From Luscinia megarhynchos (lineage: Eukaryota; Chordata; Aves; Passeriformes; Turdidae): a DNA stretch of 64,000 bases. Position numbers and translations under genes: made by a program. Below are positions 1 through 64,000 of the stretch, piece by piece. Each line of letters starts with the position of its first letter. The first letter of the stretch is position 1. Below the pieces are notes generated by a model. It had not been told where the DNA came from. It searched no databases and saw nothing but the letters and a program-made list of their open reading frames with translations. The stretch lies in contig JAPFBE010000077.1 in assembly GCA_034336665.1 (NCBI GenBank), forward strand, positions 123,967 through 187,966. Reading direction: 5' to 3'.

Positions 1-2745
1 TGTTTTTTGGGAATTTTTGGGAATGTTGCTGTTTTTGTGTGGATTTTTGGGAACGTTGGGTGGATTTTGGGAATTTTTGGGAATTTTGGGAATGCTGGTG
101 GCTGTTTTTGGAATTTTGGGGATGCTGGTGGCTGTTTTTGGGATTTTTGGAGATGTTGGTGTTTCTGGGTGGATTTTTGGGAATTTTTGGGAATGTTGGG
201 AATGCTGGTGGCTGTTTTTGGGAATTTGGGATTTTTGGGGATGCTGGTGGCTGTTTTGGGATGAATTTGGGAATGTTGGGAATGCTGGTGGCTGCTTTGG
301 GATGAATTTGGGATTTTTGGGGATGCTGGTGGCTGTTTTGGGATGAATTTGGGATGAATTTGGGAATGCTGGTGGCTGTTTTGGGATGAATTTGGGATTT
401 TTGGGGATGCTGGTGGCTGTTTTGGGATGAATTTGGGATTTTTGGGCATGCTGGTGGCTGTTTTGGGATGAATTTGGGATTTTAGGGAATGCTGGTGGCT
501 GTTTTGGGATGAATTTGGGATTTTGGGAATGCTGGTGGCTGTTTTGGGATGAATTTGGGAATGCTGGTGGCTGTTTTGGGATGAATTTGGGATTTTTGGG
601 GATGCTGGTGGCTGCTTTGGGATGAATTTGGGAATGTTGAGTATTTCTGGGTGGATTTTTGGGAATTTTGGGGATGCTGGTGGCTGCTTTGGGATGAATT
701 TGGGATTTTTGGGGATGCTGGTGGCTGTTTTGGGATGAATTTGTGAATTTTAGGAATGCTGGTGGCTGTTTTTGGGATTTTTAGGGGGTGCTGGTGGCTG
801 TTTTTGGGATTTTTGGGGATGCTGGTGGCTGCTTTGGGATGAATTTGGGATTTTTGGGAATGCTGGTGGCTGTTTTTGGGATTTTGGGGGTGCTGGTGGC
901 TGTTTTTGGGAATTTTGGGAATGGTGATGGCTGTTTTTGGGATGAATTTGGGGATGCTGGTGGCTGGTTTTGGGAATTTTGGGAATTTTGGGTGTTTCTG
1001 GGTGGATTTTTGGGAATTTTGGGGATGCTGGTGACTGTTTTGGGATGAATTTGGGAATGTTGGGGATGCTGGTGGCTGTTTTGGGATGAATTTGTGAATT
1101 TTAGGAATGCTGGTGGCTGTTTTGGGATTTTTGGGGGTGCTGGTGGCTGGTTTTTGGGATGAATTTGGGAATGTTGGTGTTTCTGGGTGGATTTTTGGGA
1201 ATTTTAGGGAATGCTGGTGGCTGTTTTTGGGAATGTTGGGAATGCTGGTGGCTGTTTTTGGGGATTTTTAGGGGATGCTGGTGGCTGTTTTTGGGGATTT
1301 TTGGGAATGCTGGTGGCTGTTTTTGGGATTTTTGGGGGTGCTGGTGGCTGTTTTGGGAATTTTGGGAATGCTGGTGGCTGCTTTGGGATGAATTTGGGAT
1401 GAATTTGGGGATGCTGGTGGCTGTTTTGGGATGAATTTGTGAATTTTAGGAATGCTGGTGGCTGTTTTTGGGGATTTTTGGGAATGCTGGTGGCTGTTTT
1501 TGGGATTTTGGGGATGCTGGTGGCTGTTTTTGGGGATTTTTGGGAATGCTGGTGGCTGTTTTTGGGATGAATTTGGGAATGTTGGGGATGCTGGTGGCTG
1601 TTTTGGGAATTTTGTGAATTTTGGGGGTGCTGGTGGCTGTTTTGGGATGAATTTGGGGATTTTTGGGAATGCTGGTGGCTGTTTTTGGGGATTTTGGGGG
1701 TGCTGGTGGCTGTTTTGGGATGAATTTGGGGATTTTTTGGGAATGCTGGTGGCTGTTTTGGGATGAATTTGGGATTTTAGGGGTGCTGGTGGCTGTTTTG
1801 GGGATTTTTGGGGGTGCTGGTGGCTGTTTTGGGGATTTTGGGGGTGCTGGTGGCTGTTTTTGGGAATTTTGGGAATGCTGGTGGCTGTTTTGGGATGAAT
1901 TTGGGATGCTGGTGGCTGTTTTTGGGATTTTTGGGGGTGCTGGTGGCTGTTTTTGGGATTTTGGGGGTGCTGGTGGCTGTTTTGGGGATGAATTTGGGAT
2001 TTTTGGGAATGCTGGTGGCTGCTTTGGGATGAATTTGGGATTTTGGGGATGCTGGTGGCTGTTTTGGGGGATTTTTGGGGGTGCTGGTGGCTGTTTTGGG
2101 ATGAATTTGGGATTTTGGGGGTGCTGGTGGCTGTTTTGGGATGAATTTGGGATTTTGGGAATGCTGGTGGCTGTTTTGGGGATTTTGGGGGTGCTGGTGG
2201 CTGTTTTGGGATGAATTTGGGATTTTTGGGAATGCTGGTGGCTGTTTTGGGATGAATTTGTGAATTTTAGGAATGCTGGTGTGGCTGTTTTGGGGATTTT
2301 GGGAATGCTGGTGGCTGTTTTGGGATGAATTTGTGAATTTTAGGAATGCTGGTGGCTGTTTTTGGGATTTTGGGGGTGCTGGTGGCTGTTTTTGGGATGA
2401 ATTTGGGATTTTGGGAATGCTGGTGGCTGTTTTTGGGATTTTGGGGGTGCTGGTGGCTGTTTTGGGGTGAATTTGGGATTTTGGGAATGCTGGTGGCTGT
2501 TTTTGGGATTTTGGGGGTGCTGGTGGCTGTTTTTGGGATTTTGGGGATGCTGGTGGCTGTTTTGGGATGAATTTGGGATTTTTGGCAATGCTGGTGGCTG
2601 TTTTTGGGATTTTTGGGGGTGCTGGTGGCTGTTTTTGGGATTTTGGGGATGCTGGTGGCTGTTTTGGGATGAATTTGGGATTTTGGGAATGCTGGTGGCT
2701 GTTTTTGGGATTTTGGGGGTGCTGGTGGCTGTTTTTGGGGGTTCA
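1..2745. repeat. G-rich minisatellite in POLR2I intron
   Basis: Tandem array of about 30-45 bp units built on GCTGGTGGCTGTTTTGGGA followed by TGAATTTGGGA or TTTTTGGGGAT. It runs from the window edge to just before the first recognisable POLR2I exon. The core GGTGGCTGT resembles the pre-acceptor sequence GCTGTGGCTGTCCTGGCAG at 2751-2769, so the array may have grown out of the acceptor region. Long open frames here are by-products of the repeat and encode only G/F/W/L/V-rich periodic peptides. Confidence 0.95.
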
Positions 2746-2769
2746 TTTGGGCTGTGGCTGTCCTGGCAG

Positions 2770-2846
2770 CGAGCTGACCCAGATCATCGCCCGACGTGTC
2801 CCAGGACCCAGCGCTGCCCGCGACCGAGGATCACCCCCTGCCAGAA
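2770..2846 (+). CDS. POLR2I: POLR2I (RPB9) exon, ELTQIIA...TEDHPCQK segment
   Basis: This exon encodes the linker and start of the C-terminal zinc ribbon of RPB9, the small RNA polymerase II subunit that supports transcript fidelity and TFIIS-stimulated cleavage. Frame 1 gives ELTQIIA, the next frame VSQDPALPATEDHP, the third TPCQK. Together they match the vertebrate RPB9 order DELTQIIADVSQDP...TEDHPCQKCGHK. The acceptor is CTGGCAG ending at 2769 and the donor GTGAGC starts at 2847. The expected length is 75 nt and the observed length 77 nt. The two extra bases fall in C runs (ATCGCCCGAC and TCACCCCCTG). Either these are consensus errors in a hard-to-sequence region or the locus is a decayed copy. 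Upstream exons (N-terminal zinc ribbon) lie before the window. Confidence 0.9.
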
Positions 2847-4455
2847 GTGAGCCAGGAGGGACCCTGGGGGGACTTTGGGGACACCTGGGGGGACTTTGGG
2901 GACATTTGGGGACACCTGGGGACATCAGGGGGACATCAGGGGGACATCAGGGGGACATCTGGGGACATTTGGGGACACTTGGAGACACTTTGGGGACATT
3001 TGGGGACACCTGGGGAAACGTGGGGACACTTTGGGGACATTTGGGGGCACTTTGGGGACACTTTGGGGACATTTGGGGACACTTGTGGACATCAGAGAGG
3101 CATTGGGGACACCTGGGGACACTTTGGGGACTGTTGGGGGACACTTGAGACACTTTGGGAATATCAGGGGGACATTTGGGGACACTTGGGGACATCAGAG
3201 AGGCGTTGGGGACATTTGGGGACACTGTGGGGACACCTGGGGACAGTTTGGGGACACCTGGAGACATTTGGGGACATTTGGGGGCATCTGAGGACATTTG
3301 GGGACAGTTTGGGGACACCTGGGGACACTGGGGATATTTGGGGACACCTGGGGACACTGGGGATATTTAGGGACACCTGGGGACACTTTGGGGACATCAG
3401 GGGGGGACACTTTAGGGAGACATCAGGGGGACACTTTGGGGACACCTGGGGGACACTATGGGGACGGTTGGGGGACACTTGGAGACACTTTGGGAATATC
3501 AGGGGGGACATTTGGGGGAACTCCTGGGACATTGGGGGACAGTTTGGGGACACTTTGGGGACATTTAGGGGACACCTGGGGACATCAGAGAGGCGTTAGG
3601 GGACATTTGGGGACATTTGGGGGCACTTTGGGGACGGTTGGGGGACACCTGGGGACACTTTGGGAATATCAGGGGGACATTTGGGGAACTCCTGGGACAT
3701 TTGGGGACACTTTGGGGACACTTTGGGGACATTTAGGGGACATTTGGGGACATCAGAGAGGCGTTGGGGACATTTGGGGACACTGTGGGGACACTTTGGG
3801 GACATTTAGGGACACTTGTGGACATCAGAGAGGCGTTGGGGACATTTGGGGACACTGTGGGGACACCTGGGGACACTTTGGGGACTGTTAGGGGGACACC
3901 TGGGGACACTTTGGGAATATCAGGGGGGACATTTAGGGGACACTTGGGGACATCAGAGAGGCGTTGGGGACATTTGGGGACACTGTGGGGACACCTGGGG
4001 ACACTTTAGGGGACACCTAGGGACATTTGGGGGCATCTGAGGACATTTGGGGACAGTTTAGGGGACACCTGGGGACACTGGGGACATTTAGGGGACACCT
4101 GGGGACACTTTGGGGACACCTGGGGGACATCTGGGGACATTTGGGGACATCTGGGGACATCAGAGAGGCATTGGGGACATGTGGGGACACCTGGGGGGCA
4201 CTTTAGGGGACATCAGGGGGACATTTGGGGAACATCTGGGGACACTGTGGGCACACCTGGGGACACTTTAGGGGACATCAGGGGGACATCTGGGGACATT
4301 TGGGGACATCAGAGAGGCATTGGGGACATTTGGGGACATTTGGGGGACACCTGGGGGGCACTTTGGGGACACCTGGGGACATTTAGGGGACACTTGGGGA
4401 CATCAGAGAGGCGTTAGGGGACATTTGGGGGACACTGTGGGGACATTTGGGGACA
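2847..4455. repeat. GGGGACATTT minisatellite with higher-order units
   Basis: A 10-11 bp monomer (GGGGACACCT, GGGGACACTTT or GGGGACATTT) fills the intron between two POLR2I exons. A distinct variant, ACATCAGAGAGGCGTTGG, recurs at about 3085, 3191, 3586, 3750, 3820, 3949, 4158, 4307 and 4399. This marks higher-order units of irregular length (roughly 70-400 bp). The array begins within about 20 bp of the donor at 2847. Confidence 0.95.
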
Positions 4456-4480
4456 GCTGGTGGCGCTGTTGCTGTGGCAG

Positions 4481-4533
4481 GTGTGGCCACAAGGGAGGCG
4501 GTGTTCTTCCAGTCCCACAGCGCCCATGCCGAG
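4481..4533 (+). CDS. POLR2I: POLR2I (RPB9) exon, CGHKEAVFFQSHSAHAE segment
   Basis: This exon continues the RPB9 C-terminal zinc ribbon (CxxC knuckle CQKCGHK, then EAVFFQSHSAHAE). CGHK is read in one frame and EAVFFQSHSAHAE in the next. A single extra G in CACAAGGGAGG causes the shift; the expected length is 52 nt and the observed length 53. The acceptor is GCTGTGGCAG ending at 4480 and the donor GTGAGC starts at 4534. The phase agrees with the previous exon: its final AA plus the first G here gives the Lys of CQK. Human RPB9 has ARAE where this has AHAE. Identity is secure, integrity is not. Confidence 0.92.
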
Positions 4534-4539
4534 GTGAGC

Positions 4540-6850
4540 ACAGAACCCAAAATCCCCCAAATCCTCCCCAAAAAAAACCCCCAAAATCCTCCCAGAAACC
4601 CCCAAAAATCCTCCCGAAAAAAAACCTCAAAATCCTCCCCAAAATCCTCCCAAAAACCCCAAAATCCTCTCCCAAAAACCCCAAATCCCTCAAAATCCTC
4701 CACAAAATCCTCCCTAAAAACTCTCAAAACCCCAAAATCCTCCCCAAAAACCTTCTCAAAACCCTCGACATCCTCCCCAAAATCCTCCCAAAATCCCTCA
4801 AAACCCCAAAATTCTCCCCCAAAAAACCTCAAAATCCTCCCAGAAACCCCAAAATCCTCCCCAGAAACCCCAAAATCCTCCCCCAAAAAACCCCAAAATC
4901 CCTCAAAATCCTCCCAAAATCCTCCCCAAAACTCTCAAAACCCCAAAATTCTCCCCCAAAAACATCCTCCCCTAAAAACCCTCAAAATCCCTCCCAAAAA
5001 ACTCCAAAACTCCCTCAAAAAGCCCCAAATCCTCCCCCAAAATCACAAAATTCCCTCAAAACCCCAAAATCCTCCCAAAAACCCCCAAAATCCCTCAAAA
5101 TCCTCCCAAAAACTCTCAAAAAACCCCCAAAATTCCTTCCAAGCACCCCCCAAAGACCCCAGGGATTCCCTCAAGACCCCTAAAGATCCCTCCAAAAACC
5201 CCCAAAGATCCTCCCCCAAAACTCCAAAGATCCTCCCCAAAAAACCCAAAATCCTCCCCAAAAACCCCAAAATCCTCCCCAAAAAACCCCCAAAATCTTC
5301 TCCAATAACTCCCAAAATTCCCTCAAAACCCCAAAATCCTCTCCAAAAACCCCAAAATCCTCCCCAAAACCTAAAATCCTCCCCCAAAAAACCCAAAATC
5401 CTCCCCCAAAAGCCCCAAAATCCTCCCAAAGACCCCCAAAATCCTCCCCAAGATCTCAAAATCCTCCCCGAAAAAGCCCCAAAATCACTCCCCCAAAGAC
5501 CTCAAAATCCTCCCCCAAAAAAGGCCCAAAATCCCTCAAAAACCCCCAAAGATCCTCAAAATGCTCCACAAAATCCTCCTCCCAAATCCCCAAAATGCCC
5601 AAAAATCATCCTCAAAAACCCCAAAATCCTCCCCAAAAAGCTCCAAAATCCCCAAAATTCCCTCAAAAACCCCCAAAGCCACTCCTAAAACCCCCCAAAA
5701 ACCCCAAAGATCCTCCTGAAAAACCCCCAAAGACCTACAAAAGATCTCCCCAAAAGCCCCAAAGATCCTCAAAGAGCCCCAAAATCCCCTCAAAGAGCCC
5801 AAAGATCCCTCAAAGATCATCCTAAAAGACCTCAAAGATCCCCCAGAGAAAGCCAAAAGATCCTCCCCAAGACCCCCAAAGATCCTCCCCAAAGACCCCA
5901 AGATCCCCTCAAGGATTCCCCATAAAGACCCTAAATCTCCTCAAAATCCTCCCCCAAAATCCTGAAAGTCCTCCCCCAAAAGACCCCAGATCTCAAAAGG
6001 CTTCCCCAAAAACCCAAAACCTCAAAATCCCCTCAAAATCCTCCTCAAAATCCTCCCCAGAATGCGTTCCCCAAAATGCTCCTCAAATTCCTCCCAAAAA
6101 CCCCAAAATCCCCAAAATTCTCCTCAGAAAACACAAATGTTCTCAAAAAACCCCAAAACCCTCAAAATCCTCCCTAAAAACCCCAAAACCTTAAAATCCT
6201 CCACAAAAATCCCCAAATCTCCTCAAAAACTTCCCCCCAAAACCTCAAAATCCCATCCAAAACCTCCCCCGAGCCCCAAAATCTCAAAAACCTCCCCAAA
6301 AACCCCAAAACTCCCTCAAAATCCTCCCCTAAACCCCCCAAATCTTCTCAAAATTCTTCCCAAAAAACCCCAAAATCCCCTGGGACACCCCCCAAAAAAA
6401 ATCCCAAAATCCCCAGGGCACCCCCCAAAAACACCCCAAAAATCCCCTGGGACCCCCCCCAAAAAACCCCAAAATCCCCAGGAGCTCCTCACCAAAAACC
6501 CCAAAATCCCCTGGGACCCCCCCAAAAAAAACCTCCAAAATCTCCTGGGACCCCCCCAAAAAACCCCAAAATCCCCTGGGACCCACCCCAAAAAACCCCC
6601 AAAATCTCCTGGGATCCCCCCAAAAAACCCAAAATCCCCAGGGGCCCCTCACCAAAAAACCCCAAAATCTCCTGGGACCCACCCCAAAAAAAACCCCCAA
6701 AATCTCCTGGGACCCCCCTCAAAAAAAACCCCAAAATCCCCAGGGACCCCTCACCAAAAAACCCCAAAATCCCCTGGGACCCCCCCAAAAAAACCCCCAA
6801 AATTCCCCCAAATCCCACAGGAAAATCCTAAAAATCCCAAAAAATCCCCC
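4540..6850. repeat. C-rich arm (CCCCAAAATCCTCCC family) of inverted repeat pair
   Basis: The POLR2I intron starts with tandem CCCCAAAATCCTCCCCAAAAA units. From about 6370 it shifts to a longer unit containing CCCAAAATCCCCTGGGACCCCCC and CCCAGGGGCCCCTCACC variants. The reverse complement of these motifs makes up the next block (6860-9355), so the two blocks are oppositely oriented arms of one family. Confidence 0.93.
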
Positions 6851-6859
6851 AAAACCTTC

Positions 6860-9355
6860 TGGAACTTGGGAGATTTTTCGGGGGTTTTGGGGAGGGGTCT
6901 TTGGGAATTTTGGGGGTTTTTGGGGAGGGGTCTTTGGGAATTTTGGGAGGTTTTTTGGGGAGGAATTTTGGGGTTTTTTGAGGAGGGGTCCCAGGAGATT
7001 TTGGGTTTTTTGGGGGAGTTTTGAGGGGATTTGGGGAGGGGTCTTGGAGAATTTTGGATTTTTTAGGGGGATTTTGGGGGTTTTTTGGGGAGGGGTCTTT
7101 GGGAATTTTGGGGATTTTTGGGAGGTTCCAAGGAGATTTTTTTGGGGAGGGATCTTTGGGAATTTTGGGGATTTTTGGGGAGGGATCTTTGGGAATTTTG
7201 GGAGGTTTTTTGGGGAGGAATTTTGGGGTTTTTTGGAGAGGGGTCTTTGGGAATTTTTGGGAGGTTTTTTGGGGAGGAATTTTGGGGTTTTTGAGGAGGG
7301 GTCTTTGGGAGTTTTGGGAGGGTTTTTGGGGAGGAATTTTTGGGGGTTTTTGAGGAGGGGTCCCAGGAGATTTTGGGTTTTTTTGGGGGGAGTTTTGAGG
7401 GGATTTGGGGAGGGTCTTGGAGAATTTTGGATTTTTTAAGGGGCGATTTTGGGGGTTTTTGGGGAGGGGTCTTTGGGGAATTTTGGGGATTTTTGGGAGG
7501 TTTTTAGGGAGGAATTTTGGGGTTTTTTGGGGAGAGGGTCTTTGGGAATTTTGGGGGATTTTGGGAGGTTCCAGGAGGTTTTTTGGGGAGGGGTCTTTGG
7601 GAATTTTGGGAGGATTTTTGGGGAGGAATTTTGGGGTTTTTTGGGGAGGGGTCTTTGGGAATTTTGGGGGTTTTTGGGGAGGAATTTTGGGGGTTTTTGA
7701 GGAGGGCTCCCAGGAGATTTTGGGTTTTTGGGGAGTTTTGAGGGGATTTGGGGAGGGGTCTTGGAGAATTTTGGATTTTTTAAGGGGCGATTTTGGGGGT
7801 TTTTTGGGGAGGGGTCCTTTGGGAATTCTAGATTTTTGGGAGGTTTTGGGGAGGAATCCTTTGGGGTTTTTGGGAGGGTCTTTGGGAATTTTGGGGATTT
7901 TTGGGAGGAGTTCCCAGGGAGGTTTTTGGGGAGGGATCTTTGGGAATTTTAGGGGAGAGTTTTTGGGGAGGAATTTTGGGGGTTTTTGGGGAGGAATTTT
8001 GGTGTTTTTTGGGGAGGGATCTTTGGGAATTTTGGGAGGTTTTTGGGGAGGAATTTTGGGGTTTTTTGGGAGGGGTCTTTGGGAATTTTGGGAGGTTTTT
8101 TGGGGAGGAATTTTGGGGTTTTTTGAGGAGGGGCTCCCAGGAGATTTTTGGGTTTTTTGGGGGAGTTTTGAGGGGATTTGGGAGGGTCTTGGAGAATTTT
8201 GGATTTTTTAAGAGATGATTTTGGGGGGTTTTTTGGGGAGGGTCTTTGGGAATTTTGGGGATTTTTGGGAGGTTTTTGGGGGAGGAATTTTGGGGTTTTT
8301 TTGGGGAGGGTCTTTGGGAATTTTGGGGATTTTTGGGAGGTTTTTGGGGAGGGATCTTTGGGGAATTTTTGGGAGGTTTTTGGGGAGGAATTTTGGGGTT
8401 TTTTGGGAGGGTCTTTGGGAATTTTGGGAGGTTTTTTGGGGAGGAATTTTGGGGTTTTTTTGAGGAGGGCTCCCAGGAGATTTTGGGTTTTTTGGGGGAG
8501 TTTTGAGGGGATTTGGGGGAGGGTCTTGGAGAATTTTGGATTTTTAGGGGGGATTTTGAAGGGTTTTGGGGAGAGGGTCTTTGGGAATTTTGGGGGATTT
8601 TTGGGAGGTTTTTGGGGAGGAATTTTGGGGGTTTTTTGGGGAGGGTCTTTGGGAATTTTTGGGGGTTTGAGGGTTCCAGGGGGTTTTTGAGTAGGGGTCC
8701 CAAGAGATTTTGGGTTTTTTTGGGGGAGTTTTGAGGGGATTTTGGGAGGGTCTTGGAGAATTTTGGATTTTTAGGGGGATTTTGGGGGTTTTTATGGGGA
8801 GGGGTCTTTAGGGAATTTTGGGGATTTTGGGAGGTTTTTGGGGAGGAATTTTTGGGGGTTTTTTGGGAGGTTCCAGGGAGGTTTTTGGGGGAGGGTCTTT
8901 GGGAATTTTGGGAGGTTTTTTGGGGTTTTTTGAGGAGGGGTCCCAGGAGATTTTGGGTTTTTGGGGAAGTTTTGAGGGGATTTGGGGAGGGGTCTTGGAG
9001 AATTTTGGATTTTTAAGGGCGATTTTTGGGGGTTTTTGGGGAGGGTCTTTGGGAATTTTGGGGATTTTTGGGAGGTTTTTTGGGGAGGAATTTTGGGGTT
9101 TTTTGGGGAGGGGTCTTTGGGAATTTTGGGGATTTTGGGAGGTTCCAGGGAGGTTTTTTGGGGAGGGATCTTTGGGAATTTTGGGAGGGTTTTTGGGGAG
9201 GAATTCTGGGGGTTTTTTGGGGAGGGGTCTTGGAGAATTTTGGATTTTTTAGGGGGATTTTGGGGGTTTTTTGGGGAGGGGTCTTTGGAAATTTTGGGAT
9301 TTTTTTGAGGGGGTCCCAGGGGGTTTTTGGGGCTGGATTTTGAGGGGGGATTTTG
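6860..9355. repeat. G-rich arm (GGGAATTTTGGGAGG family) of inverted repeat pair
   Basis: Tandem GGGTCTTTGGGAATTTTGGGAGGTTTTTTGGGGAGGAATT units with a higher-order period of several hundred bp, marked by GGTCCCAGGAGATTTTGGG and GGGTCTTGGAGAATTTTGGA. This is the complementary strand composition of the block at 4540-6850. The switch lies near 6845-6870 (CCAAAACCTTCTGGAACTTGGG). Confidence 0.93.
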
Positions 9356-9388
9356 GGGTTTTGCCCCAAATGTTGCCCTGCAATGTGC

Positions 9389-9465
9389 CCGAACCCCATG
9401 GGAGGGCCAGCGCTGACTGTACTACGTGTGCAGGCACGCTGACTGGCCACCGCTGGACAGAGTGA
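9389..9465 (+). CDS. POLR2I: POLR2I (RPB9) last exon with stop, degraded
   Basis: This segment encodes the RPB9 C-terminus. LYYVC is read around 9418-9431 and HRWTE plus stop TGA at 9449-9465, matching the family end DAMRLYYVC...HCGHRWTE. The start is unclear: CCCATG near 9395 may be the remnant of DAM, and about 16 nt too many lie between it and LYYVC. Between YYVC and GHRW there are 2 nt too few, and the Cys expected before GHRW is not visible in any frame (ThrGly-HisArgTrp is read instead). That Cys is a zinc ligand in the family, so a literal reading would give a damaged zinc ribbon. Alternatives are a consensus error, a pseudogene, or a real exon disturbed by neighbouring arrays. The stop codon lies inside the first monomer of the next array. 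Confidence 0.85.
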
Positions 9466-10850
9466 CCCCAGGGACCCTGAGGGACCCCGAGGGACCCCTG
9501 AGGGACCCAAGTGACCCCTGAGGGGACCCTGAGGACCCTGAGTGACCCCGAGGGACCCTGAGTGACCCAGAGTGACCCCGAGTGACCCTGAGGGACCCTG
9601 AGTGACCCCTGAGTGACCCTGAGGGACCCTGAGTGACACTGAGGGGACCCTGAGGGACCCCGAGTGACCCTGAGGGACCCTGAGTGACCCCTGAGTGACC
9701 CCCAAGTGACCCTGAGGGACCCCGAGTGACCCCTGAGTGACCCTGAGGGGACTGAGTGACCCCAGGGACCCTGAGGGACCCAAGTGACCCTAGAGGGACC
9801 CTGAGTGACACTGAGGGACCCTGAGTGACCCCAGTGACCCTGAGGGACCCTGAGTGACCCCGAAGTGACCCCGAGTGACCCTGAGGGACCCGAGTGACCC
9901 CTGAGGAACTCTGAGTGACCCCTGAGTGACCCCAGAAATGATCCAGGATGGACCCCTGAGGGACCCTGAGTGACCCCAGAAATGATCCAGGATGGACCCC
10001 ATAGTGACCAGGGAGGGTGACCCCTAGAGTGACCCTGAGGGACCCTGAGTGACCCCTGAGTGACCCTAAAAATGATCTAGGAGTGACCCTGAGTGACCCC
10101 TGAGTGACCCTAAAAATGATCTAGGAGTGACCCTGAGTGACCCCTGAGTGACCCCAGAAATGATCCAGGATGGACCCCTGAGTGACCCCTGAGTGACCCT
10201 GAGGGACTCCGAGTGACCCCTGAGGGACCCTGAGTGACCCCTGAGTGACCCCTGAGTGACCCTGAGGGACCCCGAGTGACCCCTGAGGGACCCTGAGTGA
10301 CCCCTGAGTGACACTGAGGGACCCTGAGTGACCCCTGAGGGACCCTGAGTGACCCTGAGTGACACTGAGGGACCCTGAGTGACCCTGAGGGACCCTGAGT
10401 GACCCCTGAGTGACCCCAGAAATGATCCAGGATGGACCCCTGAGTGACCCTGAGGGATCCTGAGGGATCCTGAGTGACCCTGAGTGACCCAGAGTGACCA
10501 GGAGTGACCCCTAAGTGACCCCTGAGTGACCCCAGAAATGATCCAGGAGTGACCCTGAGGGATCCTGGTGACCCCTGAGTGACCCCCGAGTGACCCCTGA
10601 GTGACCCCCAGAAATGATCCAGGAGTGACCCCTGAGGGACCCTAAAAATGATCCAGGAGTGACCCTGAGGGACCCTGAGTCACCCCTGAGGGACCCTGAG
10701 TGACCCCGAGTGACCCCCTGAGTGACCCTGAGTGACCCTAAAAATGATCCAGGATGGACCCTTGAGTGACCCTGAGTGACCCTGAGTGACCCCTGAGTGA
10801 CCCTGAGTGACCCCCAAAAATGATCCAGGATGGACTCCTGAGACCCCAAA
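9463..10850. repeat. TGACCCTGAG minisatellite downstream of POLR2I stop
   Basis: An array of TGACCC, GAGGGACCC and TGAGTGACCCC units of 9-11 bp, with a higher-order marker AGAAATGATCCAGGATGGACCCC recurring at about 9934, 9977, 10157, 10418, 10533, 10609 and later. The first monomer overlaps the POLR2I stop (ACAGAGTGACCCC), so the array appears seeded by the exon end. It would be 3' UTR or downstream DNA. Confidence 0.93.
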
Positions 10851-12480
10851 ACTGATACAGGATTGACCTAAAAAATGACCCCCAGGAGTGACCCTAAAAG
10901 TGACCCCTGAGACCTCAAAAATGATCCAGGATGGATCCCAGAAATGACCCCAGGAGTGACCACAGGAGTGACCCTGGAAGTGACCCCTGAGACCCCCAAA
11001 ACCGACCTGGGACCCCCAAAAGTTACTCTGGATGGACCCTTGAGACCCCCAAAAGTGACTCCAGAAGTGACCACAGGGACCCCAAAACCGACCCCAAAAA
11101 CGCTCAGGGATGGACTCGAGACCCCAAATGTGCCCCAGGACCCCAAAACACCCCAGGACCCCAAAAATGACCCCAAAATCTGCCCCAGGACCCCCAAAAA
11201 CCCCTCAGGGATCCCAGAATTCAAGAAGAAATCCCAAAAATTCCAGGAACCCTCCCCCCAAAAAAATTGAAAAAACCTAAGAAATAAAATTTCCCCAAAA
11301 TTTGGGAAAAGCTTCAACATTTTCAGGAAAATTTCTTAAAAAATAAAAAATGGGAAATGTCTCAAATTTAAGGAAAATTCCTTAAAATTTATGGGAAACA
11401 CCAAAAAATTGAAGGGGAACACCAAAATTGAAGGAAAATCCACAAAATTTAGGGAAAAACTCCAAAATTTAAGGAAAAAACCCCCAAATAAAGGAAACCT
11501 CCCCAAATTTAAAGAAAATTACCCCGAAATTTAAGGAAAATCCCAGAAATATCAGAAAATCCCAAAATGTAAGGAAAATCCCAAATTTAAAGGTTAAAAA
11601 TGCCAAAAATTGAAGTAAAGCCCCCAAAGAGTGAGAGAAAATTTCCCCAAAGAATTTAAGGGAAAATCCCTCAAAATTTAAAGAGAATTACCCCAAAATT
11701 CAGGAAAATCCAAAAATTTACAGAAAATCCCAAAAATTGAAGGAAGATCCCAAAATTTGAATGAAAATTCCAAAATTTGAAGTGAAACCCCAAAAATGTT
11801 TTAAACTCTCCCAAAAATGGATGGAAATTCTCAAAACTTAAAAAAAATTTAATGAATAATTCTCAAAATTTCAGGAAAATCCCAAAAATTTCATTTAAAA
11901 TCCCCCCAAATTTCAGGAAAACCCAAAAAATTTCCTGAAAAAAACACCCAAATTTCAGGAAAATCCCAAAAATTTTAGGAAAATCCCAAAAATTTCATTT
12001 AAAAAACCCAAATTTCAGGAAAACCCAAAAACTTTCATGAATAAAATCCCAAATTTCAGGAAAATCCCAAAAATTTCATTTTAAAAACCGAAATTTAAGG
12101 AAAATCCCCAAAATTTCATTTAAACCCTCCCCAAATTTTAATAAAATCCCAAAAAATTAATTTTAAATCCCCCCAGATTTCAGGAAAATCCAAAAAAAAT
12201 TCATTTAAAATCCCCAAGTTTTGGGAAAAACCCCAAAATTTCATTAATAAAACCCCAAACTTCAGGAAAATCCCAAAAATTTCCGGGGAGTACAGGGATT
12301 CATTAAAAACCCCCAGATTTCAGGAAAAGCCCAAAGAGATTTCATTTAAAAGCCCCCAGGTGGAAATCCCAAAAGATTTCGGGAAAAAACACCCAAACTT
12401 CAGGAAAGAATCCGAAGTTCCATTTTAAAACCCAGGTTGAGGGAAAATCCCAAAGATTTCATTTAAAGCCCTCCCCAAAT
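10851..12480. repeat. Mixed then AT-rich degenerate minisatellite
   Basis: From 10851 to about 11250 the TGACCC array decays into GACCCCCAAAAGTGACC-type units. From about 11290 it becomes an AT-rich array of about 30-35 bp units such as TTTCAGGAAAATCCCAAAA followed by ATTTCATTTAAAA. Several AATAAA hexamers occur on the + strand (for example 11283-11288), but they are part of the A-rich repeat and cannot be called as POLR2I polyadenylation signals. Confidence 0.85.
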
Positions 12481-13080
12481 TTCAATAAAGATCCCAAAGG
12501 GATTTCAAGAGGATTCCCCAAATTTCTCCCCTCCCCCAAAGATCCAAACTAGAATCACTGATTTTTTTCTGGGAGTTTTTGTTCCTATCCACCCAAAAAT
12601 TTTCTGGGAATGGGGGAGGGGATAAATAAGACAAAAGGAGAGAACAGGATGGAATCGAGGAAGGGGAAAAAAAAAATCCCAAAATTTTTTGGGATTTTTG
12701 AAGGCAAGAATCCCAAAAATCAACAAAAAAAAAGGAGAAAAAAACAGAAAAAAAAAAATTTCAGGATTTGGGATAAAAGCAGTGCCATTTATACAAATAT
12801 AGTGTTTTAAAAACGGAATTTTTGGGAGGAATTTTGGGATTTTTGGGAATGAGGGGGAGGGTTCAAAACCCTGAGCACGCTCCAGGAAATAATTTAGGGA
12901 ATTTTTTAGGAATTTTTTGGGAATTTTTTTAGGATCAAAGTGCCTGGATTCTCACTGGAAGCTCCTTAATTATTATTATAATTCATTAATTAGTATTATT
13001 AATTAAAGATTGGAGCCCCCACTCTCTCTAAATGGGGGGGGGGCTCTTATTACATTGGAGGGGCCCTCCCCCCACTTCCC
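12481..13080. other. Low-copy island between two convergent genes; possible 3' UTR ends
   Basis: This is one of the few stretches without an obvious tandem period. It contains AATAAA at 12484-12489 (+ strand) and a non-repetitive segment near 12770-12815. On the - strand that segment reads ACACTATATTTGTATAAATGG, including a TATAAA hexamer at 12788-12793. An AT-rich imperfect palindrome lies around 12967-13010, with a G10 run near 13034. The position between the POLR2I stop (9465) and the SIPA1L3-like stop (17661) suits 3' UTR ends of either gene. No coding similarity was recognised. Confidence 0.5.
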
Positions 13081-16000
13081 CAAATTCTGACCCCTCGGGT
13101 TTTTCCCATGGATCTGGGAATTCTGGGAGTGGGGGGAGGGCCTGGAAGCCTCTGGAAAGTTCTGGAATTCCTTGGAAAGTTCTGGAATTTCTGAATTCTG
13201 TGAAAGTTCTGGAATTCTGTTGAAACGTTCTGGAATTCCATGGAAAGTTCTGGATCCACCTCAAAGCCACAGGAAAATTCTGGAATTCTGGAAAGTTCTG
13301 GATCCTGTGGGAAAGTTCTGGATCCCTCTGGAAAGTTCTGGAATTCTTGGAATTCGTGAAGAGTTCTGGAATCCCTCTGGAGAGTTCTGGAATTCCATGG
13401 AAAGTTCTGGAATCCTGTGGAAGGTTCTGCATCCCCTGGAAAGTTCTGGAATTCTTGGAATCCCGTGGAAAATTCTGGATCACTCTGGGGAAAATAAAAA
13501 CCCTGGAATTCCATGGCAAAAGTTCTGGATTCCACTTGGAAGTCTCTGGAAATTTCTGGATCACTCCAGGAAAAGAAAAAAGAAAAAATAAAAACAATCT
13601 GGAATTCTCTAGAAGGTTCTGGAATCCCTCTGGAAGCACCTGGGGAAAAAAATCCTGGAATGTTCTGGATCAGTAGGAGGAGTCTGAAACCCTCTGGGGA
13701 AAAAAAATATTTTGGAATTCCTGGAATGTTCTGGATCCAGAGAAAGCGTCCTGGAATTCTGTGGGAAAATTCTGGAATTCCACAGAAAGAGCTGGAACCC
13801 CCTGGAAAGTTCTGGAATCCCTTTGGAATATTCCTGGAATTCCATGGAAAAGTTCTGGGATCCCGTGGAATGTTCTGGGTCCGTACAGAAAGTTCTGGAT
13901 CCCTTTGAAATATCCTGGAGAGCTGTGAAAAATTCTGGGATCCTTTTGGGAAGTTCTGGAATTCCATGGAATGTTCTGGAATTCCATGGAGTTTCTGGAT
14001 CCCTTTGGAACATTCTGGATCCACTGGGGAGGTCCAGGATCCACAGGAATCCCCTCTGGAAGGTTCTGGATCCCTCTGGAAAGTTCTGGATCCTTGGAAA
14101 TGGTCTGGGATTTACGGGGAAGATCTGGGATCCCTCTGGAATGTTCCGGATCCTCTGGAATGTTCTCGGTCCCACATGGAGCGTTCTGGATCCCTCTGGA
14201 ATGTTCTGGATCCTTTGGAATGATCCTGGTCCCCCATGGAACGTTCTGGGTTCCTTTGGAGTGTCCTGGATGACGCTCTGGATCGCCTTTGGAACGTTCT
14301 GGATCCGTCTGGAATGTTCTGGATCCCTTTGGAATGGTCTCTGGATGCCTGGAAAGTTCTGGATCCTTGGAAATGTTCTGGGATCTACGGGAAGGTCTTG
14401 GAAGGTTCTGGATCCTTTGGGATGCTCTCGGTCCCACATGGAACGTTCTGGATCCCTTTTGAAATGTTCTGGGATCCTCTGGAATGGTTCTGGATCACAT
14501 GGGAACGTTCTGGATTCCACATGGAATGTTCTGGGATCCTTTGGAGTGTCTCTGGATCCCTCCGGATGCTCTGGGAAAGTTCTGGATCCTCTGGAATGTT
14601 CTGGGATCCACAGGGAAGGTCTTGGAAGGTTCTGGATCCTCTGGAATGTTCTGGATCCATGGGAATGGCCTCGGTCCCACGTGGAAGGTTCTGGATCCCT
14701 CTGGAAGGTTCTGGGATCCTTTGGAGTGTCCTGGATCCCTCTGGATGCTCCTGGAAAGTTCTGGATCCTTGGAAATGTTCTGGGATCTACGGGGAAGGTC
14801 TGGGATCCCTCTGGAATGTTCTGGAATGTCCCACATGGAGCGTTCTGGATCCCTCTGGAATGTTCTGGATCCTTTGGAATGTTCTGGGTCCCACATGGAA
14901 GGTTCTGGATCCCTCTGGAATGTTCTGGATCCTCTGAATGTTCTAGGGACCACATGGAAGGTTCTGGGATCCCTCTGGAATGTTCTGGATCCTTTGGAAT
15001 GTTCTGGATGCTCCTGGAAAGGTTCTGGATCCTTGGAATGTGCTGGGATCTTCAGGGAAGATCCTGGGATCCCCTCTGGAATGTTCTGGATCCATGGGAA
15101 CGGTTCTGATTCCACATGGAAAGTTCTGGATCCCCTCTGGAAAGTTCTGAATCTATCTGGAAGATTTTGGGATGTTCTGGATTCCTTTGGAATGTTCTGG
15201 GATCACAGGGGAAGCTCTGAATCCTCTGGAAGGTTCTGGGATCCATGGGAATGGTCCTGGGTCCCACGTGGAAGGTTCTGGATCCCTTTGGAAGGTATCT
15301 TGGAATTCCTTGGATCCCTCTGGATGCTCCTGGAAAGTTCTGGATCCTTGGAAATGTTCTGCGGATCCTTTGGAATGTTCTCGGTCCCACATGGAAGGTT
15401 CTGGATCCTTTGGAATGTGTTGGGATCTACAGGGAAGGTCCTGGATCCCTCTGGAAGGTTCTGGATCCATGGGAACGGTTCTGATTCCACATGGAAAGTT
15501 CTGGATCCTTTGGAATCTTCTGGATCCCTCTGGAAGATTTTGGGATGTTCTGGATTCCTTTGGAATGTTCTGGGATCCACAGGGAAGCTCACGGAATCCT
15601 CTGGAAGGTTCTGGATCCATGGGAATGCTCTCGGTTCCACATGGAACGTTCTGGATCCCTCTGGGACGTTCTGGGATCCACAGGGAACACCTTGGACTGT
15701 TCTGGATCTTGTGGAATGGTCTGGGATCCTCTGGAAGCTTCTGGATCCTCTGGAATGTTCTGGCCCACAGGGAGGATCCCAATCCTATTTGCAGGATCCT
15801 GGATCCCTCTGGAAAGTTCTGGATCCCTCTGGAAGATCTTGGAATGTTCTGGATCCATAATTATGGTCCCGGCCCTCCATGGAATGTTCTGGATCTTTTG
15901 AAATGTTCTGGGATCTACAGGGAAAGTTCTGGATCCTCTGGAAGGTTCTGGATCCACAGGAAGGGTCCTGGTCCTACTTGGAGGATCCTGGATCCCTCTG

Positions 16001-16560
16001 GAAAGTTCTTGGAATGTTCTGGAGCCTTTGGAAGGTTCTGGATTCATCCGGAATGTTCTGGGATCCATAGGGATGATCCCAGTCCCACACGGAACGTTCT
16101 GGATCCTTTAGAAGGTTCTGGATCCCTCTGGAATGTTCTGGGATCCATAGGGATGATCCCAGTCCCACAGGGAACGTTCTGGATCCTTTAGAAGGTTCTG
16201 GATCCCTCTGGAATGTTCTGGGTTCCATAGGAAGTGTCTCAGTCTCACATGGAATGTTCTGGAGCCTTTAGAAGGTTCTGGATCCCTCTGGAATGTTCTG
16301 GGATCCATAGGGATGATCCCAGTCCCACATGGAATGTTCTGGATCCTTTAGGAGGTTCTGGTTCGCTCTGGAATGTTTGGTTCTGGATCCTCTGGAAGGT
16401 TCTGGATCCACAGGAAGGGTCCTGGTCCTACTTGGAGGATCCTGGATCCCTCTGGAAAGTTCTTGGAATGTTCTGGAGCCTTTGGAAGGTTCTGGATCCC
16501 TCTGGAATGTTCTGGGATCCATAGGGATGATCCCAGTCCCACAGGGAACGTTCTGGAGCT
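13081..16560. repeat. TTCTGGATCC minisatellite, BamHI-site rich
   Basis: Tandem units of about 13 and 26 bp built from TTCTGGAATTCCATGGAAAG (left part) and TCTGGATCCTTTGGAATG (right part). The array carries very many GGATCC and GAATTC palindromes. Larger units of about 130 bp recur, marked by CATAGGGATGATCCCAGTCC at about 16067, 16148, 16307 and 16520. Confidence 0.93.
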
Positions 16561-17660
16561 GGAGGGCAGAGCTTGGATCCAATTTCTGTGTCCCAGGAGG
16601 GAAATCCCAAATAATCCCAAACGGATCCAAAAAACCCCAAACACAACAACAAAAAAGGTGGATCCCAAATGGATCCCAGTGGATCCAAAATGGATCCCAG
16701 TAAATCCCAGTGGATCCAAAATGGATCCCAGTAAATCCCAGTGGATCCAAAATGGATCCCAGTAAGTACCAGTGGATCCCAGTCCCCTCTGGATCCTCTC
16801 AGGGCCTGGGGAAAGTTCCAATAGTTCCAGATCCCAATGGGAATGTCACAATTCTGGGGGGATTTTTTATCCCAGTAAATCCCAGAGAATCCCAGTATGT
16901 CCCAGTGGATCCCAGTATGTCCCAGCGGATCCCAGTATGTCCCAGTGGATCCCAGTATGTCCCAGTATATCCCAGCAGATCCCAGTCAGAGCTCCTGGTG
17001 CTCAGGATTTCCAAAGAAGACCCTGACGAAGCGCCGGAGCCGCCGATCCCGACGGGAATGTCACAACTCATGGGGGATTTTTTTCTCCCAGCAGATCCCA
17101 GTATGTCCCAGTGGATCCCAGTATATCCCAGTATGTCCCAGTCAGGGCTCCTGGTTCTCTGGATTCCCCAAGAAGATCCTGGTGAAGCACCAGAGCCACG
17201 GATCCGAATGGGAATGTCACAGCTCATGGGGGATTTTAAAATCCCAGTAAATCCCAGCGGATCCCAGCATGTCCCAGTGGATCCCAGTATGTCCCAGTAT
17301 ATCCCAGTATGTCCCAGTATATCCCAGTATGTCCCAGTCAGGGCTCCTGGTGCTCAGGATTTCCAAAGAAGATGCGGGTGAAGCGCCAGAGCCGCCGATC
17401 CTGATGGGAATGTCATGGGGGATTTTTTATCCCAGTAAATCCCAGTATGTCCCAGCGGATCCCAGCATGTCCCAGTATGTCCCAGTATGTCCCAGTTAGG
17501 GCTCCTGGTGCTCCGGAGCCCCCGAGAAGATGCGGGCGAAGCGCCGGAGCCGCCGATCCCGACGGGAATGTCACAGCTCATGGGGGATTTTTTCTCCCAG
17601 CGGATCCCAGTATGTCCCAGTGGATCCCAGCAGGTCCCAGTATGTCCCAGTATGTCCCAG
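16561..17660. repeat. Tandem copies of the SIPA1L3-like coding end and stop within CCCAGTATGT array
   Basis: Units of about 156-196 bp each contain a core that matches the 3' end of the neighbouring coding exon (stop and last ~15-20 codons on the - strand), followed by CCCAGTATGTCCCAGTGGATC monomers. Core copies begin with the stop-codon complement at about 16798 (diverged), 16986, 17142, 17338 and 17496; the exon copy is at 17661. On the - strand the 16986 copy reads ...RRF.RVFFGNPEHQEL-stop, which ends in the EL expected for this family. The exon copy ends HQEP. Confidence 0.85.
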
Positions 17661-17810
17661 TCAGGGCTCCTGGTGCTCCGCAGCCCCCGAGAAGATGCGG
17701 GCGAAGCGCCGGAGCTGCCGCGCGGCCGAGCTCGACTCCTGCTGCAGCCGCCGGTTGTTCTGCCGCAGGTTGGCGACCTCGGCCTGCAGGAACACCTTGT
17801 CCTGCTTCTC
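17661..17810 (-). CDS. SIPA1L3: SIPA1L3-like terminal coding exon (C-terminal leucine zipper and stop)
   Basis: This intact 150-nt exon encodes 49 residues plus stop. It starts EKQDKVFLQAEVANLRQN, continues NRRLQQESSSAARQLRRFARIFS and ends GAAEHQEP. It matches the C-terminal coiled coil of SIPA1-like RapGAPs (EKQDKVVLQ.EVA.LRQNNQRLQEES...LRKFAEIF.REKKEL). The acceptor is CCCCCAG at 17811-17815. The previous exon ends in ...DLEK at phase 0, so the join DLEK-EKQDK is seamless. The last residues deviate from the family's REKKEL. The stop codon belongs to a repeat unit copied several times just downstream, so the C-terminus may have been rewritten by the array. Choice of SIPA1L3 over L1 or L2 rests on the 19q13 linkage with POLR2I and on sequence details recalled from the family. 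Confidence 0.88.
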   Translation of the reverse strand, partial: EKQDKVFLQAEVANLRQNNRRLQQESSSAARQLRRFARIFSGAAEHQEP

Positions 17811-20100
17811 CTGGGGGAACAGCGGGAATTCGGGAAAAATCCCCGAATTTTGGGGGGAAGAAATTCATTTTGGGGAAAAAATGGGGAATTTGGGGAAAAA
17901 ATGGGGAATTTTGGGGAAAAAATGGGGTTTTTAAGGTAAAAAATGGGCATTTTTAGGGGAAAAATGGGGATTTTGGGGGGAATAAATGAAGATTTTCCTT
18001 GGAAAATTGGAATTTTTTTTGGGTGAATTTTGAGGAAATTTTAGGGTAAAAAATGGGGATTTTGGGGAAAAAGTGGAGATTTTTTAAATGAATTTTTTAG
18101 GTGTTTTTTAGTCAAAAATGGGGAATTTTGGGGAAAAAAAATGGGGATTTTTGGGGAAAAAAATAAATATTTTCTTTGGAAAATTGAAAATTATTTTGGT
18201 GAATTTTGAGGAAATTTTAGGGTAAAAAATGGGGATTTTGGGGAAAAGTGGAGATTTATTTTTTAGTGAATTTTTAGGTGTTTTTTTTAGTGAAAAATGG
18301 GGGATTTGGGGGGATTTTTGTGAGAATTTTTGGGGATTTTGTTCTGCCGCAGGTTGGCGACCTCGGCCTGCAGGAACACCTTGTCCTGCTTCTCCTGGGG
18401 GAACAGCAGGAATTCAGGAAAAATCCCCGAATTTGGGGGGGAAAAATTAATTTTGGGGAAAAAATGGGGAATTTTGGGGAAAAAATGGGGTTTTTAAGGT
18501 AAAAAATGGGCATTTTTGGAAGAAAAATGGGGATTTTGCGGGGAAAAAATAAAGATTTTCTTTGGAAAATTGGAAATTTTTTTGGGGTGAATTTTGAGGA
18601 AATTTTAGGGTAAAAAATGGGGATTTTGGGGAAAAAGTGGAGATTTTTTTAAATGAATTTTTTAGGTGTTTTTTAGTGAAAAATGGGGGATTTTGGGGAA
18701 TTTTGGGAAAAAAATGGAGATTTTTTGGGGGAAAAAAATGGGATTTTTTAGGGAGTTTTTTGGGTTTTTTAGTGATTAACAGGTTTTAAAATTTTTAGTT
18801 ATTTTAGGGATAAAAATGGGATTTTTGGACAAATTCAAGACTTTCAGGGAATTTTGGGGATTTTTTTCAGAATTGCAGGGATTTTTAAGGTTAGAAATGG
18901 GGATTTTTAGTGACTTTTAGGTGTTTTTAGTGAAAAATGGGGAATTTAGGAGATTTTTGGGAAAAATGGGAATTTGGAAGAAATTCAAGAATTTCAGTGA
19001 ATTTTGGAGGAAAAATTGGGATTTTTTTTTGAAAATTGGGATTTTTTTCTGTGAATTTTAAGGTGATTTTTAGTAAATTATGGGGAAAAATGGGAATTTT
19101 TGTGGAGAAAATGTGGATTTTTTGGGGGGAAAAATGTGGATTCTTTTGGGGGGAAAAAAGAGGATTTGGGTGAATAAAAAGTGGATTTTGGGTGAAAAAT
19201 TAGGGATGCTTTGGGGAAAAAATGGGGATTTTTTCTGGTTAAAAAATGGGGATTATTGAAAAAAATCAGAATTTTTTTGAAAAAAATGGGAATTATGTGG
19301 GGAAAAAAAGTAGATTTTGGGTGGGGAAAATGGGGATGTTTGGGGAGAAAATTTGGGATTTTTTTGGGTGAAAAATGGGGACTGGGGGGAAAAATAGGAA
19401 TTTTTGGAGGGAAAAAAAGATTTATTTGGAGAAAAGGGATTTTTTTTGGTGGAAAAAAAATGGGGATTTTTTGGGGGAAATGGGGACTTTCAGGGAGAAA
19501 ATTTGGGGGTTTTTTTGGTGAAAAAAATGGGGATTACTGGAAAAAAAAATCAGAATTCTTGGGGGAAAAATGGGGATTGTTTTGGGAAAAAAAACGGAAT
19601 TTTTGGGGCGAAAAACGAGGATTTTAAGTGAAAAAAATGGGGATTTTTTGGGGGAAAAAAGGGGATTTTTGGGGAAAAAAATGGGGATTTTGGGTGGGGA
19701 AAATGGGGATTTTTATTGGGGAGAAAATTTTGGATCTTTTGGGGAAAAATGGGGATTTTTTGGGTGGGAAAATGGGGATTCTAAGTTAAAAAAATGGGGA
19801 TTTTTGGGGAAAAATGGGAATTATTTGGGGAAAATATGTAGATTTTGGGTGGGGAAAAATCGGGATTTTTGGGGAGAAAATTTGGGATTTCTGGGTGAAA
19901 AAAATGGGAATGTTTGGGGGGAAAAATGGGGATTTTTTGGGTGGAAAACTGAGGATTTTAAGTGAAAAAAAGGGGATTTTTTGGGGAAAAAAGGGGACTT
20001 TTGGGGAGAAAATTTGGGATTTTTTTGCGGGACAAAAAATGGATTTTGGGTGATTAAAAAAGGGGTTTTTTGGGTGTAAAAATTTGGGTTTTTTGGGAGC
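17811..20100. repeat. G-rich ATGGGGATTTTTGGGGAAAA intron array
   Basis: The last SIPA1L3-like intron is filled with units of about 20-30 bp built on GGGGAAAAATGGGGATTTTT. A tandem duplication with a 584-bp offset covers 17757 to about 18300 versus 18341 to about 18880 and includes part of the terminal exon. The complementary composition follows on the other side of the exon at 20107-20191. Confidence 0.92.
18341..18394 (-). pseudogene. Duplicated 5' half of the SIPA1L3-like terminal exon
   Basis: These 54 nt are identical to 17757-17810, exactly 584 bp away, and encode EKQDKVFLQAEVANLRQN. The acceptor CCCCCAG is duplicated too. The copy ends mid-exon and runs straight into repeat DNA, with no donor. 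On the - strand it lies upstream of the true exon, so the splicing machinery meets it first. If used, it would give a truncated zipper followed by intron-encoded residues. Confidence 0.92.
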
Positions 20101-20106
20101 TCTCAC

Positions 20107-20191
20107 CTTCTCCAGGTCGCTGTGCAGCTGCTTCAGCATCGCCTCCAGCTGGGAAACCTTCCCCGGCAGGTCCAGCGCCGCGGGGGAGGGG
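20107..20191 (-). CDS. SIPA1L3: SIPA1L3-like exon, PGKVSQLEAMLKQLHSDLEK
   Basis: This exon encodes SPSPAALDLPGKVSQLEAM then LKQLHSDLEK, the beginning of the C-terminal coiled coil (family: DL..KV.QLE.MLKQLHTDLQK). The acceptor is GGCGCAG (20192-20198) and the donor GTGAGA (20106-20101). The 85-nt length is one base plus 28 codons. The first C completes AG from the previous exon to give Ser, which confirms the short, GC-rich acceptor. The region has no frameshift. The exon sits at the junction between a G-rich array (left) and a C-rich array (right). Confidence 0.92.
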
Positions 20192-21940
20192 CTGCGCCAA
20201 TTCCGCATTTTTGGGGTGGAAAAAATGAGAAAAAACCCAAAAAATCCAAAAAAATAAAAAACCCCCCAAAAACCCCCAAAAACGAGGAAAAAAACCCCCA
20301 AAAATATTTTAAAAAACTCAATTTTCCAGCCCGAGTTCCTCCACCCAAATTTTCATTTTCTTTCTTAAAATTCCGATTTTCTCCCCAAAATTCCCATTTT
20401 TCTCCCCAAAATTTCACTTTCCCACCCCAAAATTAACTTTGTCTCCCTAAAATCTCCCAAATCTCCATTTTCACCCCAAATTCTCTCCCAAAAAAACCCA
20501 AATTTCCCCAAAATTCCCCTTTCTCTCCCCAAAATTCCACTTTCCCACCCCAAAATTCTCATTTTTCCTAAAATTTCCAAAATCTTCATTTTCACCCAAG
20601 TTCCACCCCCAAAATTCCCATTTTTCTCCCCAAAATTCAAACCCCAAAATTCTCATTTTTCCCTAAAATCTCCAAAATCTTTATTTCACCCCAAAGTCCC
20701 CCCAAATCTCCATTTTCCCCCAAATTCCACCCCCAAAATTCCCATTTTTTTCTCCCAAATTCCCATTTCCCCCCCAAATTTTCCCCCAAAATCCCCAAAT
20801 TTCTTCCTCAAATCCCTCCCAAAATCCCAAATTTTTCTCCCAAAATCCCAAATTTTCCCCCAAAAATCCCAAAATTCTCCACCCAAAATCCCCTTTCTCC
20901 CCCTCCCCAAGCCCAGGATCCCAAAATTTCCCCCAAAATCCAAAAATCCCTCCCAAAATCCCAATTTTTTCCCCCAATCCCTCCCAGAAATCTCAAATTT
21001 TCCCCCAAAATCCCAAATTTCCCCCAAAATCCTAAATTTTCTCCCCAAAAATCCCAAATTTTCCTCAAAAATCCCAAATTTTCCCCCAAAATCCCAAATT
21101 TCCCCCAAAATCCCAAATTTCCCCCAAAATCCAAATTTCCCCCAAAAATCCCAAATTTTCCCCAAAATCCAAATTTCCCCCAAAATCCCAAATTTTCCTC
21201 CAAAATCCCATTTTTTTCTCCTAAAAATCCAAAATTTCCCCCAAAAATCCCAAATTTCCCCCAAAATCCCAAATTTTCCCCCCAAAATCCCAAATTTCCC
21301 CCAAAATCCAAATTTCCCCCAAAAAATCCTAAATTTCCCCCAAAATCCAAATTTCCCCCCAAAATCCCAAATTTCCCCCCAAAATCCAAATTTCCTCCCA
21401 AAATCCCAAATTTCCCCCATAATCCCAAATTTCCCCCAAAATCCCAAATTTTCCCCCAAAAATCCCAAGCTTCCCCCAAAATCCCAAATTTTGCCCCCAA
21501 AATCCCAAATTTTCCCCCAAAGATCCCAAAATTTCCCCCAAAAGATCCCAAATTTTCCCCCAAAATCTAAATTCCCCCCCAAAAATCCCAAATTTCCCCC
21601 CAAAATCCCAAATTTCCCCCAAAATCCCAAAATTTCCCCCAAAATCCCAAATTTCCCCCAAAATCCCAAATTTTCCCCCAAAATCCCAAATTTTCCCCCA
21701 AAGATCCCAAAATTTCCCCCAAAGATCCCAAATTTTCCCCCCAAAATCCCAAAATTTCCCCCCCAAAAAATCCCAAATTTCCTCCCAAAATCTAAATTCC
21801 CCCCAAAATCCCAATTTTCCCCCCAAAATCCCAAATTTTGCCCCCTAAAGTTCCCAAATTTTCCCCCAAAGTTCCCATTTCTCCCCCCAAAACCCCCCGA
21901 ACCTGCCCCTCCCCCCCCCAAATTTTGGGTGCCCGTCCGA
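20192..21940. repeat. C-rich CCCCAAAATCCCAAATTTT intron array
   Basis: Tandem units of about 16-20 bp, mostly CCCCCAAAATCCCAAATTT, with a more degenerate section at 20220-20700. The composition is complementary to the array at 17811-20100, so the two introns flanking the 20107 exon carry related repeats in opposite orientation. Beyond this array lies the exon at 21947-22052. Confidence 0.93.
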
Positions 21941-21946
21941 GGGTAC

Positions 21947-22052
21947 CTGAGGGGGGGGAGGGGCGGCGCCCGCGGGGGTGGGGGAGGGGCGGGGGGCGGC
22001 TCCGGGCCCAGGGCGGGGTCGGCCAGGGAGAACAGGGACACGGCTCGTTGCA
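21947..22052 (-). CDS. SIPA1L3: SIPA1L3-like exon, QRAVSLFSLADPALGPEPPP
   Basis: This 106-nt exon encodes (V)QRAVSLFSLADPALGP followed by a proline-rich stretch ending PPLPPL(S). It matches the SIPA1L segment AYEVQRAVSLFSL.DPALSP. The acceptor is TTTTCAG (22053-22058) and the donor GTACCC (21946-21941). Both phases fit: G from the preceding exon plus TG gives Val, and the final AG plus C gives Ser. The first ~20 nt of this exon together with its acceptor are repeated about 28 times in the upstream intron. Confidence 0.93.
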
Positions 22053-25000
22053 CTGAAAACACCCAAAATTATCCAAAATTTACCCAAAATCATCCCAAAA
22101 TATCAACAGAGAACAGGGACACGGCTCGTTGCACTGAGAAAAACCCAAAATTTACCCAAAAATACCCAAAATTATCCAAAATATCAACAGAGAGCAGGGA
22201 CACGGCTCGTTGCACTGAGGAAAACCCAAAATTATCCAAAATTTACCCAAAATCATCCCAAAATATCAACAGAGAGCAGGGACACGGCTCGTTGCACTGA
22301 GAAACACCCAAAATTATCCAAATTTTACCCAAAATCATCCCAAAAATATCCAAAATATCAACAGAGAGCAGGGACACGGCTCGTTGCACTGAGAAAACCC
22401 AAAATTATCCAAAATTTACCCAAAATTATCCAAAATATCAACAGAGAGCAGGGACACGGCTCGTTGGACTGAGAAACACCCAAAATTATCCAAAATTTAC
22501 CCAAAATTTACCCAAAATCATCCCAAAAACATCCAAAATATCAACAGAGAGCAGGGACACGGCTCGTTGCACTGAAATTATCCAAAATTATCCAAAATTT
22601 ACCCAAAATAATCCTAAAATTATCCCAAAAATACCCAAAAGTATCTCAAAATTTACCCAAAATTTATGCCAAAATATCCAGAATTTATCCAAAATTATCC
22701 CGAAATTTACCCAGAATTTATCCAAAATTTTCCCTAAATTTTCCAAAAATTTCAAAATATCAGCAGAGAGCAGGGACACGGCTCGTTGCACTGAGAAAAA
22801 AACCCAAAATTTACCCAAAATCATCCCAAAAATATCCAAAATATCAACAGAGAGCAGGGACGCGGCTCATTGCACTGAAAACACCCAAAATTATCCAAAA
22901 TTTACCCAAAATCATCCCAAAATATCAACAGAGAACAGGGACAGGGCTCGTTGCACTGAAATTATCCAAAATTATCCAAAATTTACCCAAAAATATCCAA
23001 AAACATCCCAAAATATCAGAGAGAGCAGGGACACGGCTCGTTGCACTGAGAAAAACCCCAAAATTTACCCAAAATCATCCCAAAAATATCCAAAATATCA
23101 ACAGAGAGCAGGAACACGGCTCTTGGCACTGAGAAAAATCCAAAATTTACCCAAAATCATCCCAAAATCATCCCAAAATATCAACACAGAACAGGGACAG
23201 GGCTCGTTGCACTGAGAAAAACCCAAAATTTACCCAAAAATATCCAAAATCATCCCAAAATGTCAACAGAGAGCAGGGACACGGCTCGTTGCACTGAGAA
23301 AAAACCCCAAAATTTACCCAAAATTATCCCAAAAATATCCAAAATATCAACAGAGAGCAGGGACACGGCTCGTTGCACTGAAATTATCCAAAATTATCCA
23401 AAATTTACCCAAAAATATCCAAAAACATCCCAAAATATCAACAGAGAGCAGGGACACGGCTCGTTGCACTGAGAAAAACCCAAAATTTACCCAAAATCAT
23501 CCCAAAAATATCCAAAATATCAACAGAGAGCAGGGACACGGCTCGTTGCACTGAAATTATCCAAAATTATCCAAAAATATCCAAAAACATCCCAAAATGT
23601 CAACAGAGAGCAGGGACACGGCTCTTTGCACTGAGAAAAACCCAAAATTTACCCAAAAATATCCAAAAATATCCCAAAATGTCAACAGAGAGCAGGGACA
23701 CGGCTCGTTGCACTGAAAACACCCAAAATTTACCCAAAATTATCCCAAATCATCCCAAAATATCAACAGAGAGCAGGGACACGGCTCTTTGCACTGAGAA
23801 AAACCCAAAATTACCCAAAAATATCCAAAAATATCCCAAAAATATCCAAAATATCAAAAGAGAGCAGGGACACGGCTCGATGCACTGAAAAAACCCAAAA
23901 TTTACCCAAAATTATCCCAAATCATCCCAAAATATCAACAGAGAGCAGGGACACGGCTCGTTGCACTGAAATTATCCAAAATTATCCAAAATTTACCCGA
24001 AATAATCCTAAAATTATCCCAAATTTATCCCCAAATTTACCCAAAATTATCTCAAAATTTACCCAAAATTTATCCCAAAATATCCAAAATTTATCCAAAA
24101 TTATCCCGAAATTTACCCAGAATTTATCCAAAATTTTCCCTAAATTTTCCAAAAATTTCAAAATATCAGTAGAGAGCAGGGACACGGCTCGTTGCACTGA
24201 AATAATCCAAAATTATCCAAAAATTACCCAAAATAATCCTAAAATTATCCTACATTTATCCCAAAATATATCCAAAATTATCCCAAAATTTATCGAAAAT
24301 TATCTCAAAATTATCCAAAATATCAACAGAGAGCAGGGACACGGCTCGTTGCACTGAAAACACCCAAAATTTACCCCAAAACATCCCAAAAATATCCCAA
24401 AATCATCCAAAATATCAACAGAGAGCAGGGACAAGGCTCTTTGCACTGAGAAAAACCCAAAATTTTCCAAAATTATCCAAAATTTACCCAAAAATATCCA
24501 AAATATCAACAGAGAGCAGGGACACGGCTCGTTGCACTGAAATTATCCAAAATTATCCAAAATTTACCCGAAATAATCCTAAAATTATCCCAAATTTATC
24601 CCAAAAAATATCCAAAATTATCTCAGAATTATCCCCAAATTTACCCAAAATTATCTCAAAATTTACCCAAAATTTATCCCAAAATATCCAGAATTTATCC
24701 AAAATTATCCCAAAATTTACCCAGAATTTATCCAAAATTTTCCCTAAATTTTCCAAAAATTTCAAAATATCAGCAGAGAGCAGGGACACGGCTCGTTGCA
24801 CTGAGAAAAACCCAAAATTATCCAAAATTATCCCAAAATTATCCCAAATTTATCCCAAAAAAATATCCAAAATTATCTCAGAATTATCCCCAAATTTACC
24901 CAAAATTATCTCAAAATTTACCCAAAATTATCTCAAAATTTACCCAAAATTTATCCCAAAATATCCCGAAATTTACCCAGAATTTATCCAAAATTTTCTC

Positions 25001-25570
25001 AAAATTTATCCCAAAATATCAACAGACAGCAGGGACACGGCTCGTTGCACTGAAATAATCCAAAATTATCCCAAAATGATCCAAAATTAATCCCAAAATA
25101 ATTCAAAATTATCTCAAATTTATCCCAAATTTTAACCAAAATTCTCCAAAATTTATCCCAAAAAGTATCCAAAATTATCTCAAAATTTATCCAAAATTAT
25201 CCTGAAATTATCCCAAAATGATCCAAAATTAATCCCAACATTATCCTAAAATTATCCCAAATTTATCCCAAATTTTATCCCCAAAAATATCCAAAATTAT
25301 CTCAAAATTATCCCAAAAAATATCCAAAATTATCTCAGAATTATCCCCAAATTTACCCAAAATTATCTCAAAATTTACACAAAATTTTGACAGAATTTAT
25401 CCAAAATTTATCCCAAAATATCCAAAATTATCCCAAAATTATACCAAAAATTTACCCCAAATTCTCCCAAAATTTATCCAAAATTTTCTCAAAATTTTCC
25501 CAAAATTTACCCCAAATATCCCCCGAGAACAAGGACAGGGCTCTTTGCACTGAGATTATCCCAAATTATC
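22053..25570. repeat. VNTR of about 28 copies carrying a splice acceptor and exon head
   Basis: Units of roughly 80-100 bp (some 150-260 bp) each contain CAGGGACACGGCTCGTTGCA followed by CTGA. On the - strand this is TCAG plus the first ~20 nt of the real exon at 22052 (TGCAACGAGCCGTGTCCCTG), then CTCTCTGTTGATATT. The rest of the unit is ACCCAAAATTATCCAAAATT-type filler. Copies are seen at about 22110, 22196, 22278, 22371, 22449, 22553, 22770 and onwards to 24778, 25029 and 25530. Most keep the AG and the exon-edge bases unchanged; a few vary (22449 has TTGGACTGA). Confidence 0.95.
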
Positions 25571-28500
25571 CAAATTTATCCCAAATTTATCCCAAATCAG
25601 CTCAAATTCCACATTTTTCCCAGTTTTGGGACCCCAAAATTCCCAATTTTTTCTCTATTTTTTGCCTCCAAATTCCCAATTTTCCCCAATTTTTGGCCTC
25701 TGGAATTTCTGATTTTCCCCAATTTATCCAATCCCCAAATTCCCAATTTTCCCCCAATTTTTCCCAAATTTTTTCCCAATTTTCCTCCAATTTTTGGCCT
25801 CTTTAATTCCCGATTTTTTCCCAATTTTTGGCTCCAAAATTCCCAATTTTTCCCCAATTTTTGGCCTCCAAATTCCCATTTTCCCCCCAATTTTGGGACC
25901 CCAAATTCCCGATTTCTTCCCAATTTTTTCCCAATTTTTTCCCAATTTTTTCCCAATCTTCTCCCAGTTTTTGTCCTCTGGAATTCCCAATTTCCCCCCA
26001 ATTTTGGCTCCCAAATTCCCAATTTTTTCTCTATTTTTTGTTCTCCAAATTCCCAATTTTTTCCCAATTTTTGGCCTCTGGAATTCCCGATTTACCCCCA
26101 ATTTTGGAACCCCAAATTCCCGATTTTTTCCCAATTTTGGTTCCCAGAATTCCCATTTTCCCCCCAATTTTTGGCCTCAGGAATTTCTGATTTTTCCCCA
26201 ATTTTTCCAATCCTCTAATTCCCAATTTTTTCCCAATTTTTGGCTCCCAGAATTCCCAAATTTTTGTTGGATTTCAGGACCCCAAATTCCCGATTTTTTC
26301 CCAGTTTTTGGCTCCAAAACTCCCAATCTTTCTCGAATTTCAGGACCCCAAATTCCCCAGTTTTTTCCAATTTTGGCTCCCAGAATTCCCAATTTTTCCC
26401 CAATTTTTGGCCTCTGGAATTCCCGATTTCCCCCCAATTTTTCCAATCCCCAAATTCCCAATTTTCTCCCAATTTTTGGCCTCTGAAATTCCCGATTTAC
26501 CCCCAATTTTGGGACCCCAAATTCCCAATTTTTTCCCATTTTTTTTCCCGATTTTTTCCCAATTTTTAACCTCTGGAATTCTTGATTTCCCTCCAAATTT
26601 TCCAATCCCCAAATTCCCAATTTTTTCCCAATTTTGGCTCCCAGAATTCCCAATTTTTTTCCCAATTTTGGCTCCCAAATTCTCGATTTTTTCTCTATTT
26701 TTTGTTCTCCAAATTCCCAATTTTTCCCAATTTTTGGCCTCTTTAATTTCTCATTTTTTTCTCAATTTTTTCCCGTTTTTTTCCCAATTTTTGGCCTCTG
26801 GAATTCCCGATTTACCCCCAGTTTTTCCAATCCCCAAATTCCCATTTTTTCCCCAATTTTTGGTCTCTGGAATTCCTGATTTTTTTCCCCAATTTTTCCA
26901 ATCCCCAAATTCCCGATTTTTTCCCAATTTTTGGCCTCTGGAATTCCCGATTTACCCCCAATTTTGGAACCCCAAATTCCCAATTTTTTCCCAATTTTTG
27001 GCTGCCAAATTCCCAATTTTCTCCCATTTTTTGGCCTCTGGAATTCCGGATTTTTTCCCAATTTTTCCAATCCCCAAATTTCCGATTTTTTCCCAATTTT
27101 GGCCTGCAAATTCCTAATTTTTCCCCTATTTTTGGCCTCTGGAATTCCGGATTTTTTCCCAGTTTTTCCAATCCCCAAATTCCCGATTTCCCCGCAATAT
27201 TGGGACCCCAAATTCCTGATTTTCCCCCAGTTTTTGGCTCCCAGAATTCCCAAATTTTTTCCCAATTTTGGCTCCCAAATTCCCGATTTTTCCTCTACTT
27301 TTTGTTCTCCAAATTCCCAATTTTTTCCCAATTTTTGGCCTCTTTAATTTCTCATTTTTTTCTCAATTTTTTCCCGATTTTTTCCCAATTTTTGGCCTCT
27401 GGAATTCCCGATTTACCCCCAGTTTTGGGACCCAAATTCCCGATTTTTTTCCCAATTTTTTCCCAATTTTTTCCCAAATTTTTCCCGATTTTTTCCCAAT
27501 TTTTAACCTCTGGAATTCTTGACTTCCCCCCAATTTTTCCAATCCCCAAATTCCCGATTTTTTCCCAATATTTTCCCGATTTTTTACCAAATTTTTCCCA
27601 ATTTTTTCCCAATTTTTAACCTCTGGAATTCTTGATTTCCCCCCAATTTTTCCAATCCCCAAATTCCTGATTTCCCCCCAATTTTGGCCCCCAGAATTCC
27701 AAATTTTTTCCAAATTTTGGCTCCCAAATTCCCGATTTTTTCTCTATTTTTTCCCAATTTTTGGCCTCTGGAATTCCAGATTTCTCCCCAATTTCCCCCC
27801 AGTTTTTGGCCTCTGGAATTCCTAATTTCCCCCCAATTTTGGGACCCCAAATTCCCGATTTTTTTTACCCATTTTGTCCTCCAAACTCCAATTTTTTCCC
27901 AATTTTTGGCCTCTGGAATTCCCGATTTCCCCCCAGTTTTTGCCTCCCAGAATTCCCGATTTTTTCCCAATTTTGGGACCCCAAATTCCCGATTTTTTCC
28001 CGATTTTTTCCCAATTTTTTCCCAATCTTCTCCCAATTTTTGTCCTCTGGAATTCCCGATTTTCCCCCAATTTTGGGACCCCAAATTCCCAATTTTTTCC
28101 AAATTTTGGCTCCCAAATTCCCGATTTTTTCTCTATTTTTTGTTCTCCAATTTCCCGATTTTTTTCCCAATTTTGGGACCCCAAATTCCCAATTTTCTCC
28201 CAATTTTTTGCCTCTGGTTTTCAGATTTTTTCCCAATTTTTCCAATCCCCAAATTTCCGATTTCCCCCCAATTTTGGCCCCCAGAATTCCCAATTTTTTC
28301 CCAATTTTGGCTCCCAAATTCCCGATTTTTCCTCTATTTTTTGTTCTCCAAATTCCCAATTTTTTCCCAATTTTTGGCCTCTTTAATTTCTCATTTTTTT
28401 CTCAATTTTTTCCCGATTTTTTTCCAATTTTTGGCCTCTGGAGCTCCCGATTTACCCCCAATTTTGGAACCCCAAATTCCCGATTTTTTCCCAATTTTGG

Positions 28501-29758
28501 TTCCCAGAATTCCCATTTTCCCCCCAATTTTTGACCTCAGGAATTTCTGATTTTCCCCCAATTTTTCCAATCCTCTAATTCCCAATTTTTTCCCAATTTT
28601 TGGCTCCCAGAATTCCCAATTTTTGTTGGATTTCAGGACCCCAAATTCCCGATTTTTTCCCAGTTTTTGGCTCCAAAATTCCCAATTTTTCTCGGATTTC
28701 AGGACCCCAAATTCCCAATTTTTTCCAAATTTTGGCTCCCAAATTCCTGATTTTTTCTCTATTTTTTGTTCTCCAAATTCCCAATTTTTTCCCAATTTTT
28801 GGCCTCTTTAATTTCTCATTGTTTTCTCAATTATTTCCCAATTTTCGGCCTCTGGAATTCCCCCCAATTTTTCCAATCCCCAAATTCCCAATTTTTACTC
28901 AATTTTGGCTCCCAGAATTCCCAATTTTTTCCCAATTTTTGGTCTCTGGAATTCCTGATTTTTTTCCCCAATTTTTCCAATCCCCAAATTCTCTATTTTC
29001 TCCCAATTTTTTGCCTCTTTAATTCCTCCTTTTTTTCTCAATTTTTTCCAATTTTTGGCCTCTGGAATTCCTGATTTCCCCCCCATTTCAGGACCCCAAA
29101 TTCCCGGTTTTATCCCAATTTTGGCTCCAAGAATTCCCAATTTTTCTCGGATTTCAGGACCCCAAAATCCCGATTTTTTCCCAATTTTGGCTCCCAAATT
29201 CCCAATTTTTTCTCTATTTTTTGTTCTCCAAATTCACAATTTTTCCCCAATTTTTGGCCTCTTTAATTCCTCTTTTTTTTTCTCAATTTTTTCCCGATTT
29301 TTCCCCAAATTTTGGCTGCCAAATTCCCAATTTTTTCCCAATTTTTGGCCTCTGGAATTCTTGATTTCCCCCCCAATTTTTCCAATCTCCAAATTCCCAA
29401 TTTCCCCCCAATTTTGGCCCCCAGAATTCCCAATTTTTTCCCAATTTTGGCTCCCAAATTCCCGATTTTTCCTCTATTTTTTGTTCTCCAAATTCCCAAT
29501 TTTTTCCCAATTTTTGGCCTCTTTAATTTCTCATTTTTTTCTCAATTTTTGGCCTCTGGAATTCCCGATTTCCCCCCAATTTTTGGCTCCCAGAATTCCC
29601 GATTTTTTCCCAATTTTGGGACCCCAAATTCCCGATTTTTTTCCCAATTTTGGCTCCCAGAATTCCCGATTTTTTCCCAATTTTGGGACCCCAAATTCCC
29701 GATTTTTTCCCGATTCCCCCCCAGTTTTTGGCTCCCAAATCCCCGATTCCCCCCGGGC
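25571..29758. repeat. GGCCTCTGGAATTCCCGATT minisatellite
   Basis: Tandem units of about 35-45 bp alternating TTTTTGGCCTCTGGAATTCC, TTTTGGGACCCCAAATTCCC and TTTTGGCTCCCAGAATTCCC, separated by GATTTTTTCCCAA tracts. Larger blocks recur, for example GGCCTCTTTAATTTCTCATT at about 26736, 27338, 28377, 28799 and 29517. It fills the intron upstream of the acceptor VNTR. No exon was seen inside it. Confidence 0.93.
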
Positions 29759-29768
29759 CGTGTCTCAC

Positions 29769-29864
29769 CCTCGTAGGCCGTGGCCGCGCTCACCAGCGTT
29801 GCCCACTCCAGCCCGGCCGCGTCCGGCAGCGGCATCAGCCCCGGCTCCAGCCTGGCCACGGGCC
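29769..29864 (-). CDS. SIPA1L3: SIPA1L3-like exon, LEPGLMPLPDAAGLEWATLV
   Basis: The 96-nt exon encodes (G)PVARLEPGLMPLPDAAGLEW then ATLVSAATAYE(V). It aligns with the conserved SIPA1L block DPGLMPLPDTA.GLEWSSLVNAAKAYEV. The acceptor is TGTCCCCAG just above 29864 and the donor GTGAGA (29768-29763). Its phase (2 nt, 31 codons, 1 nt) matches both neighbours. The frame is open and undamaged. It is a strong diagnostic exon for the family. Confidence 0.94.
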
Positions 29865-31560
29865 CTGGGGACAGCCCCAAAACACCCCCAAATCACACAC
29901 CATCCATCCCAAAAATCCCCCAAAATTCCCAAAAAAATCCCCCAAAAAATCCGCCCAGAATTCCCGTTTTTCACCCGAAATCAATCCCGAAATTCATCTT
30001 TTGCAATTCTATCTAAACCCCCAAAATATTCCCAAAAAATACCCAAAAATTCCCAAAATTCCCAAAATTCCACAAAATCCACAGAATCCCCCAAAATTCC
30101 AGCAATTCCCAAAAAAAAACCCAAAAAAATCCGCCCAGAATTCCCGTTTTTTCACCCAAAATCAATCCTGAAATGCAACTTTTGCAATTCTCTCTAAACC
30201 CCCAAAAATCCCACCCCAAAATTCCAAAAAAATTCCCAAAATTCCCAAAATTCCATAAAATCCACAGAATCCCCCAAAATTCCAGCAATTCCCAAAAAAA
30301 TCCCCCAAAAAATCCGCCCAGAATTCCCGTTTCTTCACCCAAAATCAATCCCGAAATTAATCTTTTGCAATTCTATCTAAACCCCCAAAATATTCCCAAA
30401 AAATACCCAAAAATTCCCAAAATTCCACAAAATCCACAGAATCCCCCAAAATTCCAGCAATTCCCCAAAAAACCCCAAAAAATCCACCCGGAATTCCCAT
30501 TTTTTCACCCAAAATCAATCCCGAAATTCATCTTTTGCAATTCTCTCTAAACCCCCAAAAATCCCCCCAAATTCCCCCCAAAAATTCCCAAAAAATTCCC
30601 CAAAATCCCCAAAATTCACAAATCCCAAAAATTCCACAAATCCTACAAAATTCCTGCAACTCCCAAAAAAACCCCCAAAAAAATCCGCCCAGAATTCCCG
30701 TTTTTTCACCCCAAATCAATCCCGAAATTCATCTTTTACAATTCCCTCTAAACGCCCAGAAATCCCACCCCAAAATGCCAAAAAAATTCCCAAAATTTCC
30801 CAAAATTCCCAAAAATCCACAATTCCCCCAAAATTCCAGCAACTCCCAAAAAAATCCCCAAAAAAATCTGCCCAGAATTCCCGATTTTTCACCCGAAATC
30901 AATCCCGAAATTCAACTTTTGCAATTCCATCTAAACGCCCAAAATTCCACCCCAAAAATTCCCAAAAATTCCCAAAAAAATTTCCAAAAATTCCAAAAAA
31001 AATACCCAAAAATTCCAAAAATTCCCAGAATCCCCCAAAATTCCAGCAACTCCCAAAAAATCCCCAAAAAATCTGCCCGGAATTCCTGTTTTTTTTACCC
31101 GAAATCAATCCCGAAATTCATCTTTTGCAATTCTCTCTAAACGCCCAAAAATCCCCAAAATTCCCCCCAAAAATTCCCAAATATTCCCAAAATTCCCAAA
31201 ATTCCACAAATCCCCCAAAATTCCAGCAAGTCCCAAAAAAATCCCCCAAAAAATCCGCCCAGAATTCCCATTTTTTAAAACCAAATCCATCCCAAAATTT
31301 CTCTTTTCCCACCCCAAATTTCCCTCCCCAAATCCATCAATTCCAAAATTTAACCCCAAAATCCCCAAAAACACCAAAAATTCCCAAAAAATTCCCAAAA
31401 ATCTCCCAAAAATTCCCAAAAATCCACAAATCCCCCAAATAATTCCATAAATTCCAAAAAAAATCCACCCAAAATTCCCATTTTTTCACTCAAAATCAAT
31501 CCCGAAATTCAACTTTTGCAATTCTCTCTAAACGCCCAAAAATCCCCCAAAATTCCCAGA
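29865..31560. repeat. About nine ~170-200 bp higher-order units
   Basis: Each unit contains TCAATCCCGAAATTCATCTT, TTGCAATTCTCTCTAAACGC, a variable run of CCCAAAAATTCC, then AATTCCAGCAATTCCC and ATCCGCCCAGAATTCCCGTT. Unit markers occur near 29978, 30162, 30343, 30517, 30716, 30897, 31102, 31300 (weaker) and 31496. The regular ~170-200 bp period contrasts with the short periods elsewhere. Confidence 0.9.
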
Positions 31561-32885
31561 ATTCCCAAAAATTCCCCAAATTTTTCCCAGAATTCCCAAA
31601 ATTCCTAAAATTCCCTCGAAACTCCCTAAAATCCCCTAAAAAATTCCCCAAAATTCCCCAAAAAATCCTAAAAAAATCCCAAAATTCCCCCCAAACTCCC
31701 ATAAAATTAAAAAAAAATTCAAACAAATCCAAAGAATCCCCAAAAATTCCCAAAATTCCCCTCAAACCCCTTAAAATCCTCCAAAATTCCCCAAAATTCC
31801 CCCAAAATATTCCCAAATTCTCTCTCAAAATTCCCAAAAAATTCCAAAAAATCCCAAAAATTTCCTCCAAAAATCCTCCTGAAAGTTCCCCAAAAATCCC
31901 TCTGGAAATTCCCAAAAATTTCCCCAAAATTCCCAAAAATTTCCCCAAATCCCTCAAAAAAATCCCCCAAAATCTCCCTAAAATCCTTCTAAAAATTCCC
32001 TAAGATAAATTTCCAATATCCAATATCCAAAAAAATCCCTGAAATTCCCAATTTTCTCCCCAAATTCCCAAAAATGCCCCCAAAATCCTCCCAAAACTCC
32101 CCAAAATCCTCCAAAATCCCCCTAAAATCCCTCTAAAAATTCCCAAAAAATTCCGCACATTTTCCCAAAAAATCCCCCAAATCCCCCCAAATTCCCAAAA
32201 TCCCTCAAAAAATTCCCCAAAAATTCCCAAAATTCATAATTCATCAAATTTTCCCCCCAAAATTCCCAAATACCCCCTCAAAATTCCCAAAAATCCTCCA
32301 AAATCCCCCTAAAATCCTTCTAAAAATTCTCAAATTTCCCCAAAATTCCCAAAAATTCCCCAAAAAATCCCCAAAATCCCCCAAAAGTTTCCCCAAAATT
32401 CCCCTCAAAATTCCCACAAATCCTCCAAAATCCCCCTAAAATCCCTCTAAAAATCCCCAAAAAAGGCCCAAAAAATCCCCAAAAATTTCCCAAAAAATCC
32501 CCAAATTCCCAAATTCCCTCTCAGAATTCCCCAAAAATTCCCAAAAATTCCGCAGTTCCTCAAATTTTCCCCCCAAAATTCCGAAATACCCCCTCAAAAT
32601 TCCCAAAAATCCTTCGAAATCCCCCTAAAATCCCTCTAAAAATTCCCAAATTTCCCCAAAATTCCCAAAAATTTACCAAATAAATCCCAAAAAATTCCTC
32701 AAAATCCTAAAAAAATTTCCTAATCCCCTCTCAAAATTCCCCTCCAAACTCCCTAAAATCCCCTTAAAAATACCCCAAAAAATCCCCAAAAATCCCAAAA
32801 AAATCACAAAATTCCGCCCCCCAACCCCCATAAAATTCCAAAAAAATTCCAAAAAAATCCCCCAAATTCCCGAATTTTCCCCAAA
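31561..32885. repeat. CCCAAAATTCCCAAAAATCC array with ~325 bp higher-order unit
   Basis: Degenerate short units of CCAAAATTCCCAAAAATCCC. A larger unit with TTTTCCCCCCAAAATTCC and AAATACCCCCTCAAAATTCC recurs at about 32248 and 32574. The block ends just before the donor of the exon at 32894-33041. No coding signal was seen. Confidence 0.88.
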
Positions 32886-32893
32886 TTTCCCAC

Positions 32894-33041
32894 CTTTCCT
32901 GCAGTCCTGGCCCCTCCTGTGGGGGAGGGTGCTGCTCCCCGGGAAGTTTTCGGGGAATTCCCGGATTTGGGGGTCGCAGCTCCCGGGATTGTCCCGGCGG
33001 CTCCCGCAGAGCGACTCGTCCGACAGCGTCCGCTGCAGGGG
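32894..33041 (-). CDS. SIPA1L3: SIPA1L3-like exon, PLQRTLSDESLCGSRRD
   Basis: This 148-nt open exon encodes PLQRTLSDESLCGSRRDNPG, then about 29 less conserved residues ending SSTLPHRRGQDCRK(G). RTLSDES(L/I) is a hallmark of SIPA1-like proteins (LQRTLSDESLC in SIPA1L3). The acceptor is TCCCTCCCCAG above 33041 and the donor GTGGGA (32893-32888). The final G plus GG of the next exon restores Gly. The segment after SRRD is shorter and more divergent than expected. Immediately upstream of the acceptor the polypyrimidine tract merges into a 1.8-kb array. Confidence 0.93.
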
Positions 33042-33051
33042 CTGGGGAGGG

Positions 33052-34860
33052 AGATGGGGAAATATGGGGGAAATGGGGAAAAATGGGAAAATGGGGGGAA
33101 AATGGGAAAATGGGGAAATGGGGAAATGGGGGAATGGGGAAATGGGGAAATGGGGGAATGGGGGAGATGAGATGGGAAATGGGGAAGTGGGGAAATGGGG
33201 AAAATGGGGAAATGGGGAAATGGGGAAATGGGGAAATGGGGGAAATGGAGAAATGGGGAAATGGGAAATGGGGAAATGAGGGAAGTGAGGGAATGGGGAA
33301 AATGGGGAAATGGGGGAAATGGGGGAAATGGGGGAAATGGGGAAATGGGAGAAAAATGGGGAAATGGGGAAATGGGGGAAATGGGGAAATGGGGGGAAAA
33401 TGGGAAATGGGGAAATGGGGAAATGGGGAGATGGGGGGAAATGGGGAAATGGGGGAAATGGGGAGAAATGGGGAAATGGGGGAAATGGGGAGAAATGGGG
33501 AAATGGGAAAATGGGGAAATGGGGGTGATGGGGAAATGGGGAAAATGGGGATAATGGGGGAAAATGGGGAGAATGGGGAGAATGGGGAAATGGGGAAATG
33601 GGGGAAATGGGGAAAATGGGGGGAAATGGGGAGAAAATTGGGGAAAATGGGGGAAATGGGGGAAATGGGGGAAATGGGGGGAAATGGGGGAAATGGGGGA
33701 AATGGGGGAAATGGGGGAAATGGGAAATGGGGAGATGAGGGGAAAATGGGGGAGAAATGGGGGAGAAATGGGGGGAAATGGAGAAATGGGGAAATGGGGG
33801 GAAAATGGGGAAATGGGGAAATGGGGAGAATGGGGGGAATGGGAGGGAAAATGGGAGATGGAAAGGGAAATGGGGAAATGGGGGAAATGGGGAAATGGGA
33901 AATGGGGAGGGAAAATGGGAAAATGGGAAAATGGGGGAAATGGGGAGAAATGGGGAAATGGGGAAATGGGAGAAAATGGGGGAAATGGGGAGAAAATGGG
34001 AAATGGGGGAATGGGGAGAAATGGGGGAATGGGGAAATGGGGGAAATGGGGGAAATGGGGGAAATGGGGAAATGGGGGAATAGAAATGGGGGAAATGGGG
34101 AAATGGGAGAAATGGGGAGAATGGGGAAATGGAGAAATGGGGAAATGGGGAAATGGGGAGGGAAATGGGGGAAATGGGAGAAAAGGGGAAATGGGGGAAA
34201 TGGGAAATGGGGGAAATGGGGAAATGGAGAAGAAATGGGGGAATGGGGAAATGGGGGAAATGGGGGAAATGGGGAAATGGAATGGGAAATGGGGAAATGG
34301 GGAGATGGGAAAATGGGGAAATGGGGATGGAAATGGGGAAATGGGGGAATGGGGAGATGGGAAATGGGGGAAATGGGAAATGGGGGAAATGGGGAAATGG
34401 GGTAAAATGGAAATGGGAAAATGAGGGGAAATGGGGAAATGGGAAATGGGGAAATGGGGGAATGGGGGAATGGGGGGGGAATGGGGGGAATGGGGAAATG
34501 GGGAATGGGGGGGAATGATGGGAAATGGGGGAATGGGGGAAATGGGGGGAATGGGGAAGTGGGGAAATGGGGGAGATGGGGGAATGGGGAAATGGGAAAT
34601 GGGGGAATGGGGGAAAATATAGGAAATGGGGGAAATGGGGGAAATGGGGAAATGAAATGGGGGAAATGGGGAGATGGGGAAATGGGGAAATGGGGGGAAT
34701 GGGGAAATGGGGGAAATGGGAAAATGGGGGAAATGGGGAAATGGGAAATGGGGAAATGGGGAAATGGGAAATGGGGGAAATGGGGAAATGGAATGGGGGA
34801 AATGGGGAAATGGGGAAATGGGGGAAATGGGGGAAATGGGGGAAAATGCAAAAATGTGGG
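33052..34860. repeat. GGGGAAAT array; 1.8-kb expanded polypyrimidine tract on the gene strand
   Basis: A nearly uninterrupted array of ATGGGGAA, ATGGGGGAA and ATGGGAA (7-9 bp). Plus-strand C is almost absent. On the gene (-) strand it reads CCCATTTCCCCATTTCC and runs directly into the acceptor of the TLSDES exon. The plus strand has hundreds of G3-G5 runs separated by 3-5 bases, a classic G-quadruplex-prone pattern; the plus strand is the template for this gene. Open frames here encode only M/G/K/W/E/N periodic peptides. Confidence 0.97.
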
Positions 34861-34926
34861 AGAAAATATGTGGAAATGGGTTTTCTGGGTCCAGGGATGT
34901 GGAATTTGGGAGCTCCCGTCTCACAC

Positions 34927-35083
34927 CTTGAGGGCACTCGGGGCTCGAGGGCGGGCCCGTGTCCATCAGGATGAGGCGCTTCCAGGTAGATCTCGATGGA
35001 GAGGATTTGAGGAGGCTGAGCAGGCGCGAGGTCCCGCAGGGGAGCCTTGAGCACGCTGCTGCGCCCAAACTACGTTCACCTGC
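34927..35083 (-). CDS. SIPA1L3: SIPA1L3-like exon, frameshifted (KRLILMD region)
   Basis: Pieces in different frames match the family block ending ...LRDL..SP..SKSSIE.DLKKLI.MD...: LKAPLRDLAPAQ, then SIEIYLE, then KRLILMDTGPPSSPECPQ, and finally a frame with SALK that would join PLQRTLSDES at phase 0. The donor is GTGTGA (34926-34921). The acceptor is CCCCAG (35089-35084), or GCAG four bases further in. No single frame is both open and correctly phased, so at least two indels are present. The acceptor region and first ~20 nt are repeated eight times in the upstream intron. It is unclear whether the damage is real or a consensus error. Confidence 0.72.
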
Positions 35084-37800
35084 CTGGGGAAATTCCAGAA
35101 AATTCCAGGAATTCTGAACAAAGATCACAAAAATTCCATGAAAATCCGCTAGAAATTCATCACATTCATCGAAATTCATCGAAAATCCCATAAAAATCCC
35201 CAAATCCCTGGAGCCGTGGCTGCCGAACCACGTTCACCTGCCTGGGGCACAAATTCCATAAATTCAGGAATTCTTAACAAAATTCCTATAAAAACCCATG
35301 AAAAACAAAAAATCCCATGAAAATCCCGTTAAAATTCATCCAAAGTTCGAAAGTCAAAAAATCCCCAAATCCAGAGCCATAGCCTAACCACGTTCACCTC
35401 GAAAATTCCAAGCTCAGGAATTCTTAACAAAATCACCAAAAATTCTATGAAAAGACAAATCCCTGAAAGACATCCCATGAAAATCCCGTTAAAATTCATC
35501 AAATCCCACAAATGTCCCCAAATCCGGGCCGTGGCTGCTAACAGTTCACCTGCCTGGGGACAGGAATCCATGGAATTCATGGAAAATTCAACAGAAATCC
35601 CAAAAACCCATGAAAAAACAAAAATCCCATGAAAATCGTTAAAAATTCATCAAAATTCGCCAAATCCCACAAAAATCTGAGCAGACACGGCTGAAAATTC
35701 GTGGGATTCCAGAAAATTCCTATAAAAACTCATGAAAAAACAAATCCCATAAAATCCCCGTTAAAATTCATCCAAAAATTCACGCTGCTGATCCCTATCC
35801 CAGACATCGACTTGGCGGAACCACGTTCACCTGCCTGGGGACAGGAATCCATGGAATTCATGGAAAATTCCAACAAAATCCCCAAAAACCCATGAAAAAA
35901 CAAAAAAATCCCATAAAATTCTAAAAATCATTTGGGGATTCCAGGAATTCAAAAATATCATGGAAAATAATTCAAAAATCCCCAAAAAATCCCATAAAAA
36001 TCAGCGTTAAAAATTCATTAAAATCACATTAAAAATTCCCATTAAAAATCCCATTAAAATTCGATTTAAAATCCCATTAAAGTCCATAAAAATTCCCATT
36101 AAAATTCCAAAAGTTTTCCATTAAAATTCATTTAAATCCCATAAAAATCCCCAAATCCCGGAGCCACGGCTTCCCCAACACGTTCACCTGCCTGGGGAGG
36201 GGGGAAATCCCAATAAAATCATTGGGAATTCAGGAATTCCAACAAAATCCCAAAAAATTCCATGAAAAATCAAAAAAATCCCATAAAAAGATCCCGTTAA
36301 AAATTCCTTCGAAATCCCCTTACAAATCCCATTAAAAATTTCCAGAAAAACCTCATTAGAATTCCATAAAAATCTATTAAAATTCTTGTAAAAATCCCAT
36401 TAAAATTTCATTAGAATCCCATTAAAAGTCCATTTACAATTCCAGAAAAAACCTCATTAAAATTGCATTAAAAATCCCATAAAAATCACATTAAAATTGT
36501 ATTAAAATTTCTATCAGCCCCTCTAAAATCCTGTAAAAAGTTCCATTAACATCACATTTAAAAATCCCATTAAAATTCCAGAGAAAACCTCATTAAAATT
36601 CCATTAAAGGTCCCATTAAAAACCCATTAAAATTTTTGTAAGAATCCCATTAAAATTCTATTAGAGACCCTATTAAAATTTCCATAAAAAGTCCCACTAA
36701 AAATCCTGTAAAATTCCATTAAAATCATATTAAAATTCCAGAAAGAAAACCTTATTAAAATTCCATAGAAATCTATTAAAGTCCCATTAGAATTCCATAA
36801 AATCCCATTAAAACTCCATAAAATGCCATTAAAATTTCCATTAAAAATTCATTTAAATCCATAAAATCCCACAAATCCAGACTGCTGCTGCTCCCACCAC
36901 GTTCACCTGCCTGGGGAGGAATTCCAGAAAAATCATTGGGGTTCCAATAAAATCCCCAAAAATTCATGAAAAAACAAAAAATCTCATAAAATCCGTTAAA
37001 ATTCCATAAAAATCCCACTAAAACTCGCAGAAATTCCATTAAAATCGCTGTTAAAAATTCCATTAAAAATTCAATTGAAATCCCATTAAAATGTCATTAA
37101 AATTCCAATAAAATCACATTAAAATCCCATAAAATTCCCATAAAAATGCCATTAAAATCTCATTAAAATTCCAGAAAAACCTCATTAAAATTCCATAAAA
37201 ATCCCATTAAAATTCCCATTAAAAATTCCAGAAAAACCTCATTAAAATCACATTAAAAATCCCATTAAAGATGCTACTAAAAATCATCAAAATCCCATTA
37301 AAAGTCATAAAAATTCCATTAAATTCCATTAAAAATCCTATTAAAATTCCCATTAAAATCCCATTAGAGAAACTCGGTTAAAATTCCAGAAAACCTCATT
37401 AAAATTCCATTAAAATCCCATTAACATTCCATTAAATTCCCATAAAAATCCATTAAAATTCCATAAAAATCCATTAAAACCCACTAAAATCCCATTAAAA
37501 CCCGATTCAAATTCCCACTAAAGATCCTATAAAGGATTCCATTATAATCCCTTTAAAATTCTCATTAAAATTCCAGAAAAAACCTCATTAAAATGCCATA
37601 AAAGGTCCATAAAATCCTAATAAATTCCATTAAAATCCACTAAAAGATTCCTATAAAATTCCCATTAAAATTCCATTAAAATCCATAAAATTTCATTAAA
37701 ATTCCATTTCAAATTCCCATTAAAATCATATGTTGCCTCAACACCTTCACCTACCTGAGGACACAAATTCCATTGAAATCCCAAAACAATCCCAGGGAAA
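35084..37800. repeat. AT-rich CATTAAAATTCCA array with eight acceptor-edge copies
   Basis: Tandem AATCCCATTAAAATTCCATA units of about 10-20 bp. Embedded at about 35072 (true edge), 35229, 35388 (partial), 35545 (partial), 35820, 36177, 36898 and 37738 (diverged) are copies of CCACGTTCACCTGCCTGGGG. On the - strand this is CCCCAG, GCAG and the first bases of the exon (GTGAACGTGGTT). Copies nearest the exon are closest together. Confidence 0.93.
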
Positions 37801-39005
37801 AAAAGAATCCACACAAATCCATCAAAATCAAATTAAGAAATTCCATCCAAAAATCCCAGAAAAACCCATTTCCACCAAAATCTCATTTTTTACCCCAAAT
37901 CCATCCCCAGAATTCCCATTTTTGGATCCCAAATCCCAAAGATTTCCTTCCCCCAATTCCCAAATTTTCCCCAATTCCCATTTTTGGATCCCAAATCCCA
38001 AATTTTCCCTCCCCAAATCCCAAATCCCAATTTTGCCCCCAAATCCAAATTTTTCCCCCACAAATTCTTTTTTCTGGATCCCAAATCCCAAATTTTTCCC
38101 TCCCAAATTCCCATTTTTTTTAGCCCAAATTCCCATTTTTCCCCCAAATCCCAAATTTTTCTCCTCTCAAATCCGACTTTTTTGATCTCAAATTCATTTT
38201 TGATCCCAATTCCCATTTTCCAATCCCAAATCCCAATTTTTTCCAATCCCCAAATCCCAATTTTTCCCTCAAATCCCAAATTTTTCCATCCCCAAATCCC
38301 AAATTTCATTTTCCAAATTCCAATTTTTTCCCTCAAATCCCAAAATTTTTTCCCCCTCCCAAATCCCAATTTTTTTACCCCAATTCCCATTTTTTTTCTC
38401 CCAAATTTCCCTCCCAAATCCCCTTTTTTTTGGATCCCAATTCCCATTTTTTCCAACCCCAATTCCCATTTTTTATCCCAAATCCCATTTTTTTCTACCC
38501 CCAAATACCAAATTTCCTCTTCCAAATCCCAATTTTTTTCCCTCAGATCCCAAATTTCCCTCCCAAAATCCCATTTTAGGTCCCAATTCCCATTTTTTCC
38601 AATCCCAAATCCCAATTTTTCCCTCAAATCCCAAATTTTTCCATCCCCAAATCCCAAATTTCATTTTCCAAATCCCAATTTTTTCCCTCAAATCCCAAAT
38701 TTTTTCCCTCCCAAATCCCATTTTTTTTTACCCCAATTCCCATTTTTTCTCCCACATTTCCCTCCCGAAATCCCTTTTTTGGATCCCAATTCCCAAATTT
38801 CCCCTCCCAAATCCCATTTTCTCCCTCCCAAATCCCAAATTTCCCTCCCAAATCCCATTTTTCTCTCCCTTACCCCATTTTTTTTGAAACCCCAATTCCC
38901 ATTTTTTCTCCCCCCCAAATCCCTTTTTTTGGATCCCAATTCCCAAATTTTTCCCCTCCCAAAATCCCAAAATCTCCCCAAATTTCCCCCAAATTTTCCC
39001 CAATT
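37801..39005. repeat. CCCAAATCCCAATTTTTTCC intron array
   Basis: C/T-rich degenerate units of CCCAAATCCCAATTTTTCCC and GGATCCCAATTCCCATTTTT, with larger blocks of ~150-350 bp (TCCAATCCCAAATCCCAATT near 38220 and 38600). It ends at the donor of a candidate exon at 39016. No coding signal was found. Confidence 0.9.
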
Positions 39006-39015
39006 TCTCACTCAC

Positions 39016-39204
39016 GTTTTGCTCTCCGGGGCTCGTCCTGAGCCTCCAGCCCTGGCCCCGCCCCAGCCTGCTGCCCCAGCCTCGGCCCAGGCCCTGCCCC
39101 CCGGCCCAAGCCCCTGCCCCCTGCCCCCTGCCCTCGGCCCCCTAGGCTTTGGCTCTGCAGGGAACGTGGGGAAGGATTTAGGGAACCAGCATGACAGCTG
39201 GGAC
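39016..39204 (-). CDS. Candidate SIPA1L3-like exon, GC-rich and low complexity
   Basis: An island of GC-rich sequence flanked by GTGAGT (39015-39010) on the 3' side and two possible acceptors, CCCCAG|GTCCCAGCTG at 39204 and CCCTGCAG|AGCC at 39154. From 39154 one frame is open and reads SQSLGGRGQGAGG...LEAQDEPRRAK; another gives PKPRGPRAGG...APESK. I cannot match it to a specific SIPA1L segment. Its position fits the low-complexity stretch between PLWHVP and KRLILMD. The acceptor sequence between the two AG sites is repeated in the upstream intron, supporting the view that this is an exon edge like the others. Confidence 0.4.
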
Positions 39205-42200
39205 CTGGGGAGAGAAAAGAAAGAAAAAATCAGAATTTTGTAAAAAAATTAAAAATATTTTCCAATAAAATTTCTGTTAGGATTTTCTTTAGGTAAAGGG
39301 AAATTTTTAGGAAAAAATTGGGAGTTTTAGGAAAAAATTGGCGTTTTAGCATACTTAAAATTCGAATTTTTTAGCTAAAAATTTGGGAATTTTTAACTAA
39401 AAATTTGGGAATTTTAACAAGAAACCCCAGGAATTGATAGGGAAAAAATGAGGATTTTTAGGAAAAAATTGAGAATTTTGTAGAAAAATTGGGAATTTTA
39501 CATATGGGAATTTTAAGCAAAAATGGAATTTTTTAGGAAAAAATCGGGAATTTTTAACTAAAAATTTGGGAATTTTAACAAAAAACTCCAGGAATTTATG
39601 AGAAAAAAAAGGTAATTTTTTGTTTTTAATGGGAATTTTAAGAGAAAAATTAAGAATTCTGGGCTCTGCCAGGGAAGGATTTGGGAACCGATGCTGACAG
39701 CTGGGACCTGGGGAGGAAAAAAGAAAAAGGGAAAAAATCAGAATTTTTGTAAAAAATTAAAATGTTTACAAATAAAAATTTCTGTTAGAATTTTTAGAAA
39801 AAAGAAATTTTTTAGGATTGGGAGTTTTTAACTAGGTAAAATTGCGAATTTTTAGCCAAAAATTTGAAATTTTTAACTAAAAATTAGAGGGAGTTTTCAA
39901 CAAGAAACCCCAGGGAATTTATAGAGAAAAAAATGAGGATTTTAGAGATAGTGAATTTTTAGCAAAAACAAATTAAATTTTACAGCAAAAAATGGGAATT
40001 TTACAGGGAATTTTTAGGAAAAACATCGTGGAATTTTTCTAAACAAAAGAAATTTGGGAATTTTAACAAAAAACAAAAGTCCCAGGAATTTATGGTAGGA
40101 AAATAATAGGAATTTTAAGAGAAAAATTGGGAATATCTGGCTCTGCCAGAGAGGAAGGATTTGGGGAACCGTAGCCCGACAGCTGGGACCTGGGGGAGGA
40201 AAAAAATCAGAATTTTTTGTAAAAAAATAAAAATGTTTTCCAATAAAATTTCTGTTAGAATTTTTTAGAAAAAATGGGAATTTTTAGGCATGATTAGGAG
40301 TTTTAGGAAAAATTGGGAGGTTTTTAAGCATAAAATTCCAAATTTGTAGCCAAAATTTGGGAATTTTTAACTAAAAATTTAGGGAATTTTAACAAGAAAC
40401 CCCAGGAACTGATAGGGAAAAAAAATGAGGATTTTTGAGGAAAAAATTGGAATTTTTAGAAAAATTTGGAATTCTTTATTAAAAAGCATAATTTTATGAA
40501 ACATGGAAAGCTTTTAGGGAAAAAATTGGGCATTTTAAAGAAAATTCCTAATTTTTGAACACACACTTCGCACTTTCTAACTAAAAAGATTTGGAATTTC
40601 TAACAAAGCAGCAGGAATTTATAGAGACGGGATTTTTTGGAAGAAAAAATGGGAAGCTTTTTGGAAAGAAAAAAATTGGGAATTTTAAGCAGGGGAATTT
40701 TAAGCAAAAAGGGAATTCTTTAGGAAAAGCATCGGGAATTTTTAAACAAAATTTGGGAATTTTAACAAAAAATCCCAGGAATTTATAGAAATTTTTTTTT
40801 TTTTTTTTAAAAAGGAATTTTAAGGAGAAAAATTGGGAATATTGGCTCTGCCAGGAAGGATTTCGAACCCGGCATCAGACAGCTGGGACCTGGGAGGAAA
40901 AAAGGGAAAAAAATCAAATTCTTTGTAAAAAATATGTTTCTTTCAAATAAAATTTCTGTTAGAATTTTTTAGAAAAAATTTTTAGGAAAAAAAATTAGGG
41001 AGTTTTTAGGAAAAAATTGGGAGGTTTTGACCACAAAGAGTTTCCAAATTTAGGAAGCTAAAAATTAGAATTTTTAACCAAAAAATTTGGGAATTTTAAC
41101 AAGAAACCCCAGGAGATTGATAGGGAAAAAAATGAGGACTTTTTAGGATTAGGAAAATTTCTTTTAGAAAAAATTTAGAATTTTAGGTATGAATTTTAGG
41201 AAAAAATTAGGGGAGTTTTAGGGAAAAATTGGGCATGATCATAAAAAATTCCTAATTTTTAAATAAAAAAATCAGTGATTTTAACTAAAAATTTGGGAAT
41301 CTTTTAACAAACAACCCAGGGAATTTATAGAGAAAAATGAGGATTTTTTGGAAAAAAAATGGGAAGTTTGGGAAAAAAATTAGGGAATTTTAAGCAAAAA
41401 AGGGGGAATTTTTTACAGAGGGATTTTAGAAAATACATCGGAATTTTTAACCAAAAATTTGGGAATTTTGAACAAAAAGCCCAGGGAATTTATAGGAAAA
41501 AAATGTTGTTTTTTTAATGGGAATTTTAAGAGAAAAATTGGGAATTTTGGCTCTGCCAGGAAGGATTGGGAACCGACTTGCACTGCTGGGACCTGGAGGG
41601 GTGGAAAAAGAGAAAAATCAGAATTTTTATTAAAAAAATTAGAATGTTTTACATTAAATAAGAGTTTTAGAAAAAAGTTAGGAGTTTCTCACAAAAGAAA
41701 ATTGGGAATTTTTAAGCAAAAAAATGGGAATTTTAGGAAAAAGTTAAAAGTTTTAACTAAAAATTTAGTGGATTTTAGCCAAATATTTGGGAATTTTAAC
41801 CAAAAAACCCTCAGAATTTTAAGAAAAAGTACTCCCAGAATTTTTTAAGAGAAAATTAGGGATTTTTAAGAAAAAAAATTGGGAATTTTTAGGGAAAAAA
41901 TCCGGGAGTTTTTAATCAGCAAAAATTACATATTTTTAGCTCAAAATTTTGAGAATTTTATTTAAAAAAAGCCCCAGGAATTTATAGGAAAAAAATGAGG
42001 ATTTTTAGGAAAAAAATTGGGAATTTTAAGCAAAAAATGGAAACTTTTAGGAAAAAAAATGGGAATATTTAGAAAAATTAGGAATTTTTAAGCAAAAATT
42101 GTGAATTTTTAAGCAAAAAGAAATTTGGGAATTTTTAACAAAAAAGACCCAAGAGTTTTTAGAAAAAAAAGAGAATTGTTAGGGAAAAAATTGAAGTTTT

Positions 42201-42990
42201 TAGAAGAAAAAAACTGGGAGTTTTCACAAAAAAATTGTGAATTTTTAAGCAAAAAAATGGGAATTTTTAGGAAAAAATCTGAAGTTTTTAACTGAAAAAT
42301 TGCAAATTTTAGACAAAAATTTGGGAATTTTAACCAAAAATTTGGGGAGTTTTATGAAAAAAGCCCCAGGAATTTATAGGAGAAAAAATGAGGATTTTTT
42401 AGGAAAAAACGATGGAATTTTTAGATTGGGAAAATTTTAAGCAAAAAAATGGGAACTTTTACAAAAGCAAAAAAAGGGAATTTTTAAAGCAAAAAAAGTG
42501 AATTTTAACCAAAAACTTGGGAATTTTAACAAAAAAATGCCCGGTTATTTATAGAAAAAAAAGAAGATTTTTGGGAAAAAAAGGATATTTTTAGGGCCAA
42601 AAATTGGGAATTTTAGAAAAATTGCAAATTTTTTAAGCAAAAAATGGGAATTTTTAAGCAGAAAAATAGGAATTTTAACCAAATTTTGGGAATATGAACA
42701 AAAAAAGCCCCGGTTATTTATAGAAAAAAAATGAGGATTTTGGAAAAAAAAGGATATTTTTAGGCAAAAAAATTGTGAATTTTTAAGCAAAAAATGGGAA
42801 TTTTTAGGAAAAAAAATGGGAATTTTTAAGGAAAAAAAATGGGAATTTGATGAAAAAAAAGCCCCAGGAATTTATAGGAAAAAATGAGGAGTTTTTTGGA
42901 ACGGGGATTTTTTAAAAAAATGGGAATTTTAACAGAGAAAAATTGGGAATTTTGGCTCTGCTGGGAATTTGAGGCCTGAAATGGAAAAAA
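39205..42990. repeat. GGGAATTTTTAGGAAAAAAT array with acceptor-edge copies
   Basis: AT-rich units of TTGGGAATTTTTAGGAAAAA and CCCAGGAATTTATAGGAAAA. Every 480-1400 bp it contains a copy of GGCTCTGCCAGGGAAGGATT followed by GGGAACCG...GACAGCTGGGACCTGGGGA, the reverse complement of the double-acceptor edge of the candidate exon at 39154-39204. Copies are near 39660, 40140, 40846, 41549 and 42952 (decayed). The full period is thus about 480-700 bp, with the last longer. Confidence 0.9.
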
Positions 42991-44580
42991 TAAAAAAAAT
43001 TGAAAAATTTTTATTAAAAAAAATTGAAAATTAAAAATTAAAAAATTTGGGGGGAATTTTTAAGCAGAAAAATGGGAAAATTTAGTAAAAACATGGGGAT
43101 TTTTTAAACAAAAAAATTCTGCATTTTTCAATAAATAAATTGGAATTTCTTTAAACAATAAATTCCAGAGAATTTTTACTGAAAAAAAATTCAGAATTTT
43201 TAGAAAAAAAATTGGAAATTTTTAGAAAAAGAATTGGAACTTTTAGAAAAAAAATTGGGAGTTTTAAACACAAAATTTGGGAAATTTTAACAAAAATTTA
43301 AGATTTTAATTTAAAAAAAACTCAGGAATTTTTTTTAAATATTGAGGATTTTTAGAAAGAAAAAAGAAATTTTAGGAAAAAAAATCAGAATTTTTTTTAT
43401 CAAGAACATGGGAAAAAAATAAATTAACCAAAAAAAGAGAATTTTTTAACTGAAAAAATTATGAATTTTAACAAAAAGCAAAAAACCAGAAATTTAAAGA
43501 AGAAACTGAATTTTATTAAAAAACAGGAATTTTAACCCAAAAAATTCGGGGAATTTTGAAAAAAAAAGGGAAAAAGGGAATTTTTAGAAAAATGAGAATT
43601 TTAACAAAAAAAATGGGAATTTTTAGAGGAGAAAAAAAGGAGTTTTTAACAGAAAAATTGGGAATTTTTCAAGCAGCAAAATTTTGGGAATTTTAACCAA
43701 AAATCAGCTGAAATTTTTAGGAAAAATTAAATATTTTTTTTTTTTAATATTAGGGAATTTTTAGGAAAATAAAATTGAGAATTTTAAACCAAAAATAGGA
43801 GAATTTGAACAGAAAAGAATTGGGAATTTTAATCAGAAAATGGAATTTTAATAACAGAAATTGGGAATTTTAACGAAAAAATGGAAAATTTAACAATAAA
43901 AAATTGGGAATTTTAACAAGAAAAAAGGAATTTTTTAAAAAAGAAAATTTTAGGAACGAAAAACGGGAATAATAACCAAGAAATGGGAATTTTCACAAAA
44001 AATGGGAATTTTTACCAAAAATGGGGATTTTAACACCAAAAAAAGGAAATTTTAACCTAAAATGGGAATTTTACCCAAAAATTGGGATTTTAATCAGAAA
44101 AAAGAATTTTAACCAAGAAAGGGAATTTTAACCAAAAAAGGGAATTTTTTAACCAAAAAAGGGAATTTTAACCAAAAATGGAAATTTTAGCCAAAAATGA
44201 AAATTTTAACCAAAAAAGGGAATTTTTTAACCAAAAATGGGAATTTTAACCAAAAATTGGAATTTTAACATCAGAAAAAGAGAAATTTGAACCAAAAATT
44301 GGAATTTTAATCAAATACAGAAAATTTTACCAAAAACGAGAATTTTAACCAAGAAAGGGAATTTTAACACCAAAAAAAGGGAATTTTAACCAAAAGTTGG
44401 GATTTTAATCAGAAAAAGGAATTTTTAACCAAAACTGGCAATTTTCTGCAAAAATTGGAATTTGAACCAAAAATTGGAATTTTAATCACATACGGAAAAT
44501 TTCACCAAAACCAAGAATTTTAACCAAAAAAGGAAATTTTAACACCAAAAAAAGGGAATTTTAACCAAAATTGGGATTTT
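42991..44580. repeat. GGGAATTTTAACCAAAAA array
   Basis: A continuation with a different monomer: GGGAATTTTAACCAAAAAAG and AAATTGGGAATTTTAACAAA, about 17-20 bp, increasingly regular toward 44000-44580. It is AT-rich on both strands. No exon edge copy was seen in it. Confidence 0.9.
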
Positions 44581-44596
44581 TTCCCTCAAAACCCAC

Positions 44597-44825
44597 CTGG
44601 GCTGGGCGGGGCCAATCCCACAATTCCCTTACGCGATCCCAGAATTCCGGTGGGTCAATCCCAGAATCCTCTTTATGCCCTTCCCACAATTCCTTAAGTC
44701 AATCCCAGAGTTCCTCGCTTCCTTCCCACAATTCCTCAGGTCCTTCCCAGAATCCTTTATAGTCCATCCCACAATTCCTCATACAATCCCAGAATCCTTT
44801 GTGTCCCTTCCCAGAATCCTTTATG
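44597..44825. repeat. CAATCCCAGAATCCTTTATG minisatellite beside a candidate exon
   Basis: About ten units of 20-25 bp (CCCAGAATCCTTTATGCCCT, CCCACAATTCCTCAGGTC and similar). On the - strand these read AAAGGATTCTGGGAAGG. The right-most unit abuts the candidate exon at 44826-44902. A GTGGGT donor-like site lies at 44596-44591, so a 306-nt exon including the repeat is possible, but the in-phase frame meets a stop. Confidence 0.7.
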
Positions 44826-44902
44826 CCCTTGCCGCCATTCCAGGCCTCGGCCTCGCTGGAGGCGGAGCTGGAGAGGGGGGAGGGGCTGCAGGAGGGCGCG
44901 GC
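44826..44902 (-). CDS. Candidate SIPA1L3-like Ser/Pro-rich exon
   Basis: Behind a good acceptor (TCTGTTCCCGCAG, 44915-44903) the - strand reads AAPSCSPSPLSSSASSEAEA then WNGGKG before entering the minisatellite. Ser-rich blocks like this occur in SIPA1L proteins between the PLWH and TLSDES segments, but the match is compositional only. The 3' end is unclear: no GT donor is seen at the junction with the repeat. The coding assignment is tentative. Confidence 0.42.
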
Positions 44903-44909
44903 CTGCGGG

Positions 44910-45615
44910 AACAGAGGGGATTGTGGGAAATTGGGGATTTGGGGATTTGGGAATCTGGGGATTCTGGGAATTTGGGGATTTGGGATTCTGGGAATTCTGG
45001 GAATTTGGGGATTTGGGGATTTGGGATTCTGGGGAATTTTGGGAATTTGGGGATTTGGGAATTGGGGGATTTGGGATTCTGGGAGTTTGGGATTTGGGGA
45101 TTTGGGATTCTGGGAATTCTGGGAATTTGGGAATTCAGGAATTTGGGGATTTGGGGATTTGGGAATTCAGGAATTTGGGAATTTGGGGATTTGGGAATTC
45201 TGGGAATTTGGGGATTTTGGGAATTTGGGCATTTGGGAATTCAGAATTTGGGAATTTGGGGATTTGAGATTCTGGGACTTTGGGCATTTGGGAATTTGCA
45301 AATTTGGGATTCTGGGAATTTGGGGATTAGGGAATTTGGGGATTTGGGATTCTGGGACTTGGGGGCATTTGGGAATTTGGGATTCTGGGAATTTGGGAAT
45401 TTGGGGATTTGGGGATTTGTGATTCTGGGAATTTGGGATTCTGGGAATTTGGGGATTTGGGGATTCTGGGAATTTGGGAATTAGGGGATTTGGGGATTTG
45501 TGATTCTGGGAATTTGGGATTCTGGGAATTTGGGGATTTGGGGATTTGGGATTCTGGGAACTTGGGAATTTGAGATTTTGGGAATTTGGGGATTGTGGGA
45601 ATTTGGGAATTCCAG
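44910..45615. repeat. GGGAATTTGGGGATTTGGGA array
   Basis: A very regular 8-10 bp monomer, GGGAATTT, GGGGATTT or GGGATTCT, nearly C-free on the + strand. Switches abruptly at about 45615 to a C-rich array. Confidence 0.95.
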
Positions 45616-46715
45616 GAAAAGGCCAAATTCCAAAAACTCCCTAAAAAAATTCCCCCCAAGAATCCTGGAATTCCCAAAAAAATTCCCTGCAAAAAATCAC
45701 CCCCAAAAATACTGGAATTGCCAAAAATTCCCCAAAAAAATCCTGGAATTCCCCAAAAGATCCCCCCAAAAATTCTCCTAAAAATCCTGAATTCCCCCAA
45801 AATTCCCCCAAATATCTGGGTGGAATTTCCAAAAATCCCAAAAATTCCTCAAAAATCATGGAATTGGAAAAACCCAAGCAAACAAAAAGCAACCCTGAAT
45901 TACCAAAAAATTCTCGGAAATTTTCCCAAAAAATCATGGAATTCCCAAAGAAAAAATCCTGAATTCCCCCAAAAAATCCCCCAGAATTCAAAAGATTCCC
46001 CAAAAATTCCCCCAAAAATACCCTGGAATTCCCAAAGAAAATTCCCCCAAAAAATCCAGGAATTCCCAAAAATCCCCCAGAATTCCCAAAAAAATCCTGA
46101 ATTGGGAATTTTGAGAATTCTGGGAATTCCAGAAAATCCCAAATTCCAAAAAATTCTCAAAAAATCCCCCAAAAATCTGTGAATTCCCCCAAAAATCCTG
46201 AATTCCCTAAAAATCCCAAAAATTCCCCCAAAAATTCTGGAATTCCCAAAAATTTTTGAATTCTCAAAAAATCCCCAAAAACTCCTTGAATTTTCAAAAA
46301 TTCCCCAAAATTACTCCCTCAAAAAGTTCTGAATTCCTAAAAAATCCCTAAAGAAATTCCCTCCAAAAAAATCCTGGAATTGGGAAAAAGAACAAAACAA
46401 AAACCCCCTGAATTAACAAAAAATTCAAAAATTTTCCCAAAAATCCTGAATTCCCCAAAGAAAAATGCTGAAATTCTCAAAAAAATCCCCCAGACTCAAA
46501 ATCTCAATAATTCCCTCAAAAATCCCCTCAGGGACTCCCCAAAAATCCCTCGAATTCACAGAAATCCCTCAGGGATCCCCCAAAAATCTGGGAATTCTCA
46601 ATAATCCTGAATTCCCAGAAATCCCTAGAATTCTCCCAAAAATCTGAATTCCCAAAACCCCTCAAAGATTTTTCCCAGAATCCCCCAAACCCCTGAATCT
46701 CCCAAAAAATCATGA
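45616..46715. repeat. CCAAAAATCCTGGAATTCCC array
   Basis: Units of 20-25 bp, CCCCCAAAAATCCTGGAATT, with partial complementarity to the flanking G-rich blocks (44910-45615 and 46716 onward). It forms the middle of a G-rich/C-rich/G-rich strand alternation. No coding signal was seen. Confidence 0.92.
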
Positions 46716-48985
46716 ATCTTTGGGAACTTTGGGAATCTTTGGGAATCCTGAAGAGCTCTGTAGAGGATCTTTTGGGGAATCCCCGAGATCTTTTGGGAAT
46801 CCAGTGAATCTTTATGAATCCAAGGAGTTTTGGGGAGCTCTTTTGGAAATCCAGAGTTTTGGAGGATCTTTCTGGAGGATTTTCTTGGGATTTTGAGGAA
46901 TCCCTAGGGGGATTTTTGGGGAATCCTGGGATTATTTTGGGAATCTATGATCTTTTGGGGATCTTTAGGAATCCAGGATCTGTGGGATTTTGGGGATTTT
47001 TAGGAATCCCAGGATTTTCTGGGACCTTTGGGAATCTCAGGAACTGGGGACTTTGTGAAACTTTGGGGAATCCTGAGGATCTTTTGGGAAATCCAGGAAT
47101 CCCTTTGGGGTGAAATCCCGCATTTTGGGAATCCCAGGAGTGGTCTTTGAAAAACCCAGGACTTTTTGGGGGAGATTCTTTTGAACTGTGGGGACTTTCT
47201 GAAAAATCCAGGATCTGGGAACGGCAGCACTTTTGGGAATCCTTGGCCTCAGGGGAGATCTTTTGGGAATCCTGGGAGCCCTAGATCCTTTGGAGAAATC
47301 CTTTGTGGGTTTTTTGGGACATCCAGGGGATTCTTTTAGGAATCCATGATTTTTGAGAATCCAAGATTTTTGATCATCTCTTTTGCAACCCAGTGAATCT
47401 TGGAATCTGGCCTTTGAAGAATCCCTTCTGGGAGGATTCTTTGATCAGAATCCTTTTTGGGGAATCCCAATGATCTTTTAGGGAATCCCTGGGGACCTTT
47501 CGAATCCTGGAGGATTTTGGGCACTCTAGGATCTTCTGGAGTGATTTTTGGAACTTTTGGGAATCCAGGGGATCTCCTTTGAGGGGAATTCTGGGGCACT
47601 TTTTGGAGAATCCAGTGAGGGTTTCATGAAAACCCAGTGATCTTTTTGGGGAATCCCTTTGGCTCTTTGGGGACCTTTTGAGAATCCTTTGGGCCTTTTT
47701 GGGATCTTTTGGGAATTCCCTTTGTGATCTTTTGGGAATCTAGGATTCCCTTTGGGGATTTTTGGGGAATTCCAAGGATCTTGGGAATCGAGGATCTTTG
47801 GGAACCCAGGGACTTTGGGAATCGGGGACTTTTGGGAACTGCAGGATCTTCTGGGAACCCAGGATTCTGGGAATCCTGGGATCTTTTGGGAATCAAGGAT
47901 TTCTCTGAACTTTTGGCTTTTTGGGGAGGATTTTCTCCCTGAACTGCAGGAATCTGTGAAACTTTTTCTAGAGGATCTTTTGGGAATCCTTTGGGAATCC
48001 AGGATCTTTTGAGAGAATCCTGGGGGATCCTTGGGAATCCTGGGATTCTTTTGGGAACCAGGGATTCCTTTGGGGAATCCCAGCTGACTTTTGAACCCCA
48101 GGATCTTTGAAAAGGATTTCCTTTGGGCATCTTTTGGGAACCTGAGGATTCCTGAGTGAATCCCAGGATCTTTGAGAAATCCTTTGTCCTTTTGGGGGAC
48201 CTTTTGTGAATCCCTTTGTGGATATTCTTTGGGAATCCAGGACTTTTGAATCCAGGACTTTTGGGACCCAGGATTCCTTTGGGATTTTGGGAATCCCAAG
48301 GATCCTGGGAATTGCAGTGATCTTCTGGGGAATCTTTGTGCTTTGGGGATTTTTTTCCTGAACTGCAGAAATTTGGGGAATCTTTTCTAGAGGGATCTTT
48401 TGGGGAATCTCTTTGGGAATTCCAGATTCTTTGAGAGAATCCCGGAATTCTTTTGGAAAACTTGGGATCTTTTTTTGGGAACCAGGGATTTTGGAATTCT
48501 GAAGTGATTCCCTTTGGGAATCCATGATCTTTTAAAAGGATTTTGGGAATCCTTTGGGAATTTGAGGGACTTTTGAGGAATCCAGTGATCTTTGGGAATC
48601 CTGTGGCTGGGGGATCTTTGGGGAATTTTTGTGGATCTTTTTGGAATCCAGGACTTTGGGAATTCCATGGGGATTCTTTGGCACTCTCTGGGATCTTTTT
48701 GGGAATCCCATGGGATCTTGGGAATTGCAGTGATCTTTGGGAATTCCAGGGATCTTTGGGAATCGATCTTTTGGGAATTGCAGGATCTTTCTGGGAACTT
48801 TTTGGGTCTTTGGGGATGGACTTTGCAGGAATTTGGGGGAATTTTTCTAGAGGGATTTTTGGGGAATTTTTTGGGAATTCCAGGATTTTTGAGGAATTTA
48901 GGGGATTTTTTTGGGAAATTCCAGGATTTTGGGAGTCCATGTGATTTTTGGGAACTGCAGGGATTTTGGGAATCTTTTGGGGTGT
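46716..48985. repeat. GGGAATCCAGGATCTTTTGG array with ~425-470 bp higher-order unit
   Basis: Short units of CTTTTGGGAATCCAGGATCT. A longer unit, marked by GAACTGCAGGAATCTGTGAA followed by CTTTTTCTAGAGGATCTTTT, recurs at about 47940, 48360 and 48825. On the - strand the marker carries CAGATTCCTGCAG, an acceptor-like string, but no matching exon was recognised. The array ends at the donor of the PLWHVPA exon. Confidence 0.9.
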
Positions 48986-48994
48986 GGCTCTCAC

Positions 48995-49064
48995 CTTGCT
49001 CAGGTGGGTGGGGAATCCTTCGGGGCTTCTGAACCTGAGCGGGCCGGGACGTGCCAGAGCGGCT
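48995..49064 (-). CDS. SIPA1L3: SIPA1L3-like exon with PLWHVPA motif
   Basis: The 70-nt exon has acceptor TCTCCCAG (49072-49065) and donor GTGAGA (48994-48989). In one frame it reads PLWHVPARSGSEAPKDSPPT then a stop (TGA) 9 nt before the donor. PLWH(V/S) is a conserved SIPA1L segment downstream of the PDZ. A different frame ends FPTHLSK without a stop, so a 1-nt indel would rescue it. Either the donor is used after a frame correction or the exon is damaged. The identification rests on one short motif plus good splice sites and correct order. Confidence 0.6.
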
Positions 49065-49072
49065 CTGGGAGA

Positions 49073-50130
49073 TTGGGAATTTGGGGAATTGGGGTTTGGG
49101 AATGGATTTCAGAATGGGAGTTTGGGGATTTGGGGGTTTGGGAATCAGGGAATTTGGGAATTTGGGGGTTTGGGGAATTTGGGATTTGGGGGTTTGGGGG
49201 TTTGGAGAATTTGGGGAATTGGGGCTTTCGATCGTAGGGATTTATTTGAGATTTGGGATTTGGGGATTTGGGAATTTGGAAATTGGGATTTGAGATTGGA
49301 TATTGGGATTTGGGAACCTGGAGTTTTGGGAATCTCCCCTGATTGGGAATTTGGGGATTTGGGATTTGGGGGTTTGGAATTGGGGATTGGGGATTTTGGA
49401 TTGGGGAATTTGGGAACGCGCTTTGAGAGCAGGGGATTTGGGGATTGGGATTTGGGAATTTGGGATTTGGGATTGGGATTGGGATTGGGAATTTCGATTT
49501 GGGAATTGGGGATTTGAAAATGGGGAACTGGGATCTGAGATTGGGATTTGGGAATGGAGCAGGGAATGGGGAATTTTGGGCATTTGGGGGCTTGGGGTTG
49601 GGATTTGGGAATTCAAGGATTTGGGAACTGGGATTTAGAATCTGTGATTTGGGGAATTTGGGAGTTTGGGGTTTGGGATTGAGATTTGGAATTGGGTTCT
49701 AGAATTGGGACTTGGGAATGGAGCAGGGAAAGGGGAATTTTGGGAATTTTGGGATTTGAGGATTTGGGATTTGGGGATTTGGGAAATGGGGTTTAGGGGA
49801 TTGGGGAATTTGGGTTTGGGATTTGGGGGGTTTGAGATTTGGGATTAGTGATTGGGGAATTTGAGGATTTGGGAATGGGGGATGGGAATTGGGGATTTGG
49901 GATTTGAGGATTTAGGAATGGGAGTCAGAATTGGGACTAGGGTTTTAGGGATTTTGAGATTGGGATTTTGCTATTGGGGTGGGGATTTGGATTTGGGAAT
50001 GGAGCAACAAATTCTCGAGTTGGGAGTTTGAGATTTAGACTATAGGATCTGGGATTGGGGTTGGAGTTTGGGTTTGGGATGGGGAATTTGGGATTTGGGG
50101 TCGAGGATTGGGACTGGGGTGGGAATGTGG
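49073..50130. repeat. GGGATTTGGGAATTGGGGAT array
   Basis: Short 7-10 bp monomers, GGGATTTG, GGGAATTT and GGATTGGG, G-rich on the + strand. Larger near-repeats include GGGAATGGAGCAGGGAA at about 49551 and 49717. The composition flips to C-rich at about 50135. Confidence 0.93.
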
Positions 50131-50805
50131 GGATGGGAATCCCATTCCCAATTCCCACCATTCCCAAAACTTTCCCACCATTCCCAAATTTCCATCATTC
50201 CCAAATTTCCACCAATCCCAGGTTTCCACCATTCCCACTTTCCCACCATTCCCAAATTTCCACCAATCCCGAAATTTCCCACCATTCCCACCTTTCCATC
50301 ATCCCCATCTCTCCCCATTCCCCATCCCATCATTCCCAAATTTCCCACCAATCCCAAATTTCCATCATTCCCAAATTTCCCACTCAATCCAAATTTCCCA
50401 CCATTCCCAAATTTCCACAATTCCCCAGATTTCCCACATCATTCCCAAATTCCCATGATTCCCAAAGTTCCCACCATTCCCAAATCCCATCATTCCCAAA
50501 TTTTCCCTCCCCATTCCCAAATTTCCACCAACCACCTCCCACCATTCCCACATTTCCCACCAATCCCACATTCCACCAATCCCAAATTTCCCTCCCCTAT
50601 CCTAAATTTCCCACCATTAATTCCCTCAAATTTCCCACCATTCCCAAATTTCCCACCATTTCCCAAATTTCCATCATTCCCAAATTTCCACCAACTTAAA
50701 TTTCCCATCATTCCCACAATTTCCAAATTTCCACCATTCCCAAACCCACCATTCCTAAATTTCCCATCATTCCCAGATTTCCACCAATCCCAAATTTCTT
50801 CTCGA
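50131..50805. repeat. CCACCATTCCCAAATTTCC array
   Basis: Units of about 15-19 bp, CCCACCATTCCCAAATTTCC and CCATCATTCCCAAATTTCC. The strand sense is opposite to the preceding block. It merges into a CGA-rich block near 50806. Confidence 0.94.
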
Positions 50806-52290
50806 TTCTATCTTCCATCGATTCCGACCGACGATCTCGACCTCGACGACGAACCGATTATTCGACGACTCCACGCCGACGATCCTTAATTTAATTTATC
50901 GACGATCTAATTTATGACTCATCGGACCATCCAATTCTCGACGACTTTAATTTTAATTTGATTTAATTTATTCTAATTCAATCTCCCCGACTCAATTTAA
51001 TTCATCCCAATTTAACGACTTCTAATTAATCCTTAATTTAATTAATCCCAATTCTCCCGACCCACGAATTCCCAACTTATTCTAACTCCAATCTTCCACC
51101 ACCCCATCTCCTAATCCCAATTCATCCTAACCAATCCCAACGACCAATCCCACGAACGACCTAACCGATCCTTAATCCAATTTAACGACCCCAACTTCAT
51201 TAATCTTCCATAACGACGACCGTACCGTAATCCTCTGAATTTTGAATCGACTTCCAGACCTTGTGAATTTCAGGGATACCGAATTTTGAACGAACCTCCA
51301 TCTGTTCTCGACCAACTTCCATTAATTTATTAACTTTAATGACTTCCACCGATCTTCAACGAACTCGATTCCCTGACTTCTCGATGATTTTAATCGACGA
51401 ATCGATTCTAATTCTCCGATTTTAATTTTAACGAATGACCGATTCTTTAATTCAATCGACCTTCTATCGATCGACGCCGATTTAATTTCTAATTTCTTAA
51501 TCGATTTAATATCCCCGACCGATTCTAATTTTAATCGACGCCCGACCTTCCCCTGACTCCACCGACGCTTTATTTATCGACCGATTCCACCGATGACGAC
51601 GACCGATTTATCAATTTACCGACTTCCCCACTTTCCCACTTCGTCCTTATCGACCGACCCCATCCTAACTAATTCCCACCTTCCCCACCAATTTTCCCCA
51701 ACTTCCCTTAATTCCACGACGATCCCTGTAATTTCCCACGACGACTTCCCCAATTCCTTAATCTCCGACGATCTTCCACTTTATCTCAATTCTCCATCCT
51801 TTCGCTGATTTCCAATTCCCTAACTTCCCAATCCCCATACATTTTCCAGACTCCCCACTTTCCCCATCTCCATTCCTTAACTTAATCGACGCCCGACCAA
51901 CCGACCTATCCTTAATCTCCGACCTCGATTCCTTGATCCATTCCAATCGATCTCCATCTTCCCTGACGCGATCGACGGACGACGCCGATGCCTTTGATTT
52001 TATCGACGAACTTTCCGCCGATTTTCCCCAATACTTTCCCAATTCGACTTAATTTCGATTCCCCACCGACGGACTCGACCCTAATCTTCCAACCGACGAC
52101 CGATTTATTTTCCTTAATTCTCCCACGGATCTTCTGAATTTCCACGACGCGACTCGACGCCCCCCAACTTTAATTCCCGACGATCCTCAATTCCCTAATC
52201 CTTAATCTCCCCAATTCTCAATTCCCCTTAATTCCTTAATTCCTCACCTTATCCCAATTCCTCACCTTAATTCCCCACCGTTCCCACTTC
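50806..52290. other. CGA-dense, G-poor block of unknown origin
   Basis: Unlike all other blocks, this 1.5-kb stretch combines TTAATTTAAT tracts with very many CGAC, CGAT and TCGA tetramers. On the + strand most G occurs within CGA. CpG is therefore frequent although overall GC is moderate. There is no clean monomer, and open frames are short. I recognise no gene. It might be a highly mutated satellite, a CpG-rich regulatory element, or a poorly called consensus. Confidence 0.5.
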
Positions 52291-52292
52291 AC

Positions 52293-52344
52293 CCTCGCTG
52301 TTCAAGTTGCCGGAGCTTTGCCGGAACGCGATACCGAACGCAAT
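52293..52344 (-). CDS. Candidate short SIPA1L3-like exon
   Basis: A non-repetitive 52-nt piece with acceptor CAGCTCAGTTTCAG (52358-52345) and donor GTGAAG (52292-52287). The frame continuing from the upstream 56898 exon reads LRSVSRSGKAPAT then stop. The other two frames are open (IAFGIAFRQSSGNLNSE and CVRYRVPAKLRQLEQR). SGK..P resembles SGKSTPSWQRSED and SSGNLNSE resembles SPSNLSSSSE of SIPA1L1, both weak. It is kept because it is a low-copy island with splice-like edges in the expected interval. Confidence 0.3.
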
Positions 52345-52359
52345 CTGAAACTGAGCTGG

Positions 52360-54110
52360 CAGGGAAACGAAAAACTAAAACTGAAAACTGAAACTGTAAA
52401 CGTAAAAAAAATTGAAAATGAAAAAAACAAAACGTAAATAAAAACCAAAATAAAACTAAAATTGAAAAATGTAAAACAAAATTAAAAATTGGAAAAAATT
52501 AAAAAGTTAAAAAAAATTGGGGAAAAGTAGTATGAAAATGGAAATGTGGGAAGGAATTGAAAATAAAACTGGAGAGAATGCAAAATTGGGGAAATTGTGA
52601 AAAAATGGGGAGGTGAAAAAATTCAAGCAAAATGGAAATTGGGGAAAATTGAGAAAATTGGGGAAAATTGGGGAAATGGGAAATTGGGGAAGTGGAATCG
52701 GGAAAAAATGGGAAAACTGGGGGAGTGGGGAGAGGTGGAAAATTTGGGAAAATTGGGGAAATGGGGAAAATGGCAGAGTTGGAAAAAGGAGAGAATTGGG
52801 AAATTGGGAATTGAGGAAATGGGAAATTTGGGAAAAAATGAGGGAAATTGAAAAAATTTGGGGAAAAAATTGGGGTAAAAATTGGAAAAATTTGGGGGAA
52901 AATTGGAGAAAAAATGGGAAATTGAGAAAATGGGAATTGGGGAAAAAATGGGGAAAAAACTGGGGGAGAGTGAGAGAGATTGGGGGAATTGGGGAAAAAT
53001 TGAAAAAAGTTGGGAAAAATGGAAAAATTGGGGGAAATGGGGAAAATGGAGAGGTGGAAAAATGGAAAAAATTGGGCAAAATGGAAATTGGGGGAAAATT
53101 GGAGAAAATTTGGGGGAAATTGGGAAAATTGGGGGAAATTGGGGAAATGGGAAAAACGGAAATTTGGGAAAAATTAGGAACAATGGGAAATTTGGAAAAA
53201 ATTGGGAAATTGCAAAAAATTTGGGGAAAAAGTGTGGGAAAATCGGGGAGGAAATGGGGGAAAAGGAGAAAATTGGGAAAAAATGGGAGAGCTGGAAAAA
53301 TGGGAAATTTGGGGAAAATGGGAAATTGGGGGAAAGGGGAAAATTTGGAATATAGTGGCATTTGGGAAAATTGGGGAAAAATGAGAATCTGGGAATATTA
53401 GGGTAAAAAATTGGGGGAAAATTGGGGGAAATGAGAAAACTGGGGAAAAAATAGGAAAATTGGGAAAATTGAGAGTTGGAAAAATGGGAGAATCTGGAAA
53501 AATGGAGAACTGGAAAAAATGGGAAATTGGGAATAAATGGGAGGAAACTCCAGGGGAAAAATGAAGAAAAAACTTGGGAAAAAATTGAGGAAAATTGGGA
53601 AAAATGGGGAAAATTTGGGAAATTGGGAGAAATGGGGAAATTGGGGGAAAATTGGGAAAAAATGGGAAATTTGGGGAAATTGGGAGAAATGGGAAATTGT
53701 GGGGAAAATTGGGAAAATTGGAAAAAAAATTGGGGGAAATGGGAAAGTGGGGAATAATGGGAAATTTGGGGAAATGGGAAAAATTGGGGAAAAATGTGGG
53801 GAAAATTGGGAGAAATTGGGGAAATTGGGAAAAATTGGGGAAAATTGGGGGGAAATTTGGGGAAATGAAAAATTGTGGAAAAATGGAAATTGGGGAGAAA
53901 ATGGGGGAAATGGAAGGAAATTTGGGAAAATTGGGAAAAATGGGGATGAAATTTGGGGAAAAAATGAGAAATTGGGAAAAAATGAGAAATTTGGGAAAAA
54001 GGGGAAAAATTTTGGAAAAATGGGAAATTTGGGGAATAAATGCAAGGGAAATTCCAGGGAAAGTGAAGAAAGAAAAAATTGGGAAAAATTGGGAAAAAAA
54101 AGGGAAATGA
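52360..54110. repeat. GGGAAAATTGGGGAAATTGG array
   Basis: The first ~150 bp are AAACTGAAAACTGAAACTG-like and A-rich. The rest is a purine-rich array of AAAATTGGGGAAATGGGAAA with a monomer of about 8-10 bp, almost free of + strand C. No exon was seen. Confidence 0.93.
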
Positions 54111-55350
54111 GGGGAAAATGGGAATTTTAAGGGAATTCAGGAATTTTAGGGAAATTTTGGAGGAGCTTTTTGAGGGAATTACAGGAATCTTTGAGGGGAA
54201 CTTTCGGGAACTTTTTGAAGACATTTCAAGAATTTTTGGGGATTTTTTTGGGGGTGGAAAATTCAGGAATTTTAGGGGAACTTTTTGGGTGGAATTTTGG
54301 GAATTTGGGGGTGAAAACCAGGAATTTTGGGGGACTCTCTTGGGGAAATTCAGGAATTTGAGGGTTAATTTTTTTGAATTTCAGGAATTTTGGAGAGATC
54401 TTTTTGGGGAATTTTGGGGATTTCAAGCTGAATTTCAGGAATCTTTGGGCAATTTTGGGTGGAAATCATGAATTTTAGGAGATTTTGGGGATTTTTGGGG
54501 AGATATTTGAGGAAATTTTTGTGGGAATTTCAAAACTTGGGGGGCATTTTTGGGGATTTCTGGAGGAATCAAGGAATTTTGGGTGAATCTTGGATATTGG
54601 GGAAATTCCAGGAATTTTTGGGGAACTTTTATGGAATTTGGGTGGAAATCCAGGAATCTTTGGGGGAATTCATGGGGGTAATATTTGGGGAATTTTAGGA
54701 ACTCTTTGGGAGATTTTTTGGGGAACTCTGAGGGAAATCCAGGAATCTTTTGGGGAATCCTTGGCTGAAACCCAAGAACTTTGGGGGCACTTTGGAGAAT
54801 CTCCGACCTTGGGGGATTTGGGATGAATCCCTTTGGGGCAAATCCAGGAATCTGGGGAGATCTTTGGGGGATTTTTTTTGGCACCTTTTGGGTGGAAATT
54901 CAGGAACTTTTGAGGAATACTAGGAGATCTTTGAGGAAACTCCAGGAATTTTGGGGAAATCTTTGGGCACTCTTGGGAATCCTTCAGGAATCTTTGGGAA
55001 ATTTTGGGAGGTACCTTTGGGGAATTTTAGGAACTTTGAGCAGATTTTGTCAGAAATCATGGGATGAATCCCAGGAATTTTTGGGGACATTTTTGGGGTA
55101 ACATTTGGGGAATCTCCAGGACTTTTGGGGATTTTTTGGTGAAAACCCAGGAATTTTGAGTGGATCTTGGGGGAATCCCCCTTTCGAGATTTTTGGGAAC
55201 AATTACAGGAATCTTTGGGTAGGAATCTTTGGGGAAATCTAGGAATCTTTGGGAGATTTTGGTGGACATTTGGCTGAATCTCAGGAATCTTTAGGGGAAC
55301 TTTTGGGAGCATTTTTGGGGAATCCCCAGGAACTCAGGATTTTTTTGAAT
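54111..55350. repeat. GGAATCTTTGGGGAATTTT array
   Basis: Units of about 20-30 bp, TTTTGGGGAATTTCAGGAAT and CAGGAATCTTTGGGGGAA. It changes gradually to TGTAATTTTGGG units near 55350-55400. No coding signal was recognised. Confidence 0.92.
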
Positions 55351-61975
<6,625 letters not shown>

Positions 61976-62007
61976 ATGCCACCAGCCCTCGGCCCAGCGC
62001 CACCCAC

Positions 62008-62270
62008 CTGCGGGCGGTTGCCGCCGCTGGCGGCACCACTGCCACCGTGACGGTGACCGAGGGCGTGCGCAGGTCGACGATTTAAGCTCTCGTGGGCTCA
62101 GCGCCACGCCGCCACCTTGCATCACCTCCCGCAGGCGTGCCTGCCGCGAGTCTTCCCGTCGTGGCTGCCGCGACTCTCCACTCGCCACGCTGCCGCCGGG
62201 TGCATCGTAGCCCAGCTGGCCCAGCCCGGCCAAGAGCCATGTCCACCGGGCGCAGCTCCGGCGCGGTGGC
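62008..62270 (-). CDS. SIPA1L3: SIPA1L3-like PDZ-domain exon, frameshifted
   Basis: The donor is GTGGGT (62007-62002) and the acceptor GATGCCAG (62271-62278). The 3' part reads IVDLRTPSVTVTVAVVPP then AAATARR, matching the end of the SIPA1L PDZ domain (MIDLLRTSVTVKVVIIPP...PRR). Upstream pieces in other frames give VALSPREL, QARLRE (family QAGLRQG), and GQLGYDAPGGSVAS (family LGFHV.YEG.VA.VE). At least three frame changes and an in-frame TAA just before IVDL are present. The exon order and the perfect phase join to 56898-57092 support orthology. The PDZ binds protein partners and follows the RapGAP domain, which should lie beyond the right edge. Confidence 0.75.
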
Positions 62271-63060
62271 CTGGCATCAGAGACGGTGACAGTTGGCATC
62301 AAAATTGAGATTTTTGGCTTTCTGGGTTTGGTTACGTTGTCGCTTAGTGGTCGGTCCCATTTTTTATGCCGGCTTCACTCTGCTTTGTTGTTTCCTCCAA
62401 TTTCCCCGCTTTTTTCTCAATCTTCATCATTTGCCCCCAATTCTCCTTTTACCCCACCCTCCATTTCCAACTCAATTCTACTGCATGTCACCCCACCTTT
62501 CCTCCATTTCTACCCCAATTTACTCCATTTTCACGCTTTCCATTACACTGCTTCCAATCTCAGCCCCCATTTCCTCCATTTTTCCTGATTTCTCTCCAAT
62601 CTTTCAGCCACTCTCCATCTGCACCCCATTTCTTCCATTTTGCCCACATCTCTATTTTCAGCCAATTTTCTCCATTTCACTACTTTCCTCCATTTTTTCC
62701 GCACTTTCTGCCAAATTTCCTGATTTCTTCAATTTCACCCCACTCCTCCATTTTCACCAGATCTCGCACCATTCTCACTCACCTCCACCATTTCAATCCA
62801 TTCTGGCCAAATTTCCTCAATTTCACCCCTCTTTAATTTTTTTCTCCATTTTACCCACTCTTCCTGATTTTGCTGTCCCCACTTCTCCATTTCCCCAATT
62901 TCCACGCCCCAATTCCTATTTTACCCCCATTTTTTCTTTTTTTACCCCTAATTTCCTGATTTTTTCCTACTTCTCCATTTACCTATTCCCACCGTGGCAC
63001 AGCCCGGGCGTGGTGGCTGGCACAGGGTGGGCATCAGATGAGATTGGTGTTAAAATCTGA
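62271..63060. repeat. C/T-rich intron array with one acceptor-edge copy
   Basis: Degenerate TTTCCTCCATTTTCACCCCA units (about 15-20 bp). Near 62990-63060 lies a second copy of the PDZ-exon edge: - strand TGCCAG then CCACCACGCCCGGGCTG versus the true GCCACCGCGCCGGAGCTG, plus ~50 bp of the same intron. The edge is at 63016-63018. The copies are about 750 bp apart. Confidence 0.85.
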
Positions 63061-63945
63061 GATTTTGGGGTTTTTTGGGTTTGTTACGAGCGTTTTGTTG
63101 GCGCCCCAAGTTTTCCCACTCCCATTTTCCCCTATTTTCTCCCCCACTCTTTCACCAATCCCATTTCTCCCCCAGTTTCCCTAATTTTCCCTCATTTCTC
63201 CCCCTTTTCCCCCAATTTTTCCCTCCCCCATTTCCCTCAAATTTTCCCCCATTTTCCCCCAAATTTTCCTAAATTTTCCTCAACTTTTCCCCAAAACTTT
63301 TCCCATTTCCCCAAATTTTCCCATTTCCCAAATTTTCCCACTTCCCCTAATTCTTTTCCTCAATTTCCACCAAAATTTTCTCCCACTTCCCCTTAATTCT
63401 TTCCCTGATTTCCACCAAAAATTTTCCCCCAATTTTTCCCCCCATTTCCTCCTCAATTTTCTCCCATTTCTCCAAATTTCCCCATTTCCCCCAACTTCCC
63501 CAAAGAATTTTTCCCATTCCCCCACTTTTCCCCTTATTTCCCCCAAAATTACCTCTTCAAATTTTCCTATTTCTTCTCCATAAATTTTCCCATTTTCCCC
63601 AAATTTTCCCCATTTCCCCAATTTTTCCCTCTTCCCCAATTTTTCTCCCCTAATTCTCCCCAAATTTTCCCAATTTTCTCCTCTCAAATTTTCCTTAAAA
63701 ATTTTCCACTTTTCCCCTCTCAAATTTTCCCCATTCTTCAAATTCTCCCCAAAAATTTTCCATTTCCCCAATTTTCCCCCAATTTCCTAAATTCCCATTG
63801 TCTCCTCGAATTTCCCTGCACCGCATTTTCCCCAATTTTTCCCATTTCCCCAAATTCCCAAAAAATTTTCTCCCATTTTCCCCAACTTTTCCCCATTTCC
63901 CGGCAATTTTTCCCCTTAATTTCTCCCAAATTTTCTTCCTCTACT
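63061..63945. repeat. CCCCAATTTTCCCATTTCC array
   Basis: Polypyrimidine-rich + strand, short units CCCATTTCCCCAAATTTTCC. No coding signal was seen on either strand. Confidence 0.93.
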
Positions 63946-64000
63946 TCTGAAGTGGTACAAAATGCGAAAGTGTTTCTGTCGATAAATGCGAAACGGTTAA
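63946..64000. other. Non-repetitive edge sequence
   Basis: The last 55 bases leave the array and contain a short direct repeat, AAATGCGAAA, at 63959-63968 and 63985-63994. On the - strand the sequence is open in at least one frame (...RNTFAFCTTSEVEE), but it is too short to identify. It could be the edge of the next upstream exon of the SIPA1L3-like gene. Confidence 0.3.

What the first reader, a model, noticed from the sequence alone, without database searches (positions are those of the whole stretch)
16798..64000. General pattern: independent minisatellites seeded at exon edges across one gene
Seen: at least five introns or flanks of the SIPA1L3-like gene carry arrays in which the repeated unit includes a piece of the adjacent exon and its splice site (22.05-25.57, 35.1-37.8, 39.2-43.0, 56.3-56.9, 62.3-63.0 kb), plus the stop-codon end (16.8-17.66 kb) and a partial exon duplication (18.34 kb). 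Monomers differ in every case, so these are separate events. Inference: exon edges are either hot spots for array birth or the only unique anchor left in repeat-filled introns, and selection keeps the copies adjacent to exons recognisable. I know of no named phenomenon that covers this.
Basis: partly seen in the sequence, partly recalled or inferred. Interest (0 to 1): 0.9.

Follow-up and report, generated by a model that had tools for sequence, protein, structure and literature searches.

The report
Intron repeats that swallow exon edges
In the SIPA1L3 gene of what is likely a perching bird (passerine), tandem repeats that fill the introns have run over several exon edges and the stop-codon end and copied one edge, splice site included, 28 times; this matches the recently named "exon stuttering" of chicken dot chromosomes, and repeats are not concentrated at the edges, so edge-crossing copies are likely just the exon copies that survive selection.

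Summary
The window carries the 3' half of SIPA1L3 on the minus strand; its closest relatives are passerine proteins. Partial exon copies with splice site lie in the adjacent intron at five acceptor edges and one donor edge, and copies of the coding end lie past the stop codon; no other intron scores alike. The inference does not hold as stated. The phenomenon has a name: "sequence/exon stuttering" on avian dot chromosomes (Hron et al. 2026, PMC12954441). In the 28-copy array, 24 copies share a base that the exon lacks, so the array most likely grew from its own copies. All 28 decoy acceptors keep AG; none gives an open exon. Best reading: local duplications born throughout non-coding DNA, filtered by selection on the mRNA. 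What this adds: a passerine example, a stop-codon end, and the no-peak profile. The right half of the window has broken exons, so its arrays are less certain.

The parts
17661..17810 (-). E1, last coding exon of SIPA1L3 (stop codon TGA at 17661-17663)
   Evidence: tblastn to P0001, 94% over 50 aa; splice acceptor checked
16986..17555 (-). Four direct copies of the stop-codon end of E1, downstream of the stop (at 16986, 17142, 17338 and about 17496)
   Evidence: identity 45, 45, 48, 55 of 58 to the exon end
18339..18394 (-). Single partial copy (56 nt, 100%) of the acceptor edge of E1 inside intron E2-E1
   Evidence: (111 bits)
20107..20191 (-). E2; no edge array counted (one 10-nt match just above shuffles at its donor)
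21947..22052 (-). E3 (QRAVSLFSLADP...), source of the largest array
22109..25553 (-). Array of 28 copies of the E3 acceptor edge (25-29 nt of exon start plus AG); 21 of 28 spacings are 80-92 bp
29769..29864 (-). E4; no edge array
32894..33041 (-). E5; no edge array counted (one 7-nt internal match just above shuffles)
34927..35083 (-). E6 (QVNVFGQPRL exon; frame broken in this assembly)
35207..36910 (-). Six detectable copies of the E6 acceptor edge; a weaker seventh near 37753 was placed by eye and aligned
   Evidence: (six edge hits)
39016..39204 (-). E7 (SQLS..PKSF exon; frame broken in this assembly)
39672..41592 (-). Four copies of the E7 acceptor edge, about 480-700 bp apart, each with AG and pyrimidine tract
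44824..44902 (-). E8; donor end uncertain, an 18-nt match at its low end and a straddling repeat
48995..49064 (-). E9 (EPLWHVPA exon; frame broken)
56898..57092 (-). E10 (GWSESLA-like exon)
56346..56737 (-). Copies of the E10 donor edge: one clear at 56590-56612 with GTGAGA, two weak ones near 56346 and 56737
62008..62270 (-). E11 (PDZ-region exon, frame broken)
62989..63017 (-). Single copy of the E11 acceptor edge, about 750 bp upstream in the intron

Best explanation
The introns of this SIPA1L3 gene are filled with local tandem repeats, some of which include an exon edge with its splice site, and these most likely arose as ordinary local tandem duplications born throughout non-coding DNA, of which the edge-crossing ones would survive because the original exon and its nearest splice site stay whole. 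Shown: the copies, their local placement, inclusion of splice sites, and a rise of repeat coverage from exon interior to intron without a peak at the edge. Inferred: selection removes duplications that would alter the mRNA, leaving edge-crossing pieces as the only exon-derived units; once seeded, an array grows by slippage or unequal exchange among its own copies (24 of 28 E3 copies share a base the exon does not have). It is an instance of the published exon stuttering of avian dot chromosomes.
For: Proximal 28, distal 0 hits; for all seven ends the best other intron scores 17-23 against 31-90 at home. Edge copies listed start 0-2 nt from the exon border, close to the published figure of over 90% within 1 base. 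Straddling repeats, score threshold 36: exon interior at least 45 bp from an edge 1 of 120 points, 30-44 bp 7 of 59, 15-29 bp 14 of 66, under 15 bp 15 of 44; exon ends 8 of 22; intron +15 bp 11 of 22, +30 bp 19 of 22, +45 bp 20 of 22, +60 bp 21 of 22; random intronic 557 of 600. Array E3: derived G at one site in 24 of 28 copies while the exon and 4 copies keep A, and relatives keep the Phe codon there, so growth was likely inside the array. Exons E1-E5 remain readable although arrays come close to them.
Against: Exon pieces (about 23-60 nt) are short compared with some spacings (480-750 bp), whereas uniformly placed units of that length would reach deeper; either deep pieces are selected against or the units grew after seeding. 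Exon ends were not compared with unconstrained points of equal uniqueness, so a modest edge preference masked by selection cannot be excluded. In the stop-end array identity falls with distance, which would also fit repeated copying from the exon. Exon-piece pairwise divergence (5.9%) is lower than spacer divergence (12.8%) in the 21 of 28 units of 95 bp or less (the exon's own unit is one of the 21), although spacer alignment is confounded by 10-bp subrepeats. One gene only; no population or multi-species DNA.
Confidence: 0.75

Rival explanations
1. Exon edges are birth hot spots: something at the exon-intron border (GC step, splice-signal tract, quadruplex, R-loop) starts duplication there.
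For: Local 10-mer repeats begin within 50 bp of 21 of 22 exon ends; seven separate ends have copies. Exons are 65-83% GC against 27-57% in introns.
Against: No peak at the edge; ends are straddled far less than random intronic points (8 of 22 against 557 of 600). Quadruplex motifs are not concentrated in edge arrays: 0 in the E7, E10 and E11 stretches, 1 in E6, 4 in E3, 3 in the E1 duplication, 8 in the stop-end array (793 bp, so about as dense as the richer introns), against 42, 31, 28, 23 and 10 in the five introns without counted edge copies.
Confidence: 0.12
2. Exon as ongoing donor: the exon edge is copied into the intron again and again (templated repair or conversion), so copies track the exon.
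For: Stop-end copies are most like the exon when nearest (55, 48, 45, 45 of 58); exon pieces diverge less than spacers in the E3 array.
Against: 24 of 28 E3 copies carry a base that the exon lacks; no significant distance trend in that array.
Confidence: 0.08
3. Assembly artefact: collapsed or mis-stitched long reads made the copies.
For: Exons E6, E7, E9 and E11 do not read in one frame against the Cinclus protein, itself labelled low quality, and 51-52 kb has an odd CpG excess, so the right half is of doubtful quality.
Against: The clearest cases (E1 acceptor, stop end, E3 array) lie in the left half, where E1-E5 read cleanly. The same kind of structure was verified in raw nanopore reads for chicken PHF8.
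Confidence: 0.05

Closest known systems
Sequence stuttering / exon stuttering of avian dot chromosomes (Hron et al. 2026, Genome Biol Evol, PMC12954441)
   Same: Partial exon copies starting at the exon border, with splice site, as direct tandem repeats in the adjacent repeat-filled intron; published exon part 20-187 nt (median 36) and 1-44 copies per expansion, here about 23-60 nt and 1-28 copies.
   Different: Their screen was chicken and introns only. They mention local repeat expansions in other birds and repeat variation in intergenic DNA; a passerine SIPA1L3 case and copies of a stop-codon end are not in what I read. I saw no edge-versus-random test in the sections read (7, 9 and 16 whole, 8 part 1).
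Introns made of tandem repeats in GC-rich avian genes (Beauclair et al. 2019, PMC6792250; passages seen)
   Same: Introns and flanks of chicken TNF-alpha, MRPL52 and others described as composed of tandem repeats.
   Different: No exon edge inside the repeat unit in the passages I saw.
Intron gain by tandem duplication of an exonic AGGT (recalled, no call)
   Same: Tandem duplication that carries splice signals.
   Different: There a new intron arises within an exon; here existing introns grow and the exon is unchanged.

Membership tests
Exon stuttering (Hron et al. [quoted passage not shown]
Exon stuttering (Hron et al. 2026) | Hits in neighbouring introns only, above shuffled controls (bit score 42.1 or more) | tested here: met
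   21 proximal hits at 42.1 bits or more, 0 distal at 30 or more; met in 3 of 11 introns (E2-E1, E4-E3, E10-E9) plus the 3' flank. E6, E7 and E11 fall below it and rest on the gapped search
Exon stuttering (Hron et al. 2026) | Source piece at the exon border (within 1 base in over 90% of cases), with splice site | tested here: met
   (counted copies listed are 0-2 nt from the edge); AG kept in 28 of 28 E3 copies
Exon stuttering (Hron et al. 2026) | Introns heavily covered by simple repeats | tested here: met
   local 12-mer and 10-mer repeats cover 81% and 91% of introns, 17% and 24% of exons
Exon stuttering (Hron et al. 2026) | Exon itself intact | tested here: inconclusive
   E1-E5 read cleanly; E6, E7, E9 and E11 are frame-broken, by assembly error or decay
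Exon stuttering (Hron et al. 2026) | Located on a dot microchromosome | not testable with these tools
   no chromosome assignment; the genome search did not complete
Exon stuttering (Hron et al. 2026) | Intron length polymorphic between individuals | not testable with these tools
   one assembly only

The most novel reading that the evidence does not exclude
Intronic copies act as a reservoir of exon edges: arrays mint ready-made splice acceptors and preserve ancestral exon sequence (one of the four E7 copies reads SQLSASVPKSF as in another bird protein while the exon itself reads SQLSCWFPKSF), from which a damaged edge could be renewed by conversion or an alternative edge recruited.
Probability: 0.04. 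Interest if true: 0.85.

Novelty: new member of a known kind. Interest (0 to 1): 0.38.

Why it matters
It adds a likely passerine gene and a stop-codon end to exon stuttering, described in chicken, and gives a simple test (repeat-straddling profile across the edge) that separates hot spot from selection filter and can be run genome-wide. Dozens of intact decoy splice sites next to a real one also make a natural experiment in splice-site choice. A practical point: public passerine SIPA1L3 protein models appear to contain array sequence read as protein (P0001), so annotations there need care.

Tried and rejected
Hot-spot reading: rejected. Acceptor bias: acceptors 5 of 11 against donors 1 of 10 with counted copies; too few to claim. 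Decoys under selection: AG intact in 28 of 28 E3 copies, found with a pattern that includes the AG and allows 6 substitutions but no indel; at the divergence of the other sites (18 mismatches in 784) 1.3 changes in the AG would be expected, so no sign of purging or protection. Coding use of decoys: rejected at E3, all 28 extended exons contain at least 2 stops. Quadruplex-driven edge arrays: not supported. RNA family: 0 Rfam matches at gathering threshold. PDB: no relevant relative (best E 0.035). Second occurrences of SVPKSF in ostrich, emu, Malurus and Passerculus models: loose pattern matches, judged on reading most of the stretches; of the 12 bird proteins and 13 motifs scanned, P0003 (Passerculus) alone shows clear internal duplications. 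Poly-A signal downstream of the stop: neither of two hexamers found in 15501-17661.
Full report
Gene. The region encodes the 3' half of SIPA1L3 on the minus strand. A 199-aa peptide read from five exons matches Pfam SPAR_C at 2.1e-27 and SIPA1L3 proteins of Cinclus (80% over 99% of the query), Chamaea and Passerculus (88% and 91% over 75%), all Passeriformes. The next nine entries, all birds, score 56-62%; they include Malurus, also a passerine. I placed 11 exons by translation, tblastn and splice signals. The species group and the dot-chromosome location are inferred.

Observation. Local repeats cover 81-91% of intron and 17-24% of exon sequence. A screen modelled on the published one gives 28 proximal and 0 distal hits at 30 bits or more, at E1, E3, E10 and the stop end; 21 reach the published threshold of 42.1 bits; the best score in 20 shuffles was 28.2. 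That threshold is met in 3 of 11 introns and in the 3' flank; E6, E7 and E11 do not meet it. Gapped searches against shuffles show edge copies at acceptors E1 (1), E3 (28), E6 (6, plus one internal match), E7 (4) and E11 (1), at donor E10 (1), and at the stop-codon end (4). For all seven ends the home intron or flank scores 31-90 and the best other intron 17-23. Matches above the shuffles that I left out of the count: E2 donor (10 nt), E8 low end (18 nt), E5 acceptor (7 nt, internal), E9 acceptor (22 nt, 15 nt from the edge), and five short matches at the E11 donor 23-24 nt from the edge. The seven array stretches are unrelated in 20 of 21 pairs; the E1 and E7 stretches share A-rich repeats (76% over 119 nt).

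Hot spot or filter. At score threshold 36 a local repeat straddles 557 of 600 random intronic points and 8 of 22 exon ends; thresholds 30 and 44 give 578 and 531 of 600 against 8 and 7 of 22. One of the 8, E8, has an uncertain end. Across the edge the fraction rises without a bump: exon interior 45 bp or more from an edge 1 of 120, 30-44 bp 7 of 59, 15-29 bp 14 of 66, under 15 bp 15 of 44; intron +15 bp 11 of 22, +30 bp 19 of 22, +45 bp 20 of 22, +60 bp 21 of 22 (the exon points are 5 bp apart and so not independent). This is what local duplication everywhere plus selection on the mRNA would give. A weak edge preference hidden by selection is not excluded.

How the arrays grow. In the 28-copy E3 array, 24 copies carry G where the exon and 4 copies carry A; related proteins keep the Phe codon of the exon, so A is likely ancestral and the variant was multiplied inside the array. 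There is no significant distance trend (rho 0.30, p 0.13). In the stop-end array, identity to the exon falls with distance: 55, 48, 45, 45 of 58. Among the 21 of 28 E3 units of 95 bp or less, exon pieces differ by 5.9% and spacers by 12.8%, a comparison confounded by short subrepeats in the spacer. Quadruplex motifs are few in most edge arrays but dense in the stop-end array (8 in 793 bp).

Splicing. All 28 E3 copies keep the acceptor AG, and none of the 28 would give an open extended exon, so any use would likely lead to nonsense-mediated decay (inferred). All four E7 copies and six of seven aligned E6 copies keep the acceptor.

Known work. Hron et al. 2026 (PMC12954441; I read the abstract, sections 7, 9 and 16, part 1 of section 8, and passages) named this as exon stuttering: 190 of 236 such introns on chicken dot chromosomes, copied pieces at the exon border with splice sites, median exon part 36 nt, 1-44 copies. 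They mention expansions in other birds and repeat variation in intergenic DNA, so the passerine and stop-end cases extend rather than break their description. SIPA1L3 is not in the main text; the supplement was not available to me. My searches (15-20 papers listed each) showed no passerine or stop-codon case in the titles and abstract openings listed. Beauclair et al. 2019 and Huang et al. 2023 I saw only in passages. The case is therefore a new member of a known kind.

Caveats. E6, E7, E9 and E11 do not read in one frame against the Cinclus protein, itself labelled low quality, while E1-E5 read cleanly. Against the other sequences of its own group, the E7 exon is the most deviant (36 of 90 against 25-32 of 85-87) and the E6 exon the second most deviant (28 of 60 against 17-29 of 57-61), so the right half may be poorly assembled or decaying. 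Conclusions rest mainly on the left half.

Noticed in passing
window 50800-52300: Stretch in intron E10-E9 unlike its surroundings: CpG observed/expected 2.18 and 78 CGA/TCG in 51001-52000; 52297-52400 reads like a bacterial-style ORF to the eye, but 52270-52420 has no E. coli match at 1e-5. One E9 match (52344-52365) lies in it.
   Followed up: partly
window 34927-62270: Exons E6, E7, E9 and E11 are frame-broken against the Cinclus protein, E1-E5 are clean: assembly error or decay.
   Followed up: partly
P0001 about residues 1050-1210; P0003 about 895-1005: Public passerine SIPA1L3 protein models appear to include repeat-array translation (Cinclus) and duplicated PDZ and GWSES exon pieces (Passerculus).
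   Followed up: partly
window 2738-2868, 4452-4549, 9363-9463: GC-rich unique islands left of SIPA1L3 that may be exons of a neighbouring gene; six-frame translations printed, not identified.
   Followed up: no
window 44640-44842: Tandem array beside exon E8 whose translation resembles the repeated segment of the Cinclus protein model, possibly an array shared between two passerines.
   Followed up: no
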